NCBI GenBank assembly: GCA_914767715.1
Contig: OU612074.1
Coordinates: 15,052,062-15,116,061, forward strand
Length of the DNA: 64,000 nucleotides
Origin: Membranipora membranacea
Lineage: Eukaryota; Bryozoa; Gymnolaemata; Cheilostomatida; Membraniporidae
Direction: 5' to 3'
In this document: piece after piece, positions 1 to 64,000 of the stretch
Layout of the letters: each line of letters begins with the position of its first letter
Position numbering within the stretch: the first letter of the stretch is position 1
Program-made: the position numbers and the translations under genes
The notes under the pieces: model-generated
Databases searched by the model: none
The model's input: the letters and a program-made list of their open reading frames with translations, nothing else
Told to the model about the DNA's origin: nothing

Positions 1-3000
1 GTGCTAATCCCAAAAGGTTAGCTATCGGACCAATCATCCAAATTCTGAAATCAAATTTTTTGTACATAATATATTGATGAACAACTCTCGGGGTTTTGGC
101 CAGATTACAAAAAGGATTTATTCTGTTTCAGTCAAACTGTGTGCTTCAGAAGACTTCACATTATATTACGAACCTGCAAGTGATAACATACTTTTTTTAT
201 TGATCGGAGGCAACTTGCATTGTGTGAACACCATGTGTAGATAGGGGGCTCATCGGATAGCTTGGAGAGGAAACTTGGAGGCTTAATCATTCATCTTAGT
301 AGTAACAAAAATCAAACAACAAAAACATAATTTGATGTAGATACTTAACTCACACGCATATGATATGGCTGACACAAGCCACTCTGTTTATTGTAACAAT
401 AGTGTCATCTTGTGTGGAGGAATTGGAGAGCAGTAACATTTCATAGAGACGCACAGTAAAGTATACTGCGCCCGACATTGAAATCCAAATATCACTGATG
501 ATGATATTCAGCAGAAACCACATATGTGGTCTCATTCTTTTCCTCTTTTTCCTGGAAATAATTTATTATTCATTTACCCAAACATCTATCTATTTTCATA
601 TCTAGATTTGACTGACAAGAAACATAAGATTTCTCATTTCCTTGTAAATTGGACTTGCATTTGTCCAGTTTGAGGTATAGCCAACCGCTGAAGGACAGGA
701 ATTGTCACATTCTGATTTAAAGATTGATTCAACTATCAAGGGAACCAATGCGGCAAATATTTGTTAAAACAGCCTTTCTGCTGGTGTGCTCTATAGATGA
801 TGTGTGCTTTTGGGTCCTACCTGCCGTAGCAGATTGAAGTACAAGCTGCTATGTTCATTATAAGCCCGATCATACATACAGCAACGCCAGCTTGTAGTTC
901 TGCATTGTTTTCTATTGCGCTGTTGTCACTGCTGTTGAGTTGTGCAGTCATGAGCACTGAGGAAGCATTTGCCCATGCCATAGCATCGAGAGAGCAGTAG
1001 TCTCCGGATTAAATACACAAGAAGTGTATTACAAATTCTGTTCTCTGAATCACATCTAAAGGCAAATTTAAATAAAGTGATAGGTTCCAATAAATCTATG
1101 GACTACAAGGAACAATTATTGGTGATAATTCATTCCAATCTGAAATACTTGTAAGCGATAAAAGCGAGAGTATCATGTATCAATTTAGTGATCAAACCAT
1201 TTGGATCAAAACAAGAAGTTTGTAATTCAAGACAAAATGATCACCCTTAAACAAGTTGTTTGGTTAAGAATAAAGCTGCCTGCACAATACTACTGTATAG
1301 CGACACAATGGCAGTTAGTGAGATCCATCCTGGATATGTGATACTCACCGATGTCAAGCCAAACTTTGTTTCTCTCACTTCAAACAACAAGTGAAAAATT
1401 GGTTCATAGCAGAAAGGGGGAGAAAAGCTCCTACCTTCGGTACAGCTGAGATATTGATCCAAGAAAAACTATTAAAAATAGATATAAAATGATGGGAATT
1501 TGACAGTTCCTACGTTGGGTTGATAGAAGGGGACCACTTGATTTTTTCTATTATTTCTACATGATACATCTTTTGCAGGGATTGACTCACAATGGGTTTC
1601 AGCCTTCACCCTTATTTGAGGGATACTGCGGCTTCCCAATATTCGTACCATACAGTATTGTAAAATCCATTATAACTACTGCCAAATGGTGTGGACAATT
1701 TCCTGATTGCCATACAGCCTGATCTTTTTGAGGTTGTCCATTTCCACTGGTTTAAAATACATCCTATTAAGGGATGTAAAAGATGTTGATTTCCTTGTTT
1801 CTATACAGGAAGGTTTTTATTTGAATTTTTAGTTAGAAGATTAAGACAAGAATCTCAGCTTAAAGAATTGTCATTATCTTTGTTGTGTTTTCCTACCTAC
1901 CTCTTTGATAGAGGCCAACCCGGTATGCCGAGCGAATTGCTGAACTGCAGTCAATCCATTATTGCTACTCTAAAAAGTATAAAAAAAATGAACTAACAAT
2001 AAGCAAGGAGAGAGGTCCTCATCGAGCATAGCTGTATACCTCCTCAACAAGTACCTGCTGGAAATTTTGGTGGCGTGTGGCTTTGCTCTAACAGAAGGAG
2101 CTGCCATGCACCTATTTTGCCGGTAGGTAGTTGGGAGTACTGTGGTAGAGGGGGGAGGGGGAGGGTACTGACCTCGATTTGTTGGTGTGTGGCAAATTTC
2201 TCAGGGTCAGTCACTAAAATCTAGTCTGTCAGCCTAATCCACACAATAATCTTCATATCTTGATTGTTGAGTTTATCATAAACAAAATAACATCGAAATG
2301 TCTAGAAAAAAAGATAAAGATTAATCCTATGAGACATGTTGTAACACTTTAAAGAAGACTGTTGCATAAGACTTCTGTTTTGCTGACTTTCAACTCAAGT
2401 TCCCTTTGCCAACTTAGGCAGGGAGTCTAGGCTAGGTGCAGGCTTTTGATAAATCGGCCAAATGATTTGATACCTGAGGAACTTACCCTATTTCCATGCA
2501 AACTGCCAATGCCATTCACATATCTCCAGATCCTTAGAAGGCTTGATGATGCACTGGTTCTGCATGCTTCAGTATGATTACTCTTTTAGCGTACTGAATT
2601 TCAATCATTATTCTCATGCTTATGTATGTAATGGATAAATGTCAAGAATGAGCAATGTGTAGGCCTGATTGATGTTGCAACAAAATAACGATTAGTCCCT
2701 TTAAATTCATTTCCTTGGTCATTAGTGATGAAGTGAGCCATCACAGAAATTGGTCACTATGTCGGGTCGAGAAAGATCACGACAGTTCACTGCTGGCAGA
2801 GTTCATATGAGATTAATTTATAATACTGAATGCAGTTTTTCGACAGTTAGATGATTTTATTACTGAACTACACCCTGGGGCAAATGCCCCAGGCAACTGA
2901 TAAATTGCAACGCCAAGTTGTAACTGTCACACGTAACTCCCGATCGTAACTCGTAATTGTAACTGATTCTTCAAAGCAAAAACCACTGTTCTTTATACTG

Positions 3001-3199
3001 ACCTGTATAAATAGGTCGTAAAAATAGAAACGGTGGGATGATACGTCATTATTTTGATGGCCAACCTCTGCATTTAGATGGTAATTAAATGTGCAAAAAA
3101 TGGAAGTAAATGCGGAAGAGTATAACAATTAATCAGATTAGGACCATGGCAACCATGACAGTGCAATATAGGCGTGTCACCTACAGTGTATGTGACAAC

Positions 3200-3334
3200 T
3201 ATGGCTTGTTAAACCATTACTTGCATGACATTTTCTTGTATGACATCTCATTCTGCTGAGATGAAAGAAAAATTGGTGATTATGGCTTGTTAAACCATTA
3301 CTTGCATGACATTTTCTTGTATTACATCTTATTC
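3200..3334. repeat. direct duplication, 54-bp copies 81 bp apart
   Basis: Copies at 3200-3253 and 3281-3334 differ at two bases. Both start TATGGCTTGTTAAACCATTA, sharing AAACCATTAC with the 42-bp tandem units at 4073. Confidence 0.9.
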
Positions 3335-4072
3335 ACCACAAATAATCTCATTGAGGGTTTTCGCATTGGTCATAATTTATTGTCGCAAGCCGCCATAGAA
3401 ATAGAAAGGTGAAGGTCAAATCAATCATAGTGTCTCTCCATAGTTTCTAAAAAGTCATCATAGCCTGACGGAAACACAGCAATCGAGCTTGATTTGTTCG
3501 CCTTTTCCATTTTTAGATTTATTTCTTCCAATCCATATAGTGCGGTTGTGAAATTTTTGATTCCAACTGCCAATTGACAGCCATTAAAATTTGTTTGTGA
3601 GCCCATAAATTCCTCGAAACCAAAAACTTTGGCCGGGTTACAAGGCTACAAGAACCTAGCTTAGGATTTTCAAAATATTGAGATACTCCAGTTTGGCTTG
3701 GGCATATCAATGTTATTCAGTGGAAGTTTCAACTTAATCCTGCCGTCGAGCAGGGTATGAAAAGTGGCAAAGATATCTCGTTCCCAGGCCGATTCCATCT
3801 CAACGTTTGCTCAGCGAAATAGCTATTCAATCTCTGTTTGTAGCCTTTGTAAATGCTTACGATATGGGAATGAGACCCCTAGCCGGTCTCCTTCCAAAAG
3901 CGTTTGCTAATTTGACGGAACTATATAAATTCTGATTTGATGATTTTGGATTTAAAGACCAAGTGAGCGATAATTTAGGGCGTTTTGTGATAATTTGCTC
4001 TAAAAACATTACTCATTCCAACTGAAAGTCCTCGTGCATTATTTGGCCACCACCATGAAAAACCACCACGGA

Positions 4073-4198
4073 AAACCATTACCTCGAATAACATGATGCT
4101 TGTAGAAGCATGGCAAACCATTACCTCGAATAGCTTGATGTTTGTAGAGGCATAGCAAACCATTACCTCGACTAACTTGATGCTTGTAGAAGCCTGGC
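4073..4198. repeat. tandem repeat, 3 x 42 bp
   Basis: Three near-identical 42-bp units beginning AAACCATTACCTCGA. It lies downstream of the TTLL10 stop codon and is probably non-coding. Frame-preserving unit length creates a short open frame that is not thought real. Confidence 0.9.
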
Positions 4199-5131
4199 AA
4201 ATCCTCTCTTCATGAATGATATTATGCTAACCCCTATCTATATCATCACCAGGTGCATTAAGGCAAGATGAAAACTGGTGATAAGTTTCTAGTGAGTATC
4301 CAGAGTTCTGTTGTCTTGATTTACTTCCCCACCTGTGTGTGGAAGTGCCATAACTGTCATGACTTGAATGAAATTAAATCCGTAATTGATCATAAATAAT
4401 CTGGCCGGAAATATTAAGTTTGATAGATTATGATACAGGTTAGTCCATGGTCTAAAACATTTTCGTTGGATTTCGGTTAGGTGAAAAAAGTAGCAATTCA
4501 ATTTGTCACAGGTTAACAGATAGATTGGTATTTCATAGGAATATGGAGTTATGTATTGTAATATTGTGCTTACTGTCATACTACTTTGCTGTCAGACTCG
4601 ATTGAAATTACTCACTTTGGTATAACTAAATATCCATCTAGTGTATTTCCGTAATAAGTCCTACCATTTAAAACATAAAAATATAAAAACAGAGGAATTC
4701 ATATAATGTTTTGATGGAGCAATTATCTAATAGGGTATGAATACTAGTCGTTTTTGGCACGTCATGGGTTTTTAGTCAGATAAAAGTAGCGCTGTTCCGA
4801 AGCTAGTGAAAGGAGGAAAAGAGCCTTGCGCAACCACATTTTCAAAACATGGTATCGACATGTTAATCACAGAGAAAATATTAAAATGCGTTGGGGGATC
4901 TGCATACAAACATGGCTTCTAGCTAGTTGAGCAAAATGTTTCATGGATAGGGATTGCTCAAAAAGTTAACTTCTAAGATCGATCATAACTATGGCATGAG
5001 ATCAAAAAATTATCAACAGGAAGAAGAAACTGGATGAGCAACAAATAGCATAATAAGAACATCTCTGAACAATACAGGTCAAGGTCATATTATAGAATCC
5101 TAAGGCTAGGTCAAATCTCAAGTATAATATG

Positions 5132-5399
5132 CTAGCTGGCCCTATCTCGGGGGTACTTTCTACTAACAGTTGTAAATGAGCCAGCCGGACTATTCCGGCT
5201 GCGTGCCTTGCCCTGAGCGTAAGCCGCATGGACCATACACAGTCGTACTGGAGAGCTTGATGCTTCTCCTCCATTGTTTGATATTGCTGGGTAGCCTTGT
5301 AACGCTATCTCCGGATTGGATCCCACTGCTGCCACCACCTGTGTTGTGTACATTGCTGTGTGCTGATTGGGCACTGTTCGTAAAGTGGCCACGTCGGAT
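5132..5399 (-). CDS. TTLL10: exon 18: last exon, stop at 5132
   Basis: Acceptor CATTTTGTAG, entry phase 2. Default frame: SDVATLRTVPNQHTAMYTTQ and onward to SRKYPRDRAS, then TAG at 5134-5132. In the frame from the other exon-17 acceptor it reads IRRGHFTNSAQSAHSNVHNT and stops at 5192-5190. No AATAAA is seen just downstream, so the 3' end of the transcript is not located. Confidence 0.72.
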
Positions 5400-8300
5400 C
5401 TACAAAATGGTAAACAATTATGGAAATTTTGTTTAATTCGCATAACAATCCACCATACTTTCCACAATGTCTGCTGGAACCAGAGGTGCATCAATGTACC
5501 ATAGGACTTCTTTCATAGCTTTACTGTGGGAACTAGTTGAATGGCTTCGAGGAAAACCTTTGTAATTTTGCATATCTAAGTTTCTAAGGTTGAATCTCCT
5601 GGAGAAGAGGAAATATCAAAAAGAACAGTAGAAGTGGATTTATCACACATAAGAGAATGTCAACCAATCAAAATCAGTCGCAAAGAGATCACAAACTTAT
5701 TACACCCTAAAGTATTGAGCACAGCACTTATGTAACATATACAATCCAAATAAAGGTTACATACATAGGTCTTAGATGGTACACCTCCTACATCAAAACA
5801 TTAATGAACAAAACGGAACTGCTTAAAGTACTATACCACACACAAAACCTAGTCATAAGTAACCACTTTTGTACCGTATGTGCCTGTCATGTTATATATA
5901 CAAAAGAGCATTATGGGAAATTAATTGGAGATTTTACACTATAAAAACAAATTGATTGGGTCAAACGCAACATCAACCATCGCTGGTTTTTCAGTGCCTT
6001 CCATTGATTATAAGTGCAGTTTTCTGTCTTCCAACGAAATTAGGTTATGAACGGTAGCTTTTAAACCTGCATGTAGCCCAATGGCATGCCATAAGGCAGT
6101 GATGTCTTGGGTTCATGACAAGATCCCATGTACCTGTAATGATGAAATAACACTTAGTGGTTGTAACCTATGAGGTTTGCACAACACGACCACTGTTAAC
6201 ATATGTGCTGACAGCAGCATCAGCTGATCGTCAGAGGATTGATCAGCATTTGCAACCTCAGAGTGCAGAGCGGAATCCTGAGGTCGCATTACTAAAATAT
6301 AAGCCTCATTGTGGATATAAAAACTCATTGAGGATCCTCTGAGGTTGCAACCTCCGTCAGTATGGTTAGACCATCACATTATGGTTGAGAAGCTTACCTG
6401 ATTGTATATAAGGGAGGCAGCAGAGGGGTTTTTGGTCGATAATCTTTTAGCTCGCGCAAGATCTGCTCGGTGGTTTTGAAGTCGGCTGACGGTGGCGGGA
6501 TTCCGAGCGTGCTCGCGACTGTGAGGATCTGCTGCGGAGGTGCTCCTGATGCTGTTGCTGTCGTCTGAGTTGATCCTCTGGTAAAAGTAAAAAGTGATAT
6601 TTTTAGGTCAGCTAAGGGTCAGCAAATGGTCAACAAGGGGTCAGCAAAAAGGTCGACAAAGGGTCAAAAATGGGTCACCTGTCGGTCAAAGTTTATGTGT
6701 TATCCTTGAGTAGTATTTGAATTTCTAGAACATACCAACAACACACATAGGGCAAATGTATTGTCATGTAGACTTAGAATTAACCTATTTAGCCTAAGAA
6801 CCAGGTGGAGAATACTTTGTTATACTGAGCTTTAAAGATTAGTGATTGTGTCAGAATCATACTCAAAAAAATTTAAAGAAAAGTATTTTTTATTAAAAGG
6901 AGAAATATTGAAGATCAGAGCATGAAACATTTGAGGTTGGGATGCCTTTTGCCAGCAAGGCATTAGCAACTAAAATAATATGAGCGACAGAGCGAAAAAT
7001 TTACCACAGTAATGTTAAGAAGTGAACAAGTAATTCAAGGTTTGAAATAGGTTGAGAGTCAAAGCTGAATCATAGGGTAGTGGTAGCACTTCAACCAGCC
7101 CCTATCATACCAGATGTGACACTCAAGGCAAACACCATAGACATATATAATATCGTATTTGAAAGACTTTTTGCGGTGCAATAATGTTATATATGTCAAT
7201 GGTGAGAACTTATAAGGTTGTAAACAATAGGAGCAGCAAAGTAAAGTGAAGCAGCCAGTGATGTAGCACTATAATACCTCAACTAAGTGGATTCTGCTGT
7301 AACAAAGGATATTCACAAGAATATCAGATAGAGTCTACAGAATGTTTTCCATCTTTTGTGAAAAGAGGCACAAATATGTTTAGCTAACCAAACTGGACAC
7401 ACATTGGCTAACTATTGCTCTGATAACTAGCGGCTAAATCTAGTCTCTAAAATCTTGAAGGAATTATTAATTTGGACAGAGTATATATAGCTGTAGACAA
7501 AAAACCTCAATGTAGCAGTGAACATGGCCGCAATACTAGGGAGATTTAACAAGTTGGTCAATAAGGGGAGGTAATGATATCCTAGCATTAATTTGAACAT
7601 ACATTTTGTAACTCGGTACATGCAAGTTAAACAAGATTGCACATAAGCACATCAAACCGGTGTAGTCATACATAAATATCTGATGATCGGACGACAACAA
7701 AAATCAAAACACCACTACAACAATGTTTAGCCCTGTGAGCACACTTTGCAGGCACTAAAATTGATTGCTGAGGAGCATGAGTTAATTTGTCTACAGCATA
7801 CATACTCGGTCACACAAAGGAATTCTTACTTTTAGTCGTTATCAATCGGAGCAGTCTCAAAGATGCCGACCTGACCAAACACGAAAACACAGAAACTTTG
7901 CTGATCATTATCTATAAGTGTCATAGCAGACTTATAGCAATTCAACTTATTCCATTTAGCAAGATGTTCTGGCAATACACACACATGTACAGTGTGAAAA
8001 TCAGCTGGTATAATTTTCAAAAACTACCTAATTTCTAGCATCAGAAAGATTGTCTGGTCTGATGGACCAGAAAATTTTGAGCAGCGGCACAAAATTTCCA
8101 CAAGCAACATATCCAAAGGACAAAGGTTTTTGGAAGTAGGTACTGCATGTTCGATGAATGACCCAAACTGACACCACAACAAGCAAAAACAATACATTTA
8201 ATTAGTAGTAGTTTTGGTGCCAGAACGCCAATGAACAAAAAAAATTACCAATCTGACTATTGACTCAAGATAAACAATCCATTTCATCGGTACTGAGATG

Positions 8301-11300
8301 GGTAGGGGGGTATGCCACCTACATCTAATGGATAAAAGTGCAAAGGTCAAGATCATTCTCATGATGCAATGTGTGATCAAAAGGTGAGGGTGTGTCAAGA
8401 ACTATCCCAAAATGCAATTCTTGGGAATTCCCAGATCAAACAAACAGATTTCCGGAAGAGTTGCTCTTTGGTAGCTTATTTAATCGTCGCATTCTGGGAG
8501 TTATTCTGACATATCTTTATAATAATCTCAGCCTCATTGTCAGTGATGCATCATGGGAATAATCTCAACCATGCTTCATCATGTTAAATACATTTTAGCT
8601 TGTCTAATATTTAGTACAATTATGCTAAAGGTTTTTTTTCCAGAGATTAATTTGCATTACCTCTCAGCAACAAATCCATCACATCTTAGTCTAGTTAAAA
8701 ATACAATCACATATGATGAACTAATTTATGATTGAGTTTGGTAACATCTACACATTACAATAGCCAAGTGGTCTGTTATTGCAATAACGATAAATAGACA
8801 AGATCAAATTGCCAGATTGCCTACAATTTGAGTTCCTCCCCCTCGAAATGCTGGTTGCTTACCAGTAGAAAGAGAGTGACTATTAATGCAGGCAAAATGG
8901 AGTAAACCTTTTCTACAGACAGACCACATGGCTTTTTAGTTGAGCAGAGGAAATATACTGAATTTATTCTTAATAATCTAATGCTTAAAAATACGGGTTT
9001 CAAAAGTAGTTTAAGCGCATAATCTTTAACTGGGTCGTGTGTAGTGGCATTCCATGTACATTCAGCAATGGAAGATACCACTTCAAGCAACTCAGGTGAA
9101 GTTTAAGGACTTAAACACGCTTTACACAGTGGTTAGTTTGGTAGGGACACTGTGAACCAAGGAAAATGTGTTAACAATGAGGATTCAGGGATTCTAAACT
9201 AAAACCAAAAATTAATACGAGCTAAATAGTTGGGATACCTGATAGGTGGTACTGATCTATAAATTGCCAAGCAATTTCGTCAAGGTCAGGATCAAGGTGA
9301 AGGTCAAGTTAGCAGAGCAACTACCCTACAGGAGTAAATATTAGCTACAGTTTAGTCTCCCTAGTTTTAGGGTGAATGAATGTTAGCTGGTACCAATTTT
9401 CACGAGCTAAGGCGAGTGCTTACAAGGTAGCTTATATGTTGGCTAGGCAATAATTTTAACTACTCCAGCAAACACTATACTCCTTTAGGGTACTTATCAT
9501 CAAATCAGATCAAACTTTGCACAACAAACATTCTACAATAGCCCACGTGATTCCCTTGTGCTGGGTGGAGTCAGCTGAGGTTGGAAGTCAGGTACTCACT
9601 AACAATAATTACATGAAGCTATGGCTAGACAGGCGGACAATTTCACCAATACTCAACGGTCGGCTGATAGCTAGCATGCCAGGTGCAGGTCATGTTCGAC
9701 CAAATTACCTACATTTGGAGTTGCTTCCCATAAGCCGCTGGTGGATTGCCCTGTTAACTATAAGCAACCAAAAGTGCGGGGTACCAAACTCGCTTTATGC
9801 CAGGTACAAACCTAAGCGTTATATTATAGTTAGGCAGATGCTTGTAAGCCTACAACTGTTGAGGGCAATAATTCTACCTGTCTAGCCACACCTTAAGTGT
9901 TAGTTAGTCTGTTCTATAGCTGCATGATCTGATAAGTTTCCTTACCTAGCCCTAGCTGTTATCTGCTGAGGTCCTACAGGTGCTGCATTTGGTATCAGCT
10001 TGTTATAAAGGGCCTGACTTGGTTCGCCCTCCACCGCAAAATCATCTATGGATTGTTGGTTCTCAGTCTCTTGATTATTGCTTGGTGACATTATACCATC
10101 GGTTCTGTCAGCAAGATGATCGAGTGAGTCGGGAGCTTGTGAAGAAGGGTCCAGCTCGTCCCCCGATGCTATAGCTGGTCCAGTGTTTAGTCTATGGTAG
10201 CGTGAGCGACGACGCTGAGCAATATTACCTAGATTTGCTATGTTACTTTTAATATAGTTTGTTCCTACGATAGGTTTGGATTCTGGCTTAAGTGGAGCGG
10301 GTTGTTGCAACGAGCGGTTGATGGATGGGACCGGGTTGCTGTTTGCAGCACCACGTAAAGTTGGGCTGCTTTGGTAGAGAGCACCGCGTATACCAGGGTT
10401 GCCACCTGGAGCACCACGTGTATCCTGTTCTGCCGAGTGACTTTGTTTAGAGGATTTGACAGGCGACCTGCTGATGTAACCCCATCCCTGCTCCTGAAAC
10501 AGGAAAGACAATTAAGTTTAAATAGTGTGTTGCACCATTATTTGTGAAGGGTAGCAGTTGAATTCTGGAATAGTTTTAAATGACAAAGTGGTACATGTTC
10601 ATAACTGTGTCAACAATTTGTAAAATCTTCACAAGATAATTTTTGATTCTTGCCTGTTAAAAATATTCAGCAACCATATTTACTGTAAGATTTAGGAGCA
10701 GTCAATGGAAATTTATTGAGATAAAGTAAACTTAATATACGCAACATATGAAAATGTGAGGAAAGAGCGATTAAAGCATAATCATTACCATAAACTACAC
10801 ACCACGCCAAGGCATCTAAAAAATTGGAGTTGTGAATTAAATCATGAGAAAAATCTTAGTTACGCACTATTCCAGGATATTTGTAGTTATCCCACCACGT
10901 TATTTTGGTAGACAACTCCCAGAGGAAATTAAAATCACTCAAAGAGAAATAAATTACATGCATGTTAATATCGACTGGATATTTTAAATATTATTTACCA
11001 GAGGTGGGAGTATATCAATCTATAATCAGGTAAAGTTCACTGCATATCATAGCACAACAATAATAGTTGTTAGCGGGATAGGTCTGTTGTAGCCTACACA
11101 TTCACTTGATAGCAGAGGTTTGATATTCTTCCCTATCCCAGAAACAGTTGCATTGGCACATAGGAAAAGCTTTGCAGTTAATTTCAAGTACCAACTGCAG
11201 TTTTTATTTTGCAATATGGTGGTTGATATCTGATTGATGGTATTTTCCTGCTTTTTCGAAGGTATTAGAACATGTTTGAGTTTAAACAAATGATTTATTT

Positions 11301-14300
11301 ACAATAAATTGCATAACAATACCAATCAGTGGGCCAGTCCCTAACTAGCGAGAGCAAAATGTCAACACCACTCTCTTGTGAAAGCTGCACGGTGCAAAAC
11401 AAATATGTAAGTAGTTGGCGGAACCTACCTTGCTAGGAGAGGCACTTCTTCTAGTTGCAGCCTGAGATCTGACAGGTGATTGACTGGCTTTAGCAGCGGG
11501 TGGGCCACCTGCCCCTCCTCCTGTACTGTGAGAAGCATTAGTGGTATTTTCTTTGTCTGTGTTGTTTGACGTAGTTGAAGATTGTCCGCTAGACTTTGGA
11601 CAGCCATTATATAGAACCTGGAAAGTCTTCAGGCTCTGAAGAGGTAGGATGGGGAGATTTTTCTTGGTCCTCTCAAAACACTCCAAGGCACAATCTAAAA
11701 GACAAGAAAATACAATAAGATTTTTTTTAACATTTTTTATTGACAACAATCTCCATCATTAAAATGATGTTCTTTCAAAAGCAAAATATTGAAAAAAGTG
11801 CCAAATACAGAATTTTATTGCAGAAGATTTAAAAAACTGAATCAGGGTACAGACAGTTATGCCAATCCCATATCATCTATTGAACAGATGCGAAGACTGC
11901 CAGATCTTCATGTCTTATATGCAAACTTTTCGTTGATGGCAAAGGATGTAGAAGGGAAATTTGAGATATTTTCTATATACATTGGCTGGTCGTTCTTTAC
12001 AAGAGGGGTAACTGCAAATTCAGAGATAAATCAATGTTGCTCAGATACACTTACCGACAGTTTCCTCAAGTATTGGAGGTAAGGCTTCCTTTAGAACATC
12101 ACAGTTTGTATGCATAGCTGGATTCACATTGATCTCTATTAACCAAACTTTCATATTCTCATCTATCATGAAGTCTAATCCGTAGATATCAAAGAGACCT
12201 AGCCTGCTATTCAGTTTGTGTTTAACAGCGTTGAAGCAGTATTTCATTATTGACTTGATTTGTTTCTAAAAAATGAAGGCATATGTCAACCCTGATAAAG
12301 GAGCAAATTTTTATCAGTTGTAAAAAGTGGCAGACAACTAGTAAGGGACAAGGCAAGAAGGGGTAGGGTTGGCTCAGCATATTAGCGTTGAAGGGTTCGG
12401 CTGCAGTTTCGTGGAAGACCAGGCTGGGCTTTCTTCGTGCCCCGGCTGTGCTTTCACCTGCCTGCAGCCTTGGGGCATGATGCAGGTATATAGGCACCCA
12501 ACATTTCATCAACATGATTCTGACACTCATGGAATGAATTTTAATGAAGTTTATTGGTGCTTACATCTTACATCATATCATATCTGACATCCAGTGTATA
12601 AGTGGAGGCAAAGAAATCTCAATGTTTTGCATGTGCTTGTATGAATGGATTTCAGGAAAATTAATCAAAATTTTAGATTGATACGAACCTCTAGATAGTT
12701 GAGTACCCAATCTTGCTCTATGTTTTTCTCTGCTGAGATGGTATCATTTACATACTGATTGAATCTCTCCATGGACCACACAGTGTCCTCCTTCACTTCT
12801 TTGTAGTTCTCATTCTTCTTCTGCACAAACTAGAGGATAGCACAGAAAAAAGAGTGAAATACAACGAATAAAAAATCTCCAAACAGTAGTGATCTCAACT
12901 AGACTTTTCACCTTTCTTCCTTTGTCGTTAGAGAAAAAAATTAACAAGGAAGGGCAATGACCACCTAGTAATACACATCGGGTAGTAATGACACTCTAAC
13001 TACTCAAAAGATCCGGCCTTTACTCCTGGCACTCTTTCTTGATGTTTGTATTCAAAAGTCTTCAAACTATAATGTTAGAGTTGACTGTTTCTTTACAGAG
13101 TGGGGATAACTGACGGAAATCATACCTGATTAGTTAGATGAACAGAGAGATCAAAGTTATCCAGATCATATTCCTCACAAGTCACCCTGACATAGCCTCG
13201 GTGATAGAACACTAGAAACGGAATAGTACTGGGGATCACCATATACGCCCGTATATCAAACTTCTTTTTCTCCACCAGTAAGGGGCGTTCTATGTAGCGC
13301 TGCACTATCAAAGCCATAAGAGGCTTAGTCCTGCGGGCTTGTTTTCTCTGTTCTCTGTCGGCTAACATCTTCTCTATCTGTTCTACAGATCTGACAAGGA
13401 ATATTCCTTTCCCTTGGTTTAATCCGGTTGGCTTGCAAATCCAGATCTCACCATCTAAAATAATAAAGTGAGCCATATTGTGCTGATCAAATATGGTATG
13501 GCGACTGTAACCGGCTTCCTGTTTTGAATGAACACCCATTAGATTTGGTATTAATCTAGTGAATTTTGCAGATAATGGAGCATAAGATGTATTGGGTTAA
13601 CCAAGCCCCAAACAGATCAGAGTCAACTAACTTGTTAATCATTATCATACCTTTGTAGATTTCTAGAAACTGCTCTCTATCCCTATTCTGGTCGATTCTG
13701 TATGTCTCTGGTACAAAGTCTGACATTCTCATTCTACAGCGATTGCCTTGAAGTGCCTCCAGGACTCGACTGTATTCACTCAGGCTATTAAATAACCCGA
13801 GTTTGTTGGTTAGCAGGCTGCAGTTTGGTATGCGATTCACCAACTGCTCGCCATCTCTGAAATCACAGATAAACATTCTGGTTTTAAAAAACTCAAACGG
13901 AATTCCGTCAAGACAATTGCTACGTTATCTCCAATTACAAATTCTACATGAGTAATCTTATCTTTGATTTAGATAATAAAATAAAGACACGCCATATTGG
14001 TACATTATTCACCCTAGCAAACTTCTTGCATTAAATTATTAATTTGACAGAATAACCTGGCGATCCACAGGGTTTTGCACACCCCAACAGTGGGTTAAGC
14101 ACCAATATTCTGGAAGGAAAAACTCTCACTACATTGAAGAGTTGATCATAATATATATCAATAATCATGGATTGAAAGCAGTGATATGAACAATTGCTAC
14201 ATCTACTTATAAAGTAAACCTATTCTGTAGCTTGGGGGAAACAACTGCTGGAGATGAAAGTGCTCACATGTTATTTGGAATCCAGACCAGGGCAAGATAT

Positions 14301-17300
14301 GTGTTTAGTCACATCAAAGAACAGTGATGTATGTTTAAACGAGCGGACTGTTGATCTTGCCCCTGAGATCACTCGACCTTTTTTGCATTGAATTATTGAT
14401 TGATTGATTTGTATTCTATCACTAACTGTAAAAGTTGCGAGAAAAAGGTTGCTGGTACACGTACTCTGCTAAAAAATAATGAAGTTGCCTTGCATGCAAT
14501 AAAAGTATTATTAAAAAGTAGTTAAAAAATTGTATTTTTAATATAAATGCACATGTGTCTCAAACAGCAGTCTTTGCCCCAGGCAGTACGGTATTTAGGG
14601 TGTCTAAGCCGACCTGAGGGGCATCGTTCGAGGTAGTTCTGGATAAAGTGTTGGTCATCAGTGAATATCTGCTTTACACGATTTTTTAAATACTTTACTA
14701 CAAGCACAGACCAAATGAGCTCAACAACTTCTTCTGTCGTTTTAAAAAACCAGACATTAGCCAACCAACTGTAGATTCAACAAAAGTGACAGCACCTGTT
14801 TTTGAAATTAACGACGACACAGTCTTAAAGCAACTGAAATCTCTATATCCTCGCAAAGGGCCAGGGCTGGATGGAGTCATCCCTAAAGTCCTGAAACTTT
14901 GTGCCTACCAACTGGCACCAGTCATTACCAAACTATTCACATTCTCTATTGAAAACCATACGACACCAACACTCTGGAAAACAGCTATTATTAAACCTAT
15001 ACCAAAAGTTAAAAAACCTACTCAGCAGAAAGATTACCGACCGATAGCTCGTACAAGCTGCCTATGCAAGATGCTGGAGAGACTAATAAAACAATATGTA
15101 ACACAACACACACCAATGGACCCATACCAATTTGCATACAGTACAAATCGCTCAACTCAAGACGCAGTTATGTGCTTCACAACAACCATAACCAACTTCA
15201 TTGACAAAGCCCAGACAAACTATGCTCCGCTGTCTGTTCCTAGATTTTTCATCAGCCTTCAATACAATTTGAGTAGAATATTTAATCCCATCACTGCGAC
15301 ACCTTGACTCAAACATATCACAATGGATTATTAGCTTTCTCAGTAATAGCAGACAACAAACAATATAAATTAATAATAACTACCTCTCAGATATACTCAT
15401 TACCAACACTGGCACCCCACAAGGATCTGTACTAAGTCCTCTATTGTTTTCATTGTATACTGATGGAATTAGATCTAGATGTCAGAACTTTCATGTTTTA
15501 AAATATCTGGATGATACTTGTTTGATTGGACTCATAGGCAATTCCTCTGATTTAGATTGTTATTTTTCTGAAGTAAATAGAATATCTAATCAATGCTCAG
15601 ATCTGGAGCTCCTTCTAAACGCAGGCAAAACTAAAGAAATGTTATTTTCAACTACACATGAAAGACATGTCAGCCCTAGCCTCTTACTTAATAGATCAGT
15701 TATTTCTTTCTGTGAGACTACTAAATATCTTGGTGTTGAGATTGACCAGAAGCTTAGATTTGAAGTCCACATCCAAAATGTTGTTCGTAAGGCAAATCAA
15801 AGAATGTATATAATTAAAAGCTTTCTGTATTTGAGTACCAAGCCACTAGCATGCATGCTTTTTAAAAGTTTTATTGTTTCACTTTATATTGTATTGTCTA
15901 CCAGTCCTCTATCCTGCTATTTATCAACGAGATAAGAAGGACATGCGCAAAATATTTAAAGATGCTTCCTCGCTCTCGGATTACAACTTAATTAGTACAT
16001 TCTCGGTAAGCATTGTCAGACAAAGCATATGGGTCATATAGCACTACCCTCAAAGATTGCTGACAATCACTAGGGGATCTGGAATTTTGACAAAGGGCAA
16101 AGTGTTAAGTATCTCATTACCTGAAAGCACCAAAGTTGACTTGACTGTTCACCTCAACCCATTTCAGTTTCCAGTTGAAGTTTTGTTTATCTGCTATTTT
16201 CTTCCAGCCTAGCGATGCCAAATAGTTATCAACTCTACAAGATAAAATCAGGTTGTAGACCAGAGCGCGATCTACCAAAACTGCTGGTATGGTCAATAGT
16301 CTTGTGTCAAGAAGGCTTGACACTGTCATCTTTTAGAAGAGTTCTCTGGCGCAAAACCATATCTATAAACAGCAATACAAATCCACCAACTTGCCTGGTG
16401 ATAACCTTTAACCTATCATTTTCATGAATTTGCTGTACATCAAGGGGGTGGCGATGATCCGTTACAAAGTTTAAAGACGTCACAGATGAGAACTCAGACT
16501 AACCTAGTTGGAGCCTCCCCTACTTTGGATTCATAGTCTATAAAGCCTGGTTCCTAGTGCAAATATCAATAAATTCCCGAGTATTTAGCACCAATACTGT
16601 ACTAATAGTGACCTATTGTGCTGCTAAAATTTAACCCCAGATCAGTGAATTGGATTAAATTTCGTCTGAATGCGATAAAAGGGACTTAATTCACGCCTTA
16701 TCAACTGGACACACATTAGAATGAATCGAGCAGATTTGAATCAAAAGATTGACCGCTGAGGCCAATGTCAGACGGCAAATCAGTTGATGTGTGCAGTGCA
16801 ATGTTTCTCAACTCATTATATAGACTGTGATTTAGTTCTAGTTTAGGTCCTTAGGCTAACAGCGCTAAAAAAGACCTTCTTGTTAATAAGGTCGTAGAAC
16901 AAAATTCATAAACTGAACGTCAAATAGTAACATATTTTGGTCAGAAGTTTTCAAATAGATGGTCGAAGGAAAATGGATGAAAGTGAAACAAACCAAAGCC
17001 CTAAGTACATGTATTACAGAATCTTGATCTGACTTAATTATTGACCAAATATGTTCTTGAAACTAAAGTAAGTATGACCTCACGTTTTTTCAAAGTTCAG
17101 TAAGTTTCGAATTTTTCATCAAGCCAGACACATGGACCTGTTCTCCCTCCCACAACAATATTTTCCTGGGCTACCATTTTGATTGAAGCATTCATCTTGT
17201 ATATACCGATGTCATCAAAATTCACAAATTTAGTTACCTCTGTGGTCGTGGAGGGATATTTAAAAACCTGTGAAACAAGGCGTATCACCCGACCTTTGCA

Positions 17301-20300
17301 ATATCACTGCGCTACCAGAGAGAACAGACTTAATGTAAGAAGAGGGGGAGCAACTACCAATGCAAGGCCAAATGAGATCCAACTTGATCTAAAGCCAATG
17401 TCATCACAACTTACATCGGCCCTCCATTTCCGCCGCATATCTGATATGAAGCCATACTGCTCTGTGTGGGGATGCTTAGTGCCCGAAGTCTCGCATTGTG
17501 CTGGGCTTTACGACTTCTCTTACCCTCGGTACCAGATGACTTGGAACGGACGGGGGTTACGGCAGCCGCACCTGTAACTAAAGTGAAAAACAAATTGCTG
17601 CTATAATAGAATAAATATGGTAATCTGCAGCAGCAGAGAAAACTATACAAGTCTAGCGGGCATTTGCAGCAGGCATGATTTTCAGTCCTTTGTTGCGTCT
17701 ACATGTATTATAATTTGTTGAAGGTACTCTAAGGATGTCCCTGAAACGTCATATTCCAATGTTCCCAGGGATTGCATAACCCTTCGATCCTAGTTGGCTG
17801 TATCCAGTTTGGTTTGTAGACAATTCGAATTTGTAATGCAATTTGTTTGCTCCAACCTTGCTTGAAACATTGCCAAAAACTGATGAACCCTCGACCATGC
17901 TGCTGTGAACAACAGTTGGTCCGTGCCTTATCTCTTGGAACTTGTGCAAGTATAATCAACTGGCAAGTTTCAAGATATGTTTGGTTCAAACTGAACTGAC
18001 ATCATTAAAAATAGCATGATGCTGTTGGGTGGGTTGTTGCAGTGGTTTAAGATGAAAGGGATTTAGACTCGTCATATTTGTATGACCAACTGATTTTCAT
18101 CGATGATATGTGTTGAGATTCAGACTAAGAGCATTTTACGAAAGGATATCATGCGAAGTTGGACTTTCTTATCTAATGTCACATTTCAAAGATGAATTTT
18201 GATTGATCTAGTTCTAATTATTGATATATAACAGGTGTGACACCGACACATATCAGATGTTATTATTGATTAAAAAAAGATTATCAGTTAATAACATGGT
18301 GCTATGCATATAGGTTAATTGTAACAGCCGCTTAGTGCATGAGGCTTTGCCATTCCTGTACAAAAGCTTATATCCTATTTGTGCTGTCCTACCTTTCTCC
18401 TTTGAGAGTGGTTCGGGTACTATGTGAGCAAGTAAATACACGACAGCACACAAATTGGTGCCACAAAAGTGATGAATGGAGCTGTGTGAAGATTGACAAG
18501 GAACCTTTTTATCATAGACACTCATTGTGAAGACAAGGGGTCACAATTTTGGGCGATAGGCAACTGCAATGTACCACTAGCTAAACCCAATCGTTATTTA
18601 TGTATGCCCAAATGCAATGACTGTCGATACCAATAATCAAATTTAACTGTGCCAGTGTAGTACAGGGATGTTTAACCACATCAAAGGTAAACAGCACCAC
18701 ACAAGTCTTGGGGTGAGAGATTTGTCAAGTAAAATTTGCCAAAGTCATTCTCGGATCGTTTCCGGTCATAATAAGGAAGCCTATAAGAGGTCCTGTTTCC
18801 AAATCAAAAGCTTGATGGACCTCTCCACTGTTTGCGTGAATGCTCTTGGACAGAATTTGCCTTGTATAGTTGCGAGGATTTGGATAAATATGAATTGCTC
18901 GCTCTAGCAAAATCGATAGCGTTGGCAGCCTTTAGTCTAGCTACAGTTTCATGTGCGATGAACATCCCATACCAAAACAAATAAACGATGCCCTTACCCT
19001 CAGAAAACTGTTTACTCTGCAACAAGCATCCTCAATGTTATAAAACTACTGATACAAGTGGCCACAGGATCTAAGTTGTGACAGCACGAGACATCAGACC
19101 AACCATGCATCAAGCGCCGTATCTGAGTCATAAACGAGCGCTTGATAAATATGCGTACTAAATATCAAAATGAAAGACCATATCCGAGCATTTCAGCCAC
19201 ATACATGTATCATGCAGAATAGGGAGACAGAGATGCGGTACTGCTGCCTGCAATGTCATGCAATGTACCGGTCTAACTGTTAATTATTGACAGCTAGACC
19301 AGTACATTGTATGAGAACAAACATAATCACTAAACGCTAGTAACTTTGACTGCTTAGTAAGCTACTCTACACACCACACCTTACCTACCTTCTTCTGTCT
19401 TTGGTGAATCACAAAGTAAAGCAGATTCTCCAGGAAAAGTGAGTTTATGTTGATCAAACGTAGGCATACTATGTGAGGACTCTAATACCCCTTCATCTTA
19501 GTATCAAACTTTGTAGCTATCAACACTCACATGCCTGCACACATTACATTTACATACCACAGTGAGCATATGATCATATCCCTATTGTATGTGGGTTGCT
19601 AAGCAACTATTGACTTAGGTTCATTTTATAAGTAGGTGGTATTATATCTTCAAAAGGTTGCATGAGCGTGCTTCAATGGGCCTATTGACCTTAGTCTAAG
19701 AAACAAAAACACTGTTACTTTTGTCTTAACCAGGTTCACTCAAGGTTGAATGAACGAAATCACAGTATTTGCTCTAGATGTGATTGCAGTTTTTATGCCC
19801 TGACATTTCGTAGTTCAATATCAAATAATATGCGTGTAAAGATATGGCCAGTAGATTGAAAACAAATTCTAGCAGCAATAAACTGCCGAGTAAGAATTCA
19901 CAAGAAATAGGAGTGCCTTAATTTTGTCTGTGATATTAAATTGCAAAATTCATAATTATAATAATTGCTAGATACACCACTAGTGTTGCATCTAGCAATG
20001 ACATTAACCCTAAATCCTAAATTCTAGTCATTGCATCAAGGATGAGGCTGAAAATCTAAGCAGCCAGAGAATGGAGCCACAGCATATTGGATATTGAGCT
20101 ACAGTGGCCTTAGTCTGAGTTCCCAAGACTAATTCTCTCCATCGGCGCCCCACCCCCTCTGCAGCGACCTGATTATATGCAGTCTCACAAGCAGCGCACT
20201 GATCATGTGATATTTGATAGCATGTATATCTCTGATCTATAGAGACTGAATGAATTCACTTAGCATGAGTACCATCACAGGGTATTTGGTGTGATGACCC

Positions 20301-23300
20301 AAGTTAAGTTTTACTAATTTACTAAGTTGTCTCTAACGATCAGAGAAACATACGATTATCTCGATGCCAGCGTGCACCAGAAAAGCACATTTCTACTCAA
20401 TCATCAATGGTAAGGCGAACAGCTGTGTTGAAGACTCAGATCAAGAACTAATTTAAAAAGATACAAAACTATATTACTGTTATATTAGGAGCAATAAAAG
20501 TTATTTGAACAAGTTCAACTAAAAAGAAGCACAGAATTTTTATTAATTAAGAAGGAACAAAGCCATAATAAGTTGGAACAAAAAACAATTTGATAGCGAT
20601 AGAACACCATGCTGGTTGTGGCTAGGCAGGTTTAATCTTAACATGATTATGGATTACTTGACCAAGGTTTCACTCATTTTAAATAAATTAGCAAGTGACA
20701 TAAGAAATTAAGGATGAGTTACCTCGCCCTGAATCATGGGTGGGCAACTGCTACTTAAAATCATTATAATGATCAAAATAATAAAACCTGGACACATCAG
20801 CTGTTGGTCCCTAATCAAGGCACTAAAAATTCATCATCCACATTCAGACAAACAAATTCATAAAATAAATAATCGAACATTTGAAGCAGTAATTTATGAA
20901 CAAAGAAGCTATAGCAGCAATGAGTATTATGAGCAAAAAAGGAAAATAGTAATAAAAATAAATAGCATTGATAGCACTTGAGATTTTTGAAGCACAGAGT
21001 GGACGGAGCTTGAATTTACCTAAAGGGGACGGGCGAAAAATTTCCTAAAGGGAGGGGCAAAAATTACCTAAGGGGAGGGGCAAAAATTACCTATACTAGT
21101 GATAAAAAGAATAACCAAATAAACACCATTGGTAGATAATCAGCGGTATGGACTAATGAATGTAAATACAGCTGTTGGGACATAGCTAGCAGTCCTCCAA
21201 CTAACTCAAACCCCTGAATCTATGAAAAATCGGGGCAGTAGAAATCACCAAAGCTAAGTAAAAATATCCTAGCAGAATAAATAATTTAGAATTTAGGGTA
21301 CAATTTCTAGCTAAATAGGTTGCAATATGTGATTTTTAATTGTAGTTTTGCAACAGTTGGAGGGAGGCCGTACCGAATCTCTCTACACATTACCCTTGAT
21401 GAGTTCAAGCTATTCTACCTCAAAGTCACTCATTCCTGAAAATACCGCCTCACACAGAGATGATAACCTTAATGAATTTCAAAATCTAAACATTTCAAAT
21501 TCAGACAGTACCATCACCTGAAGAGGATGTTTTGGTGGAAGATCTAGCCCTAGATCTCGTTTGGACGGCTGATGATTTCTGTGACTGTGACCATTTCACA
21601 TCGGCTGACGAGCTGCTTGTAACCTTAAAAGCTGATTTTATGGTGACTTGTTTGATCGCAGGCTTTCCAGCTTGCTCCTGATGTTTGGGTCTACTGCTGG
21701 GTTCACCCTGGATACTGTCTGAAGACAAAAAAAGGATGTTGTCGGTGAGTGGATTGAATTCTTCGTTGATTAAATTATCACAGTGTGAATCTCAACCTAC
21801 CTGACTCACTGATTTTAACTCAAGAAACTACATTCATAGGTAAACATTTCTTTATGCAGCCACAAACACTTCAGCTGTCTGTGGCATTTACATGATATAA
21901 TTTCCCTATGGGCAGACAACTCCCAACATATAAAATTTTACACACAGCCCAATCTTTTCAAAGCTGGCAGGGATATCAAAGGTCATTAAAAAATGTGAGA
22001 AAAATTGATGGAGCAATTCAGCAAACAAGAAACTTCATGAATATGAATAAAATACAGCTCATTGGAATTGAAACTCCCCCCCCCCCTACATACCTGTAGG
22101 ATCAGCTTGATCATTCAGCTCCTCCGGCGAGTCCACTTTCTCAGTTTCTTCACTTGAGGAGCTAGACTCAGATTCGGTGTGCTCATAGGAAACCAGACTG
22201 AGTCTGTTACCATTAGCGAATATCGAGTCCATAACAGATGAAGCGTTACGGCTGGCTATATCGATAGTCACTGGTATGTCCATTTGGGTAGTATTCAGAG
22301 CTGCAAGGTCAAGGTTAGCTGGTTCAGAGCTTTGAGGCTGTGCTTGTTTCAAATGTGCAGCTTGCTCAGCTAGGATAGAGCTATTTTCATGCATGATGTC
22401 GCCAATGGAGATTGTCTTCACGTCATCGCATAGTGAGGTGTTGGTCCCGTCCGAGGTCTCTCTAGAGTCGGTGTTGGGACTCAGTTTGGGGCCGCTGTTG
22501 ACAGAAGTGTTCTGTGAACTACCTGGTAGATCTTCTGGATAGTGGTAAACTTTCTGCTTCACAGTTGTGTTGGGTAGGAGTTCTGAATCGGTGTTGGGTT
22601 TCGCTGTATTACCTTCAGCTATGTTCTGGGCAAAATATACTGGCCCTGACATTAGTGTGACCTTGGGGCTGTTTTGCTGATTGAGTGAGTGATATGAGGT
22701 TGAAGGAATTTCATCTTCATGTACAATTGGTGGTGTATGGTTACCGCTTTTGAGTAATATATCAGTATGAGAAATGTCTAGTTTGTTTGGTGATGAACGC
22801 ACAGAGATTTCAACTTTAGCAGTTTGCAAGATCACCTCTTGAGTTAGTATTGGAGGGTCCGACAGTGCTGGGTGAAGATCTGAGGCTAAACTTTGAGGCA
22901 TTGACTGTTTCACTACAGGTGTTGACTGTATTATGCCATCTTCTCCCTCCGAGTCCGAAGCATTGACGTCTTCCATGTCAACATTTGCCTGATCTTGGAG
23001 ACTGTCTGAGTAAAATATAGATCTCTCCGCGGGGTCGTACTCACCGGGAAGTCTCCAGGGGTGTACATCACAATGGCTGTAATGGAAAAAAGTAAAAACT
23101 TGCAAATCAATCAAATCAATCAAAATATATAGAATGCAAAGCACATTGCTCAGTTCAACAATTTTGTGATCTCAAAGTTATGAGCTAAATAATGTATAAA
23201 ATCTAAGTTTTTCACAACAACACAACGGGTTCTCTCAGGCTGTTAATTTCCCAAAATCCACCCAATCATGGACAGCGCAACGGAAAAACTTAAAATTTCA

Positions 23301-26300
23301 AGATGCAATAACCGAAGTATGTTATGCCAATTAGAGTTATTAGCATGCAGCTGGCTAACATCAAGCAGCCAGACAGACTTGATCAAGTTTGAGCCGCTTT
23401 GTATGTATTGCAAGTTGCCCCAATCCTACGGGCAAGCCTTCTGTGACAGGAGGGAAGGAAAGAGCAACTTAAATGCAAGCAAGACGGGTTAAATTTGATC
23501 TGAGGTATTTTTATGTAGTGTTTGTTGATTCAGTCAAACACAGCAATCGGTGAAACAAGGAGCAAACACAAACTCCAATTGTCATTATCATAGTAAGCAG
23601 TGAAGACAAAGGAAGTTGTCAGAGATTATTACACTATTTTCACAATCCAACGCACCCTGTGCTCCATATGCGAGCAGAGAAGAAAAAAGAGGGGGTAAAT
23701 GGTTCATAGCAAATCACACTATCTCTTTTTCACAGAATTCTAACCACTCTGTAGTCTGTAAGCACTCAAAAACCAGATGTGGAAACACATAGCTGTGCGG
23801 GGATAGCTGGTAGTAGCATTCAAATATCCAGGTGGTTGATTATGGATAACAGCTATTAGGCATAGGTCGAGCGCATAATCTAGGCTGTTATTATCATATT
23901 GACACAATGACCTCTTCTGATTTTACCTAATAATAAATATGGCAGGAAGGTAGAAGAGCTCTTGGTGAGGTTAGAGAAGGTTGAGTTTATTAGATAATAC
24001 ATATAAGGAAGAGAGCACAACTCCGTAACCGACGGCTAGGGTGAGACCGTTATCCGTACACGACGTGGAAGGTTTGTCAGAGAAATTGTACACGGGTCGC
24101 TTTGTCTTAGTACCAGTACTAGTCTGAGAGCGGGGCGTCATACTAGGCTCCCTTCTCAGATATCCAGTCTCGGATGAGGATTTACTGGCTAGTGAGGATC
24201 TACTGTCTAGGCTTCTGTTGAAGCTTGAATCATCTCCGCTGTAAAATGATGCTCTTGGAAGCTCAAATGCCTGCTTGGTGGGTGGCCTTGGTGGTTTAGA
24301 GAATAGCACTTTGGAGGCTGGAAGTTTGAATGTTCTATTTGGAGGTTTATGGCCTAGTGGGGATGAGAGGGGACTTGGAGATGCTGCCCTAGAAGATGCT
24401 TTGATTGCTGGTAATAGTAGCGGATCTTCTTCATCTTCGCTGTCATCGTCCGAGTCATACGGTGTGGCCCCTTCCTCATCATCAGGTAACCCAGAACTTA
24501 GGCTTGTGGATGCACTAAGACATCTACGCATTGCTGGTAATCGATATGGAACGTCATGCAAATCATAGAGTGCCTCATATTGGGTCGAGCTCCTAGTCGT
24601 AGAGGATCCTGCGTAGTCATTGATGAAGTTGATGCTCGGTTCAAAGTCAAGGTCAAGTTTAATTTCATCGTCTTCAGCCGTTTGCGTCTCTCGTAAAAGA
24701 GAATTTTTCCGTTTTATCCTACTTTTTCTACCAGATATGGATTTTTTCCTTTGTAATTTAGCTGGTGATCTAGGTTTTGGTGGTTTGGCTTTGTCTGATG
24801 CGGCCTTTTTGGCTTTCAGAGCCAGTGATTTGGACCTTATGGCATGAAGGCGCTCCGGATGGGAGAATCTGGTACCATATCGGTCTGTTTTCCATCGATG
24901 AAAAGGGCAAAAACTACAAATGGAAACAGAAACAAAATTATAGCTTGTAAATATGTTGGATGTCAACTAACAAGTTTGATTAGATATTTTGATCAATTCT
25001 TCAAACCAAAAATGTGAGTTTCTTCCAAATTGCAGAATTTTGAAAAAGTTCACAAGCTACAATTTTTTTTCTGATCCATTGATGGACAAAATTTAGTAAA
25101 CTGATATTGGAATTGTCAAAATATAAATGAAAGTCGTTAGTTGACAGTTTCTACACGAAAGGATATTGCGACTCGATCAATCACACAATTCTCTTTCTAT
25201 CCCCCCAATTTGTTTGTTTGCATCATGGGACTGATTTTTACTACGTTTGATTTAGTAGAAGACATTTCCAGAGTTGTTCAAATCTTTCTGAAGTTACATT
25301 TGTAGTACCAGTATGATACCGTTCCTACAACATCAGAAAGATCAAGTCAAGTATTTGGTGATATCTAGCCTGGGGCCTTATATCGGAACTTCCTATCCTC
25401 TTATGAGAGGGGATTTACCCTCCCCCCAAACGGTCTCTTGTAAGTATTAAGATAATGGCTAACCTCTGACAAAGCCCCATCAGCCAGGTATCTATAGACT
25501 TGAATATGTATGTCGGGCTGTGGTAACTCTTCGCTTCAAAATCATAGCTGTCATGTACCTGTGTGATATGGAAAAACAGTTGCATCATCAAAAAAGCATG
25601 GCAGCATTCCAGTGTGCTAGACCACAATGAAAAGAGGAATTGAAATTATCAATAGCAGATTTTCTATGACATATGGCAGGAGTGGGCCTCGTGTAAGTTT
25701 TTCAACCAAAGGGTTAATGCCCAAAAAATAAAAAGAAGAATTGGACACTTCTAACAGATTCTGGTCTTGCGACGCGTGTAAGATTCATGTTACATATAAA
25801 AAATAAAACAATTTTATATACAGAATACAATATAATCTTGGTCTCTTACAGGGTATCATGGCTATAAACAAGCACAAGTTCTTTATATGCAGAATACAAT
25901 AAGCCTACAAAGCTTGGCTGTCGAGATCTCAAGCCAGAGTTCAATTAGATATGGCTGCCCTCTTTACTGAGTGAGCCTCAGTACCTATGTGATTAACCTC
26001 ACAAGCTATAGTTAACTACCCTTATTATCAAGCTAGCCTCAGCCTCTGAGGCCACGTCACATAACTGAACCTCACAAACCAAGGCTGTGAAAACCCCACC
26101 ATTATCGGGTTAGCCTCAGTTCCCATGCACTTACCTGTACTTTACCACGTTGCCATCGAGCGCCGATAGTTTTATCACCCTCACCTAACCAGATCTCTAC
26201 ATGCACCATATCATGCTTCTGTTTCTTAGCTACAACATATTATTAAATATATTCTATAATTCATTATATTATTATCTATCATATGACTAGCGTATCATAT

Positions 26301-29300
26301 AGTATAGTTTATTATTATTCCAATCAAAGCTACCTTATTTGCTTCTTTTTTGGAGTTGCCCATTAAAATTCCAAGAATGATAACTCCTCCAATTACGAGC
26401 AATATACCGGGTGCTGAGTCAAGGCAAGTAGTCAGAATTTGAAGTCACAAACTAGGGTGAGTCTTTCCCCTGATTGGGTGAACGGATTGGTCACAGAATC
26501 TGTCACCCAATCTGACCCAGTTCAAGTAAGTGTTTAAAGCACTTGGGAAGATTTCATGAGGGCTCACTTTGTTATTACCCAAAAGGAGTAAAGTTTTATC
26601 TAAAATAAGACTTCACCTGGTCATGAATGAAACATTAACCAACCCTCTGTACTCAATTTACCTTACTATAAACACTTTGCTAGGTAAGATTTATGTTAGA
26701 CTACATCAGAGTCAAGCCCTTAACTTTCTAAATTACCGCTAGCCAATACTTACTTCATTGGAGCAGCATTGACAATCCCAATATATTATTATAAATAGAT
26801 ATAATTTGACTGGATAGGAGGCAAAAGTGCAAAGTGATAATGAAAACAACGTTTCAGGATGTTTTAGAACTTGAACTATCTTTTAAATAAATCTGCACTT
26901 TACTTCTGACCACAAAACCAGATAGAGTATTAAAATTTTTGTCAAAGTCCTGTTCAAAGTAATCCTTCCACCAATATACCAAAATAAAAAGTTGAGTCAT
27001 CTGTGACATCCTGTTACCCGAGTGTGATAACATACTCCACCCAGCCCTTAGAGTGAGTAATAGTGCAATACCTGAATCTATTTCCCCTTTTGCATTATGT
27101 GCCAAATTTTCAAACTTCACATGCTTAGAAATCCCTTCCTGTCTTTACAGTTTTCGATGAAATACCACTCAAAACAAAGTGATCAGGCTTTGCAACCGTC
27201 ATGTAATATCCAGCTGAAGTCTGTGCACTTTATATCAATCAAATTCAGGAAACTACCAATAATTCTTCGATTTCGTCCTTATTTCAAGACAACGAAGTCT
27301 TCCCCTTCTGAACTCTCAAAACAAAGTTGCAGTGTCAAATAAAAATATGAGTGTCCCACAATGCGATTTTCTGGATTTCCTGGTGAGATTAGGCCAATGA
27401 TTACATGAGATAAACCCTGTCCAGTCATGTTGTGCGAATGCTGTTGGGTACCCATATGACAAGTTTGTTCCCTCTGTGGAGGCGGTTTGACATTTAAATA
27501 GCTCTGTAGCAAGATGCCAAAACTGAGGGAACAAACTTGTCCTACAATTACCCCCCATCACTCTGATCTCACATTTTGGGTTGTTGTAGGTAGCAGCGAT
27601 GAAGACCAGATCTCCGGGTTTCATGTCTTTTTTATCCTCTATGGTGATCGGCAGAGTGTCGTACTGATACGCCTGATTCCACGGTCCGAAGTGAAACCCA
27701 AACTCTCCCTCCAGATCTTTCATGATTTTGCGTACCAGTCCGCAGCAGTCAAGGAATAGTGGCGCGTTGTACTCTGCCTCTACAATATTACAAACTCACA
27801 TATTTAAACAAACCCTGAAGTTTATGCACTTTAATATCAATACAATTCAAGAAACCACAAATAAATCTCAATTACTGTGTCCCTATTTTACTTGGAAGGA
27901 AGTGTGCCCCTCTTGAACTCCCAAAAAAAGGTGTAATTTCAAATATATATATGAGTATCCCACAATGCAATTTTCTGGATTTCTTAGTTAGATAAGGCCA
28001 ATGATAACATATATGAGAAGTGCAGCTATATTGTCTGGCAGGCAAGGCTTTATTTATCTTGCAATTGATAGGGTAAATTCTTTGCAAGCAAGAGTGTGTC
28101 TGGTTGTCCATCGTTCCTCAAATTTGTTCGCCAATTTTATTTATCATTGTTGTGGTAGCATTAGATGGAGACTTTTACCAAAAAACATGTCTTATTATTG
28201 AGCCAGTCAAGTAGTTTTGAAAGTAAGTTGTCTCCCTCTCCATTCAAATCTGCTTGAAGGAGAATGACCCCACAATGGCAATTTTTATTTGAAGAGGGGA
28301 AACTATTAAACAGAGAATGGCTATTATTTGCTCGACCATTCCACGCAAAGCCTTTTATCCTTTTGCCAAATTGAGGATTATAATACCAGATTATTTTTTA
28401 TATTCTTTGAAGACTTTTAGTTACCTTTCAAACTGCCTAACAACACCTTTAACTGAGAGCTTTTAAGTAGAAACACAGTAGGAAAACATTACCTGAAGTT
28501 TCAAGTGTTACGGGAAATGTTAAAAAAACTATGAATTCAATGCTACCATCCATCATTATATTGTCAAGGTGTATTTGATTTAGGTGCAAAAAAAGGCATG
28601 AACACCTAAAAGTGTTTTTTATATGTTTTAGAAATGAGGTGAGAAGGATAATTTGTCTGGCCAATTGGAGATAAAAATCTGATTGAACAGCTAAACCCGC
28701 AGAACTGCCCAACATAGAATCCATACTGCTGGCTGCATGGAAAGTTATTTACACAGTGGAAATAAAGCGGTGGCTAATCCGCTTATGACCGGGGCCATCT
28801 CAAAGACTCTAAGACTCCAGATTGGGTGGAACTAGGGGCAACCGCTAAAAGACTTTGCCTGATTTGGAGAGATGAAGTGTTGTCCTTGTTATTTTAGAAA
28901 AAATAGGTTTATTTATACAACACCTACTCATTTCAGGCGTGCTGGAGAGTTCACTTGTAGTTTTCTTAGGATTAATGAATAAAGTTTGTATGTATATAGA
29001 AAGAGTCATGGATAGACCACACACGTGGAGTATCTGGGTATTCTCAAGGAGAGTAAAGAACTCACAGGAGGAATAGTCCGCCATTTAGCACAAGCTTGAA
29101 ATAGTTTGTCAATAGCTAACATTTACTCATACATTAACCTCCTAACTTGATGTAATATCCAAATGTTAGCTAGAGTAAACTAAATCCCAATCAATATTAA
29201 CACCACAAGAGTATGTATGTAAAGATTTCAGGGAATCTAAGGACGGTCAATTTAGGTGCTATTCTTCACTTCTTGAAGGGGCGCTGTAGCCCTCTAGATT

Positions 29301-32300
29301 CTGGACCAACTAGGGAAGTAATTTATTCACCGTTTGTGATACCATACAAGTGTGATGCTAGGTTAATATCCAAGCTTTGCTCAGCTTGCTGGTAGCGGCA
29401 TTTCACCATGTTGGATCAGGTATGCCACTACCAGCAACCCTTTCAGGTTTTCGAGCTAACCTGTCTTGAAAAGCTTTGTTAGTGTTGGGTGGTGGTGTTC
29501 CCCCCCCCACCCCGACCAACAAAGCTCGTCATGACAGTCTAAGGCTAAGCTAGAGGTCAATGACCTATCAGATCTGCACTAGGATGCGTAGCCCTGTAAT
29601 CCTAGGTCTCATTCATCACTTTGCTCACCACAAAAACTCATATCTAGAGGGTAAACAAGCCCAGTCTTATACTAAGGAAATAAACCATTGCGTCACACCA
29701 GGGAGTAGATAGCAGAAAAGAGAGCAAAATGGCGGTTTGGAGAAATCATGACCATAACCTCAACATGATATGATCCTTGGATTATTAGACTAGGTCTGAA
29801 AACTAGGACGGTGGCTTATTTATAGCCACAGAACGAAGTACAAAAACTAGGTTGGCAATTTTATAACCACATATATAACAGAGGGATCATGAAACTAGGT
29901 CATGATTTACCACGGAGCGAGCGCTCAACAGGATTATCAATGTTCACAAATACTCAGATCCCTGTGTTAGAGCAAATAGTTCAATTTATGGGAGGGTTTT
30001 TGAACTATATTGCAACAAACTTTGATTCAGAAACATTTTAGAGTTGTCAATTTACTAAATCCTGGACCCAACTTTGTTTGCTATGTGAGCGTGCCCCTGA
30101 GTGTGAATATAACGACCTCATACGTTTGCTGCACTCCACTAGCTTGATGATGTCATAGGAATATTTCAGCAGTGAACAAACTGAAGGCCCCTACAGGCTT
30201 AAATGTTAGCTAGAGTGTAGTTTAGCTAGGTAAGAGTTAACTTGATTAGCTACGAGCCCTGATTTCCGCAAGTTGAGGCTGGAGTTGATGTAAAGTAATA
30301 AGGTTTAGGAGCTGTTAGCTAGCCATAAATTTGTGAAGATGCAAATTTCTATCTGGCGGAAAACCTAACTCCTCTAGCATATATGAAACTGACAGTTCTT
30401 TGTGTCAGCAGACGGAGAGAGTGACTGAGGAAACTGTCTTGCGAATTTTTTTATCGTGAGGGTGTTGAACAAGCCCAAATAACCTATCTTTGCTATGGGG
30501 TACGCTAAAAAACCCAGATGAGGGCTTTGAGAACGAGATTTTTTGGTCACTTTAGGTTATGAAAATTGTATTAATAGTACCGACTCTCTTTACATCAATC
30601 ATATGGATTGACGTAGATGTATTGGGACAACCACATCCAGTTCGTGGGAAGCTAATGTGTCTCAGATCATTTCTTAGATTACAAACAGCAAACAAGATTG
30701 AAATCTAGGCTTCGATATGAAGATAAGAATCTGATTACCACTTGGTTTCCTCCTCCCCCTCCCCAGACAGATTACGGTAAACAACACCTCTGATATCTTG
30801 GTCAACGGCTCTGAAGCCTTTCAAGGTATGATAAGAATCAAAATCTTATCAGGACAGACGGCTAGCTGAGGTCAAGCATATTTGACCCGATGCTTTTAGA
30901 AATGAAGAAAACTGATCACTTTTCACTGAGCTGATCAGATAAATAACCCGAACTGTAAATCTCATTTTCAAAATGCGTACTAGACGCTGAAATTTGATGT
31001 CATTCAGAGTTCAGATTGCTGTTTTGAAATTTGATAAACGGACAAAAATTAATTAATTAGTTAACTAATTATAGTGAAAGCTCTGAGATAACTGCCAATC
31101 TTAATCCAATTACCGTGATCCAGGTATATACATGAAGTTATTTGTCTTACAGTTAAAGTACTAAGCAAATGAGGGGGTGCACGGGGATTAATCATGTGTA
31201 GTGACAGGCAAGACCATTGGCTGATCAGTGTAATTAGAGGCGGAGAATGGCCTTGGTCTCCGCCTCTAACAGCCAGTCCACGTTGCTCTCAAGTGGTCAA
31301 GTGTGTTATATAAGAAATTGCGATTTGCAGACACCTATAAATAAAGTTGAATAGCAGCATATGATATAGCTATTGTTATGTTGGCTCATCACACCTGGGA
31401 TTATAGGATTTTATTACAACTGCCAATTTCAATCTTGACAACGGTATCTAGGCAACCTCTAACACATCAATCATAAACGTCAAAATTGACCAATAAGAGC
31501 CCGTAAAATTTGAAGCGGATGATTTGAAATCGTTGGGACTGAGCAATTTTGATGTATTTTCACCACTTTCCGATGCGATTTTTGGAATAAAACTTTATTG
31601 GGCAAGTGTATCACACAATTCTGCTTTAGCACATACGATTCCCATTAAAAAAAATTAACTACCGCTCATCTTATTTCCAAAAAAGCAGGAGGAATTTTAA
31701 TGCTGCTAACCCCATTTGAATTTGATATGGCTGGGTGATCGCTTTACGTTGATTGGGCCTTATATACCGGTCAAGCCACTTTAAGAGGTCGGTGACAAGC
31801 ACAAGGTATTCCTAAAATATCTATTTTTAACAAGCGATTAAAATTAAAGTTCTAGTACTCATATTTAAAGAGGGGTACGGGTCAGATTCACTTTCTCCCG
31901 TCCCTATCCAGGTTGATAGATCACCCAATTCCGATTATGTACATGTGCTCCGATTTGGCGCCAAATACATCATAACAATTTGTTTACATTTATAAGCAAG
32001 AATATGATGTCATATGTAGGACTCTCATAAACAATGCCCTATCTATCAATAATGACTGATTTACATTTAGCAATTTTTCTCAGTAAATATTTAGTATTTT
32101 TGAAAATCATTATAGCTACACATTCCTCAACTATATTTGACTCTGATGATGTAGTTTTGAAACCTAATTTTCTTTTTTTAGAAGAAAATTAGATGTAAAA
32201 AAGTGTAGGAATACAATAATTTTCAGTTAAGTTTATAGTTAAATTACAGTCTCACAATGTGTGTCACAGCAGGTGCACTGCATGATATTGATTTTCTAAT

Positions 32301-33741
32301 GAATTATAAATCAATATATCATTAATCATCATGCTTTACGCTATTAAATATGGCTCAATGTAGCCTGTCTTGACAAGACATGCTATGCTCTTGTAATTAC
32401 CGTGATCTCATAAGTTTTTAAGATTTAATTTTGAGCATAGCAAATTGGTAAAAGTAAGTCTCATAAAAAAATTTTGGTCCATATTATTACTCCCCGCACA
32501 AGTGAATCCCTGTAGATAGACTACCAAGTACCAAGTGTCTACAATTAATGCTGGATCTGAATTACACTCCATCTTTAAGCCATTTGATAGCATAAGGAAG
32601 ATTTATAGTGATTGTGAAGGAATCAGGTTTTTGGCATCATTCCGAAATTCTGAGTCTAATCAAGAGCACTGCTATAAGGTTCATTAGCAACATATGTCCC
32701 AGTTTCATTTTACTTTTACTCAAAGTTGTGATATGAAGGACGAGGTGCTGAAAAGGAACTATTTTAATGATAGAATATACAAAAAAGTACCTTTTTAGTA
32801 CCTTCCAATCACAACTTTGAGTGAATATCAGTTGAAACTAGGCCACTTGCTGCTAATTAACCATATAGCAGTTTTCTAAATTAGACTTGGAACTGTTGAA
32901 TGATACCAAAAACCTGATTCCTTCACAATCACTTTACGGAAACCCTCACCACCTACCATCCTTTTGCCAGTATTTCTTGGCGTAAGGTGTACCGAAATAT
33001 CGCTTAGCTTGCTCCACAAATTTAAGTCTTAATTCTTGCATACGTTTGCCGTCTGCTCTAGTTTTCAGTTTTGTCTCTTTCAGTTTTTTTGCTTGACGCA
33101 TTTGTTCCTGAAATGAGAAAAAAAAATCACTTACATTATATCAGACCATGTACAATTTCCTCTTCCTCTAGTTTGGTATAGAATGAAAGCAGAATTAAAA
33201 AACTTACCCGTTTGAGATGAAGTCCAAATTAAAATCTCACAAGCCTTCAATAAAATGTTGGGTATTTTACTAGGGAGTTGTGTGGCCTTTTGTCAGGGGA
33301 GACTACTCATGTGAAATCATTGCGCATATCACAAAGATAAAGACAGCATCTAACCAGGGAGAATGGATATTTCCCTGCTTACCATTCTCCCTGATGTAAC
33401 TTAACAAGGAAAGCGAGTGTATTTAGATATAAATTACTCATCTAGATGTTTTCACAGAGGCTTTATCTAAACCACAACCGACAAGTAAGATATTTTTCAT
33501 CTTTTTCTTCACCGCAGGCTATTTTTAGTAAAATTCTTAACCTACTTTACTCAAAGAGTTCAATGCCACAAAATTGAAGTTGGACTATTTGTTATCTTTG
33601 GCAGCAAGCGTAAGATCCGTGTCAAGTCATACATCATTCCTATTTGTTTATTTAGTAGTACATGCCATAAATTCATGACAAGAATATACGCTATCCACCA
33701 AATAACTGTATAAGTTACCTACATAGAACTGCGGGTATATA

Positions 33742-33783
<42 letters not shown>

Positions 33784-36700
33784 TTCATGCCACATCACCA
33801 CCAAAAATAGAGCTATTGCCGAGAAACAACAGTTTGAAAATCATCCCAAGGATTTGAAGCCGCAGAGAATCAGAGAGCGGTTTAAACTCGATTAAACATC
33901 AGCCGGAAGAATTATAGTACCCAGGCGTTTTTGAAGGCGGGTGTTTTTGGCGTCCAAACAACACTCTAAGCTACAGGCTTAGACAAATGAGTTGTGGCTA
34001 GCCAACTAGTGAGAAGTTTGTGATTCACTTGGAGGAAAACATTAAAAAATCAATAATCTTTTAGTTGGCAAGCCCAATGTATAATGACTTAACGAAATTC
34101 CCTGTCAAAGCCACTGAACGGTCAATGAACTCTCAATGGTTGTTTAATCTTTAGAAGTGAGAAGACATATAGACTTCAACCAGAGACTATAGATAATCTA
34201 TAGTCTCTGCTTCAACTACATTCTTTAGCAACATAAAACCTTAACTGTGCCAAAAATGTTGGTTATTGCTAGCCTTGTCACACAGGGGGGGGGGGGGGGG
34301 ATGGGGGAGGCGGCTGCTGTTTTTGTTGTAAAACCAAAAAAGTAGCTGCGTGACAAGGCTAGGTTATTGCAATAAATGGAAAGAGAGAGTTTTAATCCTA
34401 CGTATAGCAGCTTATCAAAGTATTGGCATATATGGCGAAATTTGTTTGATACACTACAATACGAGTGGGAAAGAAAAATTACTAAAAGTGCTCAAACATT
34501 GAGCGGGTCGCTGTTGGTGATGTACCATTATCAACCACATCCTAATTCCAATGGTTTGGCGGTGGTTGACAATGAAATTGGGGTGCGGTTGAAAAAGTTT
34601 GCTTCTACCGGCAATTTTTAGCACTTTTACAACAAGAAAATAGAACGATTACATTGAATCCGTGTCTCTCAAATTCCGTTTGGAGTTGTCATCACACATG
34701 AGATAATGTTAGTTATTATTCCCTTGTCATCTTCACTAATCTAAACTTTTTATGATTGCTGTGCGATAAATGGCATGTGTGCTCGGTTTCCAGCCGTCAA
34801 TCTCCAGATTTGGGCTATGAATTTTAATGAACATGCTAAATTGTATACCTGTTTTATGTAAAATTTGTTTTTCGCCAGATTGTCACCAAGAAGTCACTGG
34901 GTATACATACGCACGCATTTTAAAGATTGCTCTGTCATCACAGTGGAACTCAAAGAGAACAAATTCTAAAGCAAATCATCACGATCATTGATTGGATAAT
35001 ATACTGTAATGCGAACTGAGGCACATTTATTTTGCAACCATCTATATTTCACAGGAAACGCCAAACCGGCTGGCAGACATGGACTGTTACAAGTCGCCAG
35101 CCATATTTGGTAACTAGGTGGCTGTATTCGCAAGAGAGGGTGAGTCACACTTGGCGAAGTCTCGAAGTAAAAACAAATAGACAAACATGTTTACTGTACA
35201 GGACCGTAGTTTAGAAAAAATGGCAGGGGAGACAAAAATCTAAGGCTGGTCCAAGACAACACTTGGAGGGGTGATACATCTTCCCCAAAGCAATTTAGGC
35301 TGTATGAAAAGCAAAAGGAAAAGGTCAAAAGAGCTGTTTGAGACATGGAGTATTCAACAAATTTGATTTAAGGTCACCTTATATAGCTTTCTAGGTGAGG
35401 CAGTGCCTCCCTGCCTCCCCTAAAACTACGGGCCTGCTGCATGTCTCCTTAGAGTTTTAGGAGTGCAGAACGGTTTCTCAACACTGACAGCGGTTTAGTG
35501 TTTGTGGGTGGCACTGAGATTTTCAAGTGGTGATTCTACCTGTATCAGCCCACATATCCGGCAGTCTTCGCTCATACCGTTTTTCCCTCATAAATTATAA
35601 TAAATATGTGTCACTTCCTGAGAACTATGTGTCGATGTTTGATTGGTCGAGCTGATAGAACATCCTCGTTCAAATACACTACCATCTTTTTTTATTGAGC
35701 ACATTTTTATATTTTCCCCTTTCCTCTCCTTTTCCTTTCCTCCATTCTTATGATGTCATCGCAGAATTGTGAAGGAAGAATTGAGTTGCAACACTGACTT
35801 TATCAACACGATGGGATTTGGAATTTTCAGTCAGTCCAGGAATCGGGATATACTTGTGGTCGCATAGATTCACATTGAGGAGAAAATGCAAAAAATGATC
35901 CTTCCTGAACAATTATTATTATGCTGCAAGCTTCTAATCAAATTAGCTGGCAATAACAAACATAAGTTTGTGGTTTGCATTGTAAGAAATGAGAGTGAAA
36001 GTTCCTCTTATCAGATAAGTAACAGTAACAGTACATATCCCCCTCACAAAGCACAAAACCAAAAAGTACCAGTGAGACCTTCTGTAATGGGATGACGTTC
36101 CTTTAGCACTGTGTGCGTTTAATTTTTGTTAATTGCTGAAGTATATCTCAACTTCTTTGTATATACAGTATAAAAAAAACACATTGATGTTGGTTCAATT
36201 CGCAGAATATTATATGGTTTGAATTTGCGTAACATTCAATTATCTTGCTAGCTCAAACATATAAAACTTGTGCCCGACTGTTGAATGCTTACAAACGTAG
36301 ATTAAAAGAAGAGAAGGAGATTTTTCTTTTTTTAATTTTTTTATGATGATTTACTGTAAAGATAAAACACAAGAACTGCTGGGGCATTCTGGAGAATCCT
36401 GGTGCATCACACTGGAAGTCTATACCAGAGTTCAAGATAATTCATTTTAAGTGTGTGTGTGTCACCACACTAGAGGCTCACGGGGTTGTTTTAAGAGTGG
36501 GTAGAAATGGCTCCCACTTTAATGGAGTTGTGTACTCTCATTAAAACTCCGAATGAAAGTAACCAGATTTATAAAACCAATTACGTCATGCTACAACAAT
36601 TCGGATTCATTAGCACATTTGCATATAATAACCAGGTTAATAGAACAAGTTTTACAGCATTGAACTCGTTTTATTACCTTCTACATATCTTCAAATTGCT

Positions 36701-39700
36701 TTTACCCAATTTAGTGATCGCATTAACTGAACTACCTTTTCCCCTACTACTGCTGCTTCGTCTGCATTTATTGTGATCAGTTTATAACAATGCTTTATTG
36801 GAAAAAAATGTGGGATGAATGAAAAATAAGTTGGTCATTTGGCTACTACCAATAACCCTGGCTTGTTATGACAAGACCTCACGGAACTAGAATTTATTGA
36901 TGCAGATTTCAAAAGGAGTACAGCACGGGTACTCCTGCACTATGCCTAGTAACCGATTGATCAACTTATTTTCATTCATTCCACATGTTACCGGAGCTTT
37001 GTTGTATTTCACTAGATGTTTGAAGTTGGACAAGTACTGCATCAGCAACAACATGTAAAAAGGAAGAGGATGTGAATTTATGTCTTACGTAAAACTTCAA
37101 CAATATAATTGATGGGTGGGGTTTGACCTCAGAATTTATTTTTAAATTTATAAAGTTTGTTAAATGCGGATGTGGTGGTTGTGGTGGTTGCTTCGACAAT
37201 CTGATAATGAAAATATTGGATAATCTACGACATTGCAACTAATGGGAGTTACTATTTTTGTTGCTACCACGCACCAAACCCCTAAACGAGTTGTTACAGT
37301 TTGATTTTTTTTGCCCATGATGATAGGTAAATTTGAATGCTGATGACTTGGACTGTGTTAACTATTCGAGGATGCGGTTCTCACTGACGACCACCCACGT
37401 TGATTGAAGTGAATCATCGCCATGGGCAGGATGGGAACGGAGTCGCTAAGCTGACTCAACAAACCAGCTAGCAGGATTCTACACTGAAACCTGATCAACA
37501 AGTAGACACTTGACAAAATGTTAATATGCATCAATTTCTCATTAAATGATATGACATATTGCAAAACGCTGAACTATATTACAGCTGATTACAATTGCGT
37601 CATAGCATTTCGAAGAAATTCTGAATTGTCTGCATTTTTTAAAACATGCAGAAGATTTTAGAATAACGCATACATGAGTTGGCGAGTTACAACAAGGTCG
37701 TATGAAGGCTATAGAATACCGGCCATGATTCATAGCATTTCGAAGAAATTCCGTATTATCTGCATTTTCAACACATGCAGAAGATCTTAGAATACATAAT
37801 TTGGCGAGCTGCAAAGACGTATGAAGGCTACAAAATACCGGCCATGATTCATAGCAGATGGATGGGTGCGGCACCTAATATAGTTTGTACTAAGTCACAG
37901 AATAAGGATATATCCTTACTCTGTCACAAAACCTATATTCTAAGTGAGGGTTGTAATATTGTGTTGATGATAGTTAGTTTTGAGAGTCACTTGGTTTATT
38001 TCAATTCATGATTCAAAGTTGTCCATCTCATCAAGCATTAAAAACAGGTAGTGGAGGGCCTAGCATAAATTATATTCAACTTCAACTTTGTTTGTCTGAT
38101 TAAATCCCTTGGTATAGCTCAATCTCCAGCTGGCGATAGTTTTTTATGGGAGAACAAAGTAGAAAGTATACAATGCCAATAGCCGAACCAGCTGCATTTC
38201 TGATTTACCACTTCCTAATTTCACCCATGATTCATAAAATGGACATTTCTACCTTCTTTTAATAAGATCAGTTTCCAGGCATTATTCCAATTATGAATCA
38301 TCATCCTCTGGAGCAGGTATTAAATATTAATTTTCTTTCATTCTAGCGCTGCAAGTCATGGTGAATTTGTTATTTATTTCGTGATTCAACTTGAGAGCCA
38401 ATTTTTTGTTGTTTATTATGTTTATCAGCTTTTGATGTTTTCCCCGCTAAAATTAACAAAGCTTTGTTGCCTAATCACAAACTCAGGTGTGACACGTTGA
38501 AGTTCAGGAAATCTAAGATCCATATTAAATAGAGGTGGAACGGGTACTGAATCTCGGGTTTGTCATCTCGGGTTTGACTTGTTTGAAGTGCCAGTAACTA
38601 TCTATGTAGTCGGTACTACTAGCATTGTAAATGGTAATAGTTGGTCAAAATATTACCTTCACCTAGACTCGAACCAGCAAACTTGTAATCAGTGGTCCAC
38701 ACTCTTACCCACTATGCCACAGATTTTATATGACGCATTATGAAATTAAGACTATCATACCATCAAAAGATAGTTATTAGTCATACTTTTGCTGTGATTA
38801 TTAAACAGCTAACAACACTACATGAAGCTTTCTTTAGGCATCTATAATTCAATAAATACTTGACAGAATTTGATGAAACTTGGACTCAACATAGTTCCTT
38901 ATTTCTAGATGATAAGTTACAAACTGAATCAAATGTACTATAAGCTGATTGCACTAGTGATTATGAATGAATATTTCACTATTCTTTTATGTTGTGATAT
39001 CTGAAGAATGTTTTATCGGCATGGATATATGTCTCGGTCCCGTCTCGCCAAAATCTGACAATTAGCCATCACGAATTGTTCGTTATATTTTATTATTATC
39101 ATGTTTGTTTTACCGTTCTTTATACTGATGGTCAGGATTTAGACCAGCGAATGTTTTTAGACTATGCTTGCAAGTTGCAATCATCAAAATCACTCACCGG
39201 TATGTAAAGAAAATAAGTAACGAATAAAATTTACAAGCATATTTGTAATATCCATCAAATGCTGGCATGGTGACAAGCCATAAACCTAGTGAGGTGTCAT
39301 TACGATGATCTCAATTTCGTATAGGGCCTACCTTTTTAGTTGTACCGCGTCATCACGCAAACCCGACCCGGTGCCGACCCAGTATCGGTTTTTTCCTCAA
39401 GTGCCATACCCGACCCGTTCCACCGCTAATATCAAAGTTGTTGAGTATTCGAATGACCTTAATGCGGGACAAGTTTCCTGAATTCAATATGAACAAGTAC
39501 GTAATGAGAGGTACTTGCGTCACTCTGCAAAACAACAGTAGGGGAAGAAATAAGTACCGATGAGAATCAATCTTAAAAACCATCATCAACACTATCTACA
39601 CCACAATACTTAGCCGCAGATACTTTGCATGTTTCGTTGGCAGGAGTTTTAAATCCGCTCCTAGCTGCAAGATTGTGTGGGAGAAATTATAAATAAAACT

Positions 39701-42700
39701 GCAGAAAAAACAAATGAGTATTCAGTAAACCACCGACCACCAACGGATTTCCCTAATTATCACATTGACCTAGCTAGCCACCTAAATTCGCCTGACCTCA
39801 AGCTAGTCATTAATTCATACAAGAATGGCTAATGAGAGCAATGCTTTGTTATCAAAAAAATTGACAATGGAATATTCACTCATTTATATTGTGCATTAAG
39901 TTAGCATGACCCTGTTATGACCCCGCTTCCCCCACCTGAGAAAGTGACCCTATATTGACCCCTTATCGTATCCCACCTGACGCTATGAAAATGTAAATAG
40001 CCCAGATTAGAAACTGATGTACTGGGGCTTGGCCCACGGCTGGTCAGATTAAATCAAATCTCATCTTCGATTGACAGGGTCCAAATAGATATTTGATGAT
40101 CAGTGGCCCAGCATGGGTCTTTATTTTACATTTATTTATGAAGATATTATTTTTAGAAAGTAGGCTTTCTTTCGGATTGGCTGGTAAAGATGTGACGAAT
40201 ATGTACTAGGTCACTAGCGGCAGGTTATTGGACGTTTATTCATGGCTCTTGGTGACCCACCTGCTATTAATGAAGAATAAAAGTAGGGCGGACATTGTAT
40301 TATTATTCAACTATCAAACACTGAGCATGAAAATAGGTTTTACAACTCAATTATCTCTGGGAGGTGGAGATAATTCCAAAACCACAGTTTGATATTATAT
40401 TGTACATTTAAACTGAATCCTGAGCGACAGGAAGGTCGTTTAGAGTTAGATCAAGATAAGATGTTATTTCTGTGTAAATCTACCAAAAAGATCTATTAGT
40501 TTGAGAAGTACCATGAACCTGTATATTCATTTTGGGCAGATTTGACATGAAATTGTGTTGTTGATGGGCTATCAGATTTCAGATGTGCATCGCTCGGTTT
40601 TTTGCTCTGTCACATTTTGACCAAACATATGAACAGAAGCTCCATTTTGTCATAAGTGGACAAATGATGCTGCGGCGTAGGAAAGTGGGTTCTTTGTACA
40701 CTATACACATATTATTACCAATAGACAAAACACTATCTCGATGTCTATGTTATTACCCAACACCTGGGGATGCATCCCCAGAAAATCCCAGCTGCAAATC
40801 TCCAACAAAATTTCATTAAATCGTACACTCCAACAAAAGCATGGGAAGCTGTTCCGTCACATCAAATTAGTGCCGGCGATATCGTTGGTGCAGTTTTCTG
40901 ACCCTTGTAATTGTCGGCCATTGCCCATCAGTTATTATTCAACTCTAGGTATTTCTTACATAACAGTGCCCCTCATCTGGAGACTGGAGTTAAGACCGAC
41001 TGACCAATCAACTCAAAATTGTATCAACAACTCGCCCTCAGCACCAAACAGCCCATATTATTTTATACATAAGGACCTATTTTTAGACTTAAGGCTGGTG
41101 CACATTGTCCCAGATGACACTGGGATGCCATCCCAGACGCTTATCCCAGATGGTCTCAGTATTATGTTCACATTGCAAAATTCATCCCAGATTAGCAATT
41201 AGGTTTTTGCTATGTTTATGTTCACTGTTGATCCCTGATGTGTCTTGTGGCAAAATTTGACTAAAATTTCATGGCAGGTGATATAGCAGGGGGACATGAT
41301 TTCTATAGGCACAAGCTAGTACCCTTACCCAGCGATGTAAAAATAACTGTCGGTTATTTGCTGCAGATTGAATGACGTGGAATCGTTTCAAACTGTTCAA
41401 CATCATTCTAAATGGGTCCAATGTAGTTAAAGTTGGCTGAGTTTTTCCTAGAGAACATGTTCTGCCGGACATATTCAAGTCCATATGCTACAATGCAAAT
41501 TTTGATGGAGCGGCAATTTGACTTTTTCACATGTCGGATGTTAATCCAGCTTCCATCTTATTTCTACGAAATTCGTGCGGAATAATGGAAAGGGAAATAT
41601 GATGTTATGAAACAGACAGTTTCTCTGAATTTGGTTTAATGTTGTATATCAACTTATATTCAGATAAAAGAGGAAGTCTGGTTCCAATATTTTATGGTTT
41701 TCACAGTAAGGGTATGGCCGAGTAGATATTCCCGTATAACTTCTGATACGAATCTAATTCAATACCCACAGAGCAGCCAAACTGAGGCAAAGCATCAGTT
41801 TGAAATGTTGTTTTGCTCAGATTATAAGAGTACCTGATTTGTTGACTTGATGTGACAAAATTTCTGCATGATGTCCTTAGCTAATGATGGTCACTGTAGA
41901 GCCTGGAGGGGGGAGGTTGGGAAACTATGAGTTTTACCATTTGAGATCATAAAAAAGTCTGCTTTCAGCATTCCAGGATGGAAGGCTATGCAGTAAACAA
42001 GCTGAGATAGAGTTCCGCGATCTTATCAAAGCCCCAAATAACAAATAACTTTCTTTTCCCGTGAGAGCTGAACTTATCAGAGCCCCAAAACACAAGTAGC
42101 TGACTTTTCCTGGTTTTCACATTTTTCAAGACAAGGATGTAACCCTATTATTCATAGTAGATAAGGCTTGTTTGAGCTCCAGTCTTATAATTGTATCCAT
42201 GAAGGATGTGGGTGCAAAGTGGTTATTTCCAACCGTTGGCGGCCGAGTATCAATATGTCAAATAATTGTCCACACTTGGGAACTACGGTATTTGTCTGCT
42301 TTTGATTTTAAACCATAAAATTTAATTTTATTCAATTGACAGTCAAAACACAATACTTTGTAGTGCCGGCAGAGAGTGAGTTTCACCAAACTCGATTATT
42401 CTTAAATTAAATTTTTATTATGCTAGGTTGATAGTTAATATTTTTTTCAATTTGATAATATCCGTGACAATACTGATACCCAAGCTAAATAGGAATGTAT
42501 TTTGAGACCAGCTATCAACAATTTCCTTGGATGACTTCATATTTTAAATCAATTGATATTGTTACCTTGAACTATCAGTTTTTACCATTGTTACTGGCGA
42601 TGTGCATGGTATGAGAGTCATTAGGTATTTTTTATGTATCTGTTTAGGCTATAGCTTTGCCGCTACCAGTGTAGACCTATATATAACGAGGTCCAGAAAT

Positions 42701-45700
42701 AATGGTTTTGTAAAAGAAACTGCAGCTGTTTTGCATGGGGCCAAGGACTGCAGCTGTTGTTATTAAAATTCAAAAGTTTTTAGTTTTCTAGGTATGTATG
42801 TACACTAAAGAATTGTCAATAGATGACTGGCATGCTTGATACGAACAGCCAATATCTTGTATTTAAAGGGTGCCTACCTTGTTAGCAACTGGATCAGTAA
42901 AGTTTTATCGCCTAGTAGTGGTAGAAAGAATTGTTGGGCTCTCGTAGGTGTGGCGGAAGAATTACGCTTTCATCGCAGGACAACTTTACCTGACAGTATT
43001 AGATGTATGTATGAAATCTTATACAGCCATGTAAAGCGACTCGCAATTTATAGCATCTAATGACACCAGGATTGGGGACTATTTGTCGATGTACAATCTC
43101 GCAGAAAAATTCTAGACTTATCAAATAGGTAACCAACATAGCTTTCATCGTACACACAACATTTTAAGCATTACTGATCCAAGTATTTGGCAATTATCTT
43201 GCAAAAACAAATACCTTAGAAATAGCCATCAAAATATCCGGGAACATTCTTTGAATCCACTTTGAAATACAACCTATCCTCCAGCTACAAAACCAAACTG
43301 TCCCAAACCACATTGTCAAATGGTCTTTACTCCGTAAAAATATCTTGATATGACATACTTAAAAATTAATCACATGCCAAATGTTGTTGGTGAATGTCGG
43401 ACAGCCGAAATCCAGACAACAATGAAGAAAACAATTGGACCAGACTAGATCACGCCCGTTGCGTCTGATCCATTCTCACAAATTCTCGGAATCTATCTAT
43501 CTGACAAGAGAATAACAACGTTGGGCTCAAACAACTAGTAAACTAGACAGACTAGAAGACTGAAAGACCGAACAGGATACATCTCACAACACCCACTAGA
43601 CCTGTGGGCAAAAAAAGTCTATTTATTCCAAACAACAAGCATGACAAAAAATGATAGATCACTCGTAAAAACGATTACCAGGCACTGGCGAATGTTTGCA
43701 GAGCATGCTTGTGAACTGTCGGGATCCCAGAGTAACCAAGATAATGGTTAGGCTATGCGGTTTACTAAAGGTTAATAGCCATCAGGTAGATAAACATTAC
43801 ATAACCTGAACAAAGCTTATTCTGTCATCTTCTAGTACAAACAAGCCATCAGACAGAGCAAAAAACTCTCGGGTTGCTTAATTACAAAAACTTCTAGAAA
43901 CACTTTCTAAAGATCACAAACGATACCATCAATCTTGAATCAGCAAGCTGACACACAGTGGCTACATTGTGGGCTCTTTCGACCTTGCTAAGTTCAAGGC
44001 TTTATTGAACAATAATCCTCACGAAAAAGTCCTTTTGTAGACACTCAAATTAAATGTTTTCGATTACAGGCAGCAGCTATGACTAACAGCAGAATTCGGA
44101 AACATTCCTTGCATACTTTTCTTAGGCGTGATAAGATTAAAATGACGCAAGAGGGCAGAAATTAAACCTCAGCACTCCTCAGGCCACACAAACAGCTGGG
44201 GTTGTTCTAAGAAAGCATCGTCGGCGACCTAGACAGTACACATGGAACTCAACAACGGATAAAAAAAATCATGCTCTGCAAATAACGCAGTGATGCAGTC
44301 ATAAGTGATTGCTTAACTGAAACAGATAACTAGCTATACTTGATATAATTCAGCAGAGGGCAAAATATAGCGCAGCTTTTCTAAAATGTACTCAGTTGAT
44401 ATTGTATTGATTAGCATTTGCATTATGCATGGATAAAAAGCCGGCTACAGCGTCATGAATAGCCTAGGCCAGTGACCCTTCTATGACCCTCGCGCTTCGA
44501 TAACTCTGATATTGTTTAAGCGTGTTCACAAAATAAGCCCTAACAAAGCCTGAATTACAAAAACTGTCACAATCTGAAAGAGCTAGTCATAAAAACTGAT
44601 CACAAAGCAATATTCTGACTTGGCCCAAACTAGGCAAGGCAAGGTTGGTTAAAAAACGCAAGGATGCTTGAAGGCAATTTGACAAAACACGCCTATGTGC
44701 AAAAGTACAGGTAATGGCGCAGTCAGCAAGAACAATGGAATCTAATTTTAGAGCAACTTCACTGCAACGTTGGAGCAACTAAAATCAACGGTGTAGGCCT
44801 ATAGGAACCTATCATTTCGCAGAATATCTTAACGTGTAAACAATAACCTGATATGAATTTCAAGGGCCTATGAAAAGCATTGAATAAGTAAGACATTCTA
44901 TCGGAAGGACATTGAGAACGCCACGTATACTCAGCAAAGTAACAATGACCTCTGAATTTTGAGAAGTATGACATTTCCAAAAGCTGAGGTTAAGACATTG
45001 CAGTCATACAGAGTATTCTGATCAGTAATGATCTTTAGATATATTTTTATCCATTGTGAAACTTCAAATAACTGAAGCATCCTAAGATAATTACCATTCT
45101 GCCTTCATATCAAATTAAACATGGGCTAGGCCCAGCCTGACCTACCCAACGACCAAACATGAATTAGGCAAATCATCTTACAAAAATCCTTAGTTATAAA
45201 ACATGCATTGGTCAGGCGTCAAACCCAAAGTGCATTGTACTTTAAGCTTAGTGGACATAGCTGAATCTAAAAACCAATCTTCAGTTCCCACCACGCACAA
45301 GTGGGCAATTAAAACAGTCAGGAGAAGTGTTCATCAATAGAAAAATGACATCAACCTAGAAAGACTATATGAAACCCAAAAAAAGCTAGAATAGATCTTT
45401 GATATCAAACTGGCAGTGATAGACTTGCTTGTAACGAAAGAACATGGCAGTATTTTAGATTGCAGTCTTTTAGCTCGATCAACGCTGGCAGTTAATAGTA
45501 ATAAGAGGGTGCCATTATTTCTCGGTGAAGCGAAGAACAGCTAATAGTTATTATAATGGTTGAGAGCACTACCCCAATGATTGATGATAAATACAGGGGT
45601 CAGCGACCTTGTGTTTCTATAGGATTATTATCCAGCATGCAGGGAGTTACATAACAATAAGAGCCAATGTACTCAGTAAAGCACCCTGTCTCACCAATAT

Positions 45701-48700
45701 ACAGTGCAGTATTATCATTTATCAAGGTGTGTGACCCGGTCTTTTGACAAACTTATAATTTTGTGCCTGTTGGCAAGTTTGAGACACTGGCAAATTGAGA
45801 TTAAATCCGACAACAGCAAGGGTCAAAAACCCTGCCTAGTAGACAACACACACAAAAGAAAGTGGTGGGAACGCAATCCACCAAGTATCTCTTTACTGCA
45901 TGCTATTTGACATGCAGATCCTTTCAAAGCCAGTTCAAGATGCATCTTAGAATTAAGTCAAACGCGAATAATAAAGGTCATGCATCCCTTATGCCGGCAG
46001 CTTTTCAAGATCAGCAAACTGCTGCAAGTAATAGAATCACTGAGCAAACTTGGCGCACAAACTGAAACACAAACCTTGTAAGGGAGTACCACTATTAGAG
46101 TTTCAAAGCACAGCTAAGCAACTGTAAATAATACATAACCTAAACCAAGACATAAACAGCATAGACATACACATCTACCACTGCCACTACCATACACAAC
46201 TCCAGTAATTCAAACTCCGTTGAAAATCTACTGAGCACACCTGTAACTAGCAGACACCTACTTCATAATGATCAACACACAAAATGACCTCTTAATGGCC
46301 GCCTCCACAGTGCTTTGTGGATTGACAAACATGCGCTCTTAATCAGATATGGGGTGAGCGATGAATCATCCCAACAGGTTGCCGGGTAAAAACTGAGCGC
46401 GCAGGCGTGTATGCTCTCAATCTCACAAGTGTCAGTCCGGAAAGGCCTAGACACATACCCAGATAAGACCTTACCGGAACTATTTTTAAATTCCAAGTAA
46501 ATCCATAACTTTGTCTTTATCAAGTTGGAGAACATCTAAGGGATGCACCGTCACTCGACTTTAACGCAGATAACCCTTAGCCATGTTAACCCATAATCCC
46601 TACACCACTAGTAGGCCTATAAACCGAGACAATTTTACAGGCCTACTGTCCAACAACCAGCGATTCACACAAACTATTAACAGGAGGATGTCAAAGACAA
46701 TAACTCTTCAATATTTTACCTTCAACTTGATTGAAAGAGGCAGAAAGAATGAATCTGAACCAATAAATTGAAATCCTTACTGCAAACAGCAATAGTAAAC
46801 CTTGATGCCTGTGAATGACATCATCCATGTTGTATGCCGGCTTGTTAAAGATCATCGCTACGATACTTGCCGAAACATATTTATCTCCGAGCAACGACCG
46901 CTTTGACATCTAACAAAGACACTCCGAAGATGCATAACTCCGCCATCAGCCCTGATAGTCTGCCAAGCGGTCTTACTGGCACCAAAAAATGCTGAGAGTG
47001 ATGGTTGAATTGTCATACTCAAGCCTATTTATATATCTCGCTCACAAACTATAACCATCAAATCGAGAGCATCAAATTTGATGTGTCATTCCTAAGCTCA
47101 CAAACAAGGTAAAAGGACTTATTCTTAAGCAAAACTATTCTTATTCAAATACTTTGATTAGCTGGAAGTTCCAACTGCATTCAAAAATAAATTAAAAGCA
47201 CTAAGATGACATGTGATCACTTAACTAACAACAAAGGCCCGGCAGCCAGCGGCAGAGAGAAAATTCCCAATCAGGTAAATGTTATGAACATTCAATAATT
47301 TGTCTGCCATAATAGGCGTTGTCAGCATTGACTAAAACATGCACTTGAAAATGATCTCTTTGACAAACTTTTTTTAATTGCCAGCACACTAATAGTCCGC
47401 CAGCTGTTTTGTCAAAGCAAATCCTTATCCAAATCATATATATCACTCTTAACATATGGAACTCTGTATAGACCCGACTGAACCTAAATTGAATATTAGA
47501 CTCGACTGGTTAACAGCTTGAGGGCGGCGGCTAACTAAATCACATCTGTGTGGAAGATGAGCTCAAGAAAAACGAACCTAACATCTGTAGAACACTTGGC
47601 CAGTGAATAGCTTGGTGAAAGCGTAATCTCCGAGTAAAATGTTGAATAGTCAATAACAGCAGTGATAAATATTAAGAGTGAATCACCTGATGGGTTTGGT
47701 GAGTGAGATATTAAGACAACAGCTGGTACTCAATCACCGAACCTTTTATCTAGACTTCTTAGGAATTACTACCAAACAAATACTCGGTGTTGCCGACAAG
47801 CTAGCCAATAAAAAAAGCAAAATAAGTCCCAGACGATCTCACCAAAGTTGAAGAATCAGTATTCCACAGTCGATTTTGAACTTCCCCAAAGATTAGTCCA
47901 CAGCGGCGATTTAGAAAACCCTGATCAATCGCAGGTTTGAATAAGCTATGGCAAGGTCTGCAATGATCTGAATTGAGAGAGCTTGAATGCACTCGGCGCT
48001 CAGTAAATCCTCAATTCTGATTGGCTCATCCTTCACATATACTGAATTAATGTTATTAGCTTTTTAGATAGCTTGTTGCATCATCACCAATGCAAATAGA
48101 GGGTATCGCCAGTGACCAATGAGAAAAGAAGAATATAAAAAGTATGCTATCGATTTTTGTCATGATGTACAACTATTTATGAAAAACTTTTTAACAAACG
48201 AGAATCCAAAAGTGACCAGCAACATCTTCAAATCTACAAGTTTGCCCATCACATCAAAAATTCGAGAGACAAAATAAACTTCCAAACTTGTCACGGCCGT
48301 CTTTAAAAAAACCGAAAGAGCAGAAACAATTGATTTAGGATTTGAGGCTACAGTTTATCAAGAGCACTTCTATGAAATCTGATATTGTGATAATTTCCAC
48401 AGTCGATTTAGATTTTAATACGACGACCTTCTACAACCCGGTACAATGGATTTGGCAGGACAATTAAGGAAGAATATATTTGACAGTGATGCAATTGTGC
48501 CAGCATAGCTATTATTGGGTAATATCAGTTGTTGCTAAGGGAGTAGTGGGGCTAAAAATACCACCGGGTGAGCCGACAGTATAATATATTTTGGTATCCG
48601 TGCGGTTTATATATGCCATGGTGGAGAAAACAAAACACACACGAAATGTCGGAACACACTCGGCGTGCCATTTTACTTGCTAAAATCTTTCTTTTGGTGG

Positions 48701-51700
48701 TCTATAAAAATTTACTCCAAGGTTAGCAAGCTATAGAGCGATGTATCGTGAAGGGCCTAGGGGGTGGCATTATGCTAAGTCACGAAAGTGTTATTTCTCT
48801 CGGGCCAATAGAGTTTGTTCTACATATTGAATAAAACATATTCATCATCCAGTGCTGCGAGTACATAATGAATTTAGTCCCTACTATGCTCTTTAAATAT
48901 CAGGCCATTTTTTATTAGTCTTGTAAGCTGTTCAGCGGGGTTAGGTAAAGTTCACCGGCATTGTGTGCTACTCAATTATAAACCAAGGCTTTTTTTCAGA
49001 GTGATGTAATCAATATAATACATACTGATAATGCTACACATTGTATGGAAATCTGCGTAGGCAGTCTAAAGTCTGAGTAAACACACTGTATATGCTGGCA
49101 TTCATCTTCTAGTTTATGATTAGGTACCGGTTTAAAACCTCCTCGAACCCAAACCAATTGCATGTTTCACGGACCAGTGATGTGAACACAGCACTTTTGG
49201 CGGGAAGACTTCTCTTCCCTGTCTGGGCATTTGGTACATTAGTCTGTGTGTGGGTGAGAACTTGCTGCAATTTAATCGAGGCTAAATAGTAAGGGTAGTA
49301 GGAAGAGTATTCTCTAAGTTGTAATTAGTCCAACTGGTAAGATGATTTCATCCTTGTTCATATCCATTGATAGCGATATGCCAATTCAAAATTTTGATGA
49401 CATCATCAATTTCACCTAACAGCATGGACAGAACAGCATGCATTGTGAGCCAATCTTTTATAGAGGAGGCAGTAACCTCAGCCTAATGACAATCAGATGA
49501 AGCCATTTGTAATTATGTGTTTCTTGTGGTCACAGAGTAAGGATATCCTTACTCTGTGTTGTGGTCCTTATAATGTTCAGTTTGGAAAGCGAATGCACCA
49601 AAAGTAAACGCTGTGGGAAACCAGAAAAGTTTAACTCATTCTGGCAATGACCTAAGTATTTATAATCTTCGATTCTGGTAAAGCTTTATAAATGGTTCAG
49701 GATTTCACCCAGCGGAATTCGTAAGGACTATATATATATATATGACACCATTGTCGAGGCAGTCTACAAAAGTTCAAGCCTTAGTAAAATTATACAGGGT
49801 TATAATTCCTGAGTGAATCATCTAACAAAGCCGCCCACCACTTCTTTGGTATTGTGAAATACATCCTGTCTTTAGCTCCCTGTGAATTTGGCGTGAAAAT
49901 AACTAAATTACTGTCGGGGTAGAGTCTATGGTACAACGTAAACACTTGCGAGGAGTGATTGGTTGAATATGTGAGTGAGATCAAAAGTTACATCCCATGA
50001 ACAGGGGGTTATGCCATTAATTTTTGCTACGGAGAGTAGTAGGCTCATAGCTACCGCACTAACTAACTGTACCTCACAAACTATGTGTCACACATGCTAT
50101 GAAAACCACTTTACTTGGAGTCCAACTTCCCTTAATCTTCTAAACAACTAGGATATGAATATGATGCCCTAAGGAAGTCATGGTGCTCATCGATCACTTT
50201 AAAAGCTCTTAACTGATGTACTTTTCATAACCTATCTCGTTACAAAAGGTCTATGTTTCTCATGTGTTGAATGTGTACGTGTGTCAATGATCAAGATTCG
50301 GTGGGAAAAATACTTAGGATTTCTGGGGTAGATACTTTTGACTAGTCCTACATATTCGGCAGCAATTGGAACTGCTTTAGGTCTGGCCAGAAATATTTGC
50401 CACTTGTTTATGGCAGTCCATCAAAAAGGTGCCATGCCGATGGTTAGGTTCCAGAATCGACTTGTAACAACCACTAAGCATTTTAGGAACAGTCCAGACA
50501 AGCTACCAAAAAGTTTGTTTTTCAACTTCACGATTTGTGATAGTGCAAAGGGGTGTTTTAGCAGGAAACGTGCATCAATAAATGTCAGAAATATTCAATG
50601 TCCACTGTTGGATTCTAGTGTTTCATTTGACAGTTGAGACTTGTGGTAAATACACTTTGAAGGTATGGTAAGATGGAACAACAATGGCCACGGCACCTGG
50701 TAATTTTAGTATCTTTGACTATGGCACCGGTCATCTGGCAACTACACTCCGTGCTAGCATACACAGTCAGTGACCGTGTTGAGCAACAATGGCGGACACC
50801 GTGAAAATTTTAGTATCTTTGACTTTGGCAAAGATCTTACAAACTATACTTGGTGCTGGCATACACAGTCAGTGACCGTGTTGGGGTGCCTGGACATCTA
50901 TTATCTCGAGATACCCAGAGTAGTAAGCTAATACCATGCAAACAAATTCATATGCCTTCAGCGAGAGCAGCAAACACTCCTATACGGTGTTGCGGAGAGA
51001 AAGACCTATAAATAGATTGTTATTGTTTCATCTGAGTAATCTACTAAAAGAGGTAGAGCGCAAAGGAGTCGCCGAGAATTGATGTAATACTGGGTCGTTT
51101 TGAGTGAACACAAAGTGGTTCAGTTAGTTTTTTAAGAGCAATGCCTGCTAGCTCCTGACACAAAATCAGTCTGGTCAAATACATCAACCATGATTTTTGT
51201 CTCAAGGTACACGCCTTTAGATATACATCACGCTACTGATATCCATCTCGCCATTCATAAAGTGGCGATAGATATTTGGTTATTTGTAAGGTTATGGTAG
51301 GTGTTTGTGCATTTATGATAGTAACACATTGGAACGTTTCTTCAAAACTGTAATGGTATCCATCACAAAAGTGCAATATCTTCAGGGTTCACTATGATCT
51401 GGCTACGAGCTTGTTTTGGGATTGTACAGTAGGTGAACTGGTGGTTTTTTTCCTCATTAATCTTGATGGTCATATAAAGGTTATATAGACGGGCACGTAG
51501 ATCCGGGTTGAGAGCGGGAGAGCGCTGAGTGAGAACAATCTATGACATCATAGAAACTCGAAGATAATTGTCTCGTGTCATGAGATAGACTAGCTATCAG
51601 AGAGACAATAATTTTATTATAAACTAGACGGTGATATTTAGAGGATGACACACATAGTTTGGTTTATATGAAGGTAAAGCGTGCTGTCTGTTAGACGAAA

Positions 51701-54700
51701 AAGGTGCAATTAGGAAGAATTTGCATGGATTCTTACCCTCAGCTAACCCACTATCCGTGAAACATGTTGAGTAGACTAGCAAGTCATCCTGCCCGCAATC
51801 TGTATAAAGGTGCCCAGTTTGATCAAGGAGTATGTTACTCCTTGGTTGGATGCTGCTTTCAATTATTCACATGCAGTGGCTTTATTTTGGCGGGAAAAGA
51901 AAGCCCTACCAAGTGCGCTTGCACTGTCTGGTACAGAACATTCCCTAAGCAGATTATCATTTAACTAGAACGCCCTCATTGAAATTTATACCGAGTGGAA
52001 AGCAAATTTAACCAGTCGGACCTGGCAAAGGCTCATGTGCAATGATTTCATCAGCCATCAAAATAACCGCAAGTATTTACAAAATTCTTGAGCTTCTTGC
52101 ATGAAGTTATATTTCTATAATTCAAGGTGGAAGCATTAACCCATAGGCCTTTATTGGTAGTTTCTTTGAACTTGAAGGGAAAGAGAACCCAAGACAAGAG
52201 ATTGTTTGATGGCGACCAAGTTTATTTTTTGTAAGGAAATTTGATTTGAATGGAAAACACAAGCAACTATCAGCTATCTAGTCCGGTCTACACTCTACAA
52301 GCTACTGAGTACTGACATATAGATGGTTTTTACAACAGCGACGGTTTCGACAACAAAAATGTACCAATATCTTTATATCTCCAAATAACACAAATTGGGC
52401 CATCAACATGTGAACTTATCTTGACCAGAGATGCACCAGAGCACACTATAGTGAGTTGGTCCATGTTATGGTAACTAAACAATTAAATCATCTTAGTGTC
52501 TGGACATCAGTATAAACCTAGACAAAACAAATGGCTGCTCCCTGGCAGCATCAAACATGACCTATTGGATACCCAACCTCTGACTGAATATTTTGAATAC
52601 TGACCCGAACATCCAAACGGTCATCACCCTCTTGCCTATATACAGTTTTGCTCAGCATTAGACAAGATGAATTGAACTTTGGAGTAGTTTATCAATATGG
52701 TATGTTCAATCAATGCAGGCCATTGTCGTAGGATTATAATGATGTATAGAAGCAAAGGGGTGACTGAACTCTGCATGACAGTAGCAATGAGCTTCTTCTA
52801 AACTTTTCTGTAGGAATGGCAGCAAACTTTCCTGTGTGATGGCTGTGTTGCTGCGATGGGAGTTCATCCGTCAGTTGCAGCAGCTAGTTTGCTATTGAAA
52901 ATTTGTCCTTTGTTCTACTCTCAGTTATTGACACCCAAGTTATAGACTGAGACAATCTTTCAAGTAGATTAAGTTCTTAGAAATTCCGTTTAATTACAGG
53001 GGCATGCAGCTCAAGTTTTACTTCATTACTGGTTTAAACAATCAATCAAATTTTAAGATTTCAAAAGTTCATAATGATTATTCGTTGCACCAGACTTTGG
53101 CTCAGTTTTCAGTGTGCTGCCGGCACTTTTCCATGAGCCTGCAGCTATTTTTGAGCGTCATTGTTATCCTGAGAAATATGCAATAGGAAATTTCTACAAC
53201 TGAGTAAAAATAGAACCGTACCATATGGCCTACATTTCATGTTAGGCGTAATACACCGGTAAGGTCAGAAACGGAAAGCAAACAGTAATCATTAAATGTC
53301 CAATCTACTTTACCTATTTTTCCGAGGAACAATTGCTTTACCTAATCGGACCTCACAAAGAGGATGAGCAACCTTGAACCAATATCATTATGCCAAAGTG
53401 CAACACCGGTAAACCTGTTCCGTCTTTCCTCTTTCACAATAACTCAAAATAAAACCTGCGGCGCCCATTGATGTGAAAGAAGTATGCGTGAACCGCGCCG
53501 CCGATTGGCGCCAATTTTTTTGATCGTCCGCTGATGAGGCGTTCAATATGACTATATTATCACCGGCTTGACATCCTACACTTGAAGCACTTTAGCTCTT
53601 TTGGGAGAGGTTTTGTTGTTAAGCTTGAGTTACTTGCTTTTTGCAATGCCTGATGTTTGCTTGTATCAGCAATTTCTTCCATTTTTTGCCTATTAATCTA
53701 AACCGCAGCTGAATGGACGCAGAAATTGGCAACAATACAAATGGATGACTCTTAATAAGTAGCAAAGGGTCAGGGTGCAAAAACAACCCTCACATCGACA
53801 AGCACTTGAAACAATAGACTGTTATCTGACATTGTAATTGCTTTGTATAACCTGCCGCCCAGGAAAAAAAAAGAGTTTTCGTCCACAAGTTTCAATTCAA
53901 TATCGTTGACCTGTCCAGTAATAAGGTTATACTTTTTTTTAAGAGCACTAGCACCAGCCACAAGGTGAAGGAATAGTAATCACACTTCGACTTTGTCAAA
54001 AATATTTGTCAAATATTCCTGATCATTTTTAAGCTCAATTTTAGGTCTTTTTTAAAACGCACTTGCCAGTTCAAATCCTGTTTCTATTGTGCAGTAAACT
54101 GTACATAAATGTGACATAATTAAGAATCGTTAATTTTTCATTCAGGCTATAGAGAAACTTGCCAAGAACGGAATGCTAATCTGAAATGGCAAAAGGTTAT
54201 TGCCTGGTCACTCAGCTAACACGCCAGAGACCTTCTCAAAGGGCTATTATAAACTGCGGTCAATATGTTTAAAATAATGAAAACATGTTGGTGAAATGGC
54301 AGTTATTTTAAATATCAGAAATGGGTTTGATTGATGACAGCAATGTCCAGCGGATAGTAATAACCAACTGTGAATCATCATGATTAATCTTTTTTGAATT
54401 TTCCCAGGCACAGCTAGAGGATGTAGAATATATTACTGCCATGAATAATGATGATTGATATGTTATCGGATAAGGTTACTTTTATGCAAAGGAGTTGTCT
54501 TACCAACATCAATGAGGGAATAACTCATAATCCAAAAACACTCGTTTTTCACACTACTCTTGCAACACAGAGCCAATAATTCTAGATTTTGAAGAGCCAA
54601 ATATGCTATTTACTGCTGTGGCGAAATCCATCAATTATTGTTAGGTCCCCATAGTTTTGTTTGGTTTTCCAAATGAATATTTCCCTAATGTTCAGGTGTT

Positions 54701-55019
54701 TTTGCAGGAAGATTTCCTAAGTTTAATATGCCATTAATAACACTTTTGCATATTTTTCAGAAATTTGTAAAGATTTGCTTAAATCATCAGTATTATCAGT
54801 TTGTGCCACACTCAGCTTTGAATCACCCCCTTGTATCTAGTCAAATCTTACCTGCCGGCGTTTCTTGTACTGTATAAATGATTCCTGCAGCGATACAGAC
54901 TTGGAAGAGCTAGAGTCAGCAACATCTGCGTCAGCAGAGCTTCGCCGACTGTGATTGGAGCTGCTGCCAGCAACAACATCACTTCCTGTCTGACTATTCT
55001 TCTTTCCTGGAGACTCCAT
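5132..55019 (-). CDS. TTLL10: NlpC/P60 domain fused to TTLL10-type polyglycylase (17 joined exons, about 1441 aa)
   Basis: Joined from exons 55019-54852, 33107-32957, 27779-27573, 26229-26135, 25558-25464, 23076-22094, 21718-21518, 17577-17415, 16234-16121, 13856-13651, 13454-13126, 12829-12689, 12265-12055, 11694-11429, 10493-9946, 6577-6398 and 5399-5132. Every junction keeps phase and the total, 4326 nt, divides by three. Residues about 87-215 are an NlpC/P60 fold with Cys118 in DCCGLV and His185 in HVEIWLG. Residues about 675-1040 are the TTL ATP-grasp domain, closest by eye to TTLL10, with KPTGLNQGKG near 802, HLTNQ at 900 and the metal-binding E995/N997 in WLIEINVNP. TTLL10-type enzymes add glycine to proteins, tubulin included; human TTLL10 is regarded as inactive, but the ATP-grasp residues visible here are kept. 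The NlpC domain's substrate is unknown. Two neighbouring genes read as one is the main alternative; the unbroken phase across exons 5-7-8-9 argues against it. The C-terminal frame is uncertain (see exon 17). Confidence 0.85.
5400..6397. other. intron between exons 17 and 18
   Basis: GTAAGC donor at 6397 to TTTTGTAG acceptor at 5400. No other coding content is recognised. Confidence 0.7.
6398..6577 (-). CDS. TTLL10: exon 17: C-terminal tail, with tandem acceptors
   Basis: The acceptor region reads TTTTACCAGAG|G. Using CCAG (start 6577) gives GSTQTTATASGAPPQQILTV and onward to YRPKTPLLPPLYTI. Using the next AG (start 6575) shifts the frame by two and gives INSDDSNSIRSTSAADPHSR and onward to SAASLIYNQ. 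Both frames stay open through this exon and well into exon 18. I take the CAG acceptor as default because it is normally stronger. Donor ATCAG|GTAAGC. Confidence 0.75.
6578..9945. other. intron between exons 16 and 17
   Basis: About 3.4 kb. Contains the DR5 half-site array close to the exon 17 acceptor. The 122-codon open frame at 9517-9885 on the plus strand shows no domain. Confidence 0.7.
6605..6688. repeat. DR5-type array of nuclear-receptor half-sites (11-bp period)
   Basis: Eight RGGTCA-like hexamers (AGGTCA, GGGTCA, TGGTCA, GGGTCA, AGGTCG, GGGTCA, GGGTCA, CGGTCA) are separated by 5 bp, once by 6. Read on the minus strand it gives repeated CTGAC/TTGAC, like branch points, just upstream of the exon 17 acceptor. 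Confidence 0.85.
9946..10493 (-). CDS. TTLL10: exon 16: disordered C-terminal tail
   Basis: Acceptor CCTGTTTCAG, donor CTAG|GTAAGG, exit phase 2. Encodes 182 residues beginning EQGWGYISRSPVKSSKQSHS, rich in Ser, Pro, Asn and Gln, with RRRSRYHRL in the middle. No known domain. The link to exon 15 rests on phase 0/0 and the continuing low-complexity style. Confidence 0.85.
10494..12054. other. introns around exon 15
   Basis: Intron 10494-11428 (about 0.9 kb) and intron 11695-12054 (360 bp). Nothing beyond splice sites was seen. Confidence 0.7.
11429..11694 (-). CDS. TTLL10: exon 15: end of TTLL10 domain and start of tail
   Basis: Acceptor TGTCTTTTAG, donor CAAG|GTAGGT. Begins DCALECFERTKKNLPILPLQ, then SLKTFQVLYNGC, matching the last helix and strand of TTLL10 (ETF.KS ... 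FVLLHNGE). After this the sequence turns Ser/Thr/Ala-rich with no domain. Confidence 0.93.
12055..12265 (-). CDS. TTLL10: exon 14: TTL metal-binding core
   Basis: Acceptor TTCATTTTTTAG, donor GTCG|GTAAGT. Encodes MKYCFNAVKHKLNSRLGLFD, then IYGLDFMIDENMKVWLIEIN and VNPAMHTNCDVLKEALP. D982, E995 and N997 are the expected Mg/ATP ligands of the ATP-grasp fold and all are kept, so the enzyme may be active. Confidence 0.97.
12266..12688. other. intron between exons 13 and 14
   Basis: About 420 bp with a GTTCGT donor and a T-run acceptor. No other feature is seen. Confidence 0.7.
12689..12829 (-). CDS. TTLL10: exon 13: TTLL10 helical insert
   Basis: Acceptor CTATCCTCTAG; the donor GAG|GTTCGT is weak, but phase and homology fix it. 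Encodes FVQKKNENYKEVKEDTVWSM, then ERFNQYVND and EQDWVLNYLE. It matches the FMQKK..L....HTVWSMEHLNRY segment of TTLL10 and joins HLTNQ of exon 12 without a gap. Confidence 0.95.
13126..13454 (-). CDS. TTLL10: exon 12: TTL ATP-grasp core
   Basis: Acceptor TTATTATTTTAG, donor CAG|GTATGA. Encodes DGEIWICKPTGLNQGKGIFL (ATP-binding Lys802 and the glycine loop), LIVQRYIERPLLVEKKKFDI, RAYMVIPSTIPFLVFYHRGY and LSVHLTNQ. These are the defining central motifs of tubulin-tyrosine-ligase-like proteins. Confidence 0.97.
13651..13856 (-). CDS. TTLL10: exon 11: TTLL10 N-terminal subdomain
   Basis: Acceptor TGTGATTTCAG, donor AAAG|GTATGA. Encodes RDGEQLVNRIPNCSLLTNKL, then GLFNSLSEYSRVLEAL and MSDFVPETYRID. 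The order (REGEQL..N..LTTK.GL, then FFPETYRLD) is that of TTLL10. Confidence 0.94.
14698..16045 (+). pseudogene. decayed non-LTR retrotransposon reverse transcriptase (jockey/CR1/Rex-like)
   Basis: It lies antisense in the intron between exons 11 and 10 of the TTLL10 gene. Frame 1 (14698-15220) gives ELNNFFCRFKKP, then KGPGLDGVIPKVLKLCAYQL, KTAIIKPIPK, KDYRPIARTS and YQFAYSTNRSTQDA. A frameshift follows; the other frame holds FLDFSSAFNTI (motif A) and then stops. From about 15390, NTGTPQGSVLSPLLFSLYTD (motif B), FHVLKYLDDTCLIG (YxDD motif C) and TTKYLGVEID follow. A second shift near 15900 leads to PVLYPAIYQRDKKDMRKIFK. No endonuclease domain or tail is seen, so it is a 5'-truncated, inactive copy. 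The exact clade is not determined. Confidence 0.9.
16121..16234 (-). CDS. TTLL10: exon 10: TTLL10 N-terminal subdomain
   Basis: Acceptor TTATCTTGTAG, donor TTCAG|GTAATG, phase 2 on both sides. Encodes IVDNYLASLGWKKIADKQNF, then WKLKWVEVNSQVNFGAF. It aligns by eye with the S-Y-C-K-S-K-G-W-Q-R-I ... L-K-W-C-E-V segment of TTLL10. Confidence 0.93.
16235..21517. other. introns flanking exon 9
   Basis: Intron 16235-17414 (1.2 kb) and intron 17578-21517 (3.9 kb). The latter holds a 20-bp inverted repeat at 19261-19309 and no recognisable gene. Confidence 0.65.
17415..17577 (-). CDS. TTLL10: exon 9: start of TTLL10 ligase region
   Basis: Acceptor TTTTTCACTTTAG, donor CCGAT|GTAAGT. It encodes a basic lead (RSKSSGTEGKRSRKAQHNAR) and then SYQICGGNGGP. 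This matches the opening of the TTLL10 domain, where vertebrate proteins have a Gly-Gly-x-Asn-Gly turn before the first helix. Confidence 0.88.
21518..21718 (-). CDS. TTLL10: exon 8: basic Ser/Lys-rich linker
   Basis: Acceptor TTGTCTTCAG, donor TTCAG|GTGATG, entry and exit phase 1. About 67 residues (SIQGEPSSRPKHQEQAGKP, then Lys/Ser-rich to RSRARSSTKTSSS). No domain is seen. A few bases of open frame continue past the chosen donor, so the exact 3' border could shift; this one keeps the frame into exon 9. Confidence 0.75.
22094..23076 (-). CDS. TTLL10: exon 7: long acidic, Ser/Thr-rich linker (327 aa)
   Basis: Acceptor CCATTACAG, donor ACAG|GTATGT, entry phase 2, exit phase 1. It begins S-HCDVHPWRLPGEYDPAERS, the alternative continuation of the NlpC domain. 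The rest is low-complexity and acidic (NASDSEGEDG early, SSSSSEETEKVDSPEE late), with no recognised domain, so it is probably disordered. It links the NlpC domain to the ligase. A run of 11 G residues on the minus strand lies 8 nt inside the next intron and may help define the donor. Confidence 0.82.
23077..23970. other. spacer between alternative exons 6A and 7
   Basis: About 0.9 kb. For the short isoform this is 3' flank; for the long isoform it is intron. No domain-bearing frame is seen. Confidence 0.65.
23971..24913 (-). CDS. alternative last exon 6A (313 aa, Ser/Pro-rich, hydrophobic end)
   Basis: Acceptor CCATTTGTAG, entry phase 2, open to TAA at 23973-23971. The start, SFCPFHRWKTDRYG, resembles the start of exon 7 (SHCDVHPWRLPGEY), as if one arose from the other by duplication. 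Next come a Lys/Arg-rich region with repeated KS/RK pairs (about 60 residues), an aromatic NFINDYAGSS patch, an acidic stretch DDDSEDEEDP, a Ser/Pro region and a hydrophobic 18-residue run before NKLNLL-stop. No known domain is recognised. Confidence 0.75.
23971..55019 (-). CDS. short isoform: NlpC/P60 protein with hydrophobic C-terminus (about 552 aa)
   Basis: Exons 1-5 of the fusion gene (55019-54852, 33107-32957, 27779-27573, 26229-26135, 25558-25464) joined to the alternative last exon 24913-23971. The total is 1659 nt, 553 codons including TAA. The product keeps the whole NlpC/P60 domain but has no ligase. After the domain comes a Lys/Arg-rich stretch, an acidic stretch (SDDDSEDEEDP), a Ser/Pro-rich region, and a final hydrophobic run, GLTLAVGYGVVLSSLYVL, seven residues from the stop. 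That layout resembles a tail anchor, which would place the enzyme domain on the cytosolic face of a membrane; this is inference. An unseen donor inside the last exon would overturn the model; I saw no GTRAG donor in the phase needed to join exon 7. Confidence 0.65.
23986..23991 (-). terminator. possible polyadenylation signal of the short isoform
   Basis: The minus strand reads AATAAA inside the last codons of exon 6A, 12 nt before its stop codon. Cleavage 15-30 nt downstream would leave almost no 3' untranslated region, which is unusual but workable. No other AATAAA or ATTAAA was seen in the next 250 bp. Confidence 0.3.
25464..25558 (-). CDS. TTLL10: exon 5: end of NlpC/P60 domain
   Basis: Acceptor ATATCACACAG, donor AGAG|GTTAGC, exit phase 2. 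Encodes VHDSYDFEAKSYHSPTYIFK and then SIDTWLMGLCQ. It continues the domain directly from exon 4 (GKVQ|VHDSYDF). Its phase-2 exit fits both 24913 and 23076 acceptors, so it is the branch point between the two isoforms. Confidence 0.88.
25975..26130. repeat. degenerate repeat of GCCTCAGT units next to exon 4
   Basis: GCCTCAG recurs at about 25975, 26036 and 26113, each followed by related AACCTCACAA..CTA sequence (about 60-77 bp apart). A similar piece occurs near 50050-50110. Confidence 0.55.
26135..26229 (-). CDS. TTLL10: exon 4: NlpC/P60 catalytic histidine exon
   Basis: Acceptor TTGTAG, donor CAG|GTAAGT. Encodes KKQKHDMVHVEIWLGEGDKT, followed by IGARWQRGKVQ. HVEIWLGEG corresponds to the family's HVGIYLGNG motif, giving His185 as the catalytic base. 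The usual third polar residue about 12 positions later is not obvious; R200, Q202 or H209 are candidates. Confidence 0.92.
27214..28020. repeat. direct repeats of about 200 bp flanking exon 3
   Basis: Copy A 27214-27411 and copy B 27815-28020 share CTGAAGT..TGCACTTTA, AACTC.CAAAA, ATATGAGT.TCCCACAATG and GGCCAATGAT..CAT in the same order and orientation. The exon with the catalytic Cys lies between them. Confidence 0.75.
27573..27779 (-). CDS. TTLL10: exon 3: NlpC/P60 catalytic cysteine exon
   Basis: Acceptor AATATTGTAG, donor GTGAGA, entry and exit phase 1. It encodes NAPLFLDCCGLVRKIM, where DCCGLV corresponds to the family's DCSGLV motif and supplies the nucleophile Cys118. A conserved-style Gln in GPWNQAY and the strand KPGDLVFIAATYNN (family PGDLVFF) follow. 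The exon lies between two direct repeats of about 200 bp. Confidence 0.92.
31953..31966. promoter_or_regulatory. ATTTGGCGCCAAAT palindrome (E2F-like)
   Basis: A perfect 14-bp palindrome matching the E2F consensus TTTGGCGCCAAA, within an intron of the TTLL10 gene. Function unknown. Confidence 0.35.
32607..32933 (-). mobile_element. foldback (long-palindrome) element, copy 1
   Basis: The ends are AGTGATTGTGAAGGAATCAG and its reverse complement, and inverted similarity continues through most of the 327 bp (for example AAGTCTAAT, ACTGCTATA, TTAATTAGCA against the other arm). It has no coding capacity. Related to the copy at 61291-61561. It begins 23 nt downstream of the exon 2 splice donor. Confidence 0.85.
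32957..33107 (-). CDS. TTLL10: exon 2: basic helix and start of NlpC/P60 domain
   Basis: Acceptor ATTTCAG precedes GAACAAATG; donor GTAGGT follows. Fifty codons plus one base (exit phase 1). The first half (EQMRQAKKLKETKLKTRADG) is a charged, probably helical segment. The second half contains AKRYFGTPYAKKY, which matches the opening A..YLGTPY segment of NlpC/P60 domains. A foldback repeat begins 23 nt beyond the exon's 3' end. Confidence 0.9.
33745..33779. repeat. GT microsatellite
   Basis: About 17 GT dinucleotides, then GC. In the long first coding intron of the TTLL10 gene. Confidence 0.97.
34269..34363. mobile_element. 95-bp inverted-repeat insertion with target duplication
   Basis: Arms CTAGCCTTGTCAC (34269-34281) and GTGACAAGGCTAG (34351-34363) are perfect inverted repeats. 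They are flanked on both sides by GTTATTG (34262-34268 and 34364-34370), extendable to 8 bp depending on where the end is placed. The interior is mostly a run of 16 G and GT-rich DNA. Confidence 0.65.
34285..34300. repeat. G16 homopolymer
   Basis: Sixteen G followed by ATGGGGGAGGCGGC; could form a G-quadruplex and is prone to length error in assembly. Confidence 0.95.
35199..35436. mobile_element. small element with CAGGxCCGTAGTTT ends, copy 1
   Basis: It begins CAGGACCGTAGTTTAGAAAA and ends AAAACTACGGGCCTG, an imperfect terminal inverted repeat. The inner sequence GGCAGGGGAGACAAAA resembles the GTAGGGGAGGCAAAA of the copy at 62873-63075. No coding frame. A clear target duplication was not found. 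Confidence 0.6.
37611..37856. repeat. tandem duplication, about 120-bp unit
   Basis: Two units beginning CATAGCATTTCGAAGAAATT (37611 and 37731), both ending ATACCGGCCATGATT, with a third start at 37850. No coding content is seen. Confidence 0.85.
38530..39428. mobile_element. hAT-like non-autonomous element (899 bp)
   Basis: The left end TAGAGGTGGAACGGGT and the reverse complement of the right end TAGCGGTGGAACGGGT match at 15 of 16 bases. They are flanked by ATATTAAA (38522-38529) and ATATCAAA (39429-39436), an 8-bp target duplication with one change, the length typical of hAT transposons. No transposase frame is present inside. A tRNA-like segment lies within it. It sits in the 21.7 kb first coding intron of the TTLL10 gene. 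Confidence 0.7.
38661..38722 (-). mobile_element. tRNA-like sequence (SINE head or pseudo-tRNA)
   Basis: The minus strand has an A-box-like TGGCATAGTGGGTAAGAG (38719-38702) and a perfect B-box GGTTCGAGTCT (38675-38665), about 27 bases between them. A clean cloverleaf acceptor stem is not apparent, so it is more likely a SINE head or relic than a working tRNA gene. Confidence 0.5.
50681..50884. repeat. tandem duplication, about 105-bp unit
   Basis: Units at 50681 and 50786 both begin ACAATGGC, share TTTTAGTATCTTTGACT and end CATACACAGTCAGTGACCGT. Non-coding. Confidence 0.85.
53504..53515. promoter_or_regulatory. ATTGGCGCCAAT palindrome (E2F/CCAAT-like)
   Basis: A perfect 12-bp palindrome in a short CpG-rich stretch (53455-53540), unlike the AT-rich surroundings. 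It holds an E2F-type core and overlapping CCAAT/ATTGG boxes. A promoter role is inference. Confidence 0.4.
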
Positions 55020-55065
55020 AATATCAGCCAGCTGATTATGAGCTCAATATGTAAGTGACAGCAAC
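54852..55065 (-). CDS. TTLL10: exon 1 of the NlpC/P60-TTLL10 gene (start codon at 55019)
   Basis: Coding part 55019-54852 gives 56 residues starting MESPGKKNSQ, Ser-rich and polar, ending QYKKRRQ before a GTAAGA donor (phase 0). The segment 55065-55020 is 5' untranslated, preceded by a pyrimidine tract and a TTTAG acceptor at 55067-55066, so an untranslated first exon probably lies further upstream. The link to exon 2 across a 21.7 kb intron rests on matching phase and on the basic charged style continuing (KKRRQ then EQMRQAKKLKE). Confidence 0.8.
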
Positions 55066-55076
55066 CTAAATCAAAA

Positions 55077-55178
55077 AAAAAGAATTAACTACAGAAAAAA
55101 AGAATAAACTACTGGAAAAAGAATGAACTACAGGAAAACGAAATGAACTACAGAATAAAATGGAATTATAGGAAAAAT
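55077..55178. repeat. A-rich degenerate tandem repeat (about 20-bp unit)
   Basis: Four to five units like GAATGAACTACAGGAAAA. On the minus strand it is a pyrimidine-rich stretch directly upstream of the acceptor at 55066. Confidence 0.8.
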
Positions 55179-56724
55179 GATTTGAGGTGCAAAGAAAGAG
55201 CATAAATATTATGAGGCCCTACATGAAAGATTATAAACCACAAATAATGGAAAATCACTGTCCTTACAGCAACACTTGTCCCCGGAATTGAGGATGAAGC
55301 CTCAAGTTGTTTGCATCGAACACTGGATCAACAATCGAGGTGTTATCAAGAGCAGACAAGAGTGAATCAAGGCCTGTCTGAATGACTTTTATCATATTTT
55401 ACTCATCATTCAAATGCACAGCAATGAACTTTACATAAGAGTCTAGGGATTACGAACACAAATTCTGTCATAATCAAGCAAATTGTGAATTAACTGATGA
55501 AAGAAAGCATTGGCTGAAAAATTAAAAAACAGGAATTCAGAATCATAAAATATGAAGAGGGGGAGTACATGGACTGAAGTTAAATTATCAACACTCTACA
55601 TTACAAAGAGACCAATCGCTGGTAATTAAGCATCTCATATTCCTGCATATGGACTACCTGACAGATAGATAGATCAGAATGAGACTGTATTGAAACCGTT
55701 CATATTGGTTAATGTCACAACTTCTGACTCGATCCATTGCGGATGCCTTATTCGGCACCAGGTTTCTCTCAGTTCAGGTAGATCGGAGCACAGTAGTCAG
55801 TTAATTGCATCGTGACTTGAACAAAGGAGCATCAACACCTTCGTATTAGAGGGAAGTCACTTTGTGCGCTACCTGCTACTCCTGCCCCATGTTATTCTCA
55901 TCAAATAAATGCGCTTGACCTTATACTAAGACTGGTGAATTACTTGACTACCAATCGATAACTACAGAATACAACATCTTGTGTTTTACTTCACTTCTCT
56001 TGAAATGATGCATCCAAATCCAAACAAGCTCAATCAAACTGACCAAAAACAACCAACATAAGGCGATTGACATGAGAAAGCTGTATGTTCTATAGCTTAA
56101 CGATGTTACATCAAAGCGGATGTATTTTGAATTCATATGTCACTATTGCTGCTGTCAATCTGTATTGTGCAACATTTACACCCCTGAGGTGATGAATCAA
56201 TATTCATACTACAATTATTACCAAGTCATTCAATGTACATAGGGAGTGAGAGTTAAAATCAAGATTTGAAATTGAATTATTTTTCCTGAATCTTTAAATC
56301 TTTATGCCAGGTGATCAGGGTCTATACGATATGGCAGCGTCAGCAACACAACCCAACAAGACTGCTCACAGCCTTCTTGACAGGTTGCAGGCCCTGTGTA
56401 GGTAATTTGCTATTATATTTTTGGTGGTGGGAAACACTGAGTACTAAGTAGTAACCAATAATCTATCTTTTCTCCGCTGATCTAAACAAAGCCATTATTT
56501 TAGAGCTTTCTTTAGTAAGGTTATGGTGCATGTCTACCTACTATGAAGGTATAAAAGGAACCTCTTGCTACTACCATTGTAGTTAGTAGTTTTCTCATGT
56601 AGTGTGCAGAAAGAGTCACTTTCAATATACATCCACCTTCCATAACACAAGTGTTTACTTCATGATTTAACCAATGATAGGATGCCTGTTACCCTAATGT
56701 TTACCATGTAGCAGGTGAAGGAGC

Positions 56725-56758
56725 TAGCCTGTCTAGTCAAACTTGTCTTGGCAGGCTA
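56725..56758. mobile_element. 34-bp inverted-repeat insertion with target duplication
   Basis: TAGCCTG and CAGGCTA end a 34-bp segment flanked by the direct repeat GTGAAGGAGC (56715-56724 and 56759-56768). The ends resemble those of the insertion at 34269-34363. Confidence 0.5.
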
Positions 56759-58138
56759 GTGAAGGAGCCAAACTAGTTAATGTTATATCATCAGGTCATG
56801 TTTCTTACACACTATTTGTTTGAGTACCATATATAGTTTACCTACCTACATTGGCACAATCAATATGTGGTAATTCCTCTATGAAACATCACAGATTCTG
56901 TTGATTCCTGAAGGTGATATATTTAGGGCTGCCAATCCAACTTCATCTGTACAGACTTTGCAGAGATCTCTTGTCCGAGTCAGCTGCTCTGCCAGTCACA
57001 ATTACATCTGCAGGAATGAGAGGAAGTGAGTGGCGACATACAAATAACAATGTATTACAACCCGCCAGAGAAGATTCCCACTAGGTATGACTGCTTAGCA
57101 GCAAATAAACAAATATGGGCAATGTGATTGGCCAATGTTAATAAGGTCAGTATTATTCACTGCTGGCTTACCATATTGAGAAAGTTGTTTTTCTCCTTTT
57201 CTCATGTTTTCTTGCCTCATTTTTGATGTACAGCTCTTTTTAGAGCATGCACAACACTAGCTGATGCATGCTAGTTGATGCAAATCAAGCTTGGAGAGTC
57301 CGTGGAAATATGTCCGGCTGTTCATGGTGCTAAGCTTGATGTTGGCTCATACAGATATTTTATGTTATTTGGTGTTGGTAGTAAGTACTGAAAAGATGAT
57401 GAACATTATTATACATCACTATATATATATATGTATATTTATTAGATAATTGTATACATTATTATCATCACAATTTTATAATGATTGCAGAGGCTAATAC
57501 TGAGGCCATCATATTTCACTGACTGAAGCATACTTGACTCAATCTTATAATAATGCCATTCATTGCTTGCTAAATAGCAATCATATATCATTTTTGAGGA
57601 GTTAAGTTTTTGACAATGAATTTATATATTATTTATTTAGCTTGCCTTATAATAACTTACATAGATAGATAATTATAATGGAAAGCAGTGTGTATGTTGA
57701 GATGTTTGGGGCATGTCATAAAAGCACTTTGAGTGACAATCATGTGTATACTTTGCGAAGGTTCATGATCAACATCCCATAGTGGACACTGATTAAGTAC
57801 ACATGTTTTCAACTCCAGATGCCTGTATTGGTTGGGGTAGTCTGTCTTGAAAAGATGAGTGTCTCTACTGGCTATAAAGTTGGGGATGGTGTCAGTGTTT
57901 GCAAGTGGTGTCTGGCGACGACAGGTCACTGTCAGGCATTCAGCGAGCCAGTGAGTAAGGCAAAGCCCTTAAAACACCAGTAGGCCTATATGATCTTGGT
58001 GTACTGCTGATATCATACATACTGAAGAATGACTGGCAGCTGTTATTCCCCGGAACAGAAATAATGGTGTTTGACCACACAAAGAGTTGATGCATAATGC
58101 TCAACACGTAGCAATGCTTGATTAAGAATATAACCCAT

Positions 58139-58318
58139 GGGTATAGCTCAGTGTTAGAGGCGCCCGATTCATCCGGGGTTGGAGCCCAACCGGGTGCACT
58201 GTTTGTCTAGTACTACTTGACTTGGCTGTCGCGGGCCATTCACCCTAGCCGACTTATAAGCCATATTGCCAGGACCTTCAACCATGAAGTTGGCGATCAT
58301 CCAAGAAAAAAAATAAAC
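58139..58318 (+). mobile_element. tRNA-derived SINE (about 180 bp)
   Basis: The A-box TAGCTCAGTGTTAGAGG (58144-58160) and B-box GGTTGGAGCCC (58177-58187) form a tRNA-like head. An unrelated body of about 110 bp and an A-rich tail (AAGAAAAAAAATAAA, near 58303) follow. It lies between the two divergent genes. Flanking target duplications are not clear. Confidence 0.65.
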
Positions 58319-59352
58319 TTATAGTATACTGTTGACTTGTCTCTGTTTTTTTTTGCAATGTTGATCCATTATGTGTAATTAAGTGTAAAACTGTCCCATG
58401 AACAATAATCGAGGGGAGTCTTTCATTTGATAACTTTGCGCTTGGTTCTAAAACTAGTATTTTAAAACTGGGTAGTACTGTATCGATGCCTTGCATAATG
58501 CAAAACAATTTGACCAAAATTATTTGCTGACGCACTCTGTCATAAGTTGATTGGGTTTGAGTTTTTGAGAATGTCAAAGATAGTCAAATGCTTCGCTAAT
58601 TAAATCTCTGTGGAGTGATCAACTCTAATGAAGCCATTAACTGAAGCTCTTCTTTTTTTATAGCATGACCAGAGGCTGATCAATGTGATTATGTAAATAT
58701 AACAGCCAGCACAACGTCACTGAGGCACACAAACATTTGACTTGGTTTATTTATATTCAACGCGAAACAGGGGAAGTCTTAGTTCAGTGGCAGCAAATTA
58801 TACACAACAAAACTTACAGGTAGGCCCATGTGCTGTTTATTATTTGCAAAATATTTCTAATGCTTATCAATAATTTGTAATATCTATAGTAGCACTCTAT
58901 TTCACGATGTGAAAATGTTATTTAGGCCTATATATTATTCTTGAATTTTACCATTTCATAGTTTTGGCACTCCATTGTTTTTCTTGTGGGAGATGTATGG
59001 CGACAACGCATTATCGATTGCATGTGAAGCGTTTATCGCTGTCCATAACAGAATTGGGCTTGTTGATGAGTAAATGCCGGACATACCTCAGATGCAATCA
59101 TTGATGGGCTTGGTATTAGGAGTGGAAGAGGAGATGTAACAGTTCAATGACCTTCAATGTTGATCAAGGTAGCTGGTATGATCACATTTAACACTTTAGG
59201 GACCAGACCACAGTCAAGTCTATATACTTGTTGCATTATTGACTCTCAGTTGCATAGGCCAGTAGACAGTGGAGTGAAGTGGTATTCAAACTTCAGGCTC
59301 CTCTTACTTCCATTCTGCTGTTTCTATATCTCACCAGATACTTCAGCCTTTT

Positions 59353-59535
59353 CACTTAACTAAAATTGACTTTACTCAACTTGCTTAGACTCAGTTTGAC
59401 TTTACTTGACTTAACTCAACTTGACTTAACCCAACTTGACTTAACTCAACTTGACTTGACTTAACATAACTTGACTTAACTCAATTACCTGACTCTGTAA
59501 CTTGAGTAAACCTGACATATTGACTTGACTTTGAT
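59353..59535. repeat. degenerate ACTTGACTTAACTCA tandem repeat
   Basis: About 180 bp made of 5-bp steps (CTTGA, CTTAA, CTCAA), mostly in 15-bp units. It ends about 40 bp before the presumed acceptor of the first PIK3CA coding exon, where its TTGAC steps could serve as branch points. Confidence 0.85.
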
Positions 59536-59595
59536 ACTTATTCAATTATCAAGTTCTCCTCATTGTCGGTAGGAGCAGTCGGAGCACGGTGAAAG

Positions 59596-59721
59596 ATGGC
59601 TCCACACTCGGGCGAGTTGTGGAATCATCACTTGATGCCCACATATATCGATGTGGACTGTCTTCTGCCGACCGGTATACTTATAGTGCAAAGATGTAAA
59701 AGAGAATCCTCGCTGGAACAG
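59596..59721 (+). CDS. PIK3CA: PIK3CA first coding exon
   Basis: Forty-two codons from ATG: MAPHSGELWNHHLMP, then DCLLPTGILI and CKRESSLEQ, ending CAG|GTAAAC, phase 0. This ATG is chosen because its position relative to SGELW matches the start of vertebrate p110alpha within two residues. Confidence 0.96.
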
Positions 59722-62700
59722 GTAAACTTAAACCTATAAGACTTGCTGTACTATATCAAGTCTGGGAACTTGTTTATTATTCATTCATCAGAGTTATATT
59801 TATGTGAAAAAATGGGAACTCCCAATAGTTCAATTATAAACAGGTTTTCAAATAATATGATTGGGATTTTTGCTTGATGGTATTTGTATTTTTTTCCCAA
59901 ATACCCAATCCGCATTAATAAATGTCTTGCTCAAGATGAAGTCTGCGTGTGAGCTCGCAACAAGGCAAAATCATTCAAGAAAAGGTATAGGTAACTATAC
60001 TTCTCAATGGGATAAGGTTGCCGCGAGAAATGAATACTTTGTTGGGGGAGAATAATGCCCCTACAATTTGAGTATTAATGCTCAGTAAAGTGTTTTTGGA
60101 TACCGGCATGTTTTCTCACTAGAAATTATATTGTGAGCTAAGCTACAAATGGCTATCATTAATGACAAGTGAAATTCGAGTTTAGTTCATTACAGTAATT
60201 AGAAAAAAATCAAATTCTTCGAAATACTTACTGCCTCAAAGGTTTTGGCAACCAGAAAGAGAAAAAAATTGGTTGAACTGGTAATAAACCAATTATTTCA
60301 TGGCAATTTCTATGATTCAGTTTAATCAAGTCATGCAATTTCCTTTTGGAGAAAATTGTAACAGGGCGTTCAGAAGAATTGAAAGGCCAAAGAAATTAGA
60401 ACAGACCAGAAGTCTCCCACCTAGCCCCGATGTTTATGATTCAATAAATCTGGTAAAATGTTAGGTAAGGATAGCTTTGTTTGCTTACAATAGAATTAAG
60501 TTTTGTGTTACCTTTTGAAAAAAATTATTGTGATTTACGTTTATGTCTTTTGTCATATGAGAGTAATCAAATGCACAAACTTGTTACTTGGAGGAAAATT
60601 TCGTTGTTCCTACCCAATGAAGCGCTATATATTGATCATATAAACATCATCATTATTAATTTTCTGTGATGACCTAGCCTGTCTTGACTTTCATGAATAA
60701 AAATTATTTTCTTCTGAGACCGAAATTCCAATATTGATGCTTCTATTTAAGTCATCAACATGTTGCAGTAATGATAGTTTTGGGGTCTAATTTTACATCT
60801 TTTTAAAGGTTTAAACTGTGTGTGCGCACTCATGGCCATGGTCAAATGCACTAAGAGTGGATATTCAGTTTTTCCATTTTAACCCATCAAACTATTGCAT
60901 GCATCTAACATAAAAACATAAATAATATTACATTAGGCCCTATATATGATTACGATTCAATACCACCTCACTCAACATTTAAATGAATGCAAACAAAGAG
61001 TCTCTAACTCCTTGATGCAAGTAAATCAGTATGTGTTTTGTTTTCCCGTTTTTAGGTGAAGCAGGATTTATGGAAGGAGGCGATGAGTTATCCTCTCTAC
61101 CACATGCTTAGCCAGCCTAATCGGTACATATTTAAGAGCGTTACGCTGGACGCGAAAGTCGAAGTCTTCTACGATGAGACGCGACGACTCTGTGACCTCA
61201 AAATGTTCCATCCTATGCTGAAGCTGGTGGAACCAGAAGGCAACAGAGATGAGATGCTCATCAACTCTGATATAGGTATGAGCTGAGAAAGAATCAGGTT
61301 TTTGGTATCATTCTAAAGTTCTCAGTCTAATTTAGAAAACTGCTATAAGGTTTATTAACTTTTTCACTCCAAGTTGAGATTGGAAGGTACTAAAAAGGTA
61401 CTTTTTTGTATATACCATCATTAAAATAGTACCTTTTGAGTGCCTTCACCTTTTAACATTGAGTGAAAATGAGTTGAGGCTGGGCGATATGTTGTTAATG
61501 AACCTCATTGCAGTTTTCTTAATTAGACTGAGAACTCCAGAATGATACCAAAACCTGATTCCTAAACAAAAATTGGTCTGTATCACTTCCATTCTACTGG
61601 GGGGTAACTCCAAATGCAGGTGATCTGTAACTTGGCCACCAATATTCCTGAGTGGATTTTCAATTATAAACTGCCAAAATCGCTTACTGATTGCTTCTGA
61701 TGAGAAAGAGCAAGACCTGCTCACATCTGTGTGGAACTCTAGATGTCTTATGAATAACCGATTTGGGAACAAATTTGCCGTATTGGAATGTGAAATGTAT
61801 GAGGATTTTGAGTTTAGATTTCAGTTTGAATAAGTGAAGATTTTTGAGCCAACTTCTTGCTTATTCTATTGTATCGACCCCTCCACTACAAGTAGCCATG
61901 AAGAGGCCGTGTTTAAATCCATCTCTTGTTGTCTGTGCCAAGGAATTTTTCCTCAAAGTTTCTTCTAGTATCACACGGTTTTCATGGTTTGGACGTTTTT
62001 TTTGTAATTACCGGTCCTTACAAGGAGGTAGAGTTGTATATATCTAAACTGTCACAAAACTTGCTCAAGACACAGGGCTAGATAACTCTTCTACACAAAA
62101 GTAATTTGATTCATTTACTGCAAATTTCACAAATGTAAATAGAGGGCTTGTTTGGAAATATTAAATATGTAACAGTTTTCCCGAGGGTTTTTTTTATATT
62201 TGCAAACACATCGAATGTATTTTAGTTTCCTTCTGAGGTTTCATGTTTTGGATACAAAACCCTCTCTTCGCCTTGCAGTAAGGATTGGAAGTGTAAGTTT
62301 ACGGAAGCGCGTAAAAAATTCTAGTAATAATATTCAGAGATCAAATACCTTTCAATATTAACTAAGAATATCACTTTTAAATTTCAAAATTTGAAGATCA
62401 ACCTAAACGGTGTCCATAGCAGAGAGGTCATTCTAATTTAAAATTTCGCTAATCCAAAATGTCAATCTTCATTTAAAAGCTTCCCCTTTGATTTAATATG
62501 CTTTGCACAATCAAATAATCCATAGGGCAGTGTTTGCAAGGCAACGATAAAGAGGACTACATCGCTTGTAAGTGGGATTTATCTCGTTAAGTCTACATGC
62601 AATGTCTGGGTCCAGAACACTTGGCAGGAGAAAATTCACCGTCCACAAACACGGTGTTGTCACCGGACAGCTTTAAATAGTCATATAGACTGAAATGGTT

Positions 62701-64000
62701 AAGTCTAAATATCCTTGAAGCTCCCTGAACTTTTCCTAGTTGTTATGATTTCGGATCACTATCTGATAAATCATCAACATTCTAAACTGATTAGAAAGTA
62801 GCAACGGTCACTTCCTTGTAGTGACTGATAGTAACAATATCACTACAGAGATTGTCGTTGTTAATTCTGTGTCAGGCCCGTAGTTCTGCACTGCCTCCCC
62901 TAGAAAGCTGGATAGAATGGCTTTAAACATCATAGTTGGATAATACAGGGCAGGCTTGGTTTGGCTATGCTATTCACTGCTTTGAAGGAGCTCGCAGCAA
63001 CCCTCTTAGTGATGCTTTGCCCCCCCCCCCCTCAGAGTTTTGCCTCCCCTACAATTTTTCAAAACTACGGCCCTGTTTGTTTAATTGGTTGAGCGAGAGA
63101 TGTTTGATTATGATGAGCTTAGAATAGATGCAAGGTGATTGCTCTTATTACATGCTGTGTGCTGATGCCCTTGGGCTGAATGTCATCAGGCAAATAGAAA
63201 CCGTGACGCATGTAGGGGACAATTATAACAGCCATCATCAAAATAAACATTGGGTTCAAAAGTGCAACTAATCAAGACTAGAAGGCTTTCAAGGAAGCCT
63301 AGATAACTTCCCTTGAGGCACTTCTAAAACTCTTTTCAATTAGTATAGGTGCAAAATAGGGTAACATATACCCTGATCACCCCTTTAAGCGGCCCTAGAT
63401 AAAGTTTGATCCGGTTTTCCTGCATTTAGAGATGCTTCTCTCTAACTGTCAGCGGCTTATGAGTATAAGTGTAGCCTTATGTAGTATACTGGATTAACCT
63501 TGCAACTAAGCATCTTCCTCTCTTCAGTTACGACAGCGTTCCTTTTTCAAACTGATTTGGCAAAAAATTATTATTATATTACTAGTTATATATTAATATA
63601 TATATTGTATTGTTTTGCTGCTCTCTTCCTTCAGAACCATGGCAGAAGTGCGGTGGTGAGTCTGGGGTGCAGTCTGATGTGCAAGGGGTATGAGGGGTGC
63701 TGTCTGATTGGTAAGGGGTGTAAGGGCTGCTGTTTGATCTGTCCATATGAATGTCTTTATCTCTTCTTTTAGGCCAATGTATGGGATTGTCATCTTTCAG
63801 AACCATGGCAGAAGTGCAGTGAAAAATGAGGGGTACTGTCCGATGAGTAAGGAGTACAAGGGGTTCTGTCTAACGTATCATTATCTTTATCTCTGCTTTC
63901 AGGACAATGTATGGGATTGTCTCTGAACGAGTTCAATGATATTAAACAGTTAGAGGTGATCACATTTCGTCGATGTATACTCGACATATGTCAGGCTGCA
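59596..64000 (+). CDS. PIK3CA: PI3-kinase class IA catalytic subunit, PIK3CA type (N-terminus, partial)
   Basis: Three exons join in phase: 59596-59721, 61056-61275 and 63903-64000 (runs off the edge). They encode the adaptor-binding domain through which p110 binds the p85 inter-SH2 region, and the start of the following linker. SGELW..HLMP, DCLLPTGI, FYDETRRLCDL and KLVEPEGNR match p110alpha rather than p110beta or delta. Arg36 and Arg86 align with human Arg38 and Arg88. The kinase phosphorylates PtdIns(4,5)P2 at the plasma membrane in growth-factor signalling. The kinase domain itself lies outside the window. The 5' untranslated part probably begins at 59573, after a TTGTCGGTAG acceptor, so a promoter exon lies further left. 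Confidence 0.96.
61056..61275 (+). CDS. PIK3CA: PIK3CA second coding exon (adaptor-binding domain)
   Basis: Acceptor TTTTCCCGTTTTTAG, donor ATAG|GTATGA, entry phase 0, exit phase 1. Encodes VKQDLWKEAMSYPLYHMLSQ, then YIFKSVTLDAKVEVFYDETR, RLCDLKMFHPMLKLVEP and NSDIG. It aligns without gaps by eye to p110alpha from about residue 45 to 117. Confidence 0.97.
61291..61561 (+). mobile_element. foldback (long-palindrome) element, copy 2
   Basis: The ends GAATCAGGTTTTTGG and CCAAAACCTGATTC are inverted repeats. The centre GGAAGGTACTAAAAAGGTAC followed by TTTTTTGTATAT is the reverse complement of the centre of copy 1. It starts 15 nt after the PIK3CA exon 2 boundary. Confidence 0.85.
62873..63075. 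mobile_element. small element with CAGGxCCGTAGTTT ends, copy 2
   Basis: It begins CAGGCCCGTAGTTCTGCACT and ends AAAACTACGGCCCTG, with inner GCCTCCCCT on both sides and a run of C. CAGGGCCG-type ends are common in hAT elements, but the flanking 8 bp do not match well. It lies in PIK3CA intron 2. Confidence 0.6.
63632..63927. repeat. imperfect tandem duplication spanning the PIK3CA exon 3 acceptor
   Basis: CAGAACCATGGCAGAAGTG occurs at 63632 and 63798, and CAATGTATGGGATTGTC occurs at 63775 and 63905 after TTTATCTCT..TTTYAG. The copies differ by loss of one inner unit of about 34 bp. Confidence 0.85.
63903..64000 (+). CDS. PIK3CA: PIK3CA third coding exon (cut by window edge)
   Basis: Acceptor CTCTGCTTTCAG, entry phase 1. 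Encodes QCMGLSLNEFNDIKQLEV, then ITFRRCILDICQAA, matching the IGMPVCEFD..K.PEVQDFRRNIL.VC segment of p110alpha. A decayed duplicate of this acceptor lies 130 bp upstream. Confidence 0.94.

Follow-up and report, generated by a model that had tools for sequence, protein, structure and literature searches.

Exon structure of the gene

The window, i.e. the whole 64,000-nucleotide stretch of Membranipora membranacea DNA that was analysed, carries on its minus strand a gene model in which an NlpC/P60-type domain precedes a TTL-type ligase domain. The rebuilt chain of 17 exons begins with the ATG at 55019, stays in phase down to its stop at 5433 and encodes 1402 amino acids with the sole stop codon at its end. 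Open frames were assembled into it by phase and by splice-site scores, with exon 5 joined to exon 7 and exon 6 skipped (the numbering of exons 1 to 18 includes exon 6). The phase-consistent chain with the 5-to-7 join put forward in the first-pass annotation was thus reproduced; its start at 55019 was retained, while its lower limit was moved from 5132 to the stop codon at 5435-5433. All seven motifs quoted there were located by sequence check, every one of them on the minus strand, to which all exon and motif coordinates below refer.

Exon 1 (54852-55019), with an upstream in-frame stop above 55043 and a donor (CAG/gtaaga) ranking in the top 0.1%, encodes a low-complexity N-terminus. The first intron spans 21.7 kb and may contain extra exons. 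Exon 2 (32957-33107; motif and splice scores) encodes a basic stretch and, with YFGTPY at 32982-32999, the first part of the NlpC domain; just past the exon lies an inverted repeat (32604-32739 and 32801-32936) with 136-base arms that are 80% complementary and 61 bases apart. Exon 3 (27573-27779; motifs and Pfam) carries the predicted catalytic Cys C118 within DCCGLV (27733-27750), followed by PGDLVF (27601-27618), and is flanked by an 88-base direct repeat (27319-27406 and 27923-28010, 84% alike). Exon 4 (26135-26229; motif and alignment) contains the predicted catalytic His H185 within HVEIWLG (26183-26203) and the sequence TIGARW. Exon 5 (25464-25558) contributes SIDTWLMGLCQ, late in the NlpC module, and ends at the donor GAG/gttagc with 2 bases over, in phase with either exon 6 or exon 7.

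Exon 7 (22094-23076) lies in an open frame of 361 codons; the exon starts with HCDVHPW and then forms an acidic linker leading to the TTL domain. Its reading frame contains no stops, whereas the two other frames hold 18 and 30. At 23045, 32 bases into this exon, stands a donor-like GT (score 5.9) to which the model assigns no role. The linker, low-complexity and about 430 residues long between the two domains, continues through exon 8 (21518-21718; splice scores and phase) into exon 9 (17415-17571), which was recovered by motif and phase in the gap between exons 8 and 10, holds the start of the TTL-type region (YQICGGNGGP) and ends at the donor GAT/gtaagt. Splice scores and phase define exons 10 (16121-16234; GWKKI...LKWVEV) and 11 (13651-13856; DGEQLVNRIPNCSLLTNKLGL). 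The intron between them holds, on the plus strand at 14690-15932, the reverse transcriptase (RVT_1) of an inserted element, matched in two separate open frames at 29.0 and 44.3 bits (cut-off 29.6). Exon 12 (13126-13454) encodes the ATP-grasp core, with KPTGLNQGKG (13405-13434), KFDIRAY and HLTNQ (13126-13140), and is supported by motifs, by Pfam TTL and by the whole-genome TTL match. The TTL domain continues in exon 13 (12689-12820) and in exon 14 (12055-12265; motif and splice scores), which encodes LDFMID and WLIEINVNP (12119-12145). The glutamate of the latter motif, numbered E995 in the first-pass annotation, is E990 in the rebuilt chain, while the number of C118 is unchanged. Splice scores place the remaining exons: exon 15 (11429-11694), a C-terminal extension past the TTL domain; exon 16 (9946-10493), a low-complexity C-terminal region; exon 17 (6398-6577); and exon 18 (5433-5598), the last coding exon.

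The splice-site score was of our own making, and ranks are given among all AG or GT sites of the minus strand. The chain has 32 splice sites, and by this score 28 fall within the top 2.4%, the four weaker ones being the acceptors of exons 3 (17.8%) and 4 (23.6%) and the donors of exons 13 (10.1%) and 5 (4.7%); as the chain was picked with the scores in view, these ranks speak for consistency and do not form an independent test. The open frames of exon 7 (361 codons) and exon 6 (331 codons) exceed the maximum of 208 codons reached in 60 first-order Markov simulations of the window. In 14 of the 18 exons the GC content is at least 0.40, and five intron stretches sampled for comparison gave 0.36-0.39. 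In our judgement it is likely that the NlpC/P60-type domain and the TTL-type ligase are fused in the protein of a single gene.

When the window was scanned for tRNAs and Rfam families, nothing came up, and the 20 kb flanking it on either side held no tblastn match to the fusion at E ≤ 0.1. Past the 3' end of the gene lies a tandem repeat (4073-4201; 42-base unit, 3.1 copies). By eye, frames beyond the high end of the window (L109, 2896-3249; L110, 32-319) resemble pieces of a phosphoinositide 3-kinase, and those beyond its low end (L107, 2910-3536; L108, 9336-9998) are alike to one another and receptor-like, with several membrane segments.

The TTL-type ligase domain

The Pfam TTL family (PF03133) matches residues 727-1021 of the full chain at 9.3e-52 (176.5 bits, cut-off 20.1), and the ATP-grasp motifs within the domain are intact, as would fit a ligase. 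A PDB search matched 23 distinct sequences, the best being a TTL (9.1e-25), with TTLL6, TTLL7 and TTLL11 among the others; the matched entry 5vlq we take to be TTLL3. In the first-pass annotation the ligase was filed under TTLL10; the motifs flanking the core presumably resemble those of vertebrate TTLL10, and the domain is that of a TTL-family ATP-grasp ligase, probably of this (polyglycylase) type. A search with PF03133 across the whole genome (339 Mb, 18 contigs) yielded 28 matches to single exons. Eight TTL loci were taken from these, one of them the window itself, and five of the other seven align with the present domain at E ≤ 1e-3, over parts only and at 28-43% identity.

The NlpC/P60-type domain

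The match of the NlpC part to NLPC_P60 (PF00877; residues 115-211 of the chain) scored 25.2 bits (1.6e-5) with the 211-residue domain as query, 22.9 bits with 523 residues and 21.0 bits with the full 1402, around a cut-off of 23, so that the family call varies with query length. For the Pfam search of the joined protein proposed in the first-pass annotation this means a strong match to TTL and one below the cut-off to NLPC_P60. The domain also matched PHROG 329 (minor tail protein) at 2.1e-8 over 143 residues. NCBIfam profiles gave no match, nor did phmmer against the PDB detect any NlpC entry up to E = 5.

In a tblastn alignment with a phage NlpC domain, 40 of 140 positions are identical, covering the Cys region, PGDLVF, HVEIWLG and the following stretch; the same match scores just E 0.02 against the whole phage collection. 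Aligned to phage and bacterial domains, C118 (DCxGL-type) and H185 (HVxI-type) are kept in the canonical order, whereas the third catalytic His of the phage domain (FIHAS) aligns with the Gly of TIGAR, so the third residue of the Cys-His-His set is not kept. The earlier interpretation of the locus stands as to NlpC/P60-like and TTL-family ligase domains in one phase-consistent gene model, with the qualification that the canonical third NlpC catalytic residue is absent. Its further elements, glycine as the substrate, reversal of one and the same bond and a place in cilia, are conjectural. In the part of PMC10318531 available to us, NLPC_P60 is listed as Cys-His-His and the third residue varies across the papain-like superfamily. 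The retained Cys and His would fit a hydrolase and, given that the third residue is variable across the superfamily, hydrolase activity of the domain appears likely, albeit not assured.

Probable alternative exons after exon 5

Exon 6 (23971-24913, minus strand) was passed over in the earlier chain; the 5-to-7 join itself is retained in the present model, and what had been left unmentioned is that exon 6 may be a last exon in its own right, yielding an NlpC-only isoform. Its phase-1 acceptor is acceptable, and the exon fits after exon 5, stays open for 313 codons past the acceptor at a GC content of 0.46, and encodes a start reading FCPFHRW, a basic low-complexity region and a terminal hydrophobic segment (mean hydropathy 1.62) before the stop codon at 23973-23971. 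An AATAAA begins at 23991, 18 bases ahead of this stop codon. Donor-like sites over 24900-23941 are weak, the best GT scoring 1.3 (at 24723) and the best GC 2.7 (at 24271). A product running from exon 5 into exon 6 would be an NlpC-only protein of 552 residues, and we judge it somewhat better than an even bet that exon 6 is indeed used as an alternative last exon.

Exons 6 and 7 have in common the phase of their acceptors (that of exon 7 scores 6.0) and a C-x2-H-x-W start, so that the LCQ of exon 5 is followed by S-FCPFHRW through the former and by S-HCDVHPW through the latter, with three of the seven residues identical. When the first seven residues of exon 6 were compared with those following the 7807 other AG sites of both strands, read in matching phase, the start of exon 7 was the top match (score 23, next best 18); over all 127,900 positions a score of 23 is reached by seven, exons 6 and 7 counted. 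The DNA pattern for C-x2-H-x-W is itself over-represented in the window (7 found, 2.2 expected; equalled in 1 of 100 shuffles). Our reading of this sequence likeness is that both exons may complete the NlpC module, as alternatives after exon 5. On this reading the NlpC module would be completed within exon 7, on the TTL side, and a single gene encoding a fusion becomes more likely.

A junction leading from exon 6 into exon 7 was set aside because of the weakness of the donor-like sites in exon 6; in the phase needed, the best GC scores 1.4 (at 24275, fitting the phase of the exon 7 acceptor at 23076) and the best GT -2.5. The GT at 24723 (1.3) is in phase with an inner exon 7 acceptor at 23005 (3.9), and for comparison the accepted donor of exon 13 scores 0.4. 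A splice from 24723 to 23005 would also yield a fusion, in which case exon 6 need not be a last exon.

Searches for relatives

With the NlpC part as query, a scan of IMG/VR gave no match and one of GTDB contigs brought up nine stretches by pattern, none of which proved a relative; with the TTL part, two IMG/VR stretches were found by pattern and neither is a relative. The DNA pattern for HVEIWLG occurs in at least 80 GTDB loci and in 16 IMG/VR loci. A tblastn search of the NlpC domain against 105 loci gave three matches at E ≤ 1: one locus previously taken as an NlpC relative (L097) and two (L096 and L063) in which only a short stretch at the HVEIWLG motif itself aligns. At the same limit the domain matched seven phage records (best 0.02; six unannotated and one a hypothetical protein) and 35 plasmid records (best 0.005); among the 20 plasmid matches listed, the majority carry an NlpC/P60 or C40 annotation. 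Within the genome itself PF00877 gave no match at E ≤ 10, a count that is uninformative on NlpC paralogues, as the intron-split domain of the window was missed too.

A full-text search of one open-licence literature collection returned no paper describing an NlpC-TTL fusion; in the same search no paper on an invertebrate TTLL10 polyglycylase was found. Such an absence concerns one collection and is not proof that the fusion is novel.

Comparison with known systems

The TTL domain with its ATP-grasp motifs (PF03133) is common to the present protein and the TTLL10 polyglycylase, the former differing in an additional N-terminal NlpC/P60-type domain and the long linker. We know of no vertebrate TTLL10 with either of these. 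The Xenopus TTLL10 construct of the in vitro assays described in the accessible part of PMC12340829 comprises residues 105-570 only. With the NlpC/P60 (C40) thiol peptidases (PF00877) the protein shares DCCGLV, PGDLVF and HVEIWLG, in that order, and a weak alignment to the bacterial and phage domains; it departs from them in the absence of the third catalytic residue, an extra C-terminal part ending in C-x2-H-x-W and the attached eukaryotic ligase.

Glutathionylspermidine synthetase/amidase joins a CHAP amidase to a GSP_synth ligase and both makes and breaks one bond. A papain-like amidase and an ATP-grasp ligase are thereby combined in one chain, as is predicted for the present protein. Neither CHAP nor GSP_synth is among the Pfam matches of the present protein at a limit of E = 1, and the likeness would be one of design, not of shown ancestry. 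Another parallel comes from Giardia, in which, according to the portion of PMC3962474 at hand, 14-3-3 is polyglycylated by a TTLL, with specific deglycylases acting as well. A TTLL glycylase is there opposed by deglycylases on one target, as may be the case here; the Giardia activities are described as those of separate enzymes, in contrast to the one chain proposed here (PMC3962474, same portion).

Proposed function and alternative explanations

The best overall explanation of these observations, to which we assign a probability of roughly 0.45, is that one gene gives rise to two proteins, the fusion and an NlpC-only form, with roles in writing and trimming a protein modification. The choice of exon after exon 5 would decide between them: splicing to exon 7 is predicted to produce the 1402-residue fusion, in which an NlpC Cys-His domain and a TTL ligase are connected by the linker, and splicing to exon 6 a protein in which the NlpC domain is followed only by a basic tail and a hydrophobic segment, possibly a membrane anchor. 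Side chains of tubulin or of another protein would receive amino acids, most likely glycines, from the ligase, and side-chain amide bonds of this kind would be attacked by the NlpC domain, working as a thiol hydrolase or transferase. Both writing and trimming could then be done by the long form, whereas the short form would be confined to trimming; putative in all this are the activities, the substrate and the place of action in the cell.

A more specific and tentative proposal, which we hold to be unlikely as it stands, is that the NlpC domain works as a deglycylase, either on the gamma-glutamyl-glycine bond at the branch point or by shortening polyglycine chains, with the choice of last exon setting the balance between writing and erasing. 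Glycylation begins when glycine is attached through an isopeptide bond to a glutamate gamma-carboxyl, and TTLL10, which extends from such initial glycines, binds microtubules less as polyglycylation rises (PMC12340829, in the sections available). The linkages attacked by NlpC/P60 enzymes are N-acetylmuramate-L-alanine or D-gamma-glutamyl-diaminopimelate, according to the part of PMC6403190 at hand. As both chemistries meet at a gamma-glutamyl amide, we infer that the writer-plus-eraser reading is plausible. Bacterial NlpC substrates contain D-glutamate and tubulin L-glutamate, a mismatch that constitutes an objection to it.

The evidence on exons 6 and 7 bears on two other views of the gene itself. 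The locus might consist of two adjacent genes, one for NlpC that finishes with exon 6, which does resemble a last exon with its stop codon and AATAAA close by, and a TTL gene transcribed from its own promoter near exon 7, where methionine 273 of the chain could start a TTL-only protein; we regard this as improbable, considering that the frame of exon 7 is open upstream of Met 273 up to an acceptor (6.0) sharing the phase of exon 6, and that the C-x2-H-x-W start repeated in exon 7 would be superfluous in a TTL gene standing by itself. It is quite improbable that fusions are the only products, exon 6 being either an unused relic or a donor of its part 24913-24723, spliced to 23005 in exon 7. The likeness of the two exons would suit an old exon duplication, one copy of which may decay, and the sites at 24723 and 23005 do match in phase, but a decaying exon is expected to gather stops, whereas exon 6 keeps 313 open codons and a GC content of 0.46, and its part beyond 24723 would otherwise have to be intron.

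Other explanations accept the fusion and question the chemistry. The NlpC domain might have ceased to be a hydrolase and instead bind glutamylated or glycylated tails or regulate the ligase, as the Gly at the third catalytic position and a Pfam score close to the cut-off could indicate; retention of the catalytic Cys and His with their surrounding motifs argues against such a loss, as does the variability of the third residue among papain-like enzymes (PMC10318531, in the part seen), and we find it doubtful. Very unlikely, in our view, is that the domain is active elsewhere, on peptidoglycan for defence or on some other amide, and that the fusion merely shares localisation. Peptidoglycan is what characterised NlpC/P60 enzymes cleave (PMC6403190, in the portion available), including those of a eukaryote, Trichomonas (PMC6299479, likewise in the portion available). 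On the other hand, the protein shows no N-terminal signal-like segment, the four top 19-residue hydrophobic windows of the long form lying at 857-876 and 1375-1397, and a TTL-family ligase as partner would point to the cytoplasm.

Significance

The preferred reading, of one gene with a fusion and an NlpC-only product, touches on glycylation, a mark for which TTLL3, 8 and 10 are known writers on tubulin. The deglycylases were still called unidentified in 2024, as worded in the part of PMC11244163 available. If the reading is true, a thiol amide hydrolase encoded in a polyglycylase gene would be a concrete deglycylase candidate, and the writer and eraser of one protein mark would be present in a single chain, from which splicing could release the eraser. 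Even without catalysis, NlpC-TTL would represent a domain pairing for which the open-licence search found no paper. The NlpC-only form, if made, may be a candidate enzyme for the removal of the glycine mark.
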